A stretch of 64,000 nucleotides of DNA. It comes from Catellatospora sp. IY07-71 (lineage in GTDB: Bacteria; Actinomycetota; Actinomycetes; Mycobacteriales; Micromonosporaceae). The first letter of the stretch is position 1; each line of letters opens with the position of its first letter. The notes under the pieces were generated by a model. It did not search any database and was not told the DNA's origin. It was given only the letters and a program-made list of their open reading frames with translations. The stretch lies in contig NZ_AP023360.1 of NCBI RefSeq assembly GCF_018326265.1, forward strand, positions 8,243,001-8,307,000, read 5' to 3'. The position numbers and the translations under genes are program-made. Below, piece after piece: positions 1 to 64,000 of this stretch.

Positions 1-145
1 GCGCGAGTTCCGGGACGCGCCGGTCTGGCGCTACCCGAACGAGGTGCGCTTCGCCGAGGAGCACGACACCCTGGTCTCCCCCAAGGCCGAGGAGTACGAC
101 CAGCTCCGCGAGGCGATCACCGCCGAGCTGACCCGCCTGGCCTGA
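1..145 (+). CDS. C-terminal end of an unidentified protein (partial)
   Basis: The window opens inside a reading frame that ends with TGA at 143-145. The visible 47 residues are hydrophilic and charged, run on as ...AELTRLA and look like a helical C-terminus. I do not recognise the family from this piece. High GC at third positions and a perfect terminator hairpin 16 bp downstream support a real gene end. The start lies outside the window. Confidence 0.7.
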   Translation, partial: REFRDAPVWRYPNEVRFAEEHDTLVSPKAEEYDQLREAITAELTRLA

Positions 146-161
146 GCCCGCACGACCCGGT

Positions 162-194
162 GAGGGGCGCCCGATCACGGATCGGGCGCCCCTC
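162..194 (+). terminator. Perfect 15-bp hairpin terminator
   Basis: Arms 162-176 and 180-194 are perfectly complementary over 15 bp with a 3-nt loop (acg). There is no clear T-tract, as is common for actinobacterial intrinsic terminators. It follows the stop codon at 145 and precedes the gene at 276. Confidence 0.8.
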
Positions 195-275
195 GCGCTT
201 TCCCGGTCCGGCTGGCAGCCGCCCTGGATCTATGGGACATTAGCGGAGGATCCCGCTGAAGGGCGGTGAGCCTTC

Positions 276-1754
276 ATGGGCGAGAAGGTGCAGCAGCACG
301 TCTTCACCCGCGCGGACCGCGCGTCGTACCGGCAGAAGGTGCGCCGGTGCCTCGACGTGTTCGCGCTGATGCTGGGCGAATCCCAGTTCGAGTTCGAGCG
401 CCCGCTCACCGGGCTGGAGATCGAGCTGAACCTCGTCGACGAGCAGGGCCTACCGTCCATGCGCAACGCCGACGTGCTCGCCGCCATCGCCGACCCGGCG
501 TTCGTCACCGAACTCGGCCAGTTCAACATCGAGATCAACATCCCGCCGCGGGCGCTGGCCGGGGGCGGCCTGACCGCGTACGAGGAGCAGGTCCGGGCCA
601 GTCTGAACGCGGCCGAGGGCAAGGCGCAGACCGTCGGCGCGCACACCGCGATGATCGGCATCCTGCCCACCCTGCGCCCGGAGAACCTGACCGAGTCCTC
701 CCTGTCGGCCAATCCGCGCTACGCCCTGCTCAACGAGCAGGTGTTCGCATCCCGCGGGGAGGACCTGCACATCCGGATCGACGGGCCCGACCCGCTCGAC
801 GTCACCGCCGACACCATCGCGCCCGAGGCGGCCTGCACCAGCGCCCAGCTGCACCTGCAGGTCAGCCCGGCCCAGTTCGGGGCGTACTGGAACGCCGCGC
901 AGGCCATCGCGGGGGTGCAGCTGGCCATCGCGGCCAACTCGCCGTTCCTGTTCGGCCACGAGCTGTGGCACGAGACCCGCATCCCGCTGTTCAAGCAGGC
1001 CACCGACACCCGCCCCGAGGAGATCAAGTCCCAGGGGGTGCGCCCGCGCGTCTGGTTCGGCGAGCGCTGGATCACCTCGGTGTTCGACCTGTTCGAGGAG
1101 AACGTGCGCTACTTCCCGGCGCTGCTGCCGATCTGCACCGAGGACGACCCCGCCGACCAGCTCGCCGGTGGCGAGGTGCCCGAGCTGACCGAGCTGCGCC
1201 TGCACAACGGCACCATCTACCGCTGGAACCGGCCGGTGTACGACGTCGCCGACGGCATGCCGCACCTGCGGGTGGAGAACCGGGTGCTGCCCGCCGGGCC
1301 CACCGTCGTGGACATCATGGCCAACGCGGCGTTCTGGTTCGGCCTGGTGCGCACGCTGGCCGAGGGCGGCCTGCCGGTCTGGTCCCGGATGCCGTTCACC
1401 GCCGCCGACGAGAACTTCTACACCGGCGCGCGGCAGGGCATCCAGGCCCACCTGTTCTGGCCGGACCTGGGCTACCTCACCGCGTACGAGCTGGTGCTGC
1501 GGCGCCTGCTCCCGCTGGCCCACCAGGGCCTGGCGGCGTGGGGCGTGGACTCCCGCGAGCGCGACCGGCTGCTGGGCATCATCGAGCAGCGCTGCCTGCT
1601 CCGCCGCAACGGCGCGACCTGGCAGATCGACACGGTCCACCGCATGGAACGCCGCGGCCTCGAACGCCCCGACGCCCTACGCGAGATGCTCCTGCGCTAC
1701 ATGACCCACATGCACGCCAACCTCCCCGTCCACGAATGGCCCCGCGAGGAGTGA
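276..1754 (+). CDS. Glutamate-cysteine ligase family protein (GCS2 type)
   Basis: The 492-residue protein matches the GCS2 glutamate-cysteine ligase family, ATP-grasp-like enzymes that join the gamma-carboxyl of glutamate to an amine. The N-terminal third holds the family signature around residues 40-100: GLEIELNLVDEQG, then ELGQFNIEINIPPR, which supplies the acidic metal-binding residues. LHLQVSP and the later ENRVLPAGPTVVD stretch also fit. The substrate is uncertain: actinobacteria mostly make mycothiol rather than glutathione, and many members of this family have no proven cysteine ligase activity. The start is the ATG at 276, 12 bp after a weak GGCGGTGAG purine stretch. It stands alone between two hairpins. 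Confidence 0.8.
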   Translation: MGEKVQQHVFTRADRASYRQKVRRCLDVFALMLGESQFEFERPLTGLEIELNLVDEQGLPSMRNADVLAAIADPAFVTELGQFNIEINIPPRALAGGGLTAYEEQVRASLNAAEGKAQTVGAHTAMIGILPTLRPENLTESSLSANPRYALLNEQVFASRGEDLHIRIDGPDPLDVTADTIAPEAACTSAQLHLQVSPAQFGAYWNAAQAIAGVQLAIAANSPFLFGHELWHETRIPLFKQATDTRPEEIKSQGVRPRVWFGERWITSVFDLFEENVRYFPALLPICTEDDPADQLAGGEVPELTELRLHNGTIYRWNRPVYDVADGMPHLRVENRVLPAGPTVVDIMANAAFWFGLVRTLAEGGLPVWSRMPFTAADENFYTGARQGIQAHLFWPDLGYLTAYELVLRRLLPLAHQGLAAWGVDSRERDRLLGIIEQRCLLRRNGATWQIDTVHRMERRGLERPDALREMLLRYMTHMHANLPVHEWPREE

Positions 1755-1780
1755 TCCCCGCCCCGGGGCCGGGGCCGGGC

Positions 1781-1842
1781 CGCAGTTTCGGGGAAAGTGC
1801 AGGTAAGACGGCGCTCTCTCGTGCACTTTCCCCGAAACTGCG
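1781..1842. repeat. Long palindrome, family E: 21-bp perfect arms
   Basis: Arms 1781-1801 and 1822-1842 are perfectly complementary over 21 bp, with a 20-nt loop. The arm core is TTTCGGGGAAAGTGCA. It lies between convergent stop codons (1754 on plus, 1883 on minus), so it can terminate both genes. The arms are longer than an ordinary terminator needs and resemble in style the other dispersed palindromes of this window. Confidence 0.75.
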
Positions 1843-1882
1843 CGCACGTCGCGAGCGGGCGCGGGGCGGGGTGGGGTGGGGG

Positions 1883-3004
1883 TCAGTCGGCGAGGAGGGT
1901 GCGGAGGCGGTGGGCCTGGAGGTCCCAGCCCCACTCCTGCTCGACCCAGGTGCGGCCGGCGGCGCCCATCTTGCGCCGCAGCGGCTCGTCGGTGAGGAGT
2001 TCCACCAGGCGGGCGGCGAGGGCGGCGACGTCGCGGCCGGGCACCACGTAGCCGGTCTCGCCCTCGCGGACGGCGTCGGGGGCGCCCCCGGAGTCGCCGG
2101 CGATCACCGGCAGGCCCACCGCGGACGCCTCCAGGTAGACGATGCCGAGGCCCTCCACGTCCAGGCCGCGGTTGCGGGTGCGGCACGGCATCGCGAACAC
2201 GTCCCCGGCCGCGTAGTGCTTCGGCAGGTCCGCCCACGGCACCGAGCCGGTCAGCACCACGTGGTCGGCCACGTCCAGCTCGCGGGCCAGCCGCTGCACG
2301 GTCGGCCGGTGCGGGCCGCCGCCCACCAGCAGCAGCGCCGCGTCGGGCACCGCGCGGCGCACCAGCGGGAGCGCGCGTACCAGCGTGTCCTGGCCCTTGC
2401 GCGGGACCAGGCGGGACACGCAGACGATCACCGGGCGGTCGGTGAGCCCGTGCCGGGCGCGGACCTCCGCGCCGTCCACGTCGGGGTGGTACATGGCCGA
2501 GTCGACGCCCGGGGCGAGCCGCTGCAGCCGGGTCCGCTCCCCCAGCGCCTTGGCCAGGCGGACGCGCTGGTACTCGCCGAGGTAGGTGAGCACGTCGTTG
2601 CCGTCGGCGATGCGGCGCAGCAAGCTGCGGGCGCCGGGCAGCGCCGCCCAGCCGACCTCGTGACCGTGCGTGATGCCCACGGCGCGCTCGACCCCGGCGC
2701 GTTTGCGCAGCCCCTGCGCCAGCAGGCCGAGCGGCGCGGCGGCGCCGAACCAGACCCGGTCGCAGCCCTCGGCGCGGGCCAGCTCAGCCACCCGCCGGGC
2801 CACGCGAGGCGTCGGCAGCAGGACCCCCGTGCGGTCGCGGACCACCGGGTAGGGCTGCTCGGCGTCGAACGGCTTCGGATCGCGCCAGGTCGAGGCGTAG
2901 ACGACGAGCTCGCCGTCGGGCTGACGGATGGCGAGGTTGTGCAGGAACTGCTGGATGCCCCCCGGGCGGGGCGGGAAGTCGTTGGTCACCAGCAGCGTCC
3001 GCAT
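1883..3004 (-). CDS. pimB: GDP-mannose-dependent phosphatidylinositol monomannoside mannosyltransferase
   Basis: This 373-residue GT-B family 4 glycosyltransferase closely resembles mycobacterial PimB' (Rv2188c), which adds the second mannose to phosphatidylinositol mannosides at the cytoplasmic face of the membrane. Shared blocks include LLVTNDFPPRPGGIQ at the N-terminus, VWFGAAAPL and THGHEVGW near residues 85-120, VCVSRLVPRKGQDTLV near 195, and AMPCRTRNRGLDVEGLGIVYLEAS near 285 with the EX7E-type acidic pair. Length equals the family norm. The start ATG at 3004 lies 6 nt after a TAGGCT box (3016-3011), so it is probably leaderless. Orthologous position to Rv2188c supports the call. Confidence 0.93.
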   Translation of the reverse strand: MRTLLVTNDFPPRPGGIQQFLHNLAIRQPDGELVVYASTWRDPKPFDAEQPYPVVRDRTGVLLPTPRVARRVAELARAEGCDRVWFGAAAPLGLLAQGLRKRAGVERAVGITHGHEVGWAALPGARSLLRRIADGNDVLTYLGEYQRVRLAKALGERTRLQRLAPGVDSAMYHPDVDGAEVRARHGLTDRPVIVCVSRLVPRKGQDTLVRALPLVRRAVPDAALLLVGGGPHRPTVQRLARELDVADHVVLTGSVPWADLPKHYAAGDVFAMPCRTRNRGLDVEGLGIVYLEASAVGLPVIAGDSGGAPDAVREGETGYVVPGRDVAALAARLVELLTDEPLRRKMGAAGRTWVEQEWGWDLQAHRLRTLLAD

Positions 3005-3010
3005 CCGCGC

Positions 3011-3016
3011 AGCCTA
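3011..3016 (-). promoter_or_regulatory. -10 box of leaderless promoter for pimB
   Basis: Read on the minus strand, TAGGCT is followed by 6 nt and the ATG at 3004. That spacing puts the transcription start on the start codon; there is no Shine-Dalgarno sequence. Confidence 0.65.
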
Positions 3017-3128
3017 CCGGCCCTTTCAGCGCGGTCGCGTCGCGCTGAGATCACGGTAACGTCGCGTCGGGCCACCGGTAGGCCGGGTCACCGGTCGCGG
3101 CGCGGTCCCCGGCGCGCGAGTCCGCGGG

Positions 3129-4373
3129 TCAGCCGTGGGTACGGGCGTAAGCCCGCGCGGCGGCCATCCGCTCGACCGTGGTCGGGTGGCTGCCGAACAG
3201 CGCCTGCTCCCAGGCGGGCGGGTCCGGGTCGGACAGGTTCACCAGCGACAGCCGCTGCTGCATGTCCTCGAACCCGGCCGGATCCCCGGTCAGCTCCAGC
3301 GCGTGCTGATCGGCCCGCGCCTCGATGAGCCGGGAGACGAACGCCTGGGCCGGGCCGGCGAGCAACCCCGCCACGGTGGCCACGGCCAGCAGCAGCCCGA
3401 TCGCCTTCGGCTCGGCGATCGAGTCCACCCCGGCCCGGCGCAGCAGCCACCCCCAGCCGCCGAGCAGGTACAGCCCCACCACCAGCGCGGCCGCCCCCAG
3501 CGCGCCGATCACGGTGCCGATCACCACGTCGTTGCGCTTCGCGTGGCCCAGCTCGTGCGCCACCACCCCGACCGTCTCGGCCGGCGCGGCCTCGCGCAGC
3601 AGCGTGTCGTACACGACGATGCGCCGGGTCGGGCCGATGCCGCTGACGTACGCGTTGAGTGCGGTGGTGCGCCGCGACGCGTCGGCGACCAGCACGTCGC
3701 GCACCGGCACCCCGTCCCGCGCGGCCAGCTCCATCAGCTCGGTGCGCAGCGGCCCGTCGGCCATCGGCGTGAACTTGTTGAACACCGGCTCGACCAGCAC
3801 CGGGAAGACGAAGCTGAGCAGCACCACCAGCGCTGCGGCGCCGGCCGCACCCACCGCCCACCACCAGTTCGGCAGCAGCCGGGTCAGCCCGAAGAAGCCG
3901 AGCAGGGCGATCGCGGCGAGCACCGCGCCCACGGCGTACCCCTTGAGCAGGTCCACCGCCCACCCGCCCCAGCCCTGGGTGGACAGGCCGTAGCGGACCA
4001 GCACCGTGTGCCGCCACGCCGCGAACGGCAGCGTGACCAGGTCCGCGACCGCGAGCACCAGCAGCCCGCCCCCGAGCACCTTCGCGATCCACGGCCCCGG
4101 CACCAGCCCGACCAGCCACGCCCCCAGCGGCGTCAGCCCCAGCACCAGCGCGACCCCGAGCCCGACGAACATCGCCGGATACCGGATCCAGCGCAGCTCA
4201 CCGCGCAGCTCCCGCGCCTTCGCCACCCGCTCCCCCGGCAGCTCCGCCAGCGCGGCCAGCTGATCAGCCCGCGGCGCCGGCGGCCGGTGCCACGGAATCA
4301 GCACTGCCACGACCACCGCCAACGCGGCACAAAGGACGACCAACGCCACCCAAGCCCAGCCCCGCACCGTCAT
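3129..4373 (-). CDS. M48 (Ste24/CAAX-type) membrane zinc metalloprotease
   Basis: The predicted 414-residue protein is an integral membrane protease of family M48. Several hydrophobic segments in the first 230 residues correspond to the Ste24 N-terminal membrane domain. The zinc site is VVAHELGHAKRNDVV (HExxH) near residue 270, with the third ligand in LIEARADQHAL (ExxxD type) about 70 residues on. The C-terminus has the LFGSHPTTVERM block typical of the family. The frame stays open upstream, but the ATG at 4373 is chosen because TACGAT lies exactly 6 nt before it and the first membrane helix follows at once. The substrate is unknown; bacterial members act in membrane protein quality control. 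Confidence 0.88.
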   Translation of the reverse strand: MTVRGWAWVALVVLCAALAVVVAVLIPWHRPPAPRADQLAALAELPGERVAKARELRGELRWIRYPAMFVGLGVALVLGLTPLGAWLVGLVPGPWIAKVLGGGLLVLAVADLVTLPFAAWRHTVLVRYGLSTQGWGGWAVDLLKGYAVGAVLAAIALLGFFGLTRLLPNWWWAVGAAGAAALVVLLSFVFPVLVEPVFNKFTPMADGPLRTELMELAARDGVPVRDVLVADASRRTTALNAYVSGIGPTRRIVVYDTLLREAAPAETVGVVAHELGHAKRNDVVIGTVIGALGAAALVVGLYLLGGWGWLLRRAGVDSIAEPKAIGLLLAVATVAGLLAGPAQAFVSRLIEARADQHALELTGDPAGFEDMQQRLSLVNLSDPDPPAWEQALFGSHPTTVERMAAARAYARTHG

Positions 4374-4379
4374 CGCCCG

Positions 4380-4385
4380 ATCGTA
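4380..4385 (-). promoter_or_regulatory. -10 box of leaderless promoter for the M48 protease
   Basis: On the minus strand TACGAT is separated by 6 nt from the ATG at 4373. This decides the start within a frame that otherwise stays open far upstream. Confidence 0.6.
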
Positions 4386-4490
4386 GAACCCCCGCCGCAC
4401 CTGATCCCACGCCCGGCCGTGCCGTCGCGGTCCGGCTGCGCCGACCCTCGCGGCCCGCGCAGCCCTCGCGGCCGACACCCTGCGCGCCGT

Positions 4491-4559
4491 CGATCTTGCA
4501 CGAACGGTTGCCCTTTTGCCCGGATAGTGCGTGTCGCACCCACAGTCCACGCAAGATCG
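4491..4559. repeat. 69-bp palindromic element, family B copy 1
   Basis: Inverted terminal segments read GATCTTGC at 4492 and GCAAGATC ending at 4558. The 69-bp element is a near copy, in reverse orientation, of those at 46684 and 57028. It sits downstream of the minus-strand gene ending at 4583 and upstream of the protease. The interior (CGGATAGTGCGTGTCGCACC) is conserved as well as the arms. Confidence 0.85.
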
Positions 4560-4582
4560 CCGCAGGAGAGCAGGGCGCGGGG

Positions 4583-5947
4583 TCAGGTGCGGGTCAGGCG
4601 GCGGACCAGGGATTCGGAGTTCATGGGGTAGGCGCCGTGGCGGCGGACGCCGTCGGCGACCTCGCGGTCGGAGGAGACGACGACGATGGGGCGGCCTGGG
4701 GGTTCGGCGCGGACGAGGCGGCGGATCACCTCGTCGGCGGTCTCGCCCTTGCGGGAGAAGAGGACGCGGACGCCGCGGGGTGGGGCGGGGAGGCCGTGGA
4801 CGCGTTCGGCGCCGTCGAAGACCACCGTGACCTCGGCGCCGGTCTGGGCGGCGACGCCGCCGAGGCCGGTGACCAGGCGGTTGCGCTGCTGCTCCAGGGA
4901 CATCTCGGCGAAGCCGCGCTTGGTGACGTTGTAGCCGTCGACGACGAGGTGGGCCTTGGGCAGGGCGAGCAGCTGGGCCAGGCGCGCGGGGTCGTCGGCG
5001 TTCTGGGCGCGGTTGGCGGCGGTGGGCGTGCCGGGTGTGTCGGCGTACGCGGCGGCGACGGTGTCGGCGGGCAGCACGGTGGCGGGGTCGAGGGCGAGTT
5101 CCCGGCGCAGGCCGACGGCGGCCTGGCCGATGGTCTCCAGCAGCAGCCACAGCCGCGCCTCGTCGACCGCGCGGGTCTCGCGGGCGGCCTGGCGGGCGTC
5201 CCCGGCGACCGCCTCGGCGTCGGCGAGCTTCGCGCGCAGGCGGCGCAGCTCGGCCTCGTGGTCGCCGTGGCCCTTGGCGGCCCGGCCCTTCTCGATGGCG
5301 AGCAGCTCGTTGGCCCGCTTGAGCTGGGCCTGCGTATCGCGCAGCGCCTTGCCCGCGGCGCGGGCCTCCTCGCGCACCTGGTTCAGCTCGTCGCGCACCC
5401 GGGCCAGCTCGTCGCGCAGCTTGTCGGCCTCCACCCGGGCCACGGCCCGGTCGTGCTCGGCGCGGGCAGCGCGCGACTCGGCGTCGCGGATGTGCTCGGC
5501 CACGGCGGAGCTCTCCGCCTCGGCAGCGACGGCCTGACCGGCGGCGTCGAGCAGGTCACGCCAGCCCGCGGGGCGGGCCAGGTAGGCCAGTGCGGCGACC
5601 TCGGTCGGATCGGCGGCGGCCGGGGCCAGCCCGCTCTGCACCGCCGTGCCCAGCTCGCCGGCTTCGGGCAGCACCTTGGCGCCGATCCGCTGGCGGAACA
5701 CCGGGTCGGCGGTCAGTTGCGCGGCGATGGCCGCCCCGCCCAGCCGGGCCCGGCGGTTCGGCGCGAACTTGGCCACCTTGCGCAGCGCGACGGGGATCTC
5801 GTCGTTGGGCAGAGCGGTGAGCACCGCCGCGGCCAGGGAGACGACCCGCTGCCGGATCGGCTCGGACAGGATGGGCTCGGGCACGAAGTCAGCCGCCTCC
5901 ACCGGATCCCCGGCCGAGGCGTCGAACGAAAGTTCAGCGGCTGACAT
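4583..5947 (-). CDS. NYN domain protein with coiled coil (YacP/Rae1-type nuclease)
   Basis: This is a 454-residue three-part protein. Residues 1-140 form a helical N-terminal region. Residues about 150-260 are a long Ala/Glu/Arg-rich coiled coil. The C-terminal 130 residues are a YacP-type NYN domain, a PIN-like metal-dependent RNase fold. Acidic motifs are in place: LVVDGYNVTKRGF, VTVVFDGAE, ADEVIRRLV and VVSSDREVADGVRRHGA. Bacillus Rae1/YacP cuts mRNA in the ribosomal A site; whether this protein does the same is inference. The long coiled-coil extension is not part of YacP itself and implies oligomers or a partner. It is cytoplasmic, as no signal or membrane segment is visible. Confidence 0.85.
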   Translation of the reverse strand: MSAAELSFDASAGDPVEAADFVPEPILSEPIRQRVVSLAAAVLTALPNDEIPVALRKVAKFAPNRRARLGGAAIAAQLTADPVFRQRIGAKVLPEAGELGTAVQSGLAPAAADPTEVAALAYLARPAGWRDLLDAAGQAVAAEAESSAVAEHIRDAESRAARAEHDRAVARVEADKLRDELARVRDELNQVREEARAAGKALRDTQAQLKRANELLAIEKGRAAKGHGDHEAELRRLRAKLADAEAVAGDARQAARETRAVDEARLWLLLETIGQAAVGLRRELALDPATVLPADTVAAAYADTPGTPTAANRAQNADDPARLAQLLALPKAHLVVDGYNVTKRGFAEMSLEQQRNRLVTGLGGVAAQTGAEVTVVFDGAERVHGLPAPPRGVRVLFSRKGETADEVIRRLVRAEPPGRPIVVVSSDREVADGVRRHGAYPMNSESLVRRLTRT

Positions 5948-6095
5948 GGTCCTAGTGTTCCACCGTCCCGCCGATCTTGTCGCTCAGGTTCGCGGCTCAC
6001 TTCGCGCACCGACCGCCCGAGGGAACGTGCCACGTCACGGGCTCGCACCGCCCGCCACACCGATCGACTGGCGGCGTTACGTCGTACGGTGCGGC

Positions 6096-6101
6096 TACCG
6101 T
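6096..6101 (+). promoter_or_regulatory. -10 box of leaderless promoter (exonuclease-UvrC gene)
   Basis: TACCGT is followed by 7 nt and GTG at 6109. No Shine-Dalgarno precedes the GTG, so the box decides the start. Confidence 0.6.
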
Positions 6102-6108
6102 CCGGTCT

Positions 6109-7869
6109 GTGCCGTCCCCGAACCACCTGCCGCGACCCGGCCCCACCGCGCCGCGTGACCGTTTCGAGCAGCCCACCCTCGACGGCATGCTGGCCGACCC
6201 GCTCCAGCTGGACCTGCGGCACACCACCTTCGTGGTGCTGGACCTGGAGACCACCGGCGGCGCCCCGGACGGCGCGGGCATCACCGAGATCGGGGCGGTC
6301 AAGGTGCGCGGCGGCGAGGAGCTGGGCTCGTTCGGCACGCTGATCAACCCCGGGGTGCCCATCCCGCCGTTCATCACGGTGCTGACCGGCATCACCACCA
6401 CGATGACCATGGAGGCCCCGCCGATCGAGGCGGTGCTGCCCGCGCTGCTGGAGTTCCTGTCCGGCGCGGTGCTGGTGGCGCACAACGCGCCGTACGACAC
6501 GGGTTTCCTGAAGGCGGCCTGCGCCGCGCACGGCTACCGCTGGCCCAACCCGCGCATCGTGGACACGGTGCAGCTCGCCCGGCGGGTGCTGCTGCGCGAC
6601 GAGGTGCCCAACAACAAGCTCGGCACGCTGGCGGCGTACTTCCGCGTCGCCGACCAGCCGTCGCACCGGGCCATGGCCGACGCCCGCGCCACCGTCGGGG
6701 TGCTGCACGCGCTGATCGCCCGGCTGGGCGGGCACCGGGTGCACACCCTCGGCGACACCATCGAGTTCGTCAAAGCGGTCGCGCCGGTGCAGCGGGCCAA
6801 GAAGCACCTGGCCGAGGGCCTGCCGCACGCGCCGGGGGTGTACCTGTTCCGCGCCGCCGACGGCCGCCCGCTCTACGTCGGCACCTCCACCGACATCGCC
6901 ACCCGGGTGCGCAGCTACTTCACCGCCGCCGAGCGCCGGGCCCGGATCAAGGAGATGCTGGGCGCCGCCGTGCGGGTCGACGCGGTCGAGTGCGCCCACG
7001 GCCTGGAGGCGCAGGTACGCGAGCTGCGGCTGATCGCCGCGCACGCGCCGCCGTACAACCGGCGCTCCAAGCATCCGGAGCGGGTGCAGTGGCTGAAGCT
7101 CACCGCCGAGCCCTACCCCCGGCTGTCCGTGGTGCGGCAGCTGGCCGCCGACGGCGGCGCCTATCTCGGGCCGTTCGCCGGGCGGGCGGCGGCGCAGGCG
7201 GCGGTGGACGCGATCCACGAGGCGCTGCCGCTGCGGCAGTGCACGCCCCGGCTGTCCGCACGCAAGGCCACGGCCGCCTGCGCGCTGGCCGAGCTGGGCA
7301 AGTGCCCGGCGCCCTGCACGCTGGCGATCAGCACGGAGGACTACGACGAGCGCGCCGCGGCTCCGCTGCGGGCCGCGTTCGGCGGCGACCCGGACGCGGT
7401 GGTGGACCCGCTGCTGGCCCGGATCCACCGGCTGTCGGACGCGCAGCGCTACGAGGACGCGGCGGCGGTCCGGGACCGGCTGACCGCGTTCCTGCGGGCG
7501 GCGATCCGCATGCAGCGGCTGGCCTCGCTCACCTCGATCGAGGAGCTGATCGCGGCCCGGCGCACCGAGCAGAACGCGTGGGAGATCGCCATCGTCCGGC
7601 ACGGCCGGCTCGCCGCCGCCGCGACCGCCGCGCCCGGCGTCCATCCGCGACGGACGCTGGAGCTGATCCGGCCGACCGCGGAGACGGTGCTGGCCGCGCC
7701 CGGCCCGACGCCGTGCGCCACCCCGGAGGAGACCGAGCGCATCCTGGACTGGCTGGAGCGCCCCGAGACGCGCCTGGTGGAGGCCACCTCGGGCTGGGCC
7801 TCCCCGGCCCGCGGCCCGGCCCGGTGGCGGCGCCTGCTGGGGACGCCCCAGCAGCGGCAGCCCGGCTGA
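6109..7869 (+). CDS. DEDDh exonuclease fused to UvrC-like GIY-YIG nuclease
   Basis: This 586-residue fusion has an N-terminal DnaQ-type 3'-5' exonuclease (about residues 35-200): VVLDLETTGG (DxE), HNAPYDTGFL (D) and SHRAMADARAT (H and last D). A UvrC-like GIY-YIG domain follows (from about residue 240): APGVYLFRAADGRPLYVGTS and later DIATRVRSYF. A UvrB-binding-like segment, SDAQRYEDAAAVRDRL, lies near residue 445. The UvrC C-terminal RNase H-like domain is missing, so it resembles Cho/UvrC-N proteins. The same fusion occurs in mycobacteria (Rv2191). A role in DNA repair or end processing is likely but not shown. The frame continues upstream to 5977; the GTG at 6109 is preferred. Confidence 0.9.
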   Translation: MPSPNHLPRPGPTAPRDRFEQPTLDGMLADPLQLDLRHTTFVVLDLETTGGAPDGAGITEIGAVKVRGGEELGSFGTLINPGVPIPPFITVLTGITTTMTMEAPPIEAVLPALLEFLSGAVLVAHNAPYDTGFLKAACAAHGYRWPNPRIVDTVQLARRVLLRDEVPNNKLGTLAAYFRVADQPSHRAMADARATVGVLHALIARLGGHRVHTLGDTIEFVKAVAPVQRAKKHLAEGLPHAPGVYLFRAADGRPLYVGTSTDIATRVRSYFTAAERRARIKEMLGAAVRVDAVECAHGLEAQVRELRLIAAHAPPYNRRSKHPERVQWLKLTAEPYPRLSVVRQLAADGGAYLGPFAGRAAAQAAVDAIHEALPLRQCTPRLSARKATAACALAELGKCPAPCTLAISTEDYDERAAAPLRAAFGGDPDAVVDPLLARIHRLSDAQRYEDAAAVRDRLTAFLRAAIRMQRLASLTSIEELIAARRTEQNAWEIAIVRHGRLAAAATAAPGVHPRRTLELIRPTAETVLAAPGPTPCATPEETERILDWLERPETRLVEATSGWASPARGPARWRRLLGTPQQRQPG

Positions 7870-7890
7870 CTCCCGGTCACCTCCCGTGAA

Positions 7891-7939
7891 CCGTTCGGCC
7901 ATTACTTGACCGAATGCATGAAAGGTCTTGACCGAACGG
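7891..7939 (+). promoter_or_regulatory. Repeated CTTGACCGAA boxes upstream of the RelA/SpoT homologue
   Basis: CTTGACCGAA occurs at 7905-7914 and again at 7927-7936, exactly 22 bp apart (two helical turns). CCGTTCGG at 7891-7898 and CCGAACGG at 7932-7939 are inverted copies of one another. A possible -10, TAGGCT, lies at 7956-7961. The arrangement suggests a regulator binding site; the regulator is unknown. Confidence 0.4.
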
Positions 7940-8068
7940 CTGCCACGTTCGTTACTAGGCTATGGAGCGATATCCAGAGATCTCTCGGAAGTGGGCGGTC
8001 ATGGCACCCCGGGACCGCGGACGTGCTGGTCGACGCTCCACCTCCGGGCGGTGAGGGGGGTGTCCTCA

Positions 8069-9997
8069 GTGGACGCGGATGCCGCTGCGGTGGCGACGGG
8101 GATTCCGGCAACCACGGGCCGGGCGGGCGAGAGCCTGCTCAGCACCCGGATCCGGGCGATGCTCAGCTGGCCGGCCGAGCGGGCACAGGCGCCCGCGGAC
8201 CCGGTGGCGGCGCTGATCAAGGCACACCGCACCGTGCACTCGGGCTCGGACGTGGCGCTGCTGCGCCGGGCGTACGTGGTCGCCGAGCGGATGCACCGCG
8301 GCCAGATGCGCAAGAGCGGTGATCCGTACATCACCCACCCGCTCGCCGTCGCGGAGATCCTCGCCCACCTGGGCATGGACGGCACCACGCTGGTCGCCGC
8401 GCTGCTGCACGACACCGTCGAGGACACCAGCTACACCCTGGCCCAGCTGCGCGCGGACTTCGGCCCGGACGTCGCCCTGCTGGTCGACGGGGTGACCAAG
8501 TTCGACAAGGCCCACTTCGGCGCCCGCGCCGAGGCGGAGACCATCCGCAAGATGATCGTCGCCGCCGGGCAGGACATCCGGGTGCTGGTCATCAAGCTGG
8601 CCGACCGGCTGCACAACATGCAGACCCTGGACGCCCGCTCGGCCGCATCCCGCGCCCGCATCGCCGGCGCGACCCGCGAGGTGCTGGTGCCGCTCTGCGA
8701 CCGGCTCGGCATCCAGGCGCTCAAGCGCGAGCTCGAGGACAAGGTGCTGCTGTTCCTCGACCCGGACGAGTACGGGCGCATCGACTCCATGGTGTCCAAC
8801 CGCCCCGACTGGAACGACTACGTACAGAACCTGGTCACCATCGGGTCGGCCGCGCTGCGGCGGGAGCGGCTGGACGGCCGCGTCGAGCCGCGCCCCCGGC
8901 ACTACTACTCGATCTGGAAGGACACCCGGCAGGCGGGCAGCCCGGTGCCGATGGACCTGCCCCGCATCGTGGTGGTGATGGACGGCGACGAGGCGGACTG
9001 CTACGGCGCGCTGTGCGCGGTGCACCAGCAGTGGAAGCCGATCCCGGGCCGGTTCAAGGACTTCATCGCCGCGCCGAAGAACAACCTCTACCGCTCGCTG
9101 CACACCACCGTGCTGGGCCCCGACGACCAGATGGTCGAGGTGCTGATCCGCACCGAGCAGATGCACCGCGCGGTCGAGTACGGCGTCGTCGCGCCGTACC
9201 GCTACCCGGCCCGCCCGGCGCGCCGGTCCGGGCTCGGCCTGTTCGGCCAGACGCGCACCGACCGGCGCGAGGCGCCGCCGCCACAGCGCCAGCCCGGCGA
9301 GCACGCCTGGCTGCGCCGCGCGCTGGACCTGGAGCAGGCCGCCCCCGACGCGGTGCAGTTCGTCGAGACGCTGCGCTGCGACCTGGCCGAGCAGCAGATC
9401 CAGGTGTTCGCCTGGGGACGCCAGCTGCTGCTGCCTGCCGGGGCGAGCCCGGTGGACGTGGCGTACGAGCTGGGCACCCGCACCGGCGACCGCTGCGTCG
9501 CGGCCACCGTGAACGGCGTGCTCACCCCGCTCAACGCCGCGCTGACCGACGGCGACGTGGTCGACATCCTGGTCAGCCGCGCGCGTAACCACCCCGGCCC
9601 GCGCCGGGAGTGGCTGGAGTTCGTGAAGGCGCCCAACGCGCGGCTGCGGCTGAGCCGCCGGTTCACCGAGCCGGAGGTCGCCGCGGGCACGGTCAGCGAC
9701 CGCCTGCAGCTGGGGCGGGCCGCGATCGGCCTGGCGCTGCGCCGCCGCGACCGGGCGCTGGCCGACGAGCAGCGGCTGGCGAGCCTCGCCGTGGCGCTGG
9801 AGTATCCGGATCTCGACACGCTGCTGATCGCGGTAGCCGAGCACCGGGTCTCCGCCGACACCATCGTCGACCAGCTCATCGCCAGCGTCGACAACCAGGG
9901 CGAGGCGGCCCGGTCGACGCCCGTGAGCGTGGTCGCCCCGCGGCGCGACGCCGCTGACGCTCCGGCGAGGCGCTCGTCGACTAGCCTGGCACGGTGA
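8069..9997 (+). CDS. RelA/SpoT homologue lacking the C-terminal ACT region
   Basis: This is a (p)ppGpp synthetase/hydrolase family protein of about 642 residues. The HD hydrolase domain is intact: YITHPLAVAEIL, LLHDTVEDT at 113-120 and KLADRLHNMQTL. The synthetase domain retains PGRFKDFIAAPKNNLYRSLHTTV and the catalytic Glu in VEVLIRT, but the usual HDLVGIRI strand reads MDLPRIVVV. A TGS domain follows (VFAWGRQLLLPAGASPVDVAYELG). The zinc-finger and ACT/RRM domains of canonical Rel are absent, so it is probably a second, non-ribosomal RSH. GTG 8069 follows a GAGGGGG stretch at about 9 nt; GTGs at 8051 and 8060 are alternatives. Its stop overlaps the NUDIX start. Confidence 0.85.
   Translation: MDADAAAVATGIPATTGRAGESLLSTRIRAMLSWPAERAQAPADPVAALIKAHRTVHSGSDVALLRRAYVVAERMHRGQMRKSGDPYITHPLAVAEILAHLGMDGTTLVAALLHDTVEDTSYTLAQLRADFGPDVALLVDGVTKFDKAHFGARAEAETIRKMIVAAGQDIRVLVIKLADRLHNMQTLDARSAASRARIAGATREVLVPLCDRLGIQALKRELEDKVLLFLDPDEYGRIDSMVSNRPDWNDYVQNLVTIGSAALRRERLDGRVEPRPRHYYSIWKDTRQAGSPVPMDLPRIVVVMDGDEADCYGALCAVHQQWKPIPGRFKDFIAAPKNNLYRSLHTTVLGPDDQMVEVLIRTEQMHRAVEYGVVAPYRYPARPARRSGLGLFGQTRTDRREAPPPQRQPGEHAWLRRALDLEQAAPDAVQFVETLRCDLAEQQIQVFAWGRQLLLPAGASPVDVAYELGTRTGDRCVAATVNGVLTPLNAALTDGDVVDILVSRARNHPGPRREWLEFVKAPNARLRLSRRFTEPEVAAGTVSDRLQLGRAAIGLALRRRDRALADEQRLASLAVALEYPDLDTLLIAVAEHRVSADTIVDQLIASVDNQGEAARSTPVSVVAPRRDAADAPARRSSTSLAR
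9982..9987 (+). promoter_or_regulatory. -10 box of leaderless promoter for the NUDIX gene
   Basis: TAGCCT lies inside the end of the RelA/SpoT gene, 6 nt before GTG 9994. The NUDIX gene may therefore be made both from the upstream transcript and from its own leaderless mRNA. Confidence 0.5.
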
Positions 9998-10536
9998 ACC
10001 GACGCTCACCGCTGCGCAGGAAGCTCGTCTCCTTCGGCTACGGCGTCTTCTACCGGATCCCGCCGCGCTGGCGGCACCGGCTGGTCAAGACCGTGACCGC
10101 GCGGTACTCGGTGGGCTCGGTGGTGCTGATCTTCGACAGCGAGGCGACCGGCCCCGAGCGCATCCTGCTGCTGCGCCAGCCGCCCGGCCGGGGCTGGACG
10201 CTGCCCGCCGGGCTGCTGGAGCGGCGTGAGGCCCCGATCGACGCGGCGTGCCGGGAGGCGGCCGAGGAGACCGGCATCCAGCTGACCCCCGACCAGGTCA
10301 CGCCCGCCGTGCCGAACGCGATGGTGCACCACACGGGCCACTGGGTCGACATGGTCTTCACCGCCCGGGTGCCCGCCTCGACCACCCGGACCAGCGTGGA
10401 CGGCGCCGAGGTGTGGGAGGCCCGCTGGCACGCGGTGGACGACCTGCCCGTGCTCACCCCGGCCACCGCGCGGCTGCTCGGCCACTACGGCATCGGGCCG
10501 GAGGCATACCGCGACCAGACCGGCGCCACCCGCTGA
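9994..10536 (+). CDS. NUDIX hydrolase
   Basis: The 180-residue protein carries a complete Nudix box, GLLERREAPIDAACREAAEETGI (GX5EX7REUXEEXGU), from about residue 72. This positions Mg for cleaving nucleoside diphosphates linked to another moiety. The N-terminus (RRKLVSFGYGVFYRIPPRWRHRLVK) is basic and amphipathic and could touch membrane or nucleic acid. The GTG start overlaps the upstream TGA (GTGA), which implies translational coupling to the RelA/SpoT homologue. Some NUDIX enzymes hydrolyse (p)ppGpp, so a role in alarmone removal is attractive but unproven. Substrate cannot be read from sequence. Confidence 0.9.
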   Translation: MNRRSPLRRKLVSFGYGVFYRIPPRWRHRLVKTVTARYSVGSVVLIFDSEATGPERILLLRQPPGRGWTLPAGLLERREAPIDAACREAAEETGIQLTPDQVTPAVPNAMVHHTGHWVDMVFTARVPASTTRTSVDGAEVWEARWHAVDDLPVLTPATARLLGHYGIGPEAYRDQTGATR

Positions 10537-10636
10537 ACCCGGCGGGGCCGCCCGCTTGGATGATGTCTGGAGCGCCGGCGACCGTTCGGGCCACCGGGCG
10601 GCGCGATGGCCACCCGACGAGCACCAGGACGGTCCG

Positions 10637-11497
10637 ATGAGCACGTTCGGCCAGGAACAGGACGGTCCGGTGACCGCGCCCGCCGATCTCTGCGCGGTGG
10701 TGCTGGCCGCCGGGCTCGGCACCCGGCTGCGGCCGCTGACCATGCTGCGGCCCAAGGCGCTGGTGCCGATCGGCAACGTGCCGCTGCTGGACCGGGCGCT
10801 GGCGCGGCTGGCCGAGGTCGGGCTGACCGGACCGGACCGGGTCGCGGTCAACGCGCACTGGCTCGGGGCGCAGATAGCCGACCATGTCGGGGACCGGGCG
10901 CACCTGTCGGTCGAGGAGGAGCCGCTGGGCACCGCGGGCGCGCTGGGCAACCTGCGGGACTGGATCGCGGGGCGCGGCGTGCTGGTGCTCAACGCCGACG
11001 CGTACGTCGGCGTGACCGGCCCCGCCGACCTCGGCGCGCTGCTGGCGGGCTGGGACGGCGACCGGGTGCGCATGCACGGCGTCAAGGCCGGCAAGCCCGA
11101 CCCGTTCCACGGCTACAACTTCGCCGGAGCCTCGCTGCTGCCCGCCGCCGCCGTGTCCGTCCTGCCGGACAAGCCGCGCGAGCTGGCCCGCACCACCTGG
11201 CGCCCGGCCGAGCAGTCCGGCCGCCTCGACGTGATCCCGCTGACCGGCCTCTACCTCGACTGCGGCACCCCCGCCGACTACCTCGCCGCCAACCTGCACG
11301 CCGCCCGGGGCGAGAACCTCTTCGGCGCGGGCGTCGTGCTCACCGGCCAGGCCACCGGCAGCGTGCTCGGCGACGGCGCGCGGGTCGACGGCACCGTCCA
11401 GGACTGCGTGCTCTGGCCCGGCGCGTACGTCGCCCCTGACGAGCACCTGCACCGCATGATCAGGGTCGGCCGGGACCTCACCGTCCCCGCCGCCTAG
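10637..11497 (+). CDS. Sugar-1-phosphate nucleotidyltransferase
   Basis: The product is a nucleotidyltransferase of the GT-A/RmlA-ManC superfamily, which makes NDP-sugars from NTP and sugar-1-phosphate. The signature CAVVLAAGLGTRLRPLTMLRPKALVPIGN is close to the N-terminus, followed by EEEPLGTAGAL and the metal-binding LVLNADAYV. A short C-terminal segment, GSVLGDGARVDGTVQDCVLWPGA, looks like a fragment of the left-handed beta-helix of two-domain members. Three in-frame starts exist (ATG 10556, ATG 10637, GTG 10670). The last two lie in a duplicated AGGACGGTCCG-RTGA sequence, each with its own ribosome-binding site. ATG 10637 (286 residues) is chosen. The sugar is unknown; PimB's need for GDP-mannose makes mannose a candidate. 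Confidence 0.82.
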   Translation: MSTFGQEQDGPVTAPADLCAVVLAAGLGTRLRPLTMLRPKALVPIGNVPLLDRALARLAEVGLTGPDRVAVNAHWLGAQIADHVGDRAHLSVEEEPLGTAGALGNLRDWIAGRGVLVLNADAYVGVTGPADLGALLAGWDGDRVRMHGVKAGKPDPFHGYNFAGASLLPAAAVSVLPDKPRELARTTWRPAEQSGRLDVIPLTGLYLDCGTPADYLAANLHAARGENLFGAGVVLTGQATGSVLGDGARVDGTVQDCVLWPGAYVAPDEHLHRMIRVGRDLTVPAA

Positions 11498-11614
11498 CAT
11501 GGCGGTAGGGCCCGGCGCCCCCTCCCCAACCGTCGATCATGAACTTATGGCACGGCTGGGCGGCGTGCCGCCGGCACAGGTTCCTGATCGACCCGCACGA
11601 CGCGAGGAGTTCCG

Positions 11615-11890
11615 GTGATCACAGCGATCGTTCTCATCGACTGCGCGACCGACGCGATCCCGGAGGTCGCCGAGGAACTGGCCAACCTGGAGGGTGTCAG
11701 CGAGGTGTACTCCGTCGCGGGCGGCGTGGACCTGATCGCCATCGTGCGGGTGCGCGAGTTCGACCACATCGCCGAGGTCATCGCGGGCGGCATCTCCAAG
11801 GTGCCGGGCGTGCTCGGCACGGACACGCACATCGCGTTCCGCTCGTACTCGCGCCACGACCTGGAGCAGGCGTTCGCCATCGGCTTCTGA
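11615..11890 (+). CDS. Stand-alone Lrp/AsnC ligand-binding (RAM) domain protein
   Basis: A 91-residue protein consisting only of the alpha-beta RAM domain of Lrp/AsnC regulators: MITAIVLIDCATDAIPEVAEELANLEGVSEVYSVAG, then the DLIAIVRV strand. There is no helix-turn-helix, so it cannot bind DNA alone. Such domains form dimer rings or octamers and bind amino acids; they may co-assemble with full-length Lrp proteins. GTG 11615 follows GAGGAG at a good distance. The gene sits between the nucleotidyltransferase and the hydrolase with no overlap. Confidence 0.88.
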   Translation: MITAIVLIDCATDAIPEVAEELANLEGVSEVYSVAGGVDLIAIVRVREFDHIAEVIAGGISKVPGVLGTDTHIAFRSYSRHDLEQAFAIGF

Positions 11891-11939
11891 GCCCGCTGCC
11901 GGGCCCGCGCACAGCGGTCCGCGTCACACTCCGAGGTTC

Positions 11940-11969
11940 TTACTTGTGAGTAACCTCGCGGTCTAGGCT
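11940..11969 (+). promoter_or_regulatory. TTACT-N4-AGTAA operator overlapping a leaderless promoter
   Basis: TTACTTGTGAGTAA (11940-11953) is a perfect 14-bp palindrome of the type bound by TetR-family repressors. It ends 10 bp before the -10 box TAGGCT (11964-11969), so it covers the spacer and -35 region. ATG 11976 follows 6 nt after the -10. A bound repressor would block the hydrolase promoter directly. No tetR gene is adjacent. Confidence 0.6.
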
Positions 11970-11975
11970 GCTGCC

Positions 11976-12812
11976 ATGCAGCTCACCGTGGACCGCGGCA
12001 GCGACCGGCTCGCCATCCTGCTCCACCCCGCGCAGGCGCCCGACGCTCCGCTGGCGGTCGTCTTCCCGGCGATGGGCGTGCCCGCCGGCTACTACACCCG
12101 CTTCGCGCACAGCCTCAACGAGGCGGGCATCAGCGTCGCCGTGGCCGACCTGCGCGGCACCGGCGCCAGCGCGCCCCGGCCCAGCCGGGGCAGCCGGTAC
12201 GGCTACCCCGAGCTGGCCGACGACGTCGACGCGGTGCTGGACGCACTCGCCGAGCAGCGCGCCGGGCGGCGTACCGTCCTGCTCGGGCACTCCCTCGGCG
12301 GCCAGACCACGGTGCTGCACCTGGCCCGCGAGGCCGCGCGCGGCCGGGGTCACCGGGTCGACGGGATCGTGCTGATCGCGGTGGGGCTGCCCTACTGGCG
12401 CACCTACCCGCGCGCGCAGCGGCTGGCCGTGCTGGCCATGACCCAGGTCATCAACGGGGTGTCCGCCGCGCTGCGGGTCTGGCCGGGCTGGGGCTTCGGC
12501 GGGCGGCAGGCCCGCGGCGTCATCCGCGACTGGGCGTACACGGCACGCCACGGCCGCTTCCCCGCGCACCTGGCCGCCGAGGGCGGACTGGCCGCGATCG
12601 ACCTGCCGGTGCTCGCGATCAGCGTCGACGACGACCAGTACACGCCGCCGGAGACCACCGACCACCTGGTCGCGGCCCTCCCCACGGCGGCGGTGACCCG
12701 CGAGCACCTCACCAGCGCCGAGGCCGGCGTCCCCCTCGACCACTTCAAGTGGGTCAAGGCGGGCTCGGCCCTGGCCCCCCGCATCGCCCACTGGCTCGCC
12801 CGGCTGCCCTGA
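11976..12812 (+). CDS. Alpha/beta hydrolase
   Basis: The 278-residue serine hydrolase has the nucleophile elbow GHSLGGQ near residue 108. The oxyanion strand is VVFPAMGVPAGYY near 30, a likely acid is in SVDDDQYTPPE near 215, and the catalytic His is in PLDHFKW near 255. The overall pattern is that of serine aminopeptidase S33/YheT-like hydrolases acting on lipid or ester substrates. There is no signal peptide, so it acts in the cytoplasm. Expression probably responds to a small molecule through the upstream palindrome. It is monocistronic and convergent with the P450. Confidence 0.85.
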   Translation: MQLTVDRGSDRLAILLHPAQAPDAPLAVVFPAMGVPAGYYTRFAHSLNEAGISVAVADLRGTGASAPRPSRGSRYGYPELADDVDAVLDALAEQRAGRRTVLLGHSLGGQTTVLHLAREAARGRGHRVDGIVLIAVGLPYWRTYPRAQRLAVLAMTQVINGVSAALRVWPGWGFGGRQARGVIRDWAYTARHGRFPAHLAAEGGLAAIDLPVLAISVDDDQYTPPETTDHLVAALPTAAVTREHLTSAEAGVPLDHFKWVKAGSALAPRIAHWLARLP

Positions 12813-12827
12813 CCTGCAGACAGTTTG

Positions 12828-12868
12828 CCCGGCGCGGCTCTCCCGGCGCGGCTCTCCCGGCGCGGCTC
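12828..12868. repeat. Tandem 14-bp repeat, three copies
   Basis: CCCGGCGCGGCTCT is repeated three times head to tail (12828, 12842, 12856; the last copy lacks the final T). It lies just after the hydrolase stop codon. No coding role is evident. Confidence 0.8.
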
Positions 12869-12884
12869 CATGGCTCGCGCGGCC

Positions 12885-12949
12885 ATGATCGCGGTCTCGT
12901 GTCGAAACCTATGGCCAGACCAGAGGTTTCGACACGAACCGCCGATCAT
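12885..12949. repeat. Palindromic element, family A copy 1
   Basis: Arms 12885-12910 and 12924-12949 share ATGATCG and TCGTGTCGAAACCT in inverted orientation, with a 5-bp internal mismatch and a 13-nt loop. It lies in the gap between convergent genes. The family core is TCGTGTC facing GACACGA. Confidence 0.8.
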
Positions 12950-12989
12950 CACCAGCCCCACCGCACAGCTCCCGCCGGTGCCGCACGGC

Positions 12990-13054
12990 ATGATCGCTAG
13001 CTCGTGTCCAAAAGTGCGGCCAGACCCCAGGTTCGGACACGAAACGCCAATCAT
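12990..13054. repeat. Palindromic element, family A copy 2
   Basis: A second family A element lies 40 bp after the first. The left arm starts ATGATCGC and includes CTCGTGTCC; the right arm includes GGACACGAAACG and ends with ATCAT at 13054. The loop CGGCCAGACC also matches the first copy, so the two are probably a tandem duplication that has diverged. Confidence 0.75.
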
Positions 13055-13418
13055 GGCGGGCTCGACCGGCGGTCAACCCGACCGGCAGCCGCCAGCCGGG
13101 CCGGAGCCCGGCCTGGGTGAAAGCGTTGTGGCAGGTCAGTGGGGCATCAGGGACATCGGGCGGCAGCACGCGCCCTGGTGGAGCGGCTGTGCCGAGCCGC
13201 ACCCGCCCAGCCAGCCGAGGTTGAGCACGGAGTGACGGGCGACGCCGTGCCCGACGGCGGAGCGACGGGGCTGACGCGGCCGGGTCTCACGGGTCAGAGC
13301 TGCGGGAATCATGGGGGCTGCCTCTCACTGCCTGGGGGTGTGGCGCCACTGTGCCACGCCCGCCCCGCCCCCACCACGCGAAAGTGGCCACCACGACACC
13401 CCGTCCGGCTGAGTCGGG
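13055..13418. other. 364-bp gap without an assured gene
   Basis: Between family A copy 2 and the P450 stop codon I see no gene I can support. A 58-codon minus-strand reading frame (13136-13312, ATG start, GAGAGG 8 nt upstream) has strong G/C bias at third positions and several Cys. It resembles nothing I know and is reported only as a finding. Confidence 0.5.
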
Positions 13419-14627
13419 TCAGGGGGTGACGGGGAGGTGGGTGTAGCCGCGGAAGCCGAGGCGGTCGCGGCGGGTGGCAGGCCCGGCCGCACGCAGGCCG
13501 GGGAGCCGGTCCAGCAGCAGCGGGAAGGCGAGCTGCGCCTCCAGCCGCGCCAGCGGCGCGCCCAGGCAGTAGTGCGGCCCCGCGCCGAACGACAGCGACG
13601 GCACGCCCGCCCGCTCCGGCAGGAAGCGGTGCGGTTCGGCGAACCGGCGCGGATCGCGCCCCGCCGCCGCGAGCACGACCAGCAGTTCGGTGCCGGCGGG
13701 CACGGCGACTCCGGCCAGTTCCGCGTCCTGCGCGGCGTACCGCGAGGTCACCTGCACGGGCGGGTCGTAGCGCAGCATCTCCTCGACGTACGCGTCCACC
13801 AGCTCCGGCCGGGCGCGCAGCCGCGCGGCGTGCTCAGGCTGGTCGAGCAGCACGGCCAGGCCATTGCCGAGCAGGTTGGTGGTGGTCTCGAAGCCCGCGA
13901 TGAGCAGCAGGACCAGGTGCGCGACCAGCTCGGCGCCGCCGGCCTCCCCTGCCGCCCCCGCCGCCAGCAGGTCGCTGATCATGTCGTCGCCGGGCTCGCG
14001 CTGCCGTCGCGCGAGCAGCTCGACGAAGTACTCCCCCAGCTCGTCGCTGGCGGCGTCGGCACGGGCCAGCTCGTCCGGGTCGCCCGCGAACACCTCCAGC
14101 GCCAGGGTCAGGTCGTGCGCGCGCGGCCGGAACCAGTCCCGGTCGGCGTCGGGCACCCCGAGCAGCGCGCAGATCACCGAGACGGGCAGCGGGTACGCCA
14201 CCGCGTCCATGAAGTCGGCCGGCTCCCCTGCGGCGGCCAGCGGCGCGATGAGGCCCTCCGCGAGCGCCGTCACATCGGCGCGCAGCGCGGCCACCCGGCG
14301 CGGGGTGAACGCGGACCCGGCCAGCCGCCGCAGCCTGGTGTGGTCGGGCGCGTTGCGCCACAGCATGGTGCGGCTGAGCCAGCGCCAGGAGGCGACGGAG
14401 CGCCAGCCGGGCAGGGAGCCGTCGAGCGCGGCCTCGTCGGTGACCCGGAACCCGGCGCCGCGCAGCACCTGGTCGGCCTCGGCGTATCCGGTGACCACGG
14501 CGAAGCCCTCGCCGAGCGGCAGCACCGGGCCGGCGGCCCGCAGCCGCTCGTACAGCGGGTAGGGGTCGGCCCGGCCCTCGGCCGTGGCCAGTGTCTGCAT
14601 CGCCGCCAGCGCGTCCTGCACGGTCAC
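13419..14627 (-). CDS. Cytochrome P450
   Basis: This 402-residue class I bacterial P450 has all core motifs: I-helix LLLIAGFETTTNLLGN (AGxET, oxygen activation), K-helix EEMLR (ExxR) and heme loop SFGAGPHYCLGAPLAR with the Cys ligand. It is soluble and needs separate ferredoxin and reductase, which are not nearby. The GTG at 14627 is chosen over an upstream ATG at 14672. It has AGGA 7 nt before it, and the longer form would read through the qcrB terminator hairpin. The substrate is unknown. Confidence 0.93.
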   Translation of the reverse strand: MTVQDALAAMQTLATAEGRADPYPLYERLRAAGPVLPLGEGFAVVTGYAEADQVLRGAGFRVTDEAALDGSLPGWRSVASWRWLSRTMLWRNAPDHTRLRRLAGSAFTPRRVAALRADVTALAEGLIAPLAAAGEPADFMDAVAYPLPVSVICALLGVPDADRDWFRPRAHDLTLALEVFAGDPDELARADAASDELGEYFVELLARRQREPGDDMISDLLAAGAAGEAGGAELVAHLVLLLIAGFETTTNLLGNGLAVLLDQPEHAARLRARPELVDAYVEEMLRYDPPVQVTSRYAAQDAELAGVAVPAGTELLVVLAAAGRDPRRFAEPHRFLPERAGVPSLSFGAGPHYCLGAPLARLEAQLAFPLLLDRLPGLRAAGPATRRDRLGFRGYTHLPVTP

Positions 14628-14652
14628 ACCCCCGTCCTGTCGGGAAGCGTAC

Positions 14653-14692
14653 GACGGAGGGGCACCCGCCACATGGCAGGTGCCCCTCCGTC
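14653..14692 (-). terminator. Terminator of the ctaE-qcrCAB operon
   Basis: Arms 14653-14666 and 14679-14692 pair perfectly over 14 bp around a 12-nt loop. It begins 17 bp after the qcrB stop and ends just before the P450 start, separating the respiratory operon from the P450. Confidence 0.8.
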
Positions 14693-14708
14693 GGTGACCG
14701 GCGCGCGG

Positions 14709-16295
14709 TCAGTGCTTGCCGGTGGTGATCTCCTCGCGCTGCTCGGGCTGCTGCGCCGGGGGCGCGGGCTGCTCGATCGGGCGGAAGAAGCCGCGGACCG
14801 CCGGGCCGAGCGCGCCGAGGCGGTTCATCTTCTTCGGCACCGTCCAGCCGACGTACGGCAGGTCGGTGTGGCCGTGCGCGTCCGGCTCGACGAGCGGCTG
14901 GTGCACCTCGACGAAGCGGCCGTCGGGCAGGCGCTTGATGATGCCGGTCTCGACGCCGTGCGCCAGCACCTCGCGGTCGTGCTGCTGGAGGCCCAGCGAC
15001 AGGCGGCGCGCGAAGTAGTACGCCAGCGGCGGCAGCACCAGCAGGCCGACCCGGCCTGCCCAGGTCATCGCGTTCAGGCTGATGTGGAACTTGTCGGCGA
15101 CGATGTCGTTGCCACCGGAGATCGTCAGCACCATGTAGAACGCGAAGGCCATGGCCGCCAGACCGGTGCGGTCCGGCACGTCACGCGGACGCTGCAGCAG
15201 GTTGTGCGAGGCGTAGTCCTTCTTCCAGCGCCGCTCGATCCACGGGTACGCCATGGGCAGGATCGTCAGGATGCCGGGCAGCACCACCGTCGGCCAGAAC
15301 AGCGGCGGGATGTTGTACCCGAACACCCGGATGTCCCAGGCGGGCATGAGGCGGGTCGAGCCGTCGAGGAACATGACGTACCAGTCGGGCTGGCTGCCCG
15401 CCGAGACGACGGCGGCTTCATACGGGCCGAACAGCCAGATCGGGTTGATCTGGAAGAGGCCGCCCATCAGCGCGATCACCGCGAAGACGAGCATGAAGAA
15501 GCCGGCCTGCTTGATGGTGTAGCGGGGCACGAAGCGCTCGCCGACCACGTTCTTCTCGGTCCGGCCCGGGCCCGGCCACTGGGTGTGCTTCTGGATGAAG
15601 ACCAGCGCCAGGTGCACGGTGACCAGGCCGAGCAGGATCAGCGGCAGCAGGAACACGTGCAGGATGTACAGGCGGGACAGAATGATCTCGCCGGGGAACT
15701 CGCCGCCGAACAGCGACGTGGTCACCCAGGAGCCGATCACCGGGATGGACAGCATGATCGCCGAGGCGATGCGCAGGCCGGTGCCGGACAGCGCGTCGTC
15801 GGGCAGCGAGTAGCCGGCGAAGCCCTCGGTGAAGCCCAGCCAGAACATGCTCAGACCGATGATCCAGTTGAGCTCGCGCGGCTTGCGGAACGCGCCGGTC
15901 ATGAAGATCCGGAACATGTGCACCACGATGGCGGCCATGAACAGCAGCGCCGCCCAGTGGTGCATCTGCCGCATGATCAGGCCGCCGCGCACGTCGAACG
16001 ACAGGTCCAGCGCCGTCTCGTACGCCCGGGACATCTGCACGCCCTGCAGCGGCAGGTACGACCCGTCGTAGTGCACCTCCTGCATGGAGGGCTCGAAGAA
16101 CAGCGCGAGGAACGTGCCGGTCAGCAGCAGGATGATGAACGAGAACAGCGCGATCTCGCCCAGCAGGAACGACCAGTGGTCCGGGAACACCTTGTTCAGC
16201 ATCGAGCGCAGCGGGGTCGCGACCGGCAGGCGGGTGTCCACCTCCTGCGCGGCCTTGCCCGGGAGCGCCTTGAAATCGAGCTTGCGACGCTTCAT
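14709..16295 (-). CDS. qcrB: Cytochrome bc1 complex cytochrome b subunit
   Basis: The 528-residue QcrB is the di-heme b membrane core that oxidises menaquinol in the actinobacterial bc1-aa3 supercomplex. About nine hydrophobic helices are visible. Heme-b histidines occur in MRQMHHWAALLFMAAIVVHMF and in LYILHVFLLPLILLGLVTVH, spaced as in the family. The actinobacterial C-terminal extension ends in a Pro/Gln-rich tail (QPAPPAQQPEQREE). ATG 16295 has AAGGAC upstream; the frame opens further, but this start gives the conserved MKRRKLDF-type N-terminus. It lies 5 bp after the qcrA stop, last in the operon ctaE-qcrC-qcrA-qcrB. Confidence 0.97.
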   Translation of the reverse strand: MKRRKLDFKALPGKAAQEVDTRLPVATPLRSMLNKVFPDHWSFLLGEIALFSFIILLLTGTFLALFFEPSMQEVHYDGSYLPLQGVQMSRAYETALDLSFDVRGGLIMRQMHHWAALLFMAAIVVHMFRIFMTGAFRKPRELNWIIGLSMFWLGFTEGFAGYSLPDDALSGTGLRIASAIMLSIPVIGSWVTTSLFGGEFPGEIILSRLYILHVFLLPLILLGLVTVHLALVFIQKHTQWPGPGRTEKNVVGERFVPRYTIKQAGFFMLVFAVIALMGGLFQINPIWLFGPYEAAVVSAGSQPDWYVMFLDGSTRLMPAWDIRVFGYNIPPLFWPTVVLPGILTILPMAYPWIERRWKKDYASHNLLQRPRDVPDRTGLAAMAFAFYMVLTISGGNDIVADKFHISLNAMTWAGRVGLLVLPPLAYYFARRLSLGLQQHDREVLAHGVETGIIKRLPDGRFVEVHQPLVEPDAHGHTDLPYVGWTVPKKMNRLGALGPAVRGFFRPIEQPAPPAQQPEQREEITTGKH

Positions 16296-16300
16296 GGCGA

Positions 16301-17377
16301 TCAGTCCTTCTCCCAGAACGCCGGTCCGACCGGCACCTTGTAGTCGCCGGTGGCAACCAGGTAGCCCTCCGCGTCCACGCTGATGGGCAGCATGGGCAGC
16401 GACCGCGTGGCCGGGCCGAAGATCGGCCGGGCGTTGTCGGTGATGAGGAACTGCGACTGGTGGCACGGGCAGAGCAGGCGGTTGGTCTGCTGCTCGTAGA
16501 GGCTGGCCGGGCAGCCCGCGTGGGTGCAGATCTTCGAGTACGCCACGAAGCTGCTCCAGGTGCTGCCCTGGTTGATGTTGTACAGCTGGCCGTTGAGCAG
16601 CGCCGCGTCGTCCTCACGCAGGTGGATCAGCAGCGTGGGCGAGTCGGCGTAGTGGTTGCTGGCGCCGCCCGGGATGTGCGGGAACACCGTGATCTGGCCG
16701 CCGGTGCTGACCTCCTCCGGCCGGATGAGCGTCTCGTCGTCGCGCATCAGGCGGATCGGATTCTGCGGCGTGGCGCCGGCGAACCCGGTCTTGAAGAGGA
16801 TGTCCGGGTGGTGCGGGTCCTTGATGAGGGCGCCGATCGGCACCGCGGCCGCCACCGCGCCGACGGGCAGCAGGCCCAGCAGGGACAGCTTCAGCAGCGG
16901 GCGGCGGGACAGGCCGAACTCCTCGCCGATGAACTGCAGCGTGTTGCCGGTGAGCTTCTGCTGCACGGGGTCGGACGGGCCGTCGTGCCGCTCCTGGATC
17001 GCGATCTCGTGCGGCAGCAGCTTCTTGCCCCAGGTCAGGATGCCCAGGCCGATGCCGAGCAGGGCCAGGCCCAGGGTGAGGCCCAGGATCGGGGTGTAGA
17101 GCTTGCTGGCGTTGGTGCCCAGCTCGTACTCCCAAGGCCACCAGATGAACGCCACCAGGAAGGCGGTCGCCGCGAGGCCGGTCAGGATGAAGAAGAACGC
17201 GACGATGCGGACCATCCGCTTCTCGCCCTTCGAGCCCGGCGCATACTGCGGCTCGTAGTGGACGATCTCCACGCCGTCGCGGCGCGCGCCCTCGCGCACG
17301 ATGTCGAACCGGGTGAGTTCCGGGTCGTTCAGGTCGACGCCCGAGGCGTCGCGCACCTGGGTGCTCGTGTCACTCAT
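16301..17377 (-). CDS. qcrA: Cytochrome bc1 complex Rieske iron-sulfur subunit
   Basis: QcrA (358 residues) carries the 2Fe-2S Rieske centre: CTHAGCPASL near residue 285 and CPCHQSQF near 305, giving two Cys and two His ligands. Three hydrophobic segments (about 55-80, 95-115, 165-190) precede the soluble domain, the three-helix anchor typical of actinobacteria. It passes electrons from menaquinol to QcrC. The ATG overlaps the qcrC stop by 4 bp (ATGA). Confidence 0.97.
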   Translation of the reverse strand: MSDTSTQVRDASGVDLNDPELTRFDIVREGARRDGVEIVHYEPQYAPGSKGEKRMVRIVAFFFILTGLAATAFLVAFIWWPWEYELGTNASKLYTPILGLTLGLALLGIGLGILTWGKKLLPHEIAIQERHDGPSDPVQQKLTGNTLQFIGEEFGLSRRPLLKLSLLGLLPVGAVAAAVPIGALIKDPHHPDILFKTGFAGATPQNPIRLMRDDETLIRPEEVSTGGQITVFPHIPGGASNHYADSPTLLIHLREDDAALLNGQLYNINQGSTWSSFVAYSKICTHAGCPASLYEQQTNRLLCPCHQSQFLITDNARPIFGPATRSLPMLPISVDAEGYLVATGDYKVPVGPAFWEKD

Positions 17378-18198
17378 GACTTACCTGCAATCCAAAGCGA
17401 GGCGAAGACCAGGGCGACCACACCGACCAGGAAGATCGCGAGGCCCTCGGTCACCGGACCGAAGCGGCCGAGGCCCCAGCCGCCCGGGTCGGCGTCGGTC
17501 TTCAGGTTCTGCACGTAGGCGATGATGTCGAACTTGTCCTGCGGGGAGAGCTCGTTGTCACCGAAGACCGGCATGTTCTGCGGGCCGGTCAGCATCGCGG
17601 CGTAGATCTGCCGGTCCGTGGCGGGCTCCAGGGTCGGCGCGTACTTGCCGCTGGAGAGCGCGCCGCCGCCGCCGGAGAAGGCGTGGCAGGACGAGCAGTT
17701 GATCCGGTAGAGCTCGCCGCCGCGGGCGATGTCGCCCTTCGACGCGTAGTCCTCACCCTCGGGGAGCTGCGGGCCGCCGCCCAGCTCCTGGATGTACGCG
17801 CCCAGCTGGCGAGCCTGGTCGTTGGTGTACAGCGGGGGCTTGCGCCCGGCCTGCGCCTCCTGGCGGGCGGCCGGCATGCGGCCCGTCTCCACCTGGAACT
17901 CGACCGCTGCGGAGCCGACGCCGATCAGGCTCGGACCCCGGCCCGCCACACCCTGCGCGTTGGCGCCGTGGCAGGAGATGCAGCTCTGGTCGTACAGCGC
18001 CTTGCCCGCCTCGGCGGCCGGCGTCAGCGGCGCGGCGCCCTGCGCGCCACCAGGCGCGACGATCGCGTAGATCCCGCCCGCGAACACCAGCGCTGCGAAC
18101 ATGCGCAGCGCGGAGTTCAGCCGGCGGCGCACGCGGCCGCGCTGCTTGGGCGCGCCCGGCGCCGGGCGTGGGGTGTCAGATGTCATGGCCGAGCTCAC
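17374..18198 (-). CDS. qcrC: Cytochrome bc1 complex diheme cytochrome c subunit
   Basis: QcrC (274 residues) has two heme-c sites, CISCH near residue 73 and CSSCH near 168. This fused diheme c replaces a soluble cytochrome c and feeds CtaC directly. A signal/anchor segment ([17 protein letters not shown]) lies near residues 33-50 and a C-terminal helix ([16 protein letters not shown]) anchors it. The domains face the outside. The GTG at 18198 overlaps the ctaE stop as GTGA; an ATG 4 codons in is an alternative. Confidence 0.96.
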
Positions 18199-18800
18199 AT
18201 CCGCTCCAGCAGGTAGATCATGAAGAAGAGGCCGACCCAGACCACGTCGACGAAGTGCCAGTAGTACGACACCACGATCGCCGAGGTCGCCTGCGCCGGC
18301 GTGAACCGGCCCATGGTGGTACGGATCATGTAGATGATGAAGGCGATCAGACCGCCTGTCACGTGCAGGCCGTGGAAGCCCGTGGTCAGGTAGAACATCG
18401 ACCCGAAGCCGTCCGAGTTGATCTTCACACCCTCGCTGACCAGCACGCGGTACTCGTTCACCTGGCCGAGCACGAACGTCAGGCCCATGAGGAACGTGAT
18501 GGTGAACCAGAACCGCAGCCCGTACACGTCACCCCGCTCCGCGCGCAGCACGCCGATCTGGCAGGTGATGGAGGACAGCACCAGGATCGTCGTGAAGAAG
18601 ACCGCGTACGGCAGATTCAGCACGTGGGCGTTCTTCTCCCACATGCTGTAATCCGCTGCGCGGATCGCGAAGAACATCGCGAACAGCGCCGCGAAGAACA
18701 TGAGTTCGCTGGAGAGCCACACGATCGTCCCGACGCTGACCATGTTGGGCCTGGTCAGGGAGTGGATCCTGCTCTTGTCGATGGCTGAGGCGGCAGTCAC
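18195..18800 (-). CDS. ctaE: Cytochrome c oxidase subunit III
   Basis: This 201-residue aa3 oxidase subunit III has five hydrophobic helices, the actinobacterial length. Recognisable blocks are [22 protein letters not shown] near the start, [13 protein letters not shown] near 140 and [15 protein letters not shown] near 180. It stabilises the catalytic subunit, whose gene (ctaD) is not in the window. The GTG at 18800 lies 6 nt after AATAAT, so it is probably leaderless and heads the qcr operon. The frame remains open upstream without meaning. Confidence 0.95.
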
Positions 18801-18806
18801 GCGGTC

Positions 18807-18812
18807 ATTATT
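18807..18812 (-). promoter_or_regulatory. -10 box of leaderless promoter for ctaE-qcrCAB
   Basis: AATAAT on the minus strand matches TATAAT at five of six positions. It is 6 nt before GTG 18800. Together with 18897-18902 it forms a divergent promoter pair serving oxidase subunits and an assembly factor. Confidence 0.55.
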
Positions 18813-18896
18813 GCCCCCGACCTGCATCGGCGAGCGTCGGGGTGCCTGGTTGGCGGCGTGTCGCCACCCGGCGGCACGCCCGCCACCACGACCGTC

Positions 18897-18902
18897 TAGC
18901 CT
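18897..18902 (+). promoter_or_regulatory. -10 box of leaderless promoter for the ctaG-like gene
   Basis: TAGCCT is 6 nt before GTG 18909, with no Shine-Dalgarno sequence. Confidence 0.6.
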
Positions 18903-18908
18903 CGGCTG

Positions 18909-19913
18909 GTGCCACCTGTCGATCATTTCACCGCGCTGACCTCGGCCGTTACGACCTTGAACGCCGAGACGCCCCCGTTCACGATCGAGACACTGGTGAC
19001 CGGCGCCCGGCTCGACTCGTGGCTCGCGGTGGGCCTGCTGCTCGCCGCGGCGCTCTACCTCTACGGCACGCACCGGCTGCGGATGCGCGGCGACCGGTGG
19101 CCCGTGGGGCGCACGATCGCCTTCCTCGGCCCCGGCCTGGGCACGCTCGCGCTGGTCACGGTCAGCGGCATCGGCGGCTACGACACCACGCTGGTCAGCG
19201 TGCACATGATCCAGCACATGGCGCTGTCCATGGTCGCCCCGATCTTCCTGGCGCTGGGCGCGCCGGTCACCCTGGCCCTGCGCACCCTGCCCGCGAAGCC
19301 CCGGAAGACGCTGCTCGCGGTGCTGCACAGCCGGGTCGCGGCGGTGCTGGCGTTCCCGCTGACCGCGTTCGCCGTCTTCATCGCCAACCCGTTCGCGCTG
19401 TACTTCACCAGCCTGTACGAGCAGACGCTGCGCCACGAGTGGCTGCACGAGTTCATGCACGCGCACTTCATCGCCACCGGCTGCCTGTTCTTCTGGCCGC
19501 TGCTCGGGCGCGATCCGCTGCCCGGCCGCTGGCCGTATCCGGCCCGTGCGCTGCTGATGGTGCTGAGTGTTCCGTTTCACACCGTGCTGGGACTCACCAT
19601 CATGCAGTCGAAGACCCTCCTCGGCGGCGACTGGTACCCCTCGCTCGGCCTGTCCTGGATGGATCCCTGGGCCGACCAGGTGACCGCGGGCGGCGTGCTG
19701 TGGGCGGGCGGCGAGATCGTCTCTGTGACGATGCTCGCCATCCTCGTGGCCCAGTGGATCCGCCAGTCCCGCCAGGAGGCCGCGCGTATCGACCGGCAAC
19801 TCGACCGCGAGGACGCCGCGAGAGCCGCCGAGGAGGCCGTCACGGCACGGCCGGAGACTGACGGCGCACCGCACGACCACGAGATCACCTCACCGCTTAG
19901 GATGAGCGCATGA
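18909..19913 (+). CDS. Cytochrome c oxidase assembly protein (CtaG/caa3 type)
   Basis: This 334-residue polytopic protein belongs to the caa3-type CtaG assembly family, thought to help insert copper into the oxidase. About seven hydrophobic helices are visible. Conserved His/Met-rich loops are [27 protein letters not shown] near residue 95 and [26 protein letters not shown] near 175; these are the likely copper ligands. The C-terminal 50 residues are charged and cytoplasmic. It is divergent from ctaE, consistent with a role in aa3 biogenesis, and overlaps the next gene by 4 bp. Confidence 0.88.
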
Positions 19914-20305
19914 GTACCAAGACCGTCCTGCTCTACAGCGACGACTCGCAGGTCCGCGACCGGATGCGGCTGGCCATCGGCGAGCACCCCGCCCCGGACC
20001 TCGACGTCGAGTTCGTCGAGGCGTCGACCTACGGCGAGTGCGTCAAGCTCGTCGACGACTACGAGATCGACCTGCTGGTGCTGGACGGCGAGGCGACCCC
20101 GGGCGGTGGCCTGGGTGTGGCGCGTCAGCTCAAGGACGAGATCGACGAGTGCCCGCCCACCTGCGTCGTGATCGCGCGCTCGGCCGACCGCTGGCTCGCG
20201 GCGTACGCCCGCGTCGACGCGACGCTGGTCCACCCGCTCGACCCGATCGAGACCGCCAGGGCCATCGCCGCTCTGCTGCACGACGAATCCGCCGTGGCCG
20301 CCTGA
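19910..20305 (+). CDS. Orphan atypical response-regulator receiver domain
   Basis: A 131-residue single-domain receiver. The acidic pair is in LLYSDDSQ (residues 11-12), the phospho-acceptor Asp in [13 protein letters not shown] (about 59) and the Ser/Thr switch in VVIARSAD. The invariant Lys is replaced: the KPxxP loop reads VHPLDP. Without that Lys, phosphorylation-driven switching is doubtful. There is no output domain and no kinase nearby. The ATG overlaps the ctaG-like stop (ATGA), so translation is coupled, and trpD follows 41 bp later. It may act by protein contact; its target is unknown. Confidence 0.85.
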
Positions 20306-20346
20306 CCAGAGCACCGCGCGCCACGCCCTTCACCCCTGGAGGCCCG

Positions 20347-21444
20347 ATGGGCGACCGGAACACCTGGCCCCACCTGCTCGGCACGCTGCTGCGGCGCGAG
20401 GAGCTGACGGCGGACGACACCGCCTGGGCCATGGGCGAGATCATGACGGGCGCGGCGACGCCGTCGCAGATCGCCGGCTTCGCGCTGCTGCTGCGCGCCA
20501 AGGGCGAGACCCCCGACGAGTTCTCCGGCCTGGTGTCCACGATGCTGGCGCAGGCCGCTCCCCTGCCGCAGACCGACGAGCAGCGGCTGGCCACGGTCGA
20601 CGTGGTCGGCACCGGCGGCGACCAGGCGCACACGGTCAACATCTCGACCATGTCCGCCATCGTCGCCGCCGGGGCCGGGGCACGTGTGGTCAAGCACGGC
20701 AACCGGGCCGCCTCCTCGTCCTGCGGCACCGCGGACGTGCTGGAGTTCCTGGGCATCCCGCTGGACCTGACCCCGCAGCAGGTCTCCGCGGTCGCCGACG
20801 AGGTCGGCATCACGTTCTGCTTCGCCGCGACGTTCCACGCCGGGCTGCGCCACGCCGGCGGGGTGCGCCGGGAGCTGGGTGTGCCCACCGCCTTCAACTT
20901 CCTCGGCCCGCTGACCAATCCGGCCCGTCCCCGGGCGGGCGCGGTCGGCTGCGCCGACATGCGCATGGCCGGCGTGATGGCCCAGGTGTTCGCCGATCGC
21001 GGTGACACGGTCCTGGTGCTGTGCGGCGAGGACGGCCTGGACGAGTTCACCACCGCCGCGCCTACGCGCGTCTGGCTGGCTCGTGGCGGGCAGGTGACCC
21101 CCCTGACGGTCGACTCCGCCGACCTCGGCGTGCCCCGCTCGTCTGCCGGGGACCTGCGCGGCGGCGACGTGGCCGTCAACGCCGACGCGGTGCGCCGCCT
21201 GCTGGCCGGCGAGACCGGCGCGGTGCGCGACGCGGTGCTGGTCAACACGGCCGCCACGCTCACCGCGCACGACTGGGCGGTCGCCGGTGCGGGCGCGCCG
21301 GACCCGGACACGATCGGCGCGGAGCTGACCGAGGCGCTGCGCGTGAACATGCGCCGCGCCGCCGAGGCGATCGACTCCGGCGCCGCGGCCGCCGCCCTGG
21401 ACCGCTGGATCACCGCCGCAGCGGCCGCCAAGTACGCCGAGTAG
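20347..21444 (+). CDS. trpD: Anthranilate phosphoribosyltransferase
   Basis: TrpD (365 residues) transfers phosphoribose from PRPP to anthranilate in tryptophan synthesis. PRPP and Mg-binding motifs are [18 protein letters not shown] near residue 82, [18 protein letters not shown] near 115 and GPLTNPARP near 190, with the acidic DEFTT near 240. ATG 20347 has GGAGG upstream. No other trp genes flank it; an isolated trpD next to the respiratory cluster also occurs in mycobacteria. It ends at a strong hairpin. Confidence 0.96.
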
Positions 21445-21457
21445 GTCCGCTACGCAG

Positions 21458-21498
21458 AAAGAACCGGCTCCCTCCGCGGTGGAGGGAGCCGGTTCTTT
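21458..21498. terminator. Bidirectional terminator between trpD and ctaF
   Basis: Arms 21458-21475 and 21481-21498 pair perfectly over 18 bp around a 5-nt loop. The A-run at one end and T-run at the other mean it can terminate both convergent genes. Confidence 0.9.
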
Positions 21499-21513
21499 CG
21501 TATGCGCCGGAGC

Positions 21514-21939
21514 TCAGTGCTCCGCGGTGCGCCGGGTGCCGGTGTAGTACTCGAACAGCAGGGCCGAGCTGGACAGCAGCACGCACACGATGCCGAGCGC
21601 GATCAGCCACCACATCCAGAACACCAGGCCGAGCGAGGCGATCAGCGCCGACACCGCGATGCCGAACGGCCAGTAGCTGCCCGGGCTGAAGAAGCCCAGC
21701 TCGCCGGCGCCGTCCGCGATCTCCGCGTCGAGCCGGTCCTCCGGGCGCGGGTCGATGCGCCGCGAGACGAACCAGAAGTATCCACCGCACATCGCGCACA
21801 GCAGCGTGGACAGGGCCAGCGCGGTCGTGCCGATCGCCTCCACGCTGCCCATGGCGTAGTCGGTCCACCAGCCGTAGACCACGGCCGCCACGATCAGGAA
21901 CAGCGAGACGCCGATAAAGATCCGGTATTCCGTCTTCAT
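21514..21939 (-). CDS. ctaF: Cytochrome c oxidase subunit IV (actinobacterial)
   Basis: The 141-residue protein matches actinobacterial oxidase subunit IV. It has four hydrophobic helices in two pairs (about 8-25, 38-58, 90-108 and 112-130), separated by the loop RRIDPRPEDRLDAEIADGAGELGFF typical of the family. It is an accessory aa3 subunit. The ATG has GAGG upstream and follows the ctaC stop by 11 bp, so the two are co-transcribed. Confidence 0.95.
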   Translation of the reverse strand: MKTEYRIFIGVSLFLIVAAVVYGWWTDYAMGSVEAIGTTALALSTLLCAMCGGYFWFVSRRIDPRPEDRLDAEIADGAGELGFFSPGSYWPFGIAVSALIASLGLVFWMWWLIALGIVCVLLSSSALLFEYYTGTRRTAEH

Positions 21940-21950
21940 AGTCCTCAGCC

Positions 21951-22820
21951 TCAGTTCGCGGTGCGCAGGGTCGGGAACGGCTCGGTCTTCGTCGCGAACG
22001 CGGGCTCACCGATCGCCGTCAGCGCCTCCGGCGTCTCCTTGCCCGCCTTCAGCGCCGCCACGAACTGCTGGTACTTCTCCGGCGTCACGGCGCGCAGCTC
22101 GAAGTTCATCATCGAGTGGTACGTGCCGCAGAGCTCGGCGCAGCGCCCGACGTAGGCACCCGGCTGGGTGACCGTGACCTCGAACTGGTTGACCACGTTG
22201 CCCGGGAAGACGTCGCGCTTGAACAGCAGCTCCGGCACCCAGAACGAGTGGATGACGTCGGCGCTGTGCTCGACGAAGCGCACCGTCTGGCCGACCGGGA
22301 CGACCACGACCGGGATGTAGTTGCTGTCGCCCGGGGTGCTCTCCACCCGCTCGGCGTCCGGCTCGGGGCCGGCGAGGTAGTTGAACTGCCAGTTCCACTT
22401 GAACGCCACGACCTCGACGGTCGCGTCCGGGTTCTTGCTCAGCCGGTCCACGTCGGTCTGGATGATCGCGGTGTAGTAGAAGAGCACCGAGATGACCAGG
22501 AACGGCAGCACCGTGTAGAGGATCTCGATCGGCAGGTTGAACCGCGTCTGCGTGGGCAGATCCACGTCGCCGCGCTTGCGGCGGTAGGCCGCGATGCACC
22601 AGAAGATCAGGCCCCACACGAACACGCCGACCGCGAGAGCCGCGACCACGGAACCGACCCAGAGGTCGTACATCCGCTCGGACTGCTCGGTGATGCCGCC
22701 CTTCGGCCAGCCGAAGCCACCGAACGCGTCGCCGACGTTGCACCCGGCGAGCAGCGTCACCGCACCGACCGACATCGCGCTCAAGCCGAGAACTCGCCTG
22801 CGGGCTCGCTTTGCGACCAC
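21951..22820 (-). CDS. ctaC: Cytochrome c oxidase subunit II
   Basis: CtaC (289 residues) carries the CuA centre that receives electrons from QcrC. The N-terminus is a lipoprotein signal (VLGLSAMSVGAVTLLAGC, Cys about 27), followed by two membrane helices. The CuA ligands are in VIHSFWVPELLFKRD and CAELCGTYHSMMNF. GTG 22820 is chosen because GGGAGG lies 9 nt before it and it gives a compact basic signal peptide; the open frame extends 43 codons further. It forms an operon with ctaF. Confidence 0.96.
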   Translation of the reverse strand: MVAKRARRRVLGLSAMSVGAVTLLAGCNVGDAFGGFGWPKGGITEQSERMYDLWVGSVVAALAVGVFVWGLIFWCIAAYRRKRGDVDLPTQTRFNLPIEILYTVLPFLVISVLFYYTAIIQTDVDRLSKNPDATVEVVAFKWNWQFNYLAGPEPDAERVESTPGDSNYIPVVVVPVGQTVRFVEHSADVIHSFWVPELLFKRDVFPGNVVNQFEVTVTQPGAYVGRCAELCGTYHSMMNFELRAVTPEKYQQFVAALKAGKETPEALTAIGEPAFATKTEPFPTLRTAN

Positions 22821-22993
22821 CTGCTCCTGCCTCCCTAAGCAGCGCCACCCTCGGACGCACCGGTGAGGGGCGTGACCGACGGTCGCAGAGTACTTCACCC
22901 CGGGCCCGCAGCCGGGCCTGGGGTCGGCCCGGTGATCCGGCGTGTCCACGGGGACGTCATGACGGCGACGGAGCCGCCACCGCTAGATCACGA

Positions 22994-22999
22994 TACCGT
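22994..22999 (+). promoter_or_regulatory. -10 box of leaderless promoter for the cysteine desulfurase
   Basis: TACCGT lies 6 nt before GTG 23006. The reading frame is open about 65 codons upstream, so this box decides the start. Confidence 0.6.
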
Positions 23000-23005
23000 C
23001 GAGGG

Positions 23006-24187
23006 GTGCGAGATCCCCGGCAGGCCGGACCCATCGATCGCGACGAGAACGGCGTCGGCGCGTACTTCGATGCGGCCACCGCGACCCCGCTGCACCCGGC
23101 CGCGCGCGAGGCGCTGCTGGCCGCGCTCGGCGACGGCTGGGCCGACCCCGGCAAGCTCTACACCCGGGCGCGCCGCGCGCGGCTGCTGCTGGACGCGGCC
23201 CGCGACACGATCGCGCAGGTCCTGGGCGTACGCGCCGACGAGCTGAGCTTCACCAGCAGCGGCACCACCGCCGCCCACGCCGCCGTCCTCGGCGGACTGG
23301 CCGGCCGCCGCCGCACCGGGCCGGGCTTCGTCCGCTCCGCGATCGAGCACTCGGCCGTGCTGCACGCCGGCGAGCGGCATGTGCGCGACGGCGGCACCGA
23401 GACCGAGGTCCCGGTGGACCGCCTGGGCCGGCTCGACCTCGACGCCTGGGGCGCGGCCGTGGCCACGCCCGGTGTGGCGCTCGCCTCACTGATCAGCGCG
23501 AGCCACGAGGCCGGCACGGTCCAGCCGGTGGCGGAGGCCGCCGCCGCGTGCCGCGCGGCCGGTGTGCCGCTGCACGTGGACGCCGCGATGTCGCTGGGCC
23601 GGGTGCCGGTGCCTGGCGGCTGGTCGCTGCTGACCGGCAGTGCCCGCAAGTGGGGCGGTCCGCCCGGGGTCGGCCTGCTGGTGCTGCGCAAGGGCATCCG
23701 CTGGGTGTCGCCGTATCCGGCCGACGACCGCGAGTCCGGCCGCTGGCCGGGCGCCCCCGACCTGCCCGCGATCCTCGCCGCCGCGGCGTCGCTGCACGCC
23801 GTGCACGAGGCGGCCGCGAAGGAGGGCGAGCGGCTGTCCGCCCTGGTCGAGCACGTACGCGCCACCGTCGCGGCGACCGTGCCGGACGTGGAGATCGTGG
23901 GCGACCCGGTGGACCGGCTGCCGCACGTGGTGACCTTCTCCTGCCTCTACGTCGACGGCGAGGCGCTGCTCACCGCGCTCGACCGGCGCGGCTTCGCGGT
24001 GTCGTCCGGGTCGGCGTGCACGTCGTCCACGCTGCGGCCCAGTCACGTGCTGGCGGCCATGGGCGTGCTGACCCACGGCAACATCCGGCTGTCGCTGCAC
24101 CGGGACACCACGCCCGAGCAGGTGGACCGCTTCCTGGCCGAGCTGCCCGGCATCGTCGCGGCGCTGCGCGCGGAGGTGGGGATGTGA
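23006..24187 (+). CDS. Cysteine desulfurase (NifS/IscS-like, PLP-dependent)
   Basis: The predicted protein has 393 residues and is a class V aminotransferase-fold cysteine desulfurase that takes sulfur from cysteine as a persulfide. The substrate-side block ISASHEAGTVQPV lies near residue 165. The PLP Lys is in LLTGSARKWGGPPGVG near 215, and the persulfide Cys is in SSGSACTSSTLRPSH near 335. The final GTG overlaps the start of a TusA-like gene, so sulfur probably passes to it. The usual HKxxGPKG lysine motif reads RKWGGPPG here, which is a variant. The separate erpA-like gene at 25574 suggests an Fe-S link, but thiolation pathways are equally possible. Confidence 0.9.
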   Translation: MRDPRQAGPIDRDENGVGAYFDAATATPLHPAAREALLAALGDGWADPGKLYTRARRARLLLDAARDTIAQVLGVRADELSFTSSGTTAAHAAVLGGLAGRRRTGPGFVRSAIEHSAVLHAGERHVRDGGTETEVPVDRLGRLDLDAWGAAVATPGVALASLISASHEAGTVQPVAEAAAACRAAGVPLHVDAAMSLGRVPVPGGWSLLTGSARKWGGPPGVGLLVLRKGIRWVSPYPADDRESGRWPGAPDLPAILAAAASLHAVHEAAAKEGERLSALVEHVRATVAATVPDVEIVGDPVDRLPHVVTFSCLYVDGEALLTALDRRGFAVSSGSACTSSTLRPSHVLAAMGVLTHGNIRLSLHRDTTPEQVDRFLAELPGIVAALRAEVGM

Positions 24188-24429
24188 GCCTGCCCACCGA
24201 GGAACCGGCCGAGGTGCTGGACTGCCTCGGTCAGCGCTGCCCGCTGCCCGTCATCGCGCTGGCCAGGCGGCTGCCGCAGGTGCCGGTCGGGACCGTGGTC
24301 CGGGTGCTGGCCGACGACCCCGCCGCCGCCGTCGACATTCCGGCCTGGTGCCGCATGCGCGCCCAGCAGTACGTGGGCGCCGCCTCCGTGGACGGCGCCC
24401 CCGCCTTCGACGTCAGACGCGTCGCCTGA
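24184..24429 (+). CDS. TusA-like sulfur carrier protein
   Basis: An 81-residue SirA/TusA fold protein. The motif LDCLGQRCPLPVIALARRL contains the CPxP active Cys (about residue 18) that accepts a persulfide. The helix-strand-strand pattern ends with the VLADDPAAAVDIPAWCRM block of the family. GTG 24184 overlaps the desulfurase stop (GTGA), so the two are coupled donor and acceptor. It is short and easily missed. The final recipient of sulfur is unknown. Confidence 0.88.
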   Translation: MSLPTEEPAEVLDCLGQRCPLPVIALARRLPQVPVGTVVRVLADDPAAAVDIPAWCRMRAQQYVGAASVDGAPAFDVRRVA

Positions 24430-24433
24430 CCCG

Positions 24434-25417
<984 letters not shown>

Positions 25418-25470
25418 TCAGGTCGGCGATGGATGGGCGCGGAAAGCCTACCGGTCGCCGCACATACGAC

Positions 25471-25501
25471 AGCGGCACTCCGGCGTGACCGGAGTGCCGC
25501 T
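25471..25501 (-). terminator. Terminator after the A-type Fe-S protein gene
   Basis: Arms 25471-25483 and 25489-25501 pair over 13 bp with a 5-nt loop. It lies downstream of the minus-strand gene ending at 25574 and upstream of adoK. Confidence 0.75.
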
Positions 25502-25573
25502 GTGTGTCCACGCCCACAGGGCGCAGAAGAAGACTCAGTGACCGGGCTTGCCGGTTTCCACTGCCGCTCCGCG

Positions 25574-25927
25574 TCAGTGGAAACTGTCGCCGCAGGCGCA
25601 GGAGCCGCCGGCGTTCGGGTTGTCGATGGTGAAGCCCTGAGCGTCGATGCGGTCGGCGAAGTCGACGGTGGCGCCGGCCAGGTAGGGCGCGCTCATCCGG
25701 TCGACGACGACCTCGACGCCGTCGAACTCCTTCACGATGTCGCCGTCGAGCTCACGCTCGTCGAAGAACAGCTGGTAGCGCAGACCGGAGCAGCCGCCGG
25801 GCTGGACCGCGACGCGCAGCCGGAGGTCGTCGCGACCCTCCTGCTCCAGCAGAGCCTTGACCTTGCCGGCCGCGATCGGGGTCAGGTTGATACCGGTGGC
25901 GTCCGTCTTGATGTCGGGCGTGGTCAC
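25574..25927 (-). CDS. erpA: A-type iron-sulfur carrier (IscA/ErpA/HesB family)
   Basis: This 117-residue A-type carrier delivers Fe-S clusters to target proteins. The three conserved Cys are present: one in QPGGCSGLRYQLFF near residue 46 and two in GGSCACGDSFH at the C-terminus. GTG 25927 has GGAGGAG 6 nt upstream. Equivalent to Rv2204c by position. NadA at 28779 and the Rieske protein are plausible clients in the window. Confidence 0.9.
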   Translation of the reverse strand: MTTPDIKTDATGINLTPIAAGKVKALLEQEGRDDLRLRVAVQPGGCSGLRYQLFFDERELDGDIVKEFDGVEVVVDRMSAPYLAGATVDFADRIDAQGFTIDNPNAGGSCACGDSFH

Positions 25928-26015
25928 AGGGTGCTCCTCCAGCGTGAAGTGCTGATAATCCTTCGAGATAACGCTAGCGCGCCCCGGGTTGATTCCCCAC
26001 GGCGCCTCACGGGCC

Positions 26016-26387
26016 TCACCCGCGCAGTGTGTCGTTGATGACGCGCCGGTGGGTGGGCCGCGCCTCGGCGTGGCGCTGCTCCCCCGGACCGGTGAGCCGG
26101 ACGTATACGCCCCGCCGGTCGGTGGCGCAGAGCGCGCGCTCGACCAGGCCGTCCTTCTCCAGCCGGGCCACGGTGCGGGACAGGGCGCTCTGGCTGAGGT
26201 GGATCAACTCGCCCAGCTCCTGCATGCGCAGGCAGTGGTGCTCGTCCTCGACCAGCCGGTCGAGCACCTCGAACTCACTCATGCCCAGCTCGTGCCGCTC
26301 CTTGAGCGCGCTCTCCAGCGCCCAGGACAGCGCCGCGAACTGCCGGGACAGCTCGCGCCAGGTCTTGACGGCCACCTCTTCGGGCAT
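26016..26387 (-). CDS. MarR-family transcriptional regulator
   Basis: A 123-residue winged-helix repressor. Recognition region MQELGELIHLSQSALSRTVARLEKDGLVERALCATDRRGVYVRLT (about 50-95) is classic MarR, including the DRRG wing. It is divergent from a quinone reductase-like gene, and the gap holds two GCATTnAATGC palindromes, so it probably represses both genes and is released by a ligand such as a phenol or quinone. The ATG at 26387 is 6 nt after TAGGCT, so its mRNA is leaderless. Confidence 0.9.
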   Translation of the reverse strand: MPEEVAVKTWRELSRQFAALSWALESALKERHELGMSEFEVLDRLVEDEHHCLRMQELGELIHLSQSALSRTVARLEKDGLVERALCATDRRGVYVRLTGPGEQRHAEARPTHRRVINDTLRG

Positions 26388-26393
26388 GGCCGG

Positions 26394-26399
26394 AGCCTA
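26394..26399 (-). promoter_or_regulatory. -10 box of leaderless promoter for marR
   Basis: TAGGCT on the minus strand is 6 nt before the ATG at 26387. Its -35 region falls over the first GCATTTAATGC operator. Confidence 0.6.
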
Positions 26400-26424
26400 A
26401 CATGCAGGTGCAGTAAATGTGAAC

Positions 26425-26465
26425 GCATTTAATGCTTGCGCATTCAATGCACATGCATCTAGCGT
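26425..26465 (+). promoter_or_regulatory. Twin MarR operators and promoter of the quinone reductase
   Basis: GCATTTAATGC (26425-26435) and GCATTCAATGC (26440-26450) are perfect palindromes around one base, 15 bp apart centre to centre. For the plus-strand gene, -35 TTGCGC (26436-26441) and -10 TAGCGT (26460-26465) are 18 bp apart, so the second operator overlaps the -35. Confidence 0.7.
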
Positions 26466-26501
26466 ACGCGAAGACGCCTGTCTCCCGAAAGGACACCGCC
26501 C

Positions 26502-27413
26502 ATGCGTGCGCTGCTGGTCGACCACGACGCCCCCGCCCACCTGCGGATCGGCGAGGTGCCGGACCCGGTCGCCGGACCCGGCCAGGCTCTGGTCGAGGTC
26601 AAGGCGATCTCGTTCAACTTCGGTGATCTATCGCACGTCCGCGACCTGCCCGCGGGCACGGTCACCGGCTGGGACGCCGCGGGCGTGGTGGCGGTGGCCG
26701 CCGCCGACGGCTCCGGCCCGCCCGCCGGGGCCCGGGTGGTCACCTTCGGCGGCGCACCGGCCTGGGCCGCCCTGCGCGCGGTCGACACCGCCGAGCTGGC
26801 CGTGCTGCCCGGCGAGGTGTCCTTCGCCCAGGCCGCGGCGCTGCCGGTGGCGGGCCTGGCCGCGCTCAACGGGCTGCGCCGGCTCGGGCCGCTGCTGGAC
26901 CGGCGCATCGCCGTGACCGGCGCGTCCGGCGGCGTGGGCCGGTTCGCCGTCCAGCTCGGGGCGCTGGGCGGGGCGCACGTCGTCGCCGTCGCCGCCGGCC
27001 CGGAGCGCGCCAAGGGGCTGCGTGAGCTGGGCGCCGCCGAGGTGGTGGCGTCGGTGGGCGAGATCACGGGGCAGCTCGACGGTGCCCTGGACAACGTCGG
27101 CGGACCGGCGCTGCCCGCGCTGTGGGAGCTGCTTGCGCTCGACGGCACGGTCGTGTCGATCGGGGCCGCCTCGGGCGAGCCGTCGGTTTTCCCGCCGTAC
27201 TCGACGATCGGGCGGCGGCGCCGCATCGAGGCGTACATCGGCGAGGTGGACCGGGGCAACGGCGTGGATCTGGCGTACCTGGCGGGCCTGGTGGCGCAGG
27301 GGCGGCTGGATCCGCAGCTCGGCTGGCGGGGCGGCTGGGACCGGGCCGCCGAGGCGGCGGAGGCGTTCTTCGCCCGCCGCGTCAACGGCAAGGCCGTACT
27401 CGACGTGAGCTGA
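26502..27413 (+). CDS. Quinone oxidoreductase-like zinc-free MDR family protein
   Basis: The 303-residue medium-chain dehydrogenase/reductase is of the NADPH:quinone oxidoreductase type. The Rossmann motif is VTGASGGVGRFAVQLG near residue 138. The catalytic-domain block is FNFGDLSHVRDLPAGTVTGWDAAGVV; zinc-binding Cys residues are absent, as in quinone reductases. It probably reduces quinones or enones with NADPH, fitting control by the divergent MarR protein. AAAGGA precedes the ATG. Confidence 0.88.
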   Translation: MRALLVDHDAPAHLRIGEVPDPVAGPGQALVEVKAISFNFGDLSHVRDLPAGTVTGWDAAGVVAVAAADGSGPPAGARVVTFGGAPAWAALRAVDTAELAVLPGEVSFAQAAALPVAGLAALNGLRRLGPLLDRRIAVTGASGGVGRFAVQLGALGGAHVVAVAAGPERAKGLRELGAAEVVASVGEITGQLDGALDNVGGPALPALWELLALDGTVVSIGAASGEPSVFPPYSTIGRRRRIEAYIGEVDRGNGVDLAYLAGLVAQGRLDPQLGWRGGWDRAAEAAEAFFARRVNGKAVLDVS

Positions 27414-27446
27414 CCGCCGGGCGCCACGGGGGCACCCGGCGGTTGG

Positions 27447-27490
27447 GAAGGGCACCTTCTACATCGCAAAGCGATAAGAAGGTGCCCTTC
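27447..27490. repeat. Double-palindrome element, family C copy 1
   Basis: Arms GAAGGGCACCTTC (27447-27459) and GAAGGTGCCCTTC (27478-27490) are mutual inverted repeats, and each is itself a GAAGG-N3-CCTTC palindrome. Start-to-start spacing is 31 bp; the loop contains CGCAAAGCG. It lies between convergent genes and is likely a bidirectional terminator. Confidence 0.85.
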
Positions 27491-27493
27491 CTT

Positions 27494-28648
27494 TCAGCGG
27501 GACCACTGGGTGGCGAGGCGGGCGGAGAGTTCGCGCAGGCCGCGGGCGGGTTCGGCCAGGGCCAGGTCGACGCTGCCGAAGTGTTCGACGAGGGCGTACG
27601 CCTCGGTGACGCCGGCCACGCCCTGCTCGCGGCGGCCGGTGGTGACGCGACCGGCCAGCACCACGCAGGGGATGCCGAGGTCACGGGCGGCGCCGGCCAG
27701 GCCGGAGATGGCCTTGCCGCGCAGGGACTGGTGGTCGAACGAGCCCTCACCGGTGATGACCAGGTCGGTCTCCTCCAGCACCTGGTCCAGGCCGGTCAGC
27801 TCGCGGACCAGGTCGATGCCGGAGGCGACCGTGCCGCCCAGGGCGAGCAGCGCCGCGCCCAGGCCGCCCGCCGCGCCGCCGCCGGGCAGCTCGGCCAGCT
27901 TCGCCGGGCAGCCGGGCAGCTCGCGCTCCAGCACCGCCGCCCAGTTGGCCAGGGCCGCGTCGAGCAGGGTGACGTCCTGCGGGGTGGCGCCCTTCTGCGG
28001 GCCGTACACCGCCGACGCGCCGTGCAGGCCGGTCAGCGGGTTGTCGACGTCCGTCGCCGCGATCAGCTCGACGCCCGGCGGCAGCAGGACGGCGGCCTCC
28101 TCGTCGCCCCCGGTCACGGCGAGGGAGGTACAGGTGGTCAGGGCCGCGCCCCCGGGGGCGAGCGGCTGGCCGGCGGCGTCGAGGCCGACGGCACCGAGAG
28201 CGGCGAGCAGGCCCGCCCCGCCGTCGTTGGTGGCCGAGCCGCCCAGCCCGACGACCACCCGCCGGGCACCGTGCGCGAGCGCCGCCTGGACCAGCGCGCC
28301 GAGGCCGTATGACGAGGTGAGCTTCGGGTCCCGCTCGGCGGGGTCGACCAGGTGCAGGCCGCAGGCCTGGGCGCTCTCCACGTACGCGGTGACGTCGCCG
28401 GGCTGCCCCACCAGCAGCACCGCACCGGCGGCCGGGCGGCCCAGCGGGTCGGTCGTGGTGACCGGGAGCAGCTGCCCGCCGAGCGAGGAGTGCAGCACCT
28501 CGACGAAGCCGGGGCCGCCGTCGGCGATCGGGCGGCAGATCAGCTCGTCGGCGGCGGCGACGGTGTGCCAGCCCTCGGCGACGGCCTGCGCCGCCTCCAC
28601 CGCGGTGAGCGTGCCGGCGAACTTGTCGGGACAGATCAGCACTCGCAT
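27494..28648 (-). CDS. Glycerate kinase (GlxK family)
   Basis: The 384-residue protein is a glycerate 2-kinase type enzyme. Motifs are MRVLICPDKFAGTLTAVEAA at the N-terminus, CRPIADGGPGF near 40, GLGGSATNDGGAG near 135 and LVITGEGSFDHQSLRGKA near 295. It phosphorylates glycerate for entry to glycolysis. The ATG at 28648 is 7 nt after TATGGT and gives the canonical N-terminus; an ATG 4 codons upstream lies within that box. Positionally equivalent to Rv2205c. Confidence 0.92.
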   Translation of the reverse strand: MRVLICPDKFAGTLTAVEAAQAVAEGWHTVAAADELICRPIADGGPGFVEVLHSSLGGQLLPVTTTDPLGRPAAGAVLLVGQPGDVTAYVESAQACGLHLVDPAERDPKLTSSYGLGALVQAALAHGARRVVVGLGGSATNDGGAGLLAALGAVGLDAAGQPLAPGGAALTTCTSLAVTGGDEEAAVLLPPGVELIAATDVDNPLTGLHGASAVYGPQKGATPQDVTLLDAALANWAAVLERELPGCPAKLAELPGGGAAGGLGAALLALGGTVASGIDLVRELTGLDQVLEETDLVITGEGSFDHQSLRGKAISGLAGAARDLGIPCVVLAGRVTTGRREQGVAGVTEAYALVEHFGSVDLALAEPARGLRELSARLATQWSR

Positions 28649-28655
28649 GGCCAGC

Positions 28656-28661
28656 ACCATA
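28656..28661 (-). promoter_or_regulatory. -10 box of leaderless promoter for glycerate kinase
   Basis: TATGGT on the minus strand is 7 nt before ATG 28648. Confidence 0.55.
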
Positions 28662-28778
28662 ACGGCGCTGTTTGCAGTCGCGCGCCAGCCCACGACGGCG
28701 TCCCATGCGCGCGCCGTGGGGCAGGCCACAGCGCAACGGGAGCGACTGCACCGGGCGATCGGTGCCACTATGGGACAC

Positions 28779-29921
28779 GTGACTGCTCCCGTACTGCTGC
28801 TGCTGGGCCGCGGCAAGGATCCGGACGCCGAACGCGGTGTCGACTGTCCGGGCGACCTGCCCGCGCCCAGCGACCCGGGCCTGGTCGAGCGCGCCGCCGC
28901 CGCCAAGGCCGCCCTCGGCGACCGCGTCTTCGTGCTCGGCCACCACTACCAGCGCGACGAGGTCATCCAGTTCGCCGACGTGACCGGCGACTCGTTCAAG
29001 CTGGCCCGTGAGGCCGCCGCGCGGCCCGACGCCGAGTTCATCGTGTTCTGCGGCGTGCACTTCATGGCCGAGTCGGCCGACATCCTCACCACCGACGCGC
29101 AGCGCGTGGTCCTGCCGGACCTGGCCGCCGGGTGCTCCATGGCCGACATGGCCGTGCTGGAGCAGGTCGAGCAGTGCTGGGACCTGCTCACCGACCTCGG
29201 CATCGCAGCGTCGACGGTGCCCGTCACCTACATGAACTCCTCCGCCGACATCAAGGGCTTCGTCGGCCGCAACGGCGGCGTGGTCTGCACCTCCTCCAAC
29301 GCCAAGCGCGCGCTGGACTGGGCGTTCGAGCAGGGCGAGAAGGTGCTGTTCCTGCCCGACCAGCACCTCGGCCGCAACACCGCGGTGCTGGAGATGGGCT
29401 ACTCGCTCGACGACTGCGTGCTCTACGACCCGCACAAGCCGAACGGCGGCCTGACCGACCAGCAGCTGCGCGACGCGAAGATGATCCTGTGGCGCGGCCA
29501 CTGCTCCGTGCACGGCCGGTTCACGTACGAGAACGTGGTCGCCATGCGCGAGCAGGTGCCCGGCGTGAACATCCTGGTGCACCCCGAGTGCCGGCACGAG
29601 GTGGTCACCGCCGCCGACTACGTGGGCTCGACGGAGTACATCATCAAGACGCTGGACGCGGCCCCGGCCGGTTCGGCGTGGGCCATCGGCACCGAGCTGA
29701 ACCTGGTCCGCCGCCTGGCCGCGGCGCACCCGGACAAGCAGGTCATGTTCCTGGAGAAGACGGTCTGCTACTGCTCCACGATGAACCGCATCGACCTGCC
29801 CCACCTGGTCTGGGCGCTGGAGGAGCTGGTCGCCGGGCGGGTGCCCAACCAGATCACGGTCGACCCCGACACCGCGCATCACGCCCGGGTCGCCCTGGAC
29901 CAGATGCTGGCACTGCCGTAG
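28779..29921 (+). CDS. nadA: Quinolinate synthase A
   Basis: NadA (380 residues) condenses iminoaspartate with dihydroxyacetone phosphate in NAD synthesis, using a 4Fe-4S cluster. Cluster Cys are in IVFCGVHFMAESADIL (about 88), HPECRHEVV (about 270) and EKTVCYCSTMN (about 335). Substrate motif VFVLGHHYQRDEVIQFADVTGDS is near residue 52. GTG 28779 or ATG 28770 could be used; GTG is preferred as CACTAT lies 7 nt before it. NadB and NadC are not here. It is divergent from glycerate kinase. Confidence 0.95.
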   Translation: MTAPVLLLLGRGKDPDAERGVDCPGDLPAPSDPGLVERAAAAKAALGDRVFVLGHHYQRDEVIQFADVTGDSFKLAREAAARPDAEFIVFCGVHFMAESADILTTDAQRVVLPDLAAGCSMADMAVLEQVEQCWDLLTDLGIAASTVPVTYMNSSADIKGFVGRNGGVVCTSSNAKRALDWAFEQGEKVLFLPDQHLGRNTAVLEMGYSLDDCVLYDPHKPNGGLTDQQLRDAKMILWRGHCSVHGRFTYENVVAMREQVPGVNILVHPECRHEVVTAADYVGSTEYIIKTLDAAPAGSAWAIGTELNLVRRLAAAHPDKQVMFLEKTVCYCSTMNRIDLPHLVWALEELVAGRVPNQITVDPDTAHHARVALDQMLALP

Positions 29922-29941
29922 GCATTTGGTTACGCTGAGTG

Positions 29942-29970
29942 CGAGCGCCGTGTCCGAATCGCGGCGCTCG
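29942..29970 (+). terminator. Hairpin downstream of nadA
   Basis: CGAGCGCCG (29942-29950) pairs with CGGCGCTCG (29962-29970) around an 11-nt loop, followed by TGTTCATTT. Confidence 0.65.
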
Positions 29971-29993
29971 TGTTCATTTAAGCTTGCCGTGTA

Positions 29994-30062
29994 TTCCGTC
30001 ACACATCACGCAGCGCTATGCTGCCGGGGTTTCCTTTTCCGGCCCGTCCCATACCCAGGAGG
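29994..30062 (+). promoter_or_regulatory. murA promoter and ribosome-binding site
   Basis: -10 TATGCT (30017-30022) has a weak -35 TTCCGT (29994-29999) 17 bp upstream. AGGAGG (30057-30062) sits 6 nt before TTG 30069. The ATG at 30018 falls inside the -10 box, which argues against it as the start. Confidence 0.6.
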
Positions 30063-30068
30063 TCTGCC

Positions 30069-31397
30069 TTGTCGGACGACGTGCTCATCGTCAGCGGAGG
30101 AAGCCCGCTAAAGGGCGAGGTGCGGGTCCGCGGGGCCAAGAATCTGGTCTCCAAAGCCATGGTCGCCACCGTTCTCGGCGAGAGCCCGAGCGTGCTGTAC
30201 GACGTGCCGAAGATCCGCGACGTCGAGATCGTGCGCGGCCTGCTGGAGCTGCACGGCGTCAAGGTGACCAACGGTGCGCTGCCCGGTGAGCTGCGCTTCG
30301 ACCCGTCGAACGTGGAGCGCGCCGGGGTCGACGAGATCAACGTGCACGCCGGCTCCAGCCGGATCCCGATCCTGCTGTGCGGCCCGCTGCTGCACCGGCT
30401 CGGCCACGCGTTCATCCCCGACCTGGGCGGCTGCCACATCGGCCCGCGCCCGATCGACTACCACCTGGAGGCGCTGCGCCGCTTCGGCGCGGTCGTCGAC
30501 AAGTCTCCCGAGGGCCTGCACCTGTCCGCCCCGGACGGCCTGCACGGCATCAAGTACGAGCTGAACTACCCGTCGGTCGGCGCGACCGAGCAGATCCTGC
30601 TCACCGCCGTGCGCGCCGAGGGCGTCACCGAGCTGTCCAACGCCGCGGTCGAGCCCGAGATCATCGACCTGATCTGCATCCTGCAGAAGATGGGCGCGAT
30701 CATCAAGGTGCACACCAACCGGGTGATCGAGATCGAGGGCGTGCCGCACCTCGGCGGCTTCTCGCACCGCCCCATCCCGGACCGCATCGAGGCCGCCAGC
30801 TGGGCGTCCGCGGCGCTGGCCACCAAGGGCGACATCACCGTCAAGGGCGCCCGCCAGGCCGACATGACCACGTTCCTGAACGTGTTCCGGTCCATCGGCG
30901 GCGAGTTCGAGATCGACGACAACCCGGTCGACGGCGGCATCCGCTTCTGGCACCCCGGCGGCGACCTGCGCCCCGTCGCGCTGGAGACCGACGTGCACCC
31001 CGGCTTCATGACCGACTGGCAGCAGCCGCTGGTCGTCGCGCTCACCCAGGCCAACGGCCTGTCCGTGGTGCACGAGACGGTGTACGAGAAGCGCTTCGGC
31101 TACACCAGCGCGCTCAACCAGATGGGCGCCAACATCCAGGTGTTCCAGGAGTGCCTGGGCGGCACGCCGTGCCGCTTCGGCCGCCGCGGCTTCCGCCACT
31201 CGGCCGTGATCGCCGGCCCGTCGAAGCTGCACGCCAGCGACCTGGTCATCCCCGACCTGCGGGCGGGCTTCAGCCACCTGATCGCCGCGCTGGCCGCCGA
31301 GGGCACCTCCCGGGTGCACGGCGTCGACCTGATCAACCGCGGGTACGAGGACTTCGAGGCCAAGCTCGCCGGCCTCGGCGCCGCCGTCTCCCGCTGA
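30069..31397 (+). CDS. murA: UDP-N-acetylglucosamine 1-carboxyvinyltransferase
   Basis: MurA (442 residues from TTG 30069) transfers enolpyruvate from PEP to UDP-GlcNAc, the first committed step of peptidoglycan synthesis, in the cytoplasm. N-terminal GEVRVRGAKNLVSKAMVATVLGESPS has the Lys-Asn pair. The catalytic Cys is in PDLGGCHIGPRPIDYHL near residue 120, so the fosfomycin-sensitive Cys is present, unlike mycobacterial MurA, which has Asp. DVHPGFMTDWQQPLVV near 325 and the C-terminal DLRAGFSHLIAALAAEG complete the pattern. The TTG start is supported by AGGAGG. Confidence 0.95.
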   Translation: MSDDVLIVSGGSPLKGEVRVRGAKNLVSKAMVATVLGESPSVLYDVPKIRDVEIVRGLLELHGVKVTNGALPGELRFDPSNVERAGVDEINVHAGSSRIPILLCGPLLHRLGHAFIPDLGGCHIGPRPIDYHLEALRRFGAVVDKSPEGLHLSAPDGLHGIKYELNYPSVGATEQILLTAVRAEGVTELSNAAVEPEIIDLICILQKMGAIIKVHTNRVIEIEGVPHLGGFSHRPIPDRIEAASWASAALATKGDITVKGARQADMTTFLNVFRSIGGEFEIDDNPVDGGIRFWHPGGDLRPVALETDVHPGFMTDWQQPLVVALTQANGLSVVHETVYEKRFGYTSALNQMGANIQVFQECLGGTPCRFGRRGFRHSAVIAGPSKLHASDLVIPDLRAGFSHLIAALAAEGTSRVHGVDLINRGYEDFEAKLAGLGAAVSR

Positions 31398-31440
31398 CCC
31401 AGCCCGGTCCCGCCCTCCGGCGGGCCCCGCACGTGCCTGA

Positions 31441-31497
31441 ACGCCGGCCTGTCGCGTCGAGTCCCCGCTTCGGGGGCTCGACGCGACAGGCCGGCGT
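31441..31497 (+). terminator. 27-bp stem terminator after murA
   Basis: Arms 31441-31467 and 31471-31497 pair along 27 bp with one G-T wobble and a 3-nt loop. It is one of the strongest hairpins in the window. Confidence 0.85.
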
Positions 31498-31572
31498 CGT
31501 TCCGTACACGGGCAGGGAGAGCCTGCTCACAGCAGGTTGCGGCGTGGGCGGCAGGTGGCCCACGCGGTCGGC

Positions 31573-31578
31573 TACCCT
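31573..31578 (+). promoter_or_regulatory. -10 box of leaderless promoter (DUF3043 gene)
   Basis: TACCCT is 6 nt before GTG 31585. Confidence 0.6.
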
Positions 31579-31584
31579 TGCTGC

Positions 31585-32211
31585 GTGCCGTTGTTCTCCC
31601 GAAAGTCCACCGACGCCCCTGCCGAGCCCACGGTCGCCGAGACCGAGGCTTCGGACATCGTGCGCGCGTCGCGTTCCCACACGCCCGGCAAGGGCCGCGC
31701 GACCCCGAAGCGCACCGAGGCGCAGCGCCGCAAGGCCGAGCCGCCGCCGGCGAACCGCCGCGAGGCGCTCAAGCGCGCGCGCGAGAAGAACCGGTCCGAG
31801 CGCCAGGAGGCCATGGCCGGGATGAAGGCGGGCGACGAGCGCTACCTGCTGCCGCGGGACAAGGGCCCGGAGCGGCGCCTGGTCCGCGACTACGTCGACT
31901 CGCGGCGCACCGTCGGCACCTGGTTCTTCGGCGGCGCCTTCCTGATCTTCTTCCTGATCCAGATCCGCGAGCCGCGCATCCAGCTCGCCGCGAACGTGAT
32001 CTGGCTGCTGCTGGCGCTGGCCGTGATCGTGGACAGCATCCTGATCTGCCGGAAGATCAAGAAGCTGATCAAGGCGAACTACCCGAAGACCACGCAGCGG
32101 ATGGGCTCGCTCTACCTCTACGCGGTCATGCGCGGGATCACCTTCCGCCGCATGCGCATGCCGCAGCCGCAGGTGAAGTTCGGCGACCCCGTGATCCCCA
32201 CCAAGGCCTGA
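31585..32211 (+). CDS. DUF3043 membrane protein
   Basis: The 208-residue protein matches the actinobacterial DUF3043 family (Rv2206 by position). The first 100 residues are a charged Arg/Lys/Glu-rich cytoplasmic region ending in MKAGDERYLLPRDKGPERRLVRDYVDSRRTVG, the family signature. Two adjacent hydrophobic helices follow (FFGGAFLIFFLIQI and LAANVIWLLLALAVIVDSILI), then a basic C-terminus. Function is unknown. Confidence 0.9.
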   Translation: MPLFSRKSTDAPAEPTVAETEASDIVRASRSHTPGKGRATPKRTEAQRRKAEPPPANRREALKRAREKNRSERQEAMAGMKAGDERYLLPRDKGPERRLVRDYVDSRRTVGTWFFGGAFLIFFLIQIREPRIQLAANVIWLLLALAVIVDSILICRKIKKLIKANYPKTTQRMGSLYLYAVMRGITFRRMRMPQPQVKFGDPVIPTKA

Positions 32212-32227
32212 AACCTCTGTACCGCCC

Positions 32228-32265
32228 GAATCGGGATCGCCGTGCCTGCACGGCGGTCCCGATTC
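32228..32265 (+). terminator. Terminator after the DUF3043 gene
   Basis: Arms 32228-32244 and 32249-32265 pair over 17 bp with one G-T wobble and a 4-nt loop; TTTT follows. It is the most classical intrinsic terminator in the window. Confidence 0.88.
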
Positions 32266-32497
32266 TTTTCAGCCCTCCAGACCGCCCGTGCCCAAGGCCG
32301 GCTGTGACCCGGCGCGCCACCGCCCGGGGCCCCTCTCCAGCCGCGGCTCTGGAACAGTCGCGGTCGCGAGCACGCCCTGCTGCCCATCCGGAGTTGCGCA
32401 GGCGGCGGATGCACTGGGCGGGGCGCGGCGGGCGGTCTGAGGCCGGTGCGGCAGTGCGCGCGGATGCCCGGCCGCGCGGGCTCTTGCCGGGACCGGA

Positions 32498-32812
32498 TCA
32501 GGGAAGGCCGGCGAGGCGGAGAAGGGCGGCGGTGCCCGCGGCGGCGACCACGACCACGACGAAGGGGGCCTTGCGCCAGGCGAGGATCGCCCCGACGAGG
32601 ACGCCGAGCGGGCGGGCCACCCCGACTGCCAGGCGCCCGGCCTCGGTGAAGACCGCCGTGGCGACCAGGGCCGCGAGCAGGGTCGTGGCGGCGATGGGGA
32701 GCAGGTGCCGCAGCCGCTCGGGCAGCACGAGGCGGTCGTGCAGCATGACGCCCGCGAGCCGGGTCGCGTAGGTCCCGGCGGCCAGGGCCAGGATGACCAG
32801 CAGGATCGTCAT
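32498..32812 (-). CDS. azlD: AzlD-family small transporter subunit
   Basis: The 104-residue protein has about four hydrophobic helices and the family pattern: TYATRLAGVMLHDRLVLPERLRHLLPIAATTLLAALV, then GVLVGAILAWRKAPFVVVVVAA. With AzlC it forms a two-component exporter of branched-chain amino acids. Its ATG overlaps the azlC stop by 4 bp, so translation is coupled. Confidence 0.88.
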   Translation of the reverse strand: MTILLVILALAAGTYATRLAGVMLHDRLVLPERLRHLLPIAATTLLAALVATAVFTEAGRLAVGVARPLGVLVGAILAWRKAPFVVVVVAAAGTAALLRLAGLP

Positions 32813-33546
32813 ACCGGGCGGCCGCCTTTCGCACCGGGCACGGGCTCGGCCTCGGCCGCGGGCGTCGCCGCCGCGGGGCGGGCCGGGGTGGGCAGGAGCA
32901 CCGCGGCGAGCACGCCCAGCAGCGCGAACAGCACCGGCAGGCCCGCCGGGAGCAGAGGCGTCGCCAGTACGGCGATGAGCGAGCCCGCGATCGCCGCGGC
33001 CCGGGTCGCCCGGTCGCGCAGCGAGGGCAGCAGCAGTGCGAGCAGGCCCGCCGGAAACGCGGCGTCGAGCCCGTACGCCGCCGGGTCGCCGACGGCGCTG
33101 CCCAGCAGCACACCGATCAGCGTGCCGATGTTCCAGGTCACGAAGATGCCGACGCCGACCGTCCAGAAGGTCCGCCCGCGCCGGGCCGGGTCGGGCTCGG
33201 CCAGCGCGAACGCGGTGCTCTCGTCGATCACCACGTGCGCGCCCGCGAAGCGGGCGGCCCGGCCGCCGCCCAGCGCGCCGCCGAGCGCCAGCCCGAACGG
33301 CAGGTGCCGCGCGTTGATCAGCAGGCCGCCGAGCACGGCGGCGAGCGGGCTGCCCGTGATCAGCGCCACCGCGAGGAACTGCGAGCCGCCCGCGAACACG
33401 AGCAGCGACATGAGGATCGGCGCCCACGCGGGCAGACCGCCCGCGACCGCGATCGCGCCGAATGACAGGCCGATGACGCCGGTCGCGGCGCTGATCGCCA
33501 CCGCGTCGCGCCACAGCCCCGCGTCGCGCCCGCCGCTCGCGCCCAT
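32809..33546 (-). CDS. azlC: AzlC-family branched-chain amino acid permease
   Basis: The 245-residue AzlC-like permease has motifs GLSFGAIAVAGGLPAWAPILMSLLVFAGGSQFLAV near 25-60, NARHLPFGLALG near 78 and HVVIDESTAFALAEPD near 105, the last being highly typical. The C-terminus is an Ala/Pro-rich cytoplasmic tail. It acts with AzlD to export amino acids such as valine or leucine. GAGGTGA precedes the ATG. Confidence 0.9.
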   Translation of the reverse strand: MGASGGRDAGLWRDAVAISAATGVIGLSFGAIAVAGGLPAWAPILMSLLVFAGGSQFLAVALITGSPLAAVLGGLLINARHLPFGLALGGALGGGRAARFAGAHVVIDESTAFALAEPDPARRGRTFWTVGVGIFVTWNIGTLIGVLLGSAVGDPAAYGLDAAFPAGLLALLLPSLRDRATRAAAIAGSLIAVLATPLLPAGLPVLFALLGVLAAVLLPTPARPAAATPAAEAEPVPGAKGGRPV

Positions 33547-33720
33547 CGGGTAATCACCTCAAGCCGTTTCGTCAGTTACCGCCCACGATATCCCCGGCCG
33601 GTGACGCCCCCCACCCACGCCCACCCACTCGACATCCCCACCCGCGCCCCACCCGCCCGACCCGGACGGCCACGCCGCCCCGCCGCCCGCCGCACGCCGC
33701 ACGCCGCGCGCCGCACTCAA

Positions 33721-33795
33721 GATCGTTCGACTTGCCTGGCAGGTGGGCAGATCTTGAGGCGTGATACGCCCGTTTGCCAGGCAAGTCGAACGATC
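33721..33795. repeat. 75-bp palindromic element, family D copy 1
   Basis: Arms 33721-33741 and 33775-33795 pair perfectly over 21 bp with a 33-nt loop that itself holds GGCGT-GAT-ACGCC (33758-33770). The arm core is CGACTTGCCTGGCA. It lies downstream of the minus-strand MFS gene. The second copy is at 53555. Confidence 0.9.
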
Positions 33796-33831
33796 GAGGA
33801 ACAGGGCGGGCGATCGAGGAAGGTGCGCCGG

Positions 33832-35238
33832 TCAGGCCGTGGTGAGAGCCGGGTGGCGGTCGGCGGTCGCGGTGGCGTCCGGCTCGGCGGTGGACCGTGC
33901 GGCGCGGCGCAGGCGGGGCGCGACCACGAGGGCGAGCGCGAGACCGGCCAGGGCCGCCGCGAGCGGGACCCCGAAGGCGCCGCGGTAGCCGTACGTGTCG
34001 GCCAGGCGGCCCGCGAGCGCCGCGCCCAGCGAGACGCCCCCGACGACGCCACTGGCCAGCAGGGTCATCACCATGCCCGCGTGGCGGGGCGGGGAGAGCC
34101 GCCCGGCGAGGGCGTACCCGGAGATCAGGTAGGGCGCGGCCGTGACGCCGAGCACGATCACGGCGGCCAGCGCAGTGGCGGTCGAGTGGGCGTACAGCAG
34201 CGCGGCGGTGCCCAGGACCAGCGCGGCGGCCGACCAGACGTAGCGGCTGACCGGGCCGAGCGACTCCGGCAGCCAGGCCACCGCCAGGCCGGCGAGCGCG
34301 CTGCCCACCCCGAGCACGGCGTAGATGAGGCCCGCGGAGCCCGCCGCACCGATGGCGTCGGCGAACGCGGTCACCCCGGTCTGCGTCGCGCCGAACACGA
34401 CACCGATCACCGACATGGCCGCGACCAGCACCGCGACCCGCCCCACGGGGAACTGACCGGCCGCGGCGGCGATCCCCGCGGCACGTGCCTCTCCAGCGGG
34501 AGCGCCGGACACGGCCGACACGCGCGCCGCGGCGGACGTGGTCCGCGAACGCGTCATGACCGAAGCGCCGGACGGGCTCGCCGTGGCGGGGACCGAGCTT
34601 CCGGCCGGTGCCGTGGCCGTGGCGCGGGGAGCGCGCAGCACCGGCGGGACGGTGCGGTGCAGGGCGAACGGCACCGCGGCGAGCACGGTCAGCACCGCGG
34701 CGAGCAGCAGCGGCGCCCCGGCCCAGCCGGACAGTGCGAGTACGCCGACCAGCGCCGGACCCGCCAGGAAGGAGGCCTCGTCGGCAGCGCCCTCGTACGC
34801 CATCGCGGTGGGCAGCCGGCGCTGCTGGCCGCGGTCCCCGAGCAGCACCGCCCAGCGCACCCGGACCAGCGGCCCGACCTGCGGCATGGCGAACCCGGCG
34901 AGCGCGGCGAGCAGCAGCACGGCAGCCTGCACACCGCCGAGCACGGCGCCGACCAGCGCGGCGTACGCGACGGCGTCGACGAGGGCGGTGGCGATGCCGA
35001 CGGTGCGCTGGCCGTACCGGTCGGCGAGGGTGCCGACGACGGGGCCGCCGAGCGCGGCGCCCACGCCGAACGCGGCGGCGGCCAGGCCGCCGGTGCCGTA
35101 CGAGCCGGTGGCGGCGACGACGAGGGTGATCACGCCGAGCGGGCCCATGGCGGCGGGCAGCCGGGCGAGGAACGCGAGCACGAGGAACCAGGGTCCGGTG
35201 AGGCGGACGAGGTCACGGTAGGAGGCACGGGCGGCCAT
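33832..35238 (-). CDS. MFS transporter
   Basis: The predicted 468-residue major facilitator has about 12 helices in two halves. A low-complexity Ala/Thr/Ser/Arg-rich linker (about residues 195-260) separates them. The loop 2-3 signature appears as GGPVVGTLADRYGQRTVG near residue 63. It is probably a drug or metabolite exporter; the substrate is unknown. ATG 35238 gives a short N-terminus before the first helix; the longer open frame runs into family A repeat DNA and is not used. Confidence 0.85.
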   Translation of the reverse strand: MAARASYRDLVRLTGPWFLVLAFLARLPAAMGPLGVITLVVAATGSYGTGGLAAAAFGVGAALGGPVVGTLADRYGQRTVGIATALVDAVAYAALVGAVLGGVQAAVLLLAALAGFAMPQVGPLVRVRWAVLLGDRGQQRRLPTAMAYEGAADEASFLAGPALVGVLALSGWAGAPLLLAAVLTVLAAVPFALHRTVPPVLRAPRATATAPAGSSVPATASPSGASVMTRSRTTSAAARVSAVSGAPAGEARAAGIAAAAGQFPVGRVAVLVAAMSVIGVVFGATQTGVTAFADAIGAAGSAGLIYAVLGVGSALAGLAVAWLPESLGPVSRYVWSAAALVLGTAALLYAHSTATALAAVIVLGVTAAPYLISGYALAGRLSPPRHAGMVMTLLASGVVGGVSLGAALAGRLADTYGYRGAFGVPLAAALAGLALALVVAPRLRRAARSTAEPDATATADRHPALTTA

Positions 35239-35423
35239 GGGTCTGCTCCGGGTACGGCACGGTGAATGCGCGCCGTCCCACCCAACCAGCGCGCCCCTTG
35301 CGGCCCTGTGCAGCTGAAAGTGTAACCGGCCAAGATCGCCCCCGGAAGCGGGTGTCGGCGAGCGCACACCGGACGCCTGCTCCACGGCGCCGCACCGTGC
35401 CGCACCGTGCGTGCGCCGGCGGC

Positions 35424-35490
35424 CAAGATCACTGTTTCGTGTCAAAACCTTGCGCTGGACCGCAGCTTTCGACACGAACCAGTGATCATG
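35424..35490. repeat. Palindromic element, family A copy 3
   Basis: The left arm (from 35424) has GATCACTGTTTCGTGTCAAA; the right arm (to 35490) has TTTCGACACGAACCAGTGATC. Compared with copy 5, an A-T pair replaces G-C at the same arm position, so pairing is kept. It lies in the 415-bp gap between the MFS start and the ABC ATPase stop, which otherwise holds only family C copy 2 and a GC-rich tandem repeat. Confidence 0.8.
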
Positions 35491-35519
35491 CCTTCCAACC
35501 CCGCCCACCCTGGAGTTAA

Positions 35520-35563
35520 GAAGGTGCCCTTCCTCTACGGATAGCGATAAGAAGGTGCCCTTC
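35520..35563. repeat. Family C copy 2 with one arm inverted
   Basis: GAAGGTGCCCTTC occurs at 35520-35532 and 35551-35563 as a direct repeat, not the inverted pair seen in the other family C elements. The 31-bp spacing is unchanged. The long hairpin is therefore lost, but each arm is still a small palindrome. It lies downstream of the ABC ATPase gene. Confidence 0.85.
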
Positions 35564-35580
35564 CTAACGCGCGGCGCGGC

Positions 35581-35622
35581 GCGTGCGGGGCGCGGCGCGG
35601 AGCGTGCGGGGCGCGGCGCGGA
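35581..35622. repeat. Two tandem 21-bp GC-rich repeats
   Basis: Two exact copies of a 21-bp unit beginning GCGTGCGGGGCGCG lie head to tail, just after the ABC ATPase stop codon. Confidence 0.8.
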
Positions 35623-35653
35623 GCGGGGCCGGGGGTGCGGAGTGCGGGCGGGG

Positions 35654-36604
35654 TCAGTGGCGGTAGAGGCGGGCGATGACCTCTTCGATCTCCGGTTCGG
35701 CTACCGAGAGGTCGCGCAGGCCGCCGAGGGCGGTCAGGGCCGAGACCAGGGTCCCGATCGAGGCGGTGCCGTCGAGGGTGAAGATCAGCCGGGGGCCGGT
35801 CGCGGATTCGAGGTGTACGCCGGGCAGCTCCGGCGGCGCCGCGGGCGCGACGTCGAAGTCCACGACGACGCGCCGCTGCGAGCCGTAGCGGGCGTGCAGC
35901 GCGTCGATGCCGCCGTCGTGCACCACCCGGCCGTGGTCGATGACCACGATGCGCCGGCACAGCCGCTCGATGTCGGCCAGGTCGTGCGTGGTCAGCACGA
36001 TGGTGGTGTCGCCGCGTTCGCCCAGCTCGGCGAGGAAGCCGCGCACCGCCTGCTTGCTGACCACGTCCAGGCCGATGGTCGGCTCGTCCAGGAACAGGAT
36101 CTGCGGGCCGTGCAGCAGCGCCGCGGTCAGCTCGCCGCGCATGCGCTGGCCGAGGGACAGCTGGCGGACGGGCGTGTCCAGGAACCCGTCCAGGTCCAGC
36201 AGGTCGCGGCAGCGCCGCAGCCGGGCCGCGTGCTCGCCGCCGGGCACCCGGTAGATGTGCCGCAGCAGCTCGAACGAGTCGCGCAGGGGCAGATCCCACC
36301 ACAGCTGCGAGCGCTGCCCGAACACCACGCCGATACGGCGGGCCAGCTGGATCCGCTGCGGCACCGGGACGAGCCCGCACACCGACACCCGGCCGCCGGA
36401 GGGGTGCAGCACGCCGGTCAGCATCTTCAGCGTGGTCGACTTGCCCGCGCCGTTCGGCCCGAGGTAACCCAGCAGCTCCCCACGCTGCACCGTCAGGTCC
36501 ACCCCGTCGACCGCGGCGACGGTACGCCGTTCCCGGCGCAGCAGCCCGCGGCGGACCCGGACGCTGAACTCCTTGCGCAGCTCCCGCGTTTCGATGACGT
36601 TCAC
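35654..36604 (-). CDS. ABC-2 type exporter ATP-binding protein
   Basis: The 316-residue ABC ATPase has Walker A GYLGPNGAGKSTTLKML near residue 48, signature QLSLGQRMRGELTAALL near 145, Walker B ILFLDEPTIGLD near 168 and the switch TTHDLADIERL near 205. A C-terminal domain of about 90 residues follows, as in DrrA-like exporters. It energises the two permeases encoded just upstream. GTG 36604 is preceded by GGGGGAG. The substrate is unknown. Confidence 0.93.
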   Translation of the reverse strand: MNVIETRELRKEFSVRVRRGLLRRERRTVAAVDGVDLTVQRGELLGYLGPNGAGKSTTLKMLTGVLHPSGGRVSVCGLVPVPQRIQLARRIGVVFGQRSQLWWDLPLRDSFELLRHIYRVPGGEHAARLRRCRDLLDLDGFLDTPVRQLSLGQRMRGELTAALLHGPQILFLDEPTIGLDVVSKQAVRGFLAELGERGDTTIVLTTHDLADIERLCRRIVVIDHGRVVHDGGIDALHARYGSQRRVVVDFDVAPAAPPELPGVHLESATGPRLIFTLDGTASIGTLVSALTALGGLRDLSVAEPEIEEVIARLYRH

Positions 36605-36614
36605 GCGCTCCCCC

Positions 36615-37505
36615 TCACGAGCCGGTGCTGCGGTAGTGGCGTACGCCGGTGCGCCAGACGAGCGCGGCGAGCCCGGCGGCGATGAGCGCGAGCAGCGGGC
36701 CGCACCAGCCGAGCCAGGCCGGGGCGCCGATCGGGTCGGGCCGGTCCAGCAGGATCAGGGCCGGGTAGTACGCGACCAGGCCGAAGCCGAGCCCGAACGC
36801 CAGCAGGTGCCGGAACCAGCCGCCGTAGACCGTCATCGGGTACGAGGTGAAGTCGCGCCCGCCGTAGGTCAGCGCGGCGGACAGCTCGCCGGACTCCACC
36901 CACCAGAACGCGACGGTGGCGGTAGCCACGAAGACCGAACTGAAGAACACGGCGCCCACCAGCGGCGTGACGACCAGCAGCAGCAGGTTGGCAGGGGTGG
37001 GCCGGACCCCGGCCTGGTATGCGGCGACGGCCAGCACCGCGGTGCTAGTGATCACCCGGCCGACCCGGCGCACGCCGAGGTCCAGCACCAGGAGCTGGGA
37101 CAGCACGCCGAGGGGCCGGATCAGCACCGCGTCGAGCAGGCCGGTCCGCACGTGCTGCTTCATCCGCTCTATGTTGCCGACGGCGAGGTCGGCCAGCGCG
37201 AACCCGAGCGCGGCCAGGCCGAACACGAGCAGCGACTCGGCCAGCGTGAAACCGGCCAAGGCGGGCACCTGGTGGAACAGCACCAGCACGGTGAGCAGGT
37301 CGGCGCCCAGGAAGATCACGTTGGAGGCCAGGTCGAGCACGAAGCTCGCCCGGTACGACGCCTGGGCACGGACCTGCGCGCGCAGCAGTGCCCGGTAGAT
37401 CGCGGCGGTCGAGGTGGAAGCGTCCGCCACGCCGCCGGCGGCGACCGGGACGGTGCGGTCCGCGGCGGCGGGGGCCGCGGCCGGGGCGGCCGAGGGCTCA
37501 GCCAC
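36615..37505 (-). CDS. ABC-2 family permease, second subunit
   Basis: A 296-residue permease with an Ala/Pro-rich N-terminus and six hydrophobic helices. Family landmarks are ALLRAQVRAQASYRASFVLDLASNVIFLGADLLTVLVLF near residue 40 and NIERMKQHVRTGLLDAVLIRPLGVLSQLLVLDLGVRRVGR near 110, typical of the ABC-2/DUF990 group. It pairs with the next permease to form a heterodimeric exporter. The GTG overlaps the upstream stop by 8 bp and the ATPase gene follows 10 bp later. Confidence 0.88.
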   Translation of the reverse strand: MAEPSAAPAAAPAAADRTVPVAAGGVADASTSTAAIYRALLRAQVRAQASYRASFVLDLASNVIFLGADLLTVLVLFHQVPALAGFTLAESLLVFGLAALGFALADLAVGNIERMKQHVRTGLLDAVLIRPLGVLSQLLVLDLGVRRVGRVITSTAVLAVAAYQAGVRPTPANLLLLVVTPLVGAVFFSSVFVATATVAFWWVESGELSAALTYGGRDFTSYPMTVYGGWFRHLLAFGLGFGLVAYYPALILLDRPDPIGAPAWLGWCGPLLALIAAGLAALVWRTGVRHYRSTGS

Positions 37506-38361
37506 CTTGCACCACCAGCCGCCGCTCGGCGCGCCGCTGCACCGCGACGCAGCCCCACAGCAGCAGCACCGCCCAGCCCGCCTGGAGCCCGAGCAGGCCC
37601 AGCTGGCTCAGCGGCGGGTCCCTCTCGACGAGCACGTCCAGCGGCACCTGGAGCAGTGAGGGGAACGGCGTGCCGAAGTAGAGCGCGGCGGCGGCCCAGT
37701 CGGGCAGGAACCGGATCGGGAAGTAGAGCCCGCCGAGCACGCCCGCGCAGACGGCCCAGGTCATCAGCACGCCACGGCTGTCCAGCAGCCAGTACGCCGC
37801 GGCGTTGGCCAGGAACCGCCCGGCGAAGCACACCAGCAGGGCCAGCAGCACCGACACCGCGAACAGCGGGTAGGTCGCGGCGCGCCGGGGCACGTACATG
37901 TCGAACGCGAGCGCGCCCACGGCGATCGGCACGGTGAAACGGGTGAGCAGCGCGTACGCCGCTCGGCCGAGGTCGGGCAGCAGGTAGCCGAGCACCGGGT
38001 GGACCGGGCGGAGCAGGTCGGTGACGACGTCGCCGGAGCGGATGCGGTCGGCCAGGTCGGTCCAGCCCCAGAGCAGCACCACGCCGATCAGGCCCTGGCC
38101 CGCCCAGACGTAGGTGACCAGCCGGGGCGCGTCGTAGCCGGCCGCCTGCCCGCCGAGCGCGGCGGCCGAGCCGGCCACAGCCAGCATGACGTAGGTGCGC
38201 AGGAAGCCGAACATGGTGTTGGTGACCGTGGCGGCCACCGTGGCCTGGCGATATGTCGAGAATCTCCGGAAACCCGATGCGCCCAACGTCCGGATGAGCC
38301 CCGCCGACTCGGTGAAGTTTCGGATTGGGAGCCGATCCGCAGTGGCGGTGATGAAGCCCAC
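37498..38361 (-). CDS. ABC-2 family permease, first subunit
   Basis: A permease of up to 287 residues with six hydrophobic helices. Landmarks are [30 protein letters not shown] near residue 30 and [38 protein letters not shown] near 105, parallel to the partner permease. The GTG at 38361 gives about 25 residues before the conserved region. A TTG at 38286 would begin right at the conserved block, so the start is uncertain. First gene of a three-gene exporter operon. Confidence 0.82.
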
Positions 38362-38479
38362 CCCGTACCCTCCACTCGCAGCCGCATCTTTTTTCGGGCC
38401 GGGTGACGATACCTTCGTGGCGTCCCGGTTCGCGATGCGTTTTGTGTCATCGATGGACCCGGATCAGGCGAGGTGGGGC

Positions 38480-41164
38480 GTGAGCGACGAGCGCACCGAC
38501 GAGCGGCACCGCGGCACGCCGGCCTGGGCCGGTACGCCGACGTCGCCGTGGTCTCGGGTGCCCGGACAGCGCCCGCCGTCGGACAACCCGGACAATCAGG
38601 CGCAGCAGGGCAACCAGCCGCAGGGCCAGCAGCAGGGCAACCAGCCGCAGGGCCAGCAGCCGGGCCAGCCGGGCCAGCCGGGCCCGAACCAGCCGCACCC
38701 GAACGGCCCGCAGCAGTACGGCCAGCCGCACGCCGGCCAGGGCCCGCCGCCCGGCCCGTTCCCGCCCGCCAACGGGCAGCGCCCGCCCCAGCAGGGCAAC
38801 TGGGACCCGAACGCGCCCGGCGCGCAGCGTGGCGGCCGCCCCGGCCCCATGCCGCCCCAGCCCGGCCCGCAGTACCGCCCGCAGGGCCCCGGCCCGCAGC
38901 AGGGCCAGGTCTACGGCGGTCCGAACCAGCCGCACCCGCAGCAGGGCCCCGGCCCGTACGGCCCGCCGCAGCAGGGTCGCCACCCGCAGCAGGGCCCCGG
39001 CCCGCAGCAGGGCCAGCGTCCCCAGCAGGGCCAGGTCTACGGCCGCCCCAACCAGCCCGGCCCGCAGGGCCAGCCGCCCTACGGCCCGCCGCAGGGCCAG
39101 CCCGGCGTGCCCCAGCAGGGCCAGCCGCCGTACGGTCCGCCGCAGGGCCAGCGCCCTCAGCAGGGCCAGGTCTACGGCCAGCCGCAGGGCCAGCCCGGCG
39201 TGCCCCAGCAGGGCCACCCCGGTATGCCCGGCCAGCCGCCGTATGGGCAGGTCCCGGGGCAGCACGGACCCGGCCAGCAGGCCGTGCCGCAGCCGGTGCA
39301 GGCCGCCGCGGCCGCGCCCGCCGCGCCGCCGATCCACCAGGACGCCCCGACCTCCCCTGCGCAGCCGCCCGCCCCGGCGCAGACCGCGGCCGCCGCGCCT
39401 GCCGCAGGCACCTCGGCCGCACCCGCGACCGGCGACGGCAGCCCGGCGGCCCCCGGCCGGCGTGGGCGCCACTCCAGCGCCGACACCGGCACGATGCCCG
39501 CGGTGACCGACCAGGCCCCGGCAGCCGCCGAGGCCGCCGCGCCCGTGTCCGCCGAGCCGGCCGCTTCGGCGCCCGAGTCGGCCGCGCCCGTCTCCGCGGC
39601 GCCCGTTTCGGTCAACCCGGTCTCCCCCGCCGCACCGAGCGCGCCGGTCGTGGCCAGCCCGGACACCGTGCTCCCGGTCACCGCGGTCGCGGCCGGCGCC
39701 GCCACCGCCCTCGCCGCGCCGACCATGATGCACCCGCTGGTCCGGCCGGGCGCCGCACCCGGTGCCGAGGCCCCCGCGCCCGCGGCCGCCGCCCCGGTCA
39801 CCGCGGGCGAGGCCGCCGCGGCCGCCGCGCCCGAGCCGGAGCCCACCCCCGAGGCGGGCCCCGACCCGGAGCAGGTGCTCGCGTCGTACCAGTGGCGCTT
39901 CCACCACGAGACCCTGCGTGAGCTGGTGGACAACCCGGACGAGCTGCGCGAGATCCGCGACCGGCTGACCGAGAAGCTCACCCCGGCCACCGACAACCCG
40001 ACCCGGGCCCGGCTGCTCAGCCTGCGCGCCGTCGTCTCCCGCATCCTCGGCGACCTGTCCAAGGCGCTGTCCGACGGCAAGATGGCGCTGGTGCACGCGG
40101 AGGCGACCGGCGAGCTGCGCCGGATCGCGTTGGCCAAGGCGCGCCTGGCCCACGTGCTGCAGTGGCGCGGCGACTTCGCCGAGGCCGACAAGCTGTTCGC
40201 CGAGGCCAACTCGACCGAGCTGCCCGACCGGCTGCGCGCCACCATGCACGAGCACGCCGGGCGGTCCTGCCTGGACCAGGGCCGCTACATGGAGGCGTTC
40301 AACCACTTCGAGAAGGCCCTGGAGCTGCGCAAGGTCGAGGACCCGGAGCTGATCGCGCGCACCGAGATGGCCCTCGACGCGGTCTCGATGAAGATCGCCG
40401 AGAACGGCATGGGGCCGTACCCGCGCAGCTCGGACGAGATCCTGCAGGTCAGCAAGCCGCCGGTGCCGCGCTTCGACGAGCGGGTGCAGTGCTGGGGCTT
40501 CGCGGGCGCGGACGGCCGCACCGTCATCGCCCCGGCCTTCGCCGACGTGCAGCCGTTCCGCGACGGCGCCGCGTGGGTGCGCCGCCCCGAGATGGAGACC
40601 TGGGAGCTGATCGACGAGGCGGGCAACCGGCTCATCGACGGCCGGGCCGGGTGGCTCGGCGTGGGCTCGTTCTCCGACGGGCTGGCCTGGGTGTCGCGCG
40701 ACGGCGCGGGCGGCTGGGTCGCCATCGACAAGCAGGGCCGCGTGATCATCTCCACCGGCTTCGACGACGTACGCCCGTTCCGCCGCGGCCTGGCCGCGGT
40801 GCGCCGGGGCGGCTGGGGCGCGGTCGACAAGCAGGGCCGGCCCGTGGTGCCGTTCCAGTTCACCGGGTTCGCCACCGCGCTCACCGACGGCCGCTACGTC
40901 GACGGCTTCTCCGACGAGGGCCTGGCCATCGTGGACGCGGGCGGGCGCAAGGGCGTGGTGGACCGCACCGGCGCCGTGGTCGTCCCGCCGGTGCACCCCG
41001 CGCTGGTAATCCACCCGGTGGCGTTCCTCATCGCCGGGCCCGCCGGCCGCTGGGGCGCTTTGGACCGCAAGGGCCGCCCGTTCATCGACCCCGAGCTGCC
41101 CAGCCGCCAGGTCGTGATGGAGGAGCTGGACCGCCTGCTCGCCGACACGAAACCGGTTTTGTAG
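38480..41164 (+). CDS. Large protein: Pro/Gln/Gly-rich repeats, TPR-like helices and WG repeats
   Basis: An approximately 894-residue protein of unknown function. Residues 1-280 are low-complexity Pro/Gln/Gly with repeated QQGQVYG and PPYGPPQGQ units. Residues 280-470 are Ala/Pro/Ser-rich and presumably disordered. Residues about 470-625 are helical and TPR-like ([31 protein letters not shown]). The last 240 residues carry WG-type beta repeats such as [46 protein letters not shown]. There is no signal peptide or membrane helix. GTG 38480 has GAGGTGG upstream; ATGs at 38435 and 38453 are alternatives. The layout suggests a cytoplasmic scaffold. Confidence 0.8.
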
Positions 41165-41204
41165 AAGATTCAACCCTCCCGCACCCGGCCGCTCCGGCCG
41201 GGCA

Positions 41205-41210
41205 TAGGGT
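41205..41210 (+). promoter_or_regulatory. -10 box of leaderless promoter (aldo/keto reductase)
   Basis: TAGGGT is 7 nt before ATG 41218. Confidence 0.6.
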
Positions 41211-41217
41211 CGTGGGC

Positions 41218-42216
41218 ATGGACTTTCGGCATTTGGGCCGTTCCGGGATGCTCGTCAGCGAGATCTCGTACGGAAACTGGATCACCCACGGCTCGCAGGT
41301 CGAGGAGGACGCCGCCACCGCGTGTGTGCAGGCCGCCCTCGACAGCGGGATCACCACGTTCGACACCGCCGACGTGTACGCCGGCACCCGCGCCGAGGAG
41401 GTGCTCGGCCGCGCGCTCAAGGGCGAGCGCCGCCAGGGGCTGGAGATCTTCACGAAGGTGTTCTGGCCGACCGGCCCGGGACGCAACGACCGGGGCCTGT
41501 CCCGCAAGCACATCATGGAGTCGATCGACGGCTCGCTGCGCCGCCTGCAGACCGACTACGTCGACCTCTACCAGGCGCACCGCTACGACTACGCCACGCC
41601 GCTCGAGGAGACGATGAGCGCGTTCGCCGACATCGTGCACGCGGGCAAGGCGCACTACATCGGCGTCTCGGAGTGGAAGGCGTCGGAGATCCGCGCCGCG
41701 CACGCGCTGGCCAAGGAGCTGCGGATCCCGCTGGTGTCGAACCAGCCGCAGTACTCGATGCTGTGGCGGGTCATCGAGGCCGAGGTGGTGCCCACCTCCG
41801 AGGAGCTGGGCATCGGCCAGATCGTCTGGTCGCCGATGGCGCAGGGCGTGCTGACCGGCAAGTACCAGCCGGGCCAGCCGCCGCCGGCCGGTTCCCGGGC
41901 CACCGACGAGAAGTCCGGCGCCGGTTTCATCGCACGCTGGCTCGCCGAGGACGTGCTCACCCGGGTGCAGCAGCTGCGGCCGCTGGCCGACCAGGCCGGG
42001 CTGACCATGGGGCAGCTCGCCATCGCCTGGGTGCTGCAGAACCCGAACGTGTCGTCGGCCATCATCGGCGCCTCGCGCCCCGAGCAGGTGCGCGACAACG
42101 TCAAGGCGTCAGGCGTGAAGCTCGACGCGGACCTGCTCAAGGCGATCGACGAGATCGTCGAGCCGGTCACCGAGCGCGACCCGGCCAAGACCGAGTCCCC
42201 CGCCCAGCGCCCGTGA
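41218..42216 (+). CDS. Aldo/keto reductase (Kv-beta-like family)
   Basis: The 332-residue NADPH-dependent aldo/keto reductase resembles the potassium-channel beta-subunit/YghZ group. The catalytic tetrad is visible: Asp and Tyr in TFDTADVYAG near residue 50, Lys in EIFTKVFW near 80 and His in LYQAHRYD near 118. The cofactor-site segment SSAIIGASRPEQVRDN is near 280. It would reduce aldehydes or ketones. It is a single gene ending at a strong hairpin. Confidence 0.92.
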   Translation: MDFRHLGRSGMLVSEISYGNWITHGSQVEEDAATACVQAALDSGITTFDTADVYAGTRAEEVLGRALKGERRQGLEIFTKVFWPTGPGRNDRGLSRKHIMESIDGSLRRLQTDYVDLYQAHRYDYATPLEETMSAFADIVHAGKAHYIGVSEWKASEIRAAHALAKELRIPLVSNQPQYSMLWRVIEAEVVPTSEELGIGQIVWSPMAQGVLTGKYQPGQPPPAGSRATDEKSGAGFIARWLAEDVLTRVQQLRPLADQAGLTMGQLAIAWVLQNPNVSSAIIGASRPEQVRDNVKASGVKLDADLLKAIDEIVEPVTERDPAKTESPAQRP

Positions 42217-42222
42217 ACCGGA

Positions 42223-42259
42223 CCGCCGCGGGGCCGCCTGTCCGGCGGCCCCGCGGCGG
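42223..42259. terminator. Bidirectional terminator, 16-bp perfect stem
   Basis: Arms 42223-42238 and 42244-42259 pair perfectly with a 5-nt loop, between the convergent stops at 42216 and 42264. Confidence 0.85.
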
Positions 42260-42263
42260 ACGG

Positions 42264-42458
42264 TCACGCGCCCTGCAGGCTCATCCGGTACTCGTCGCGG
42301 TCGCCCTCGACGAGCACCACCTCCGCCGTACCGGCGGCGACCAGCTCACGCCAGGTCTGCCCCAGCCACGACTCCGCGTCTGCCTGGTTGCTGAACGTCT
42401 CGTTCGGGCCCTCGACGGGCTTGCCCTCCGCGTCCTCGTACCGCCAGCTCCACGTCAT
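42264..42458 (-). CDS. Small conserved-looking protein of unknown function
   Basis: A 64-residue acidic protein: MTWSWRYEDAEGKPVEG, then FSNQADAESWLGQTWRELVAAG and a VVLVEGDRDEYRMSL strand. The pattern suggests a small alpha-beta fold. I do not know its function. ATG 42458 lies 7 nt after TAAGCT, so it is leaderless. The frame opens further but upstream codons are not convincing. Confidence 0.75.
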   Translation of the reverse strand: MTWSWRYEDAEGKPVEGPNETFSNQADAESWLGQTWRELVAAGTAEVVLVEGDRDEYRMSLQGA

Positions 42459-42465
42459 GGCGATC

Positions 42466-42471
42466 AGCTTA
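42466..42471 (-). promoter_or_regulatory. -10 box of leaderless promoter (64-residue protein)
   Basis: TAAGCT on the minus strand is 7 nt before ATG 42458. Confidence 0.55.
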
Positions 42472-42535
42472 TCCGGCACCGCCCGCGCCGCCGCGCAGGC
42501 ACGCATCCGCTGACCCGCCCCGGGAGCGAAGGTCA

Positions 42536-42541
42536 TAAGGT
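42536..42541 (+). promoter_or_regulatory. -10 box of leaderless promoter (CobU-CobT gene)
   Basis: TAAGGT is 6 nt before ATG 42548. It probably drives the whole cob pair. Confidence 0.6.
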
Positions 42542-42547
42542 ACGGGC

Positions 42548-44461
42548 ATGTCGCATGACGGTCAGCCCACGAACATCGGGGCACGGGTGCTGGTGCTCGG
42601 CGGGATCCGCTCCGGTAAGAGCGAGTTCGCCGAATCTCTGCTGCTGGGCGCGCGATCGGTGCGCTATCTCGCCACCGCGCTCGCGGACGGCGGGGACCCG
42701 GCCTTCGCCGAACGGGTCGCCGCGCACCGAGCGCGCCGCCCGCACACGTGGGTGACCCTGGAGACGTACGGCGACCCCGACGCGCTGCCGTCCGCGCTGC
42801 AGCAGGCGACCGCCGAGGAGACGCTGCTCGTCGACGACCTGGGCGGCTGGGTGGTGAGCCTGCTCGACCGCGCGGACGCGGCGATGCACGTGAGCCGGCT
42901 GGCCGCGGCCGTCGCCTCCTGCCCGGCGCGGCTGGTCCTGGTCAGCCCGGAGGTGGGCCTGTCCGTGGTGCCGCCGACCGAGGCCGGGGTGCGCTTCGCC
43001 GACCTGCTCGGACTGACCAATCAGGCCGTCGCCGCCGCCTGCGACTCGGTGGCGCTCGTGGTCGCGGGCCAGCCCGCCTGGCTGCGCCGCCCGGACACCG
43101 AGACCGGTGGCGCGATCGAGTTCGGCGCCGTGTCCGTCGCGGACCGTGCCGCCGAGGGCGCGGGCACGCCGGGCGGCCCGGCCGACGACGGCGCTGCCGC
43201 GGTCGCGGCGGCCGCCGCGCTGGCCTCGACCACCCCGGCCCCGGCCGCCGCGGCTCCGGCCGCCCCGGTCACCGAATACGACATCCCCGAGGTGGTCAGC
43301 CCCACGGCCGCCGCGCCCCGGCCCTCGGCGGCCCCCGCGAATCGCGAGCCCGTTCCGCAGGTCGCCGACAACGGCCTGGTGATCGAGCCGGGCATGAACC
43401 TGCCCATCCCGGACAGCGACGCTCGCGACGCGGCGCGCGAGCACCTGGACCTGCTGGACATCCCCGGCGCGGGCCTGGGCCGGCTGGCCGAGATCGTGCT
43501 GTTCGCCGCCGCCGCGCAGGGCCGCGCGGTGCCCGCGCCGTGGGCGCAGCCGCGCCTGCTCCTGCTGCACGGCGACCACGAGGGCGGGGTCGCGGCCGGG
43601 CTGTCGCCGCGCCGTTCCGCGCGTACCGCCGCCGACGCCCGCCAGGGCGAGGGGCCGATCGGCCTGCTCGCCGCGGAGCACGGGGTGAGCCTGCAGGTCG
43701 TGGAGACCGTGCCCGCCGGGGCGATCGAGCACGGCGAGGCGATGCCGGCCGAGTCCGTAGAGGACGCGCTGCGCCGCGGCTGGCGCCTGGCCGACGAGGC
43801 CGTCGACAGCGGGGTGGACCTGCTGATCCTGGGCTCGTGCGGGGCCGGCGCGGAGGCGGCCGCGGCCGCGGTGGTCTCCGCGGTCACCGGCGCCGAGGTC
43901 CCCGGGCTGCTGGCCCGGGTGGTGAGCGCCGACGGCACCGTGGACGACACGGCGTGGATGGAGCGCTGCGCCGCCGTGCGCGACGCCATGCACCGCGTGC
44001 GCGGGCGGGTCCTTTCGGCCCGCGAGATGCTCAGCGAGCTGGGCGGCGCGGACCTGGCCGTGGCGGCGGGCGTGATCCTGGGGGCCACCGCGCGGCGTAC
44101 CCCCGTGCTGCTGGACGGCCCCGCCGGGGTCGCGGCCGGACTGGTCGCGCGCGACCTGGGCAGCCAGTCGCGGTTGTGGTGCGCGGTGGCCGACGCGGGC
44201 CGCCACCCGACGACGGTGCTGGCCGCGGACGTGCTCGGCGCGACCCAGCTGACCGACCTGCACACCGGCCTGGGCGAGGGCGCGGGCGCGCTGCTGGCGC
44301 TGCCGCTGCTGCGCTCGGCGCTGACGCTGGCCGCGTCGCTGCCCGCGCTCCCGCCACTGCTGGACGAGCCGCCCGCGCACCTGCAGGACGTCGAGGACGA
44401 GCCGGAGTACGAGACCGACCCGGCCGAGTCCCGCACCGATGACACGTCCACCGTGGACTGA
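42548..44461 (+). CDS. CobU-CobT fusion for cobalamin nucleotide loop assembly
   Basis: A 637-residue fusion. Residues 10-185 are CobU-like (adenosylcobinamide kinase/guanylyltransferase): P-loop GGIRSGKSEFAESLL, RVAAHRARRPHTW with the guanylylated-His region, LVDDLGGWV, and SPEVGLSVVPPTEAGVRFADLLGLTNQ. An Ala/Pro-rich linker (about 200-270) leads to a CobT-like domain (about 290-600). Its C-terminal LGEGAGALLALPLL keeps the catalytic Glu, but other CobT motifs are altered: LLHGDHEGGVAAG for GDHGVA, and LGSCGAGAEAAAAAV for the GIGNTTAAAA loop. CobT activity is therefore not certain. CobS follows with a 23-bp overlap. Confidence 0.88.
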   Translation: MSHDGQPTNIGARVLVLGGIRSGKSEFAESLLLGARSVRYLATALADGGDPAFAERVAAHRARRPHTWVTLETYGDPDALPSALQQATAEETLLVDDLGGWVVSLLDRADAAMHVSRLAAAVASCPARLVLVSPEVGLSVVPPTEAGVRFADLLGLTNQAVAAACDSVALVVAGQPAWLRRPDTETGGAIEFGAVSVADRAAEGAGTPGGPADDGAAAVAAAAALASTTPAPAAAAPAAPVTEYDIPEVVSPTAAAPRPSAAPANREPVPQVADNGLVIEPGMNLPIPDSDARDAAREHLDLLDIPGAGLGRLAEIVLFAAAAQGRAVPAPWAQPRLLLLHGDHEGGVAAGLSPRRSARTAADARQGEGPIGLLAAEHGVSLQVVETVPAGAIEHGEAMPAESVEDALRRGWRLADEAVDSGVDLLILGSCGAGAEAAAAAVVSAVTGAEVPGLLARVVSADGTVDDTAWMERCAAVRDAMHRVRGRVLSAREMLSELGGADLAVAAGVILGATARRTPVLLDGPAGVAAGLVARDLGSQSRLWCAVADAGRHPTTVLAADVLGATQLTDLHTGLGEGAGALLALPLLRSALTLAASLPALPPLLDEPPAHLQDVEDEPEYETDPAESRTDDTSTVD

Positions 44462-45209
44462 CGGCCTGCGGCTGGCACTGACCACCTTCACGGTCGCGCC
44501 GGTCGCCGGGCCGCAACGGCTGGACCGGGCCGTCGCGGGCTGGGCCATGCGGCTGGCCCCGGCGGTCGGCGCGCTGCTCGGGCTGCTGCTCGGCGGCGTG
44601 CTGGCGCTGCTCGCGGCGGGCCTGCCCGCGCTGGTCGCCGCGGCGCTGACGGTCGGCCTGGCCGCACTGCTCAGCCGGGGGCTGCACCTGGACGGGCTGG
44701 CCGACACGGTCGACGCGCTGGGCTCGTACCGCTCCCGCGAGCGCGCCCTGGAGATCATGAAGTCGCCGGAGGTGGGCCCGTTCGGCGTGGTCGCGCTGGT
44801 GCTGGTGCTGCTGCTGCAGACCGCGACGCTGGCGCAGCTGTCCACCCGGCCGCCGCTCGCGCTGCTCGCCGCCGTCGCGGCCGCGGTCGCCGGGGGCCGC
44901 CTGGCGATCACCGCGGCCTGCCGCCGCGGCATCCCGGCGGCCCGGCCCGGCGGCATGGGCGCCCTGGTGGCGGGCACCGTCGGCCCGGTCGCGGCGGCGG
45001 TCAACGCCGCGCTGGCGGCGGCGCTGGCGCTGCCCGCGGTGCCGCATCGCCCCTGGCAGGGCCCGCTCACCGTCGTGATCGCACTGTCCGCGACGGCCGC
45101 GCTGCGCGCCCATCTGGTACGCCGTCTCGGCGGCGTCACGGGGGACGTGCTCGGTTTCCTGTCCGAGACCGCGACGACGCTGATCACGGTCGGACTGGTT
45201 CTCTTCTGA
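44439..45209 (+). CDS. cobS: Adenosylcobinamide-GDP ribazoletransferase
   Basis: CobS (256 residues) joins adenosylcobinamide-GDP to alpha-ribazole in the membrane, the last step of cobalamin assembly. About six hydrophobic helices are present. Signatures are SRGLHLDGLADTVDALGSYRSRERALEIMKSPEVGPFGVVAL near residue 80 and RLGGVTGDVLGFLSE near 225. The ATG lies inside the end of the CobU-CobT gene, so the two are coupled. Confidence 0.94.
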   Translation: MTRPPWTDGLRLALTTFTVAPVAGPQRLDRAVAGWAMRLAPAVGALLGLLLGGVLALLAAGLPALVAAALTVGLAALLSRGLHLDGLADTVDALGSYRSRERALEIMKSPEVGPFGVVALVLVLLLQTATLAQLSTRPPLALLAAVAAAVAGGRLAITAACRRGIPAARPGGMGALVAGTVGPVAAAVNAALAAALALPAVPHRPWQGPLTVVIALSATAALRAHLVRRLGGVTGDVLGFLSETATTLITVGLVLF

Positions 45210-45221
45210 GCCGCTTGCCAC

Positions 45222-45227
45222 TAGCAT
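45222..45227 (+). promoter_or_regulatory. -10 box of leaderless promoter (355-residue protein)
   Basis: TAGCAT is 7 nt before ATG 45235. It overlaps an in-frame ATG at 45226, which argues for the downstream start. Confidence 0.6.
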
Positions 45228-45234
45228 GACGCGA

Positions 45235-46302
45235 ATGATCTTCGAGTCCGCCACGCCGCTCGCCCGCGCCTGCGACACGTTGATGCGCGCCCGCCGCGAA
45301 CGCGATCTGGAGGCGTTCGAGTCGGCCACGGCGCAGCTGTGGGAGGCGGCGCAGACCGCCTCGCCCGGCGAGCTGACCGCCGCGCTGAGCGCCTGCGCGG
45401 GCATGCTCGCCGAGCTGGGCCCCGGCTTCGGCGGCGAGTTCGCGGTGCTGTGCGGCGCGCTGGTCGAGCGCGGCGCGGACCCGGACCCGCTGGCCATGGT
45501 GCTGTGCATGCGGCTGGCCGAGGTGGCCGGCCAGGCCGCCGAGTTCGCGCACGTGTGGGCCCGGGAGTTCCCCGAGGAGGGCGTGCCGGAGCCGGAGCAG
45601 GCCGAGTTCGAGACGACGCTGGAGCGGCTGGACGAGGTGATCGCGCCGGACCAGGCGGTGCGGCTGACCGAGAGCTGGTTCGGGCTGGCCTCCTGGATGC
45701 GCTGCGCCACCACGGTGCTGCAGCAGTCCCCCACCGCGCGGCTGGCCTGCCGCTGCACGCCCGGCGTACGGGCCGCGTTCACCGCGCTGGAGCAGGTCCG
45801 CGAGGACACCGGCTGGGTGTCGATGCTGCTGTCGGTGCTGGACGCCGAGCAGCTGCTGGTCCTGCACCGGGGCACCGGCCGAGGCTGGCGGGTCAGCATC
45901 AGCGGCGTGGGCGACAACTTCCAGCTGCACGTGCTGCTGGCCGCGGCGCTGTCCGGCCCGGCCTCCGCCGGCATGCTGGAGGGGCTCCGCGTCGATCCGG
46001 CGTGGACGGCCGTCGCGCTGGACGCGCCGTACGAGGCGTTCGGCGGGCAGGTCAAGGGCTGGTTCAACCTGGTCGACGCGTACGGCGGCTGGATCTGGAA
46101 CGAGGGCGTGCCCGCCGACATCCCCGCCCCCGAGGGCCTGCGCATCATCCAGCTGGAGGCGCCGCCCTACGAGCGGACCTGGGACAACTCGCGCCGCTTC
46201 CCCATGATGGCCGCGTCGATCACCCTCGACGAGGTGCTCTCCCGCGACGAGGCCGCGATGTGGCTGAGCCGCTGCACCGAGGGCAAGCCGCTCGGCGGCT
46301 AG
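45235..46302 (+). CDS. Uncharacterised 355-residue soluble protein
   Basis: I do not recognise the family. The N-terminal 110 residues are Ala/Glu-rich helices; the C-terminal 200 residues contain aromatic blocks (ESWFGLASWMRCATTVL, GRGWRVSISGVGDNFQLHVLLAAAL, GWFNLVDAYGGWIWNEGVPADIP) that look like a mixed alpha-beta domain. There is no signal, membrane helix or known catalytic motif. It starts 25 bp after cobS but from its own promoter, so a corrinoid link is not implied. Its TAG stop overlaps the stop of the convergent next gene (CTAG). Confidence 0.8.
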   Translation: MIFESATPLARACDTLMRARRERDLEAFESATAQLWEAAQTASPGELTAALSACAGMLAELGPGFGGEFAVLCGALVERGADPDPLAMVLCMRLAEVAGQAAEFAHVWAREFPEEGVPEPEQAEFETTLERLDEVIAPDQAVRLTESWFGLASWMRCATTVLQQSPTARLACRCTPGVRAAFTALEQVREDTGWVSMLLSVLDAEQLLVLHRGTGRGWRVSISGVGDNFQLHVLLAAALSGPASAGMLEGLRVDPAWTAVALDAPYEAFGGQVKGWFNLVDAYGGWIWNEGVPADIPAPEGLRIIQLEAPPYERTWDNSRRFPMMAASITLDEVLSRDEAAMWLSRCTEGKPLGG

Positions 46303-46649
46303 ACCTCCGCGTCGTACTGCTTGACCAGCTTCTTCGGCGCGGTCCGCCGCCACGCCTCCACGACCAGCTCACGCAGCTCACCCGCGTCGACCCGGTCCAG
46401 ATCCACCTGCACCCACCCGAACCGGCCGACGTACGCCGCCACGGCGTACACGTCCGGCGCCTCGGCGAGCAGCGACGCCTGCTCCTCCTTGCTCGCCTTC
46501 ACCGTCATCGTGGTGCTCCCCGGCTGCCCCGAGGCGAACATCTTGTCCCCCACCCGCAGCGTCGGATGCCCCCACTCCGCCACCATCACCTCCCCGGTCC
46601 CCGGCAGCCCCAACACCCATTCCCGCACCTGCTCATAACTAACCGCCAC
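46299..46649 (-). CDS. MmcQ/YjbR family protein
   Basis: The 116-residue protein fits the MmcQ/YjbR (CyaY-like fold) family: YEQVREWVLGLPGTGEVMVAEWGHPTLRVGDKMFAS, then MTVKASKEEQASLLAEAP and the C-terminal GWVQVDLDRVDAGELRELVVEAWRRTAPKKL. Family members are described as DNA-binding-like, but their role is poorly known. GTG 46649 is 6 nt after TAGCGT on the minus strand. It converges on the previous gene with 4 bp of overlap at CTAG. Confidence 0.88.
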   Translation of the reverse strand: MAVSYEQVREWVLGLPGTGEVMVAEWGHPTLRVGDKMFASGQPGSTTMTVKASKEEQASLLAEAPDVYAVAAYVGRFGWVQVDLDRVDAGELRELVVEAWRRTAPKKLVKQYDAEV

Positions 46650-46655
46650 GCCCGC

Positions 46656-46661
46656 ACGCTA
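46656..46661 (-). promoter_or_regulatory. -10 box of leaderless promoter (YjbR gene)
   Basis: TAGCGT on the minus strand is 6 nt before GTG 46649. Confidence 0.55.
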
Positions 46662-46683
46662 CCGCCCCACCGCCCCACCCCGC

Positions 46684-46752
46684 CGATCTTGCGCGAACTG
46701 TGGGTGCGACACGCGCTATCCGGACAAAAGGGCAACACTTCGCGCAAGATCG
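46684..46752. repeat. 69-bp palindromic element, family B copy 2
   Basis: Arms GATCTTGCGCGAA and TTCGCGCAAGATC at the two ends pair perfectly. The interior holds GTGGGTGCGACACGC and CAAAAGGGCAAC, shared with copy 1 in reverse. It is in the gap between the YjbR start and the gcvT stop. Confidence 0.88.
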
Positions 46753-46774
46753 ACGCGATCTTCGCGGCCGCGGC

Positions 46775-46841
46775 CAAGATCAGTGTTTCGGGTCGGAACC
46801 TTGCGCTGGGCTGAACCTTGTGACACGAGCTGGCGATCTTG
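46775..46841. repeat. Palindromic element, family A copy 4
   Basis: The left arm begins CAAGATCAGTGTTTCGGGTC; the right arm ends GACACGAGCTGGCGATCTTG. Pairing is imperfect. It follows family B copy 2 after 22 bp. Confidence 0.75.
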
Positions 46842-46869
46842 CTTCCCGCCCGGCAGACCCGGGCGTTAA

Positions 46870-46913
46870 GAAGGGCACCTTCCTCTACGCAAAGCGTTAA
46901 GAAGGTGCCCTTC
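46870..46913. repeat. Double-palindrome element, family C copy 3
   Basis: GAAGGGCACCTTC (46870-46882) and GAAGGTGCCCTTC (46901-46913) are spaced 31 bp start to start, with CTACGCAAAGCGTTAA in the loop. It is 11 bp after the gcvT stop codon, so it is probably its terminator. Confidence 0.85.
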
Positions 46914-46924
46914 CTTTGCTCAGG

Positions 46925-48046
46925 TCACTTCACGGAGGGGGTGATGAAGGGGGGTTTGGTGACGGTCATGGAGCTGCGGCGGCCGCGCACGTCGACCTCT
47001 ACGGTGTCGCCCTCGGACAGGGCGGCGGAGGTGTCGAGCAGGGCCAGGGCGATGCCGACCTTGCGGGTCGGGGAGAAGGTGCCGCTGGTGATCTCGCCGA
47101 CGGTGGTGTCGCCGGAGAGGACCGCCATGTGCGGGCGCGGGATGCCGCGGTCGTTGGCGACCAGGCCCCACAGGGTGCGGCGAGGGCCCGCCGCCTTCTC
47201 GGCGGTGAGCGCGTCGCGGCCCCAGAATTCGGGCTTGCTCCAGCCCACGGCCCAGCCCGCGCGGGCCTGCACCGGGGTGATGTCCAGGGACAGGTCCTGC
47301 CCGTGCAGCGGGTATCCCATCTCGGTGCGCAGCGTGTCCCGGGCGGCCAGGCCGCAGGCGCGGACCTCGACGCTCGCGCCGAACAGCGCGTCCCACACCC
47401 GCGTCGCGTCGGCCGACGGGGCGACCAGCTCGTAGCCGTGCTCGCCGGTGTAGCCGGTGCGGCACACGGTGAGGGTGACCCCGTCCAGCTCCGCTGTGGC
47501 GAAGCTCATGTACTCGTGCTCGGTGGGCAGCCCCAGCTCGGCCAGCAGCTCGGCCGAGCGCGGCCCCTGCACCGCCAGCACGGCGAAGTCGGCGTGCTCG
47601 TTGGTGACGGTCAGGCCTGCCGGCGCCGCGGCGGTCAGCCGGCGGACGACCTCGGTGGTGTTGGCCGCGTTGGGGATCAGGAAGACGTGGTCCTCGCCGT
47701 ACAGGTAGGCGATGATGTCGTCCACCACCCCGCCCGTCGCGTCGTCGCAGCACAGCGTGTACTGCGCCTTGCCCGGCTTGATGCGGCCCAGGTCGTTGGT
47801 GAGGCAGGCGTTGACGAACTCGGCGGCGCCGGGCCCGGTGATCCGGGCCTTGCCGAGGTGGCTCACGTCGAAGACGCCGACCCCCTCGCGGACCGCGGCG
47901 TGCTCCTTGAGCACCCCGCCTCCGGCATACTCCAACGGCATGTCCCAGCCGCCGAATGCGGCGAACTTGGCTCCCAGCGCGGCGTGACGCTCGTGCAGAG
48001 GGGATCTGAGCAGGTCGGCTGAGTCTTTTGAACCCACGTCGGTCAT
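46925..48046 (-). CDS. gcvT: Glycine cleavage system T protein (aminomethyltransferase)
   Basis: GcvT (373 residues) transfers the aminomethyl carbon from H-protein lipoyl-lysine to tetrahydrofolate. Typical blocks are [50 protein letters not shown] at the N-terminus, [12 protein letters not shown] near 108 and [14 protein letters not shown] near 195, and the C-terminal [18 protein letters not shown]. The rest of the glycine cleavage genes are not adjacent. ATG 48046 lies 6 nt after TAAGTT. Equivalent to Rv2211c. Confidence 0.95.
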
Positions 48047-48052
48047 GAGCGC

Positions 48053-48058
48053 AACTTA
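48053..48058 (-). promoter_or_regulatory. -10 box of leaderless promoter for gcvT
   Basis: TAAGTT on the minus strand is 6 nt before ATG 48046. Divergent to it, TAGCAT at 48079-48084 may serve the aminopeptidase gene, whose GTG has its own AGGAG. Confidence 0.55.
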
Positions 48059-48118
48059 CCCTGGCGTTTGGGGTTCGTTAGCATCGGCGCAGCAACCCAC
48101 TTCCACCAGGAGTACTTT

Positions 48119-49687
48119 GTGACCACGCCCACCACGGCTCTGCCATCGCTGAGCCTCGCTGACACCGACCCCGCCGACCTCACCGTGGACGCAGTGGTCA
48201 TCGGCGTACACAGTCAGGAAGGCGCCGAGGGCGCGGCCGGCGAGCTGCTGCTGGCGTCCGGGGCCGAGAGCATCGCCGCCGCGTTCGACGGCAAGCTGAC
48301 CGCCACCCTGGCGCTGCTCGGCGCGACCGGCGGCGCGGGCGAGGTCACCAAGCTCGCCACGCTCGGCACGATCACCGCCCCGGTGCTGGTCGCCGTCGGC
48401 CTGGGCGGCGAGCCGTCCGGCGCCGCGCCCGCGCCCGACACGCTGCGCCGCGCCACCGCCGCCGCGGTGCGCGCGCTGGCCGGCGCGCAGCAGGTCGCGC
48501 TCGCCCTGCCGCTGTCCGACGACGCCGACGACAACGGCGCCCTCACCCTGCGCGCCGTCGCGGAGGGCGCCGCGCTGGGTGCGTACCGGTTCGCCGGCTA
48601 CAAGGGCAAGCCGGCCGCCGGCCGCAAGAACCCCGTCTCCGCCGTGTCGGTGCTGGTGCCGGACGCCAAGGAGACCACCGCGAACGCCGAGGTCAAGCGG
48701 GCGTCGGTGGTGACCGCGGCGGTCGCCCGCACCCGCGACTGGGTGAACGCGCCCGCCAACCTGCTGCGCCCGCCGTCGTTCGCCGACGAGATCGCCGCGG
48801 TCGCCGGCAAGGCCGGCCTGGACGTCGAGGTGCTCGACGAGCAGGCGCTGACCGAGGGCGGCTTCGGCGGCATCCTCGCCGTCGGCATGGGCTCGGCCGC
48901 CAAGCCGCGCCTGGTCAAGCTCACCTACACGCCGGCGCAGGCGACCACCACCGTGGCGCTGATCGGCAAGGGCATCACCTTCGACACCGGCGGCGTCTCC
49001 ATCAAGCCCGCCCAGGGCATGTGGGAGATGAAGTCGGACATGGCCGGCGCCGCCGCGGTGGCCAGCGTCATGGTCGCCATCGCCGAGCTGAAGCCGTCGG
49101 TCGCGGTCACCGCGTACATCCCGATCGCGGAGAACATGCTGTCCGGTGACGCGTACCGACCGGGCGACGTGGTCACCATGCGCAGCGGCAAGCGGGTCGA
49201 GGTGCTCAACACCGACGCCGAGGGCCGCATGATCCTGGCCGACGCCATCGCGCTGGCCTGCGAGGCGCAGCCGGACTACCTGATCGAGACCTCGACGCTG
49301 ACCGGCGGCCAGGTCATCGCGCTGGGCAAGCGCATCGCCGGCGTGATGGGCTCGGAGGCCCTGGCCCAGCGCACCAAGGCCGCGGGCGACCTGGTCGGCG
49401 AGCCGACCTGGCCGATGCCGCTGCCGGACGAGATCCGCAAGTCGATGGAGTCCGACGTCGCCGACATCCTGCAGGTCAGCGCGGGTATGGAGCGCGCCGG
49501 CCACATGCTGCAGGGCGGCGTCTTCCTGCGCGAGTTCGTCGCCGAGGGCGTCCAGTGGGCGCACATCGACATCGCGGGCCCGTCGTTCCACTCCGGCGAG
49601 GCCACCGGCCACTGGAGCAAGGGCGGCACCGGCGTCCCGGTCCGCACCCTGGTCGCGCTGCTGGACGACCTGGCCGCCAACGGCTGA
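48119..49687 (+). CDS. pepA: Leucyl aminopeptidase (M17)
   Basis: This 522-residue cytosolic aminopeptidase of family M17 has the dinuclear metal and catalytic residues in VALIGKGITFDTGGVSIKP (Lys, Asp) near 285, WEMKSDMAGAAAV near 305 and the hallmark NTDAEGRMILADAIAL near 365. The N-terminal 170 residues are the family's regulatory domain. GTG 48119 is chosen because AGGAG lies 6 nt before it; an in-frame ATG at 48068 has no such site. Equivalent to Rv2213. Confidence 0.94.
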   Translation: MTTPTTALPSLSLADTDPADLTVDAVVIGVHSQEGAEGAAGELLLASGAESIAAAFDGKLTATLALLGATGGAGEVTKLATLGTITAPVLVAVGLGGEPSGAAPAPDTLRRATAAAVRALAGAQQVALALPLSDDADDNGALTLRAVAEGAALGAYRFAGYKGKPAAGRKNPVSAVSVLVPDAKETTANAEVKRASVVTAAVARTRDWVNAPANLLRPPSFADEIAAVAGKAGLDVEVLDEQALTEGGFGGILAVGMGSAAKPRLVKLTYTPAQATTTVALIGKGITFDTGGVSIKPAQGMWEMKSDMAGAAAVASVMVAIAELKPSVAVTAYIPIAENMLSGDAYRPGDVVTMRSGKRVEVLNTDAEGRMILADAIALACEAQPDYLIETSTLTGGQVIALGKRIAGVMGSEALAQRTKAAGDLVGEPTWPMPLPDEIRKSMESDVADILQVSAGMERAGHMLQGGVFLREFVAEGVQWAHIDIAGPSFHSGEATGHWSKGGTGVPVRTLVALLDDLAANG

Positions 49688-49711
49688 GCCTCGGGGTTCT
49701 GAGCTCACTAA

Positions 49712-49778
49712 GAAGATCGCTGTTTCGTGTCACAAGGTGCGGTTCAACCACGCTTTTTGACACGAAACAGCGATCTTC
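49712..49778. repeat. Palindromic element, family A copy 5 (perfect arms)
   Basis: Arms 49712-49732 and 49758-49778 pair perfectly over 21 bp with a 25-nt loop. This is the best-preserved family A copy. It lies between convergent stop codons of pepA and the 105-residue gene. Confidence 0.9.
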
Positions 49779-49796
49779 CCCGTTACGGCGAGACCG

Positions 49797-50114
49797 TCAC
49801 TCCGCGGGGCGGAGTTTCTGGCGCGCATTGTAGTCGCGCATGCGCTGCGGATACCCGGTGAGCTGGACGTCGTAGACGGGCATCGACAGGCGGCGGGCGA
49901 ACTGGCGGACGACCGTGGGGCTGGGCATGCGGCGGCGGGTCCACTCGCCGTCGTGGGCGATCAGGATGACGGTGGTTCCGGTGACCGTCGTCCGGGGCTC
50001 GATGAACGCCTCGACGCCCCGGCGGGACTGCGCGAACTGCTCAAGATGGGAGATGTCGGCCGGATTGGCCGGGCCATCTGCCGAGGACCCGCCCCGGCGG
50101 CGGAACCAGCCCAC
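49797..50114 (-). CDS. Small basic protein of unknown function
   Basis: A 105-residue protein starting (M)GWFRRRGGSS, then EQFAQSRRGVEAFIEPRTTVTGTTVILIAHDGEWTRRRMPSPTVVRQFARRLSMPVYDVQLTGYPQRMRDYNARQ. A central beta-rich core and Arg-rich termini are visible. I know conserved actinobacterial proteins of this look beside lpdA but no function. GTG 50114 has AGGAG at 5-6 nt. It is divergent from lpdA. Confidence 0.82.
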   Translation of the reverse strand: MGWFRRRGGSSADGPANPADISHLEQFAQSRRGVEAFIEPRTTVTGTTVILIAHDGEWTRRRMPSPTVVRQFARRLSMPVYDVQLTGYPQRMRDYNARQKLRPAE

Positions 50115-50285
50115 ACCTGCTCCTCTCACACGGCGTCGCTTCGGTGCGCATGGTACTGGGCAAGAGTAGCCAGACGTGTCCTTGAGCACCTCCAGTGCGC
50201 GCCCCCGCTCCGACAGTGACAAGATGACCGGGTGTGGGCTGAGCACACACCGGCTCAGTGGCAATGACGCGACCTTGGAGCGATC

Positions 50286-51662
50286 GTGAGCGACACCTTT
50301 GACGTAGTCATCCTCGGCGGCGGTAGCGGCGGGTACGCCACCGCGCTGCGCGCGGCACAGCTGGGTCTGTCCGTCGCGCTGATCGAGAAGGACAAGCTGG
50401 GCGGCACCTGCCTGCACCGGGGCTGCATCCCCACCAAGGCGCTGCTGCACGCCGGCGAGGTCGCCGACCAGACCCGCGAGGCGGCGCACATCGGCATCAA
50501 GGCCGAGCTGATCGAGATCGACATGGCCGGCATCAACTCGTACAAGGACGGCGTCGTGGCCGGCCTGTACAAGGGTCTGCAGGGCCTGATCAAGGCCGCC
50601 AAGGTCACCTACGTCGAGGGCACCGGCACCCTGGTCGCCCCGAACGCCGTCGAGGCCAACGGCCAGCGCTACACCGGCCGCAACATCGTGCTGGCCACCG
50701 GTTCGTACTCGAAGTCCCTGCCCGGCCTGGACCTGGACGGCGAGCGGGTCATCGCCAGCGAGCACGCGCTCGTGCTGGACCGCGTCCCCTCCTCCGCGAT
50801 CGTGCTGGGCGGCGGCGTCATCGGCGTCGAGTTCGCCAGCGCGTGGAAGTCGCTCGGCGCCGACGTGACCATCGTGGAGGCCCTGCCCCGCCTGGTCGCC
50901 GCCGAGGACCCGGACATCTCCAAGCAGCTCGAGCGCACCTTCCGCAAGCGCGGCATCGGCTTCAAGGTCGGCAAGCCGTTCGAGAAGGTCGAGAAGACCG
51001 AGTCCGGCGTCAAGGTCACCATCGCCGGCGGCGAGACCCTGGAGGCCGAGCTGCTGCTGGTCGCCGTGGGCCGCGGCCCGGCCACCGCCAACTGCGGCTT
51101 CGAGCAGCAGGGCGTCACCATGGAGCGCGGTTTCGTCATCACCGACGAGCGCCTGCGCACCAACCTGCCCAACGTGTACGCCGTCGGCGACATCGTGCCC
51201 GGCCTGCAGCTGGCGCACCGCGGCTTCCTCCAGGGCATCTTCGTCGCCGAGACGATCGCCGGGCAGAACCCGGCCCCGATCGTCGAGTCCGGCATCCCGC
51301 GCGTCACCTACACCGACCCGGAGATCGCGTCGGTCGGCATCACCGAGGCGCAGGCCAAGGAGAAGTTCGGCGCGGAGAACGTCGAGACGTACAACTACAA
51401 CCTGGGCGGCAACGGCAAGAGCAAGATCCTGGGCACCCAGGGCTTCATCAAGCTGGTGCGCCAGAAGGACGGCCCGGTCGTCGGCATCCACATGATCGGC
51501 GCCCGGATGGGCGAGCAGGTCGGCGAGGCGTCGCTGATCGTCAACTGGGAGGCCTTCCCGGCCGAGGTCGCGCAGCTCATCCACGCGCACCCGACCCAGA
51601 ACGAGGCGCTCGGCGAGGCGCACCTGGCGCTGGCGGGCAAGCCGCTGCACGCCCACAACTGA
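50286..51662 (+). CDS. lpdA: Dihydrolipoyl dehydrogenase (E3)
   Basis: The 458-residue flavoprotein disulfide reductase reoxidises lipoyl groups of 2-oxo acid dehydrogenases using NAD. FAD motif VVILGGGSGGYATALRAAQLG is at the N-terminus, with redox Cys pair GGTCLHRGCIPTKALL at 38-45. NAD motif AIVLGGGVIGVEFASAWKSLG is near 175, and the active base is in IHAHPTQNEALGE near the C-terminus. GTG 50286 has GGAG at 5 nt. E2 follows 63 bp later, so the two probably share function and perhaps transcript. Confidence 0.96.
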   Translation: MSDTFDVVILGGGSGGYATALRAAQLGLSVALIEKDKLGGTCLHRGCIPTKALLHAGEVADQTREAAHIGIKAELIEIDMAGINSYKDGVVAGLYKGLQGLIKAAKVTYVEGTGTLVAPNAVEANGQRYTGRNIVLATGSYSKSLPGLDLDGERVIASEHALVLDRVPSSAIVLGGGVIGVEFASAWKSLGADVTIVEALPRLVAAEDPDISKQLERTFRKRGIGFKVGKPFEKVEKTESGVKVTIAGGETLEAELLLVAVGRGPATANCGFEQQGVTMERGFVITDERLRTNLPNVYAVGDIVPGLQLAHRGFLQGIFVAETIAGQNPAPIVESGIPRVTYTDPEIASVGITEAQAKEKFGAENVETYNYNLGGNGKSKILGTQGFIKLVRQKDGPVVGIHMIGARMGEQVGEASLIVNWEAFPAEVAQLIHAHPTQNEALGEAHLALAGKPLHAHN

Positions 51663-51725
51663 GCTAATAAGCTCACCTCGTCCTAATCACAGCGGATCAG
51701 CACTTACACCGAGGAGTCTGAAGCA

Positions 51726-53486
51726 ATGCCGGTATCGGTAACCATGCCGCGGCTCGGCGAGAGCGTCACCGAGGGCACCGTCACCCGGTGGCTCAAGCAG
51801 GAGGGCGACCGGGTCGAGGTCGACGAGCCGCTGCTCGAGGTCTCCACCGACAAGGTGGACACCGAGATCCCGTCGCCGGCCGCCGGCATTCTCAGCAAGA
51901 TCATCGTCGGCGAGGACGAGACCGCTGAGGTGGGCGCCGAGCTGGCCGTCATCGCCGGCGAGGGCGAGAGCCCGGCCGCCGCCGCGCCGGCCCCGGCGCA
52001 GGAGGCCCCCGCCGCCGAGGCTCCGGCCGAGGCCGCTCCGGCACAGGAGGCGGCACCGGCGCCGGCTCAGGCCGAGCCCGCCGCCGCTGCGACCGCTCCG
52101 GCGGGCGACGCGACCCCGGTGAAGATGCCCGCGCTGGGCGAAAGCGTCACCGAGGGCACGGTCACTCGCTGGCTGAAGGCGGTCGGCGACTCGATCGAGG
52201 TCGACGAGCCGCTGCTCGAGGTCTCCACGGACAAGGTCGACACGGAGATCCCGTCCCCGGTCGCCGGCACCCTGCTGGAGATCACCGTGCCCGAGGACGA
52301 GACCGCCGCCGTCGGCGCGCAGCTCGCCCTGATCGGCGCCGCGGGTGCGGCCTCCGCCGCTCCCGCCCCGGCCCCGGCTGCTCCGGCTCCGGCTGCTGCG
52401 GCCCCCGCCGCTCCGGCCCAGGCCGCGCCCGCTCCGGCCGCCCCGGCTCCGGCTCCGGTGCAGGCCGCTCCCGCACCGGCTGCCCCGGCGGCTCCGGTGC
52501 AGGCCGCTCCGGCCGCCGCGGCTCCGGCTCCGGCCGCCGACGTCAACGGCGCTGACGGCTACGTCACCCCGCTGGTGCGCAAGCTCGCCGCCGAGCACGG
52601 TGTGGACCTGGGCAAGGTCAGCGGCACCGGTGTCGGCGGGCGGATCCGCAAGCAGGACGTGCTGGACGCCGCGGCCAAGGCGAAGGCTCCGGCCGCCGCC
52701 CCCGCCGCTGCCGCTCCGGCCGCGCCCGCCGCGGCTCCGGCCGCAAAGGCCGCGCCGAGCCCGCTGCGCGGACGCACCGAGAAGCTGTCGCGGCTGCGTA
52801 CCACCATCGCCAAGCGCATGGTGGAGTCGCTGCAGATCTCGGCGCAGCTCACCACCGTGGTCGAGGTGGACGTCACCAAGATCGCCAAGCTGCGTGAGCA
52901 GGCCAAGGCCGACTTCCTCGCCAAGAACGGCGTGAAGCTGTCCTTCCTGCCGTTCTTCGCGCTGGCGGCGGTCGAGGCGCTGCGGGTGCACCCGAACGTG
53001 AACGCGTCGATGGACCTGGAGGCCGGCACGGTCACCTACCACGACGCCGAGCACCTGGGCATGGCCGTGGACACCGACAAGGGCCTCATCGTCCCGGTGA
53101 TCCGCAACGCGGGCGACCTGAACCTGGCGGGCCTGGCCCGCCGGATCGCCGACGTGGCCGAGCGCACCCGCTCCAACAAGATCCTGCCGGACGAGCTGTC
53201 GGGCGGCACCTTCACGCTGACCAACACCGGCAGCCGGGGCGCCCTGTTCGACACGCCGATCATCAACCAGCCGCAGGTCGCCATCCTCGGCACCGGCGCC
53301 GTCGTCAAGCGGGCCGTGGTCGTGGACGACGCGAGCCTGGGCGAGCTGATCGTGCCGCGCTACATGGTGTACCTGGCCCTCTCCTACGACCACCGCCTGG
53401 TGGACGGCTCCGACGCGGCCCGCTTCCTGGGCACCGTCAAGGAGCGCCTGGAGAGCGGCAACTTCGAGGCCGAACTCGGCCTCTGA
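51726..53486 (+). CDS. sucB: 2-oxo acid dehydrogenase E2 (dihydrolipoamide acyltransferase)
   Basis: An E2 protein of 586 residues with two lipoyl domains (lipoyl Lys in [10 protein letters not shown] at 43 and about 172), joined by Ala/Pro-rich linkers. The E3-binding domain is [37 protein letters not shown] (about 275-315). A catalytic domain of about 235 residues ends in [18 protein letters not shown], the HxxxDG site. In actinobacteria this E2 (DlaT/SucB, Rv2215) serves pyruvate and 2-oxoglutarate complexes; which substrate cannot be told here. No E1 gene is present in the window. Other symbols used are dlaT and pdhC. Confidence 0.95.
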
Positions 53487-53501
53487 CCCGCACCACCCGA
53501 A

Positions 53502-53533
53502 GAGGGGCGACCGGCAACCGCCGGCCGCCCCTC
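53502..53533 (+). terminator. Terminator after the E2 gene
   Basis: Arms 53502-53515 and 53520-53533 pair over 14 bp with one G-T wobble and a 4-nt loop. Confidence 0.8.
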
Positions 53534-53554
53534 GTCGCGTCCCACCCCTTCCTC

Positions 53555-53629
53555 GATCGTCCGACTTGCCTGGCAGGTGGGCGTATCTTGAGCGCCCTTC
53601 CGCCCATGTGCCAGGCAAGTCGGACGATC
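53555..53629. repeat. 75-bp palindromic element, family D copy 2
   Basis: Arms 53555-53575 and 53609-53629 pair perfectly over 21 bp around a 33-nt loop, the same dimensions as copy 1 at 33721. A T-A pair in copy 1 is a C-G pair here, so both arms changed together. The loop shares GGTGGGC and ATCTTGAG. Confidence 0.9.
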
Positions 53630-53671
53630 ATGGCCGGTCGGCGGGCGGGCGAGGGCGGTGGCGGGGCTCGT

Positions 53672-53677
53672 TAGGGT
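53672..53677 (+). promoter_or_regulatory. -10 box of leaderless promoter (ABC ATPase)
   Basis: TAGGGT is 6 nt before GTG 53684. Confidence 0.6.
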
Positions 53678-53683
53678 GGGCGG

Positions 53684-54382
53684 GTGGCGATCGTGGAGGC
53701 CAGGGGCGTGTCCGTCGCGTACGGCGAGGTCGCCGTGCTACGCGAGGTGAACCTGACCGTCGGCGCGGGCGAGATCACCGCCGTGGCCGGGGTGAACGGG
53801 TGTGGGAAGTCCACCCTGCTGCGCTGCCTGGGCGGCCTGCTCCGGCCCGGCGGCGGCGAGGTGCGGGTGCTGGGCGCCGCGCCGAGCGCCGCCCCGGCCT
53901 TCTGGCGCGAGGTCGCCCTGGCCGCCGAGGAGCCCGCCTGGTATCCCGGCCTGACCGTCCGCGAGCACCTGGAACTCGTCCCGCTGACGCACGGCACGAG
54001 CACCCCTCCGGTCCTGTCCGTCGCACGGGCGCTGGACGAGTTCGAGCTGGCCGGGCGGGCCGAGGCCACCCCGCTGACGCTCTCCTCCGGCCAGCGGCAG
54101 CGGCTCGCGCTGGCGTCGGTGCTCGTCCGCCCCAGCCGCCTGCTGCTGCTCGACGAGCCCGAGCAGAAGCTCGACGCCGCGTTCCGCGTCCGGCTCGCGG
54201 CGCTGCTGCGGGCGTACGCCGACGGCGGCGGCACCATCGTGATGGCCACCCACGACGCGGCGCTGGCCGAGGGCACGGGCGCGCGCGTGCTGCCGATGCG
54301 CGACGGCCGCCTGCTCGACGGCGACGGCGACGGCGACACGCTCCGCCCCACGTCCGCCCCCGCATCCGCGCCCGCCGCCTGA
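53684..54382 (+). CDS. ABC transporter ATP-binding protein
   Basis: The 232-residue ABC ATPase has Walker A AVAGVNGCGKSTLLRCL near residue 35, signature LTLSSGQRQRLALASVL near 130, Walker B LLLLDEPEQKLDAAF near 152 and H-loop MATHDAAL near 190. Walker B reads DEPEQKLD rather than DEPTxGLD. The C-terminal 20 residues are a low-complexity tail. The stop codon overlaps the start of the membrane partner (TGATG). Substrate unknown. Confidence 0.9.
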   Translation: MAIVEARGVSVAYGEVAVLREVNLTVGAGEITAVAGVNGCGKSTLLRCLGGLLRPGGGEVRVLGAAPSAAPAFWREVALAAEEPAWYPGLTVREHLELVPLTHGTSTPPVLSVARALDEFELAGRAEATPLTLSSGQRQRLALASVLVRPSRLLLLDEPEQKLDAAFRVRLAALLRAYADGGGTIVMATHDAALAEGTGARVLPMRDGRLLDGDGDGDTLRPTSAPASAPAA

Positions 54383-56028
54383 TGGCCGTCCCCACAGCGG
54401 GAGCCGTACGGGCCGCCCGCGCCGCGACCCGGGCCCGCCGGGCCCCCGCCGACTGGTACGACCGCTACTTCCGCGTCTTCGGCGTGGCCGTCCTGGTGGT
54501 GCTGCTGCTCGGGCCGTTCCACACGGTGCTCACCCGGCTGGCCGAGCCGCTCGCGGCGGCCGATCCGGCAGCCGCCCGCGCCGGGCTGGCCCTGCTGGTG
54601 GCGTACTTCGCCGGGCTCGTCGCGCTCGCCTCGCTCGCCGGTCCGGTCGTCCTGTCCCCCGCCGATGCCCGCTGGCTGCTGCTGTCGCCCCTGGACCGGC
54701 GTGCGGTGCTCGCCCCCGCCGCCCGGCGCGCGGCGGCCCTCGGCGTCGTCGCCGGCGCGCCCACGGCCGCCGTGGCGGTCCGCCTGCTGGGTATGCCCGA
54801 CCACGGCCCGCTCCGGCTGGGCGCGACCGTCCTGATCGGCGCGGCGGCCGGGCTGGCCGCAGTCTGCCTCGCCACGCTGGCCCAGCCCTCGGCCCCGGCC
54901 ACCCGCCGCCTGCGCCGGGTCGCCCTCGCCGTGACCGCCGCAGCCGTGCTCACCGCCGCCGCGCCGCTGCTGCCGCCGCCCGGCTCCATCGTGACTGCCG
55001 GCACCCCGTCCACTTCGATCTCGCCGGCCGCCGCCGAACCGGCCGCCGGGGCACCTACCGGTGCCGCGACGCGACGTGTCGTTCAAGCTGCCACCGTCGT
55101 CGATGATTCGGCGCCGCGAGCTGGTTCGCTGCCCGCGGTGCCGCTGTCCGGGCTGCTGCCGGCCGCCGGACTGGCCGTGGCGGTGGCGCTGGTGCTGGCG
55201 CTGCTGGTGTGGCGGCGGCTCGCGGGCTTCCCGGCCGGGCCGGTGGCAGACGCCGCCGGGCGGGTGGGGGTGGCGACCGAGACCGCCGTCGGGCTGGAGC
55301 CGTCGTTCCTGACCCGCGCGGTCGAGCAGGCGTACTGGCGGGGCAGGCGGCTGCGCTCGCGGCGGTGGCCGTCCTGGCCGGGGCCGCTCGCACTGGCCTG
55401 GCTCGACTGGCGGGTGCTGGCGCGCCGCCCGCTGCGCCCGCTCGCCCTGGCTGGGGCGACCGCGCTGCCCGCCGTCCTGGTCACGGTGTGGCCCGCGCAG
55501 GCGCCGGTGGCCGTGGTCGCCTCATTCGTGCTCGCGCTGGCCGCGGCGAGCGCGGGCTCCGGCGGCGCCCGCCACGACGCGGACAGCCCGGCGCTTTCCC
55601 GCCTGTTCGGGGTACGGCAGCCGGCCGCCGACGCGGCCCGCCTGGCGCTGCCGTCCGTGCTGGCCGCGGCCTGGTACGCGGTCGCGCTGGCGTTGCTGGC
55701 ACGGGCCGGGGCGCTGCCCGCCGGGCCGTGGGCGCTGTTCGGCCCGGCGGCGGCGCCCGTGCTGGCCGTGGCCGCGTCGCGCCTGGCGCGGCGCGGGCAC
55801 GTCGACCACGCCTCGACCCCCGTGGTCATGCCGATGACCGGCTCGCACATCCCCACCGGCTGGTTCATCTGGGGCCTGACCGGTCTCGACATGGCGGTGC
55901 TCGGCTGCCTGCCGCTGCTGTGGGCGCTCGCCGCCCGGCCTGCCGACCCGTACCCGATGCTGCTCGTCCAGGTGATCGTCAGCGGGGCCGTCGTCGCCGT
56001 ACACCTGCTGCGCCGCCGGACTCGGTGA
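54382..56028 (+). CDS. Polytopic membrane protein, probable ABC permease (DUF6297-like)
   Basis: A 548-residue protein with about 12 hydrophobic segments in two halves, separated by a low-complexity Ala/Thr/Ser/Pro stretch near residue 210. Blocks such as DWYDRYFRVFGVAVLVVLL, LVALASLAGPVVLSPADARWLLLSPLDRRAVL and WPSWPGPLALAWLDWRVLARRPLRPLALAG resemble the actinobacterial DUF6297 permease group. Position one base after the ATPase stop supports a transporter pair. The family assignment is from memory and only moderately sure. Confidence 0.75.
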   Translation: MAVPTAGAVRAARAATRARRAPADWYDRYFRVFGVAVLVVLLLGPFHTVLTRLAEPLAAADPAAARAGLALLVAYFAGLVALASLAGPVVLSPADARWLLLSPLDRRAVLAPAARRAAALGVVAGAPTAAVAVRLLGMPDHGPLRLGATVLIGAAAGLAAVCLATLAQPSAPATRRLRRVALAVTAAAVLTAAAPLLPPPGSIVTAGTPSTSISPAAAEPAAGAPTGAATRRVVQAATVVDDSAPRAGSLPAVPLSGLLPAAGLAVAVALVLALLVWRRLAGFPAGPVADAAGRVGVATETAVGLEPSFLTRAVEQAYWRGRRLRSRRWPSWPGPLALAWLDWRVLARRPLRPLALAGATALPAVLVTVWPAQAPVAVVASFVLALAAASAGSGGARHDADSPALSRLFGVRQPAADAARLALPSVLAAAWYAVALALLARAGALPAGPWALFGPAAAPVLAVAASRLARRGHVDHASTPVVMPMTGSHIPTGWFIWGLTGLDMAVLGCLPLLWALAARPADPYPMLLVQVIVSGAVVAVHLLRRRTR

Positions 56029-56104
56029 CCGCCGCCCGGCCGCGGAGCGTCCTCCGGCGGTGTCGGCACGCCGGGGCGGGCTCCTTTTCGGGCATGATTG
56101 TCGT

Positions 56105-56995
56105 ATGCGGATCGTGGTGGCGGGAGCCTCGGGCTTCCTGGGGCAGCCCCTGCTGTCGACCCTTCGGTCGGCCGGGCACGAGGTCATCCAGCTGGTGCGC
56201 CGCCCGGCCGCCGACCCTTCGGAGCGGCAGTGGGATCCGGCCGAGCCGATCCGGCTCCCTGACGGCACCGATGCGGTGGTCAACCTGTGCGGGGTGGGCG
56301 TGAGCGACCGGCGCTGGACCGACGAGTACCAGGCGCTGATCCTGTCCAGCCGGGTCGTGCCGACCGCGACGCTGGCCCGCGCCGTCGCCGCGCAGCGCGT
56401 CCCGGTCCTGGTCAACGCGTCCGGAGTGGGCTTCTACGGGGAGACCGGTGACCGCGAGGTGACCGAGCTGTCCCCGCCCGGCGACGACTTCCTGGCCGGG
56501 GTCTCCATCCACTGGGAGGAGGCGACCGCGCCCGCGGTGACCGCCGGGGCTCGCGTGGTGCTGCTGCGCACCGGCTACCCCCTGCACCGCGAAGGCGGCT
56601 TCCTCAAGGCACAGCTGGTGCCCTTCAAGATGGGCCTCGGCGGGCGGCTGGGCAACGGCCGCCAGTGGGTCCCCTGGATCTCCCTCTACGACTGGCTGGG
56701 CGCCGCCCGGTTCGTCCTGGACGACGACCGCATCGAGGGTCCGGTCAACATGGTCGGCCCCGCACCCGTCACCAACGCCCAGTTCACCCGCGCCTTCGGC
56801 GCCGAACTGCACCGCCCCACCGTGATGCCCATCCCCAAGGCGGCCCTGAAGATCCTCTACGGCGAGTTCGGCAACGAGGCCTACCGCAGCCTCCGCGTCA
56901 TGCCCGGCGCCCTCACCGCCGCCGGCTTCCCCTACCGCCACCGCACCGTCAGCCAGGCCCTCCACGCCGCCCTCACCGACCCCGTCCCCGCCTGA
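56105..56995 (+). CDS. SDR39U1-type NAD-dependent epimerase/sugar nucleotide-like protein
   Basis: The 296-residue extended short-chain dehydrogenase of the TIGR01777/SDR39U1 group has NAD motif VVAGASGFLGQPLLSTLRSAGHEV at the N-terminus, VNLCGVGVSDRRWTDEYQALILSSRV near 60, VNASGVGFYGETGDREVTE near 105 and the long C-terminal blocks GLGGRLGNGRQWVPWISLYDWLGA and MPGALTAAGFPYRH. Reaction unknown; in mycobacteria it follows dlaT (Rv2216). ATG 56105 is 6 nt after CATGAT. Confidence 0.9.
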   Translation: MRIVVAGASGFLGQPLLSTLRSAGHEVIQLVRRPAADPSERQWDPAEPIRLPDGTDAVVNLCGVGVSDRRWTDEYQALILSSRVVPTATLARAVAAQRVPVLVNASGVGFYGETGDREVTELSPPGDDFLAGVSIHWEEATAPAVTAGARVVLLRTGYPLHREGGFLKAQLVPFKMGLGGRLGNGRQWVPWISLYDWLGAARFVLDDDRIEGPVNMVGPAPVTNAQFTRAFGAELHRPTVMPIPKAALKILYGEFGNEAYRSLRVMPGALTAAGFPYRHRTVSQALHAALTDPVPA

Positions 56996-57027
56996 CCCAC
57001 CCCGCTGCCGCGCCCTCTCCACCGCGT

Positions 57028-57096
57028 CGATCTTGCGTGAACTGTGGGTGCGACACGCCCTTTCCGGGCATATCCCTAACAGTTCGTGCAAGATCG
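57028..57096. repeat. 69-bp palindromic element, family B copy 3
   Basis: Same orientation as copy 2. The ends GATCTTGCGTGAACTGT and ACAGTTCGTGCAAGATC pair throughout if G-U wobbles are allowed at two positions, which favours an RNA hairpin. It lies between the convergent epimerase and esterase genes. Confidence 0.88.
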
Positions 57097-57128
57097 ACGC
57101 AGCAGTGGAGCCATGGACCGAGGGCCGG

Positions 57129-58547
57129 TCAGCACTGGCCGTCGGCGATGACCCAGTAGTCGGGGCCGGTCTGCTTCAGGGTGTGGGTGTAGAAGGTGTT
57201 GTAGAGGCCCATGTTCTGGTTGGAGCCGTCGGCGTAGGCGTAGCCGAGGGAGTGGTGGGCGCGGCCTGCGGCGACGTGGGCGTAGTTGCTGGCGGTGTAG
57301 CAGACGGGTGGGGTGGTGCCGCCGGTGGTGGTGGCGGAGACGGGGGCGGACTGGGCACTCTCGCCGGAGGTGCTCACGGCGGTGACGGTGAAGGTGTACG
57401 CGGTGCCCGCGCTCAGCCCCGTCGCCGTGTACGCCGTGCCGGTGACCGGGGACGACGTCACCTTCGTGCCGCCGCGGTAGACGTGGTAGCCGGTGGCGCC
57501 GGACACCGCCGTCCAGGACAGGGCGACGCTGGTGTCGGTGACGCCGATGACGGTCAGGCCGGTGGGCGCGCCGGGCGGGGTGGGCGTGGTGCCGCCGCCG
57601 TCCAGCCCGAAGAACAGGGCGTCGCGGTACGCCGAGCAGATGGTGTCCAGGAAGTACGACGCGGCCGTGCCGCACTGGTCCACGCCGCTGCCGGGGTCGA
57701 CGGGGGTGCCGTGCCCCATGCCGGCGACCTTGTAGAGCCGCACCGCGTCGGACGCGTACGTCTCCAGCGTGGTGTTGCCGGGCAGGCTGCTCGTGCTCGC
57801 CGGGGTCTGCGACGCGCCGCGCACGTTGGTCCACTGCGTCATCAGCTCGGTGCCGTTGGCGGGCACCACGGTCGTGTCGGACTGCCCCTGCCAGATCGCC
57901 ACCCGCGGCCACGGGCCGGCGTACCCGGGATTGGCGTTGCGGACGAGGTCGCCCCACTGCTGCGGGGTCTTGCTCACCGCCTGGCCCTGGCAAATCGTGC
58001 CGCAGTTGTACGGGATGCCCGCGACGACCGAGCCCGCCTTGAACACGTCCGGGTACGCGGCGAGCATCACCGCGCTCATCGCGCCGCCCGCGGACAGGCC
58101 GGACACGTACACCCGGCTCGCGTCGGTGCCGTAGTTGGTCTTGGCGTAGTCGACCATCTGCTTGACCGACAGGGCCTCGCCCTGCCCCCGCGCGATGTCC
58201 CCCGCCTGGAACCAGTTGAAGCAGCTCAGCGAGTTGTTGCCGGACTTCTGCTCGGCCACGATGAGCGCGAAGCCCCACAGGTCGGCGTACTTGCGCCAGC
58301 CGGAGTTGGTGAAATAGGCGTTCGCGTTCTGGGTGCAGCCGTGCAGCAGCACCACGGCCGGGCGGCCACCGGCCAGGCCGTCGGGCCGGTAGCTGTACAT
58401 GCTGAGGTTGCCGGGGTTGCTGCCGAACGAGCTGACCTGCGTCAGCGTGGCGGCGTGCGCCGGCGTGGCGACCACGGCCACCCCGGCGAGTCCGATGAGG
58501 AGGGCGAGCACCCCGCGGAGCAGCCGCGGGGCGGAGGGAACGGGCAT
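57129..58547 (-). CDS. Secreted PHB-depolymerase-family esterase with fibronectin III domain
   Basis: A 472-residue exported enzyme. The signal peptide covers about residues 1-33 (LLRGVLALLIGLAGVAVVATPAHAA). The esterase domain (35-320) resembles the PHB depolymerase/feruloyl esterase family: VVLLHGCTQNANAYF, VYVSGLSAGGAMSAVMLAAYP with the nucleophile Ser, and VAGMGHGTPVDPG with the His. A fibronectin III domain (about 325-410) leads to a C-terminal Cys-flanked module of about 60 residues (YTASNYAHVAAGRAHHSLGYAYADGS). It probably degrades a polyester or plant ester outside the cell. AGGAG precedes the ATG; a CRP-like box overlaps the upstream region. Confidence 0.9.
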   Translation of the reverse strand: MPVPSAPRLLRGVLALLIGLAGVAVVATPAHAATLTQVSSFGSNPGNLSMYSYRPDGLAGGRPAVVLLHGCTQNANAYFTNSGWRKYADLWGFALIVAEQKSGNNSLSCFNWFQAGDIARGQGEALSVKQMVDYAKTNYGTDASRVYVSGLSAGGAMSAVMLAAYPDVFKAGSVVAGIPYNCGTICQGQAVSKTPQQWGDLVRNANPGYAGPWPRVAIWQGQSDTTVVPANGTELMTQWTNVRGASQTPASTSSLPGNTTLETYASDAVRLYKVAGMGHGTPVDPGSGVDQCGTAASYFLDTICSAYRDALFFGLDGGGTTPTPPGAPTGLTVIGVTDTSVALSWTAVSGATGYHVYRGGTKVTSSPVTGTAYTATGLSAGTAYTFTVTAVSTSGESAQSAPVSATTTGGTTPPVCYTASNYAHVAAGRAHHSLGYAYADGSNQNMGLYNTFYTHTLKQTGPDYWVIADGQC

Positions 58548-58563
58548 GGCGGGCTCCTAGACA

Positions 58564-58577
58564 GTGATCCATGTCAC
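58564..58577 (-). promoter_or_regulatory. CRP-like site upstream of the secreted esterase
   Basis: GTGATCCATGTCAC matches the GTGA-N6-TCAC CRP pattern and the Streptomyces form GTG-N6-GNCAC. It ends 17 bp from the esterase ATG, close enough to overlap the promoter or leader. Regulation by a Crp-type protein is an inference. Confidence 0.5.
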
Positions 58578-58681
58578 TCAGCTGTGGAGCCGCACGCTAT
58601 GCCCTCGCGCAACACCCCCGACATATCCCCGCAACACACATTCCCCCTCCCCCATGTGTCTACGAACGGAAGTCCTGAAAG

Positions 58682-58725
58682 GAAGGGCACCTTCTTAACG
58701 CTTTCCGTAGTAGAAGGTCCCCTTC
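58682..58725. repeat. Double-palindrome element, family C copy 4, overlapping a gene end
   Basis: GAAGGGCACCTTC (58682-58694) and GAAGGTCCCCTTC (58713-58725) keep the 31-bp spacing; one arm has a T-to-C-side mismatch. Orientation of the loop (CGCTTTCCG) is opposite to copies 1, 3 and 5. The stop codon of the LLM gene at 58695-58697 lies inside the element. Confidence 0.85.
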
Positions 58726-59741
58726 TTAACGCCGCCGCCCGGCGGATCGGCGGCGCCGGGGACGAGGTACGGAGTGGGCCAAGCCGTCGGTAGCGCGGCG
58801 AGGGTGGTGATGAGGTCGGTGGTGGCCTCGGTGGAGCCGGCGGCTTCGACCATGCACAGGTGGCGCGACACCCCTGTCACGGCGGTGGAGTGCGCCAGGG
58901 CGGCGGCGACCTCGTCGGGCGGGCCTACCGGCTGGATCCGGAGCAGGTGTTCGACGTGGGCGTCGAGGTCACGGCCGGGCGGGGCACCGGAGACGGGCAC
59001 GGCGGCGCGGATGCCCGCGAGCCAGCGCGGCAGGTGCTCGCGCAGTTCACGCTCGCCGGTGGCGCGGTCGGCGCACGGGTACGCCAGCCGGACCCGCGCG
59101 TGGTCCGCGCCCACCGGGTCGTGCCCGTGCGCGGTGGCGGCGAGCGCCCACCGGTCCACCAGCGCGGCCGTCTCGGCGTCGTCGGCGTGTACGCCCAGCA
59201 GCAGCGGCAGCCCGTGCCGCCCCGCCAGCTCGGCGGTGTCCCCCGAGGTGACCGCCACCCGCACCGGCACCGGCCGGTCCGGCCGCGGCACGACGGCCAG
59301 CGGCCCGAACCGGTGGAACTCGCCCTCGGCGGCCACCGCCGCCGCACCCGACAGCCAGCGCAACAGCAGCTCCAGCGACTCGGCGAAGCCGCGCCGGTAG
59401 TGCTCCACGCCCCGCCCGAGGATCGCGACCTCCTGCCACGGCCCGCCCCGGGCGACGCCGAGCTGAAACCGGTCCCCGGCCAGCGCGTGCAGCAGCGCCG
59501 CCTCCTCCCCAAGCGCGACCGGGTGCCGCGAGCCGAGCACGCACGCGGCCGTGCCGACGGTGATGCGCCTGGTCCCGGCCAGGATGTGCCCGGCGAGCAC
59601 GGTCGCCGACGGGCACTGGCCGTACCCGACGAAGTGGTGCTCGGCGAGCCACACCCCGCCCATCCCGGCCCGCTCCGCCGCCACCGCGTGTGCGAGCGCC
59701 GCGGCCGGGCCATAGGCACTGGTCAGGAAAACGTCCAGCAA
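58695..59741 (-). CDS. LLM-class flavin-dependent oxidoreductase
   Basis: The 348-residue luciferase-like monooxygenase family protein has MLDVFLTSAYGPAAALAHAVAAERAGMGGVWLAEHHFVGYG at the N-terminus, RITVGTAACVLGSRHPVALGEEAALLHALAGDRFQLGVARGG near 65-105 and the substrate-side CMVEAAGSTEATTDLI near the end. It binds reduced FMN or F420; substrate unknown. TTG 59741 is preferred: AAGGAG lies 5 nt before it, while the in-frame GTG at 59756 lies upstream of that site. The last ten residues (KKGTFYYGKR) are encoded by a family C repeat, so the natural C-terminus was probably replaced. Confidence 0.85.
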   Translation of the reverse strand: MLDVFLTSAYGPAAALAHAVAAERAGMGGVWLAEHHFVGYGQCPSATVLAGHILAGTRRITVGTAACVLGSRHPVALGEEAALLHALAGDRFQLGVARGGPWQEVAILGRGVEHYRRGFAESLELLLRWLSGAAAVAAEGEFHRFGPLAVVPRPDRPVPVRVAVTSGDTAELAGRHGLPLLLGVHADDAETAALVDRWALAATAHGHDPVGADHARVRLAYPCADRATGERELREHLPRWLAGIRAAVPVSGAPPGRDLDAHVEHLLRIQPVGPPDEVAAALAHSTAVTGVSRHLCMVEAAGSTEATTDLITTLAALPTAWPTPYLVPGAADPPGGGVKKGTFYYGKR

Positions 59742-59781
59742 GGTCACTCCTTCCACAGCGCAGTTCAGCGCAGTGCGTTAA

Positions 59782-59825
59782 GAAGGGCACCTTCCTATAC
59801 GCAAAGCGATAAGAAGGTGCCCTTC
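59782..59825. repeat. Double-palindrome element, family C copy 5
   Basis: GAAGGGCACCTTC (59782-59794) and GAAGGTGCCCTTC (59813-59825), spacing 31 bp, with TACGCAAAGCGATAA in the loop. It lies 10 bp after the stop of the gene ending at 59836. Confidence 0.85.
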
Positions 59826-59835
59826 CTTTCCTCGT

Positions 59836-60231
59836 TCAGCAGTCGCGGAGTTCGGGTGACTGGTTGCGGAGCTGGGCCACCGGGGAGATGAACTCCTGGT
59901 AGGCGTCCCCGCCGACGGCGCTCAGCGCGAACGCGGCGACGCGGTGGCAGTTCTGGAACGCGAGCTTGATGCCGAAGTGGCGCTCCAGCCCGCCCCGGAT
60001 CGCGTCGCTGGCCAGCGCGCGCAGCAGCTCACCGCGCTGGGCCTCGCTCGGCGGCGGGCTGGCGTGCTCGCCGAACTCGGCGCCGGGCGCGTCGGCCAGC
60101 CGCCCGGCGGCGGCGCTGACCACCTCCCACGCGTACGGCAGCGACGTGCGTACGCAGTCGACGAACTCGGCGTCGTCGACCTGCCCGGCCTCGGCGCGCT
60201 CCAGCAGCGCCACGGGTACGTCGAGTGACAT
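59836..60231 (-). CDS. SCO5389-like conserved actinobacterial protein
   Basis: The 131-residue acidic helical protein resembles a conserved family I know from Streptomyces as SCO5389-like. The start reads MSLDVPVALLERAEAGQVDDAEFVDCVRTSLPYAWEVV, the centre GELLRALASDAIRGGLERHFGIKLAFQNCHRVAAF, and the C-terminus QLRNQSPELRDC. The conserved Cys at 26, in QNCH and at the very C-terminus might bind a metal. Its function is unknown. It follows the P-loop ATPase by 33 bp on the same strand, a pairing that suggests a common process. GGAGAGGAGAG precedes the ATG. Confidence 0.82.
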   Translation of the reverse strand: MSLDVPVALLERAEAGQVDDAEFVDCVRTSLPYAWEVVSAAAGRLADAPGAEFGEHASPPPSEAQRGELLRALASDAIRGGLERHFGIKLAFQNCHRVAAFALSAVGGDAYQEFISPVAQLRNQSPELRDC

Positions 60232-60264
60232 GTGCTCTCCTCTCCTCGGGACGGCCGGCGGCCG

Positions 60265-61242
60265 TCAGCGGTGTCCTGCCGGCTCGAGCCGCTGCGGCCC
60301 GAGCACGAAATCGGGGTCGACCTGGGCGGCGAGGTCCTCGCCGCTGCGGGCGTTGCCCCACGCCTGCGCGTTGCGCAGGTGGAACTCCACGGCCTGCGCG
60401 GTGTAGCGCGGCCAGTCCTTGTCGCAGCCGTCCACGGTCGCCCGGATCAGGTCGAGCGCGGCCCGGTTGGGCGCCTCCAGCTCGCTGATCGGGCGCGGGG
60501 CACCGCGCTCGGCGGCGCGTACGAAGCCGGAGCGGCCGACCCAGGTGAGCAGGTCGTCGCCGACGTGCTCGCGCAGGAACGCCACGTCCGACGCGTCGTC
60601 GATCTTGTTACCGATCACGTGCACGCGCACCCCGAAGTCGCGGGCGTAGCCGATGTACTGCCGGTACACCCCCACGCTGCGCAGCGTCGGCTCGCACACC
60701 AGGAACGTGGCGTCGAACCGGGTGAACAGGCCGGAGGCGAAGCTGTCCGCGCCCGCGGTCATGTCCACCACGACGTACTCCCCCGGCCCGTCGACCAGGT
60801 GGTTGAGCAGCAGCTCGACCGCGCCGACCTTGGAGTGGTAGCAGGCCACGCCCAGGTCCTCGGTGGCGAACGGGCCGGTCACCGCGAGGCGCACCCCGCC
60901 GACGCGGCGGACCAGGCGGTCGTAGATCGGGTTGGTCTCGCCCACCCGCAGCAGGCGCGAGCCGCGCCCCGGCGGGGTCGTCTTGACCATCGTGGCGGCG
61001 GAGGCGATGCGCGGGTTGTCGCCGCGCAGGTACTCCTTGATCTCCGTCAGGTGGTCGCCCAGCGACGGGAGCAGGACCGCCTCGTCCTCGCTGATGCCGA
61101 GCGCCGCCGCCAGGTGCTGGTTGATATCCGCGTCCACGGCCAGCAGCGCCCCGGGCGGCGTCGCCGCCGCCAGGTGCCGGGCCACGAGCGCCGCAAGGGT
61201 GGTCTTACCGCTGCCGCCCTTGCCGACGAATGCCATCTTCAT
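60265..61242 (-). CDS. CooC/MinD-like P-loop ATPase
   Basis: A 325-residue SIMIBI-class ATPase with deviant Walker A MAFVGKGGSGKTTLAALVARHL at the N-terminus, as in CooC, ArsA and MinD. ALLAVDADINQHLAAALG gives the switch I Asp, and EYVVVDMTAGADSFASGLFTRFDATFLVCEPT near 165 gives the Walker B strand. CooC proteins load nickel into CO dehydrogenase; here no such enzyme is present, so metal insertion is only an analogy. A Fur/Zur-like palindrome sits immediately before the ATG at 61242, supporting a metal link. Confidence 0.85.
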   Translation of the reverse strand: MKMAFVGKGGSGKTTLAALVARHLAAATPPGALLAVDADINQHLAAALGISEDEAVLLPSLGDHLTEIKEYLRGDNPRIASAATMVKTTPPGRGSRLLRVGETNPIYDRLVRRVGGVRLAVTGPFATEDLGVACYHSKVGAVELLLNHLVDGPGEYVVVDMTAGADSFASGLFTRFDATFLVCEPTLRSVGVYRQYIGYARDFGVRVHVIGNKIDDASDVAFLREHVGDDLLTWVGRSGFVRAAERGAPRPISELEAPNRAALDLIRATVDGCDKDWPRYTAQAVEFHLRNAQAWGNARSGEDLAAQVDPDFVLGPQRLEPAGHR

Positions 61243-61246
61243 ACTG

Positions 61247-61269
61247 CTATTGATAGTCATTTTCAATAG
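61247..61269 (-). promoter_or_regulatory. Fur/Zur-type operator at the ATPase promoter
   Basis: CTATTGA (61247-61253) and TCAATAG (61263-61269) are perfect inverted repeats around 9 bp. The core on the minus strand, TGAAAATGACTATCA, agrees with the actinobacterial Zur consensus TGAAAATGATTTTCA at 13 of 15 positions as I recall it. It ends 4 bp before the ATG, so it covers the promoter of the ATPase gene. Confidence 0.6.
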
Positions 61270-61344
61270 GCGGGTCAATCACTGTGCGTATCTCGCGCGT
61301 GTCGCCGGGTCACCTCCCCCCGCCCACTGTCGCGCGAGGATGGG

Positions 61345-61410
61345 ATGATCAGCATCTTGTGTCGAAAACTGTCGCCTGACGCAACATTTGGGCACAGACT
61401 GGCGATCTTC
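61345..61410. repeat. Palindromic element, family A copy 6 (degenerate)
   Basis: The left arm has ATGATCAGCATCTTGTGTCGAAAA; the right arm has GGGCACAGACTGGCGATCTTC. Pairing is weak. It is the only copy found between divergent genes. Confidence 0.55.
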
Positions 61411-61450
61411 GTGCATGGCTGCGCCACGGAAGGCGCGCCGAGTGCGCTGA

Positions 61451-61456
61451 TAAACT
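61451..61456 (+). promoter_or_regulatory. -10 box of leaderless promoter (625-residue membrane protein)
   Basis: TAAACT is 7 nt before GTG 61464. Confidence 0.6.
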
Positions 61457-61463
61457 GCGCCGA

Positions 61464-63341
61464 GTGTCGATCGCCTCGCCCGCCAGCCCGCTGAGCCCGC
61501 CCGCCGACCTCGCGCAGGCGCCCGGCCCCGACGGCGCGGAGGCCGCCGCGCGCACCCGCGGCCGCCGGATCGATCTGCTGGTCGCGGCCATCTCACTGCT
61601 CGGCGCGGTATGGGTCACCGGTGCGCTCTGGTCCGACCCGCTGCACCGCGCGAGCGGCGTCAACTCCGGCGACCAGGCGTTCTTCGAGTGGCTGCTGTCC
61701 TACGGGGCATACGCGCTCACCAACGGCGCGGACCCCCTCTTCACCCACCTGCTCAACGTGCCCGACGGGGTGAACCTCGCGGTCAACACCTCGGTGTCGG
61801 TGTACGCGTTCCTGTTCGCGCCGCTGACCATCCTGGCCGGCCCGGCGATCACGTTCGTGGTGATCCTCACCCTGAACCTCGCCGCGACCGCGTACGCCTG
61901 GTACTGGCTGTTCCAGCGCCACCTCGGCGCGAACCGGCTCGGCGCGGCGCTGGGCGGCCTGTTCTGCGGCTTCGCCCCGGCGATGATCTCCCACGCGAAC
62001 GCGCACCTGAACTGGACGGCGCAGTGGGTCGTGCCGCTGATCATCGCCCGCTGCCTGCTGCTGGTCCGCCGCGACAAGCCGGTCCGCGACGGCGCGCTGC
62101 TGGGGCTGCTCATCGCCGTCTGCTTCTCGCTCGCGGGCGAGGCGCTGTTCTTCACGGCGCTCGCGCTCGGCGTGTTCACGCTGGTCTGGGCGCTGGCCCG
62201 GCGCGCCGAGGCGACGGCGCTGCTGCGCCGGGTGCTGATCGGGCTGGGCAGCGGCGCGGTCGTGGCGGGCACGCTGCTCGCGTACCCCCTGTATCTGCAC
62301 TTCGCAGGCCCGCAGCGGTACCACGGCACCGGCTTCGACCCGAAGGTGCACAACGAGGACCTGGCCGCCTTCGCCGCCTGGCCGGAGCGCTCGCTGGCCG
62401 GCGCGCTCGGCCTCAACACCGACCTGGCCGCCAACCCGACCGAGGAGAACTCGTTCTTCGGCGCGCCGCTGCTGCTGCTCGTGATCGTCGGCAGCGTGCT
62501 GCTGTGGCGCCGAGCCGCCCGGCCGCAGCGGGTCGACCTGGCCGCCGTGGCCGTCACCGCGGGCGTGTTCGCGCTGCTCTCGCTCGGCCCCGAGCTGCGC
62601 TGGCTGGGCCGCCTCACCGGGGTGTGGATGCCCGAGGCGCTGATCGGCGGGCTGCCGGTGTTCAACGCCGCGCTGCCGTCCCGCCTCGCGCTGATCGTCG
62701 CGCCCGCGTTCGGCCTCGTCGTGGCCTGGCTCGCCACCGCGCTGACCTCCCGCGACGAAGACCAGGGCCTGGGGGTACGGGTGCCCGGACCGCGCGCCGC
62801 GTGGGCCGCCGCGTTCGCTCTCGCCCTGCTGCCGCTGGTCCCCACCCCGCTGCTGGCCCGCGACCGGGCTCCCGTGCCGGAGTTCTTCACCACCGGTCAG
62901 TGGCGCGAGTACGTCGCCGACGGCGGCACCGTCGTGCCCGTGCCGATCACCAACGACCTGCTGCCGGACGGGCAGCGCTGGCAGGCCGCCGCGCTCGCCG
63001 ACGCGGCCGGTCCGGGCGACAGCGTGTTCCGGCTGCCCGCGGGCTTCTTCCTCGGCCCCGGCGGCCCGAACGGCACCGGCCGCATCGGCCCGATCCCCCG
63101 CCCCACGCAGACCCTGCTGGAGACGATCGCGAAGACCGGCGTGGTGCCCCCGCTCACGGACGCGGACCGCACCGCGCTGCGCGACGACCTGCGCTACTGG
63201 AACGCGAGCATCGTGGTGCTCGCCGACGACGTGCACGGCGCCCACTGGCCGACGTACCAGCCCGCCCTGAAGCAGGCCATGACCGAGCTCCTCGGCGAGC
63301 CGAAGCGCGTCTCCGACATCTGGCTCTGGCAGGTCCACTGA
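61464..63341 (+). CDS. Polytopic membrane protein, possible GT-C glycosyltransferase
   Basis: A 625-residue protein with about ten hydrophobic helices between residues 35 and 460 and a soluble C-terminal domain of about 150 residues. The first loop has SGVNSGDQAFFEWLLSYGAYAL, with an acidic residue in the place typical of GT-C lipid-linked sugar transferases, followed by long aromatic helices. The C-terminal block FFTTGQWREYVADGGTVVPVPITNDLLPDGQRWQ recurs in actinobacterial membrane proteins annotated as glycosyltransferases. Function is inferred only from topology. Confidence 0.75.
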   Translation: MSIASPASPLSPPADLAQAPGPDGAEAAARTRGRRIDLLVAAISLLGAVWVTGALWSDPLHRASGVNSGDQAFFEWLLSYGAYALTNGADPLFTHLLNVPDGVNLAVNTSVSVYAFLFAPLTILAGPAITFVVILTLNLAATAYAWYWLFQRHLGANRLGAALGGLFCGFAPAMISHANAHLNWTAQWVVPLIIARCLLLVRRDKPVRDGALLGLLIAVCFSLAGEALFFTALALGVFTLVWALARRAEATALLRRVLIGLGSGAVVAGTLLAYPLYLHFAGPQRYHGTGFDPKVHNEDLAAFAAWPERSLAGALGLNTDLAANPTEENSFFGAPLLLLVIVGSVLLWRRAARPQRVDLAAVAVTAGVFALLSLGPELRWLGRLTGVWMPEALIGGLPVFNAALPSRLALIVAPAFGLVVAWLATALTSRDEDQGLGVRVPGPRAAWAAAFALALLPLVPTPLLARDRAPVPEFFTTGQWREYVADGGTVVPVPITNDLLPDGQRWQAAALADAAGPGDSVFRLPAGFFLGPGGPNGTGRIGPIPRPTQTLLETIAKTGVVPPLTDADRTALRDDLRYWNASIVVLADDVHGAHWPTYQPALKQAMTELLGEPKRVSDIWLWQVH

Positions 63342-63389
63342 CCCCGGCCGGTTGGCGCGGAGCAGGACCTGCTCGCCGCGAGCGGCTGC

Positions 63390-64000
63390 CTACCAGCGCC
63401 AGGCGGCGCGGGTCAGGCGGGGGGCGAGGTGATCGCGCCAGGCCGCGGCGAGCTGGGCGGCGATGCGCCGGAGCAGCGGAGTGCCGAGCCAGGCCAGGAC
63501 CGCCGCGCTGTAGGCGACGCTGATCCATTGGGTCGCGGTCAGATGCGCGAACTGCCAGGACACCAGGGGATACCAGAGCGAGCTGTACTCGGGTGAGTAC
63601 CAGCAGAGCGCCTCGACGGACTGCGGGGTGTTGAAGCAGGCCGTGGGCCACAGCTCGTGCCAGAACAGGCTGTTCAGGCCGATCCATACCGACAGCAGCA
63701 GCACCGCCAGCGTGAGCAGGTTCGCGCCGAGCCCGGCCTGCCGGTGGCCCAGGCGCAGGGCGAGCACCAGGGCGGCGGGCAGGATGCCGGCCAGGAAGAA
63801 GCGCGGCCCCCAGGACATGCCCGCGTACCAGGCCCACCAGGGGGCGTACACGACGACCAGCCCGCCGATGAAGAGCAGCCACAGCCGGTGGATGCGGGCC
63901 AGGTCGATGCCGGCCGGGCCGTCGAGGTCGGCCAGCGCGCGCCGCATCGGCAGGAACATGCCGGGCAGGTACCAGACGATGCCCCGGCCGAACGCGAACA
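63390..64000 (-). CDS. C-terminal part of a polytopic membrane protein (partial)
   Basis: The reading frame enters from beyond the window and ends at 63390. The visible 203 residues have at least four hydrophobic helices, e.g. LWLLFIGGLVVVYAPWWAWYAG and LLTLAVLLLSVWIGLNSLF, with an aromatic loop containing CFNTPQSVEALCWYSPEYSSLW. The motif WAWYAGMSWGPRFFLAGILPAALVLAL resembles ArnT/GT-C-like or dolichyl-phosphate-mannose-type membrane proteins. It converges on the preceding membrane protein gene with a 48-bp gap. Confidence 0.75.
   Translation of the reverse strand, partial: FAFGRGIVWYLPGMFLPMRRALADLDGPAGIDLARIHRLWLLFIGGLVVVYAPWWAWYAGMSWGPRFFLAGILPAALVLALRLGHRQAGLGANLLTLAVLLLSVWIGLNSLFWHELWPTACFNTPQSVEALCWYSPEYSSLWYPLVSWQFAHLTATQWISVAYSAAVLAWLGTPLLRRIAAQLAAAWRDHLAPRLTRAAWRW

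Follow-up and report, generated by a model that had tools for sequence, protein, structure and literature searches.

Transcription terminators are thought to share structure rather than sequence, and DNA uptake sequences (DUS) are often found singly within coding sequence. In Streptomyces clavuligerus, structured 3′ ends are commonly poor in U: of 535 that are highly structured, 353 lack it (PMC8269248, in excerpt). Closely spaced complementary pairs of DUS or USS in Neisseria and Haemophilus form hairpins thought to be terminators (PMC2267715, in excerpt), and species dialects have been described for DUS (PMC3630211, in excerpt). Tagged REPs may supply a stop codon (PMC3733652, in excerpt). 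We describe here a 44-bp element of Catellatospora, which we read, with a probability of about 0.6, as a lineage-specific dispersed family of mRNA 3′-end hairpins that evolve in concert and most likely act as U-poor terminators.

The window, the whole 64-kb stretch of DNA analysed here, comes from a single-contig genome of 8,595,826 bp (G000), which we compared with ten other genomes of the genus (G001-G010). The element consists of two 13-bp arms, GAAGGN3CCTTC, with 18 bp between them and 31 bp from start to start. Five exact double-arm matches begin at 27447, 35520, 46870, 58682 and 59782, just as the first-pass annotation had placed and spaced them, against none in 100 shuffles; the window holds ten arm matches (shuffle mean 0.02), each within one of the five copies. 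By the gene calls of our own codon-usage script, used in place of an annotation, every copy does lie within about 90 bp of a gene end, as had also been claimed. RNA folding gives one long hairpin for each (z -3.2 to -9.3), in agreement with the suggestion that the element can fold in this way. No Rfam 15 family reached its gathering score anywhere in the 64 kb.

Copy 1 (27447..27490, sense on the minus strand) lies between convergent genes at 26502-27413 (+) and 27494-28660 (-), 33 bp from the end of the former and 3 bp past the stop of the latter; its arms are complementary, its inner stem is paired, and it folds at -38.2 kcal/mol (z -9.3). Copy 2 (35520..35563, minus) lies 90 bp past the stop of the gene at 35654-36604 (-) and is of the direct type, with an identical centre in both arms (-25.9 kcal/mol, z -3.5). 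Copies 3 (46870..46913, minus; -34.9 kcal/mol, z -5.9) and 5 (59782..59825, minus; -35.7 kcal/mol, z -8.3) follow the stops of the genes at 46925-48046 (-) and 59836-60231 (-) by 11 and 10 bp. Four of the five thus obey a sense rule, and copy 4 (58682..58725) is the exception: its loop is oriented on the plus strand, where no gene ends nearby, and the minus-strand gene at 58695-59747 ends inside it, with a TAA stop within the TTAA behind an arm. One base of its second arm is altered (-22.9 kcal/mol, z -3.2), and copies 2 and 4 are the weakest folds of the window. Copy 4 also encodes the called C-terminal end of that gene, which relatives terminate differently.

Other repeats occur nearby. Beside copy 3, at 46684-46850, stand the dispersed repeats GATCTTGCGCGAA...TTCGCGCAAGATCG and AAGATCAGTGTTTCGGGTC...GACACGAGCTGGCGATCTTG, and parts of this region match many places in the genus at 76-93% identity. 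Positions 33727-33797 hold the inverted repeat GATCGTTCGACTTGCCTGGCA...TGCCAGGCAAGTCGAACGATC, and an overlapping stretch likewise matches many places in the genus.

Across G000, 229 pairs have exactly 18 bp between their arms against 232 when 8-28 bp are allowed (reversed-pattern control, 0), and single and paired arms together number 575 (control, 3). Spacing therefore does not vary freely among copies, an outcome that would have told against the first-pass annotation. Nor do arms occur singly at equal frequency, its other refuting outcome: in a 624-kb sample of G000 (20 stretches, partly picked around known copies) nine of 123 arms lay outside doublets, four of them from two copies interrupted by an insertion sequence (IS), four with the centres TCT, TGT, CGT and TCG, and one a lone half. 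The exact pattern is present in all 11 genus genomes examined, at 28-244 copies per genome, and among 30 genomes outside the genus, with 5-35 bp allowed, we found 23 pairs in one, a single pair in each of two others and none elsewhere. The exact 31-bp spacing first reported is dominant genome-wide, but it is not unique. Eighteen G000 matches have 36-66 bp between arms, comprising four composites of adjacent elements and 14 long forms of 76-77 bp, with 63 or 64 bp between arm starts and 32-33 extra bases able to form hairpins; one of these long forms is a short form at the same G002 site, its remaining loop unchanged.

The second departure from 31 bp is found in Micromonospora. Elements with the loop TTAACGCCTNNGGTAGA and different arms number 66, 21, 53 and 11 in four genomes reached via Micromonospora loci, and often stand behind a sense gene end (30 loci viewed). 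Their two TTAAC-like motifs are spaced at 31 in 23 of 30 copies and at 30 in the other seven, which come from one species; the M. okii record (G042) has register 30 in seven of eight listed copies, with a TCAC-type end. A family-wide pattern run last matched nine of 16 genomes under genus label g4 (presumably Micromonospora) and none in other sampled genera, but it was too narrow to gauge the true range, with a single match in 11 Catellatospora genomes.

In sense orientation the consensus, condensed and with minor letters omitted, reads RAAG-GAAGGGCACCTTC-TTAWCG(C/T)TTT(C/G)CGTAG(A/T)(A/G)-GAAGG(TGC or GCA)CCTTC-TTAAC. The 18-bp loop thus shows a strong consensus as well as an inner stem, which contradicts the earlier statement that it lacks a fixed sequence. 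Most loops carry GTAG before arm 2, internal to the element and at neither of its ends. Arm centres in a G000 sample (n=59) were GCA/TGC in 42 copies and GCA/GCA, the direct type, in 14. Arm 2 is followed directly by TTAAC in 159 of 219 copies and by CTAAC in 24 (several species; summed from listed 6-mers); many copies also have TTAAC or TTATC behind arm 1, which allows the element to be seen as a tandem of two units in a 31-bp register. Copies whose loop direction could not be determined were excluded from the consensus and the arm-centre and inner-stem counts, as from the gene-orientation, site-retention, arm-census, tail and loop-difference counts.

A few per cent of genes carry a copy behind their stop codon, in uniform orientation. 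A sense gene end lay no more than 40 bp from 78 of 99 copies, 70 of which stood 1-12 bp after the stop: 59 had a sense end only, 19 a sense and an antisense end, nine an antisense end only and 12 neither, in a census that includes both members of orthologous G000 and G002 pairs, which are not independent. In this census a co-directional next gene began at least 22 bp downstream of the element, which therefore does not lie inside tight operons. Named loci were retrieved separately using half an element as query, and among the matches listed (n=137) the nearest gene was correctly oriented in 103, wrongly in 26 and undecided in eight; 75 of the 103, among the same matches, lay 1-14 bp from the gene end. 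Several convergent gene pairs have their own mirror-image copy for each gene (2161281/2161352, 2173776/2173847, 217800/218043, 514291/514478). Symmetric copies did not significantly favour short convergent gaps (Fisher p 0.42 by arm centres, 0.054 by inner stem).

We read the element as follows. Most copies face the same way as the gene before them and stand roughly twelve bases or fewer past its stop codon, where a transcription unit ends; the arms, 13 bp each, would pair around a small inner stem, more strongly where their centres are complementary; and the resulting hairpin most likely halts RNA polymerase in the manner of the U-poor terminators of actinobacteria, and may also protect the 3′ end of the transcript. 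Between two close species the copies stay in place, with loops and arm centres probably homogenised within each genome, so that species have dialects.

Comparison of G000 with G002 over 224 kb shows this stability. Both flanks were found for 19 of 20 copies and all 19 sites were filled; the twentieth, copy 1, is on a different G002 contig and is filled as well. Against G003, the script called four sites filled, ten empty or decayed and six not comparable, and inspection by eye of the ten element-free G003 rows found another long inverted repeat in six (five regions), none in two and much longer intervals in two. Flanks of the empty G003 sites are too diverged to define a junction, and no target duplication could be established. 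At the gene end of copy 1 the element is present in G002, G003, G006, G007 and G010, partly of another loop type, and an unrelated long inverted repeat stands there in G004, G005 and G009; neither was seen in G001 or G008. At that of copy 2 the element is found in G002, G004, G005 and G009, partly decayed in G003, G006, G007 and G010, and not in G001 or G008. Copy 3 has counterparts in G002, G005 and G009 and is absent from seven of ten relatives, in which the sequence inspected held no clear substitute hairpin; copies 4 and 5 are missing from several relatives. Another hairpin type, AACTCTTAAAGA...TCTTTAAGAGTT, occurs in G003 (G003:C1:2330001-2530000) at two gene ends that hold the element in G000.

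We then asked how element-free orthologous slots fold. Fifteen such slots from four relatives had a median fold of -40.7 kcal/mol, although one of them (C 47446) holds a symmetric element missed by the filter and two others represent one region. They were clearly more stable than within-operon gene ends (n=69, median -27.0, p 5e-5), slightly more stable than other co-directional ends with a gap of at least 100 bp (n=68, -32.1, p 0.045), and no more stable than other convergent gene ends (n=112, -37.2, p 0.30). Element-free slots therefore fold like other transcription-unit ends and look like ordinary terminator slots, but because they fold no more stably than other convergent ends the argument from the slots is weakened. 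Hairpins are usual at the ends of transcription units, and these are the places that the element takes up, which fits a terminator slot and is not special proof of one.

These data also bear on an unlikely alternative, that the element is a selfish dispersed palindrome, REP- or MITE-like, which tolerates gene ends and has no role. Hundreds of similar copies, long and short forms, a copy number ranging from 28 to 244 within the genus and the many sites empty in more distant relatives would all be expected of such a repeat, but its orientation to genes, its distance from stop codons and the retention of 19 of 19 testable sites between G000 and G002 would not. The distribution of a candidate mobilising enzyme argues in the same direction: Y1 transposase (PF01797) exceeds the cut-off in six of 11 genus genomes and five of 14 control genomes, and is absent above it from G002, G005, G007, G008 and G009, which hold 244, 126, 146, 28 and 165 copies. 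REP/RAYT mobility is thus unsupported by the transposase distribution.

We likewise rejected the idea that the arms are the ends of a MITE or IS, for which two copies with arms 1014 bp apart had been candidates; these are elements split by an IS. It lies inside the two copies, adjoining an arm (L141:7467-8494 and L142:9226-10253; G000:C1:202467 and 394226), inserted at TTA/TAA, and has terminal repeats GAGCGACCGGCA. Its ORF matches DDE_Tnp_1 (PF01609), with other profile matches below the cut-off. The repeat may serve as an IS landing site.

Covariation of the arm centres is seen in one species, G009: of 100 copies listed, 50 have Watson-Crick complementary centres against 27.2 expected, none of 20,000 shuffles gave as many as 50, and all four pair types are represented. 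Within the loop, 159 distinct elements showed inner-stem pairing at positions 4/14 in 101 (88 in shuffles) and at 7/11 in 86 (71 in shuffles); the remaining loop pairs tested in these elements had little or no excess over shuffles, and in G009 alone pair 4/14 had none (42 vs 40.7). We take this covariation as support and not as proof, because the shuffles ignore kinship among copies and template switching can perfect palindromes.

Such complementarity above shuffles tells against a second, rather improbable alternative, in which each palindrome binds a protein dimer and the two dimers sit on one face of the helix at gene ends (31 bp being about three turns and 63-64 bp about six), for chromosome organisation or roadblock termination, with dialects reflecting changed specificity. 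Much of the layout would suit paired sites: each arm is palindromic and almost never single, the register is 31 in 229 of 232 pairs and in 23 of 30 Micromonospora copies despite their different arms, and direct-type copies are common (14 of 59) and persist at one site in several species. But a palindromic site needs no strict gene orientation, the long forms may share one origin, and register 30 in seven of eight listed copies of one species weakens the idea that DNA phasing alone accounts for 31 bp. The earlier interpretation is partly supported, namely in the long hairpin, the gene-end location, the scarcity of single arms and the near-exact register. Its inference from fixed spacing to a structural or protein-binding constraint is unsupported in the form given: since the loop is conserved, spacing by itself does not demand a protein, and copying with homogenisation would also keep it, although a protein or DNA-phasing constraint may yet apply. 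Orientation to genes, the short distance to the stop, TTAAC behind arm 2, long forms, dialects and altered loops at retained sites go beyond what that annotation described.

As expected of a terminator, a stable RNA hairpin is predicted just downstream of the gene, and we conclude that transcription probably terminates at the element. The tail is poor in U: the eight bases after arm 2 contain at most two T in 130 of 219 copies and at least three in 89. A scan of 44500-61500 for U-tract terminators detected none of the three copies there. Such few U behind a stable hairpin 1-12 nt after the stop would also suit an mRNA 3′-end stabiliser, in which case transcription would end further downstream, for instance through Rho, and the hairpin would stop exonucleases at the stop codon. 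We consider this as improbable as paired protein sites; nothing in these data separates stabilisation from termination, and against it stand long inverted repeats of unrelated sequence that occupy the same gene ends in certain species, one of them T-rich-ended (G009, contig site 94962).

Termination alone does not explain why the copies share their sequence, since a terminator can do without a conserved one. Seventeen pairs of G000 and G002 sites that agree in form and orientation fell into two classes, nine with 0-2 loop differences (4 of 162 bases in sum) and eight with 3-8 of 18 (42 of 144), whereas their arms differed at 4 of 442 bases; one further pair was inverted and another switched between long and short form. 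In the nearest 30-bp flanks the two classes show 60 differences in 547 aligned columns and 78 in 496, a higher rate than in the 500-bp flanks, which are mostly 90-99% identical (range 87-100%); because the near flanks have also diverged, the main contrast is between loops and arms and between the two loop classes, and less with the near flanks. Differing loops are shifted towards a genome-specific type: loop position 4 is T in G000 and A in its G002 partner in nine pairs, and never the reverse. At contig site 181062 G000 and G002 have in common an altered arm-2 end (CCCTTG), and their loops differ at eight of 18 positions. G009 has GNC in both arms in 99 of 100 listed copies (of 156), and at five sites compared its GNC arms stand against the GCA prevailing in G000, one of the five having altered arms.

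These dialects point to homogenisation within a genome, which would proceed by template switching or ectopic conversion; an arm of 13 bp is a short substrate for ordinary recombination. Doubtful in our view is a gene-end cassette in which the palindromes are two anchors at fixed register and hundreds of loci swap their 18-bp cores through a dedicated flank-sparing activity, a recombinase or anchor-guided template switching, so that every species would have its own terminator dialect across the genome, read by a co-evolving factor.

We favour the U-poor terminator family evolving in concert. One sequence family holds the gene-end position behind a few per cent of the genus's genes, in one orientation and register, and with concerted differences between close species. 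If borne out, this would be a natural system in which to study how short repeats are homogenised over a whole bacterial chromosome when no transposase is consistently present, and its sequence would help to locate transcript ends in Micromonosporaceae. Among the papers listed by a literature search none described the element, and its literal arm sequence occurred only in one unrelated paper; most subscription journals lay outside this search, which leaves its unpublished status unproven.

How, then, does the element compare with known systems? It resembles REP, BIME and REPIN sequences as a short palindromic repeat with hundreds of copies near gene ends, and copy 4 (58682) supplies a stop codon, as tagged REPs may (PMC3733652, in excerpt). 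It differs from them in its orientation to genes, its two arms in fixed register, its internal GTAG and the lack of a consistent RAYT-type transposase. With the DUS/USS terminators, as their excerpted descriptions present them, it has in common a short motif in close complementary pairs that form hairpins, and dialects by species; unlike theirs, the Catellatospora arm is itself palindromic, is almost never single (9 of 123 outside doublets, where DUS are frequent as single motifs), keeps a fixed register and has no known role in uptake. It also resembles the U-poor (I-shaped) terminators of GC-rich actinomycetes, which likewise place a strong hairpin after the stop codon and lack a good U tract (PMC8269248, in excerpt). 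These are defined by structure, with no shared sequence family mentioned in the excerpted text (PMC8269248), whereas in Catellatospora one sequence stands at hundreds of loci. On our best reading, the general kind, U-poor terminator-like 3′-end hairpins, is already known, and it is the form that is unusual: one sequence, one orientation, one register and concerted differences between species.
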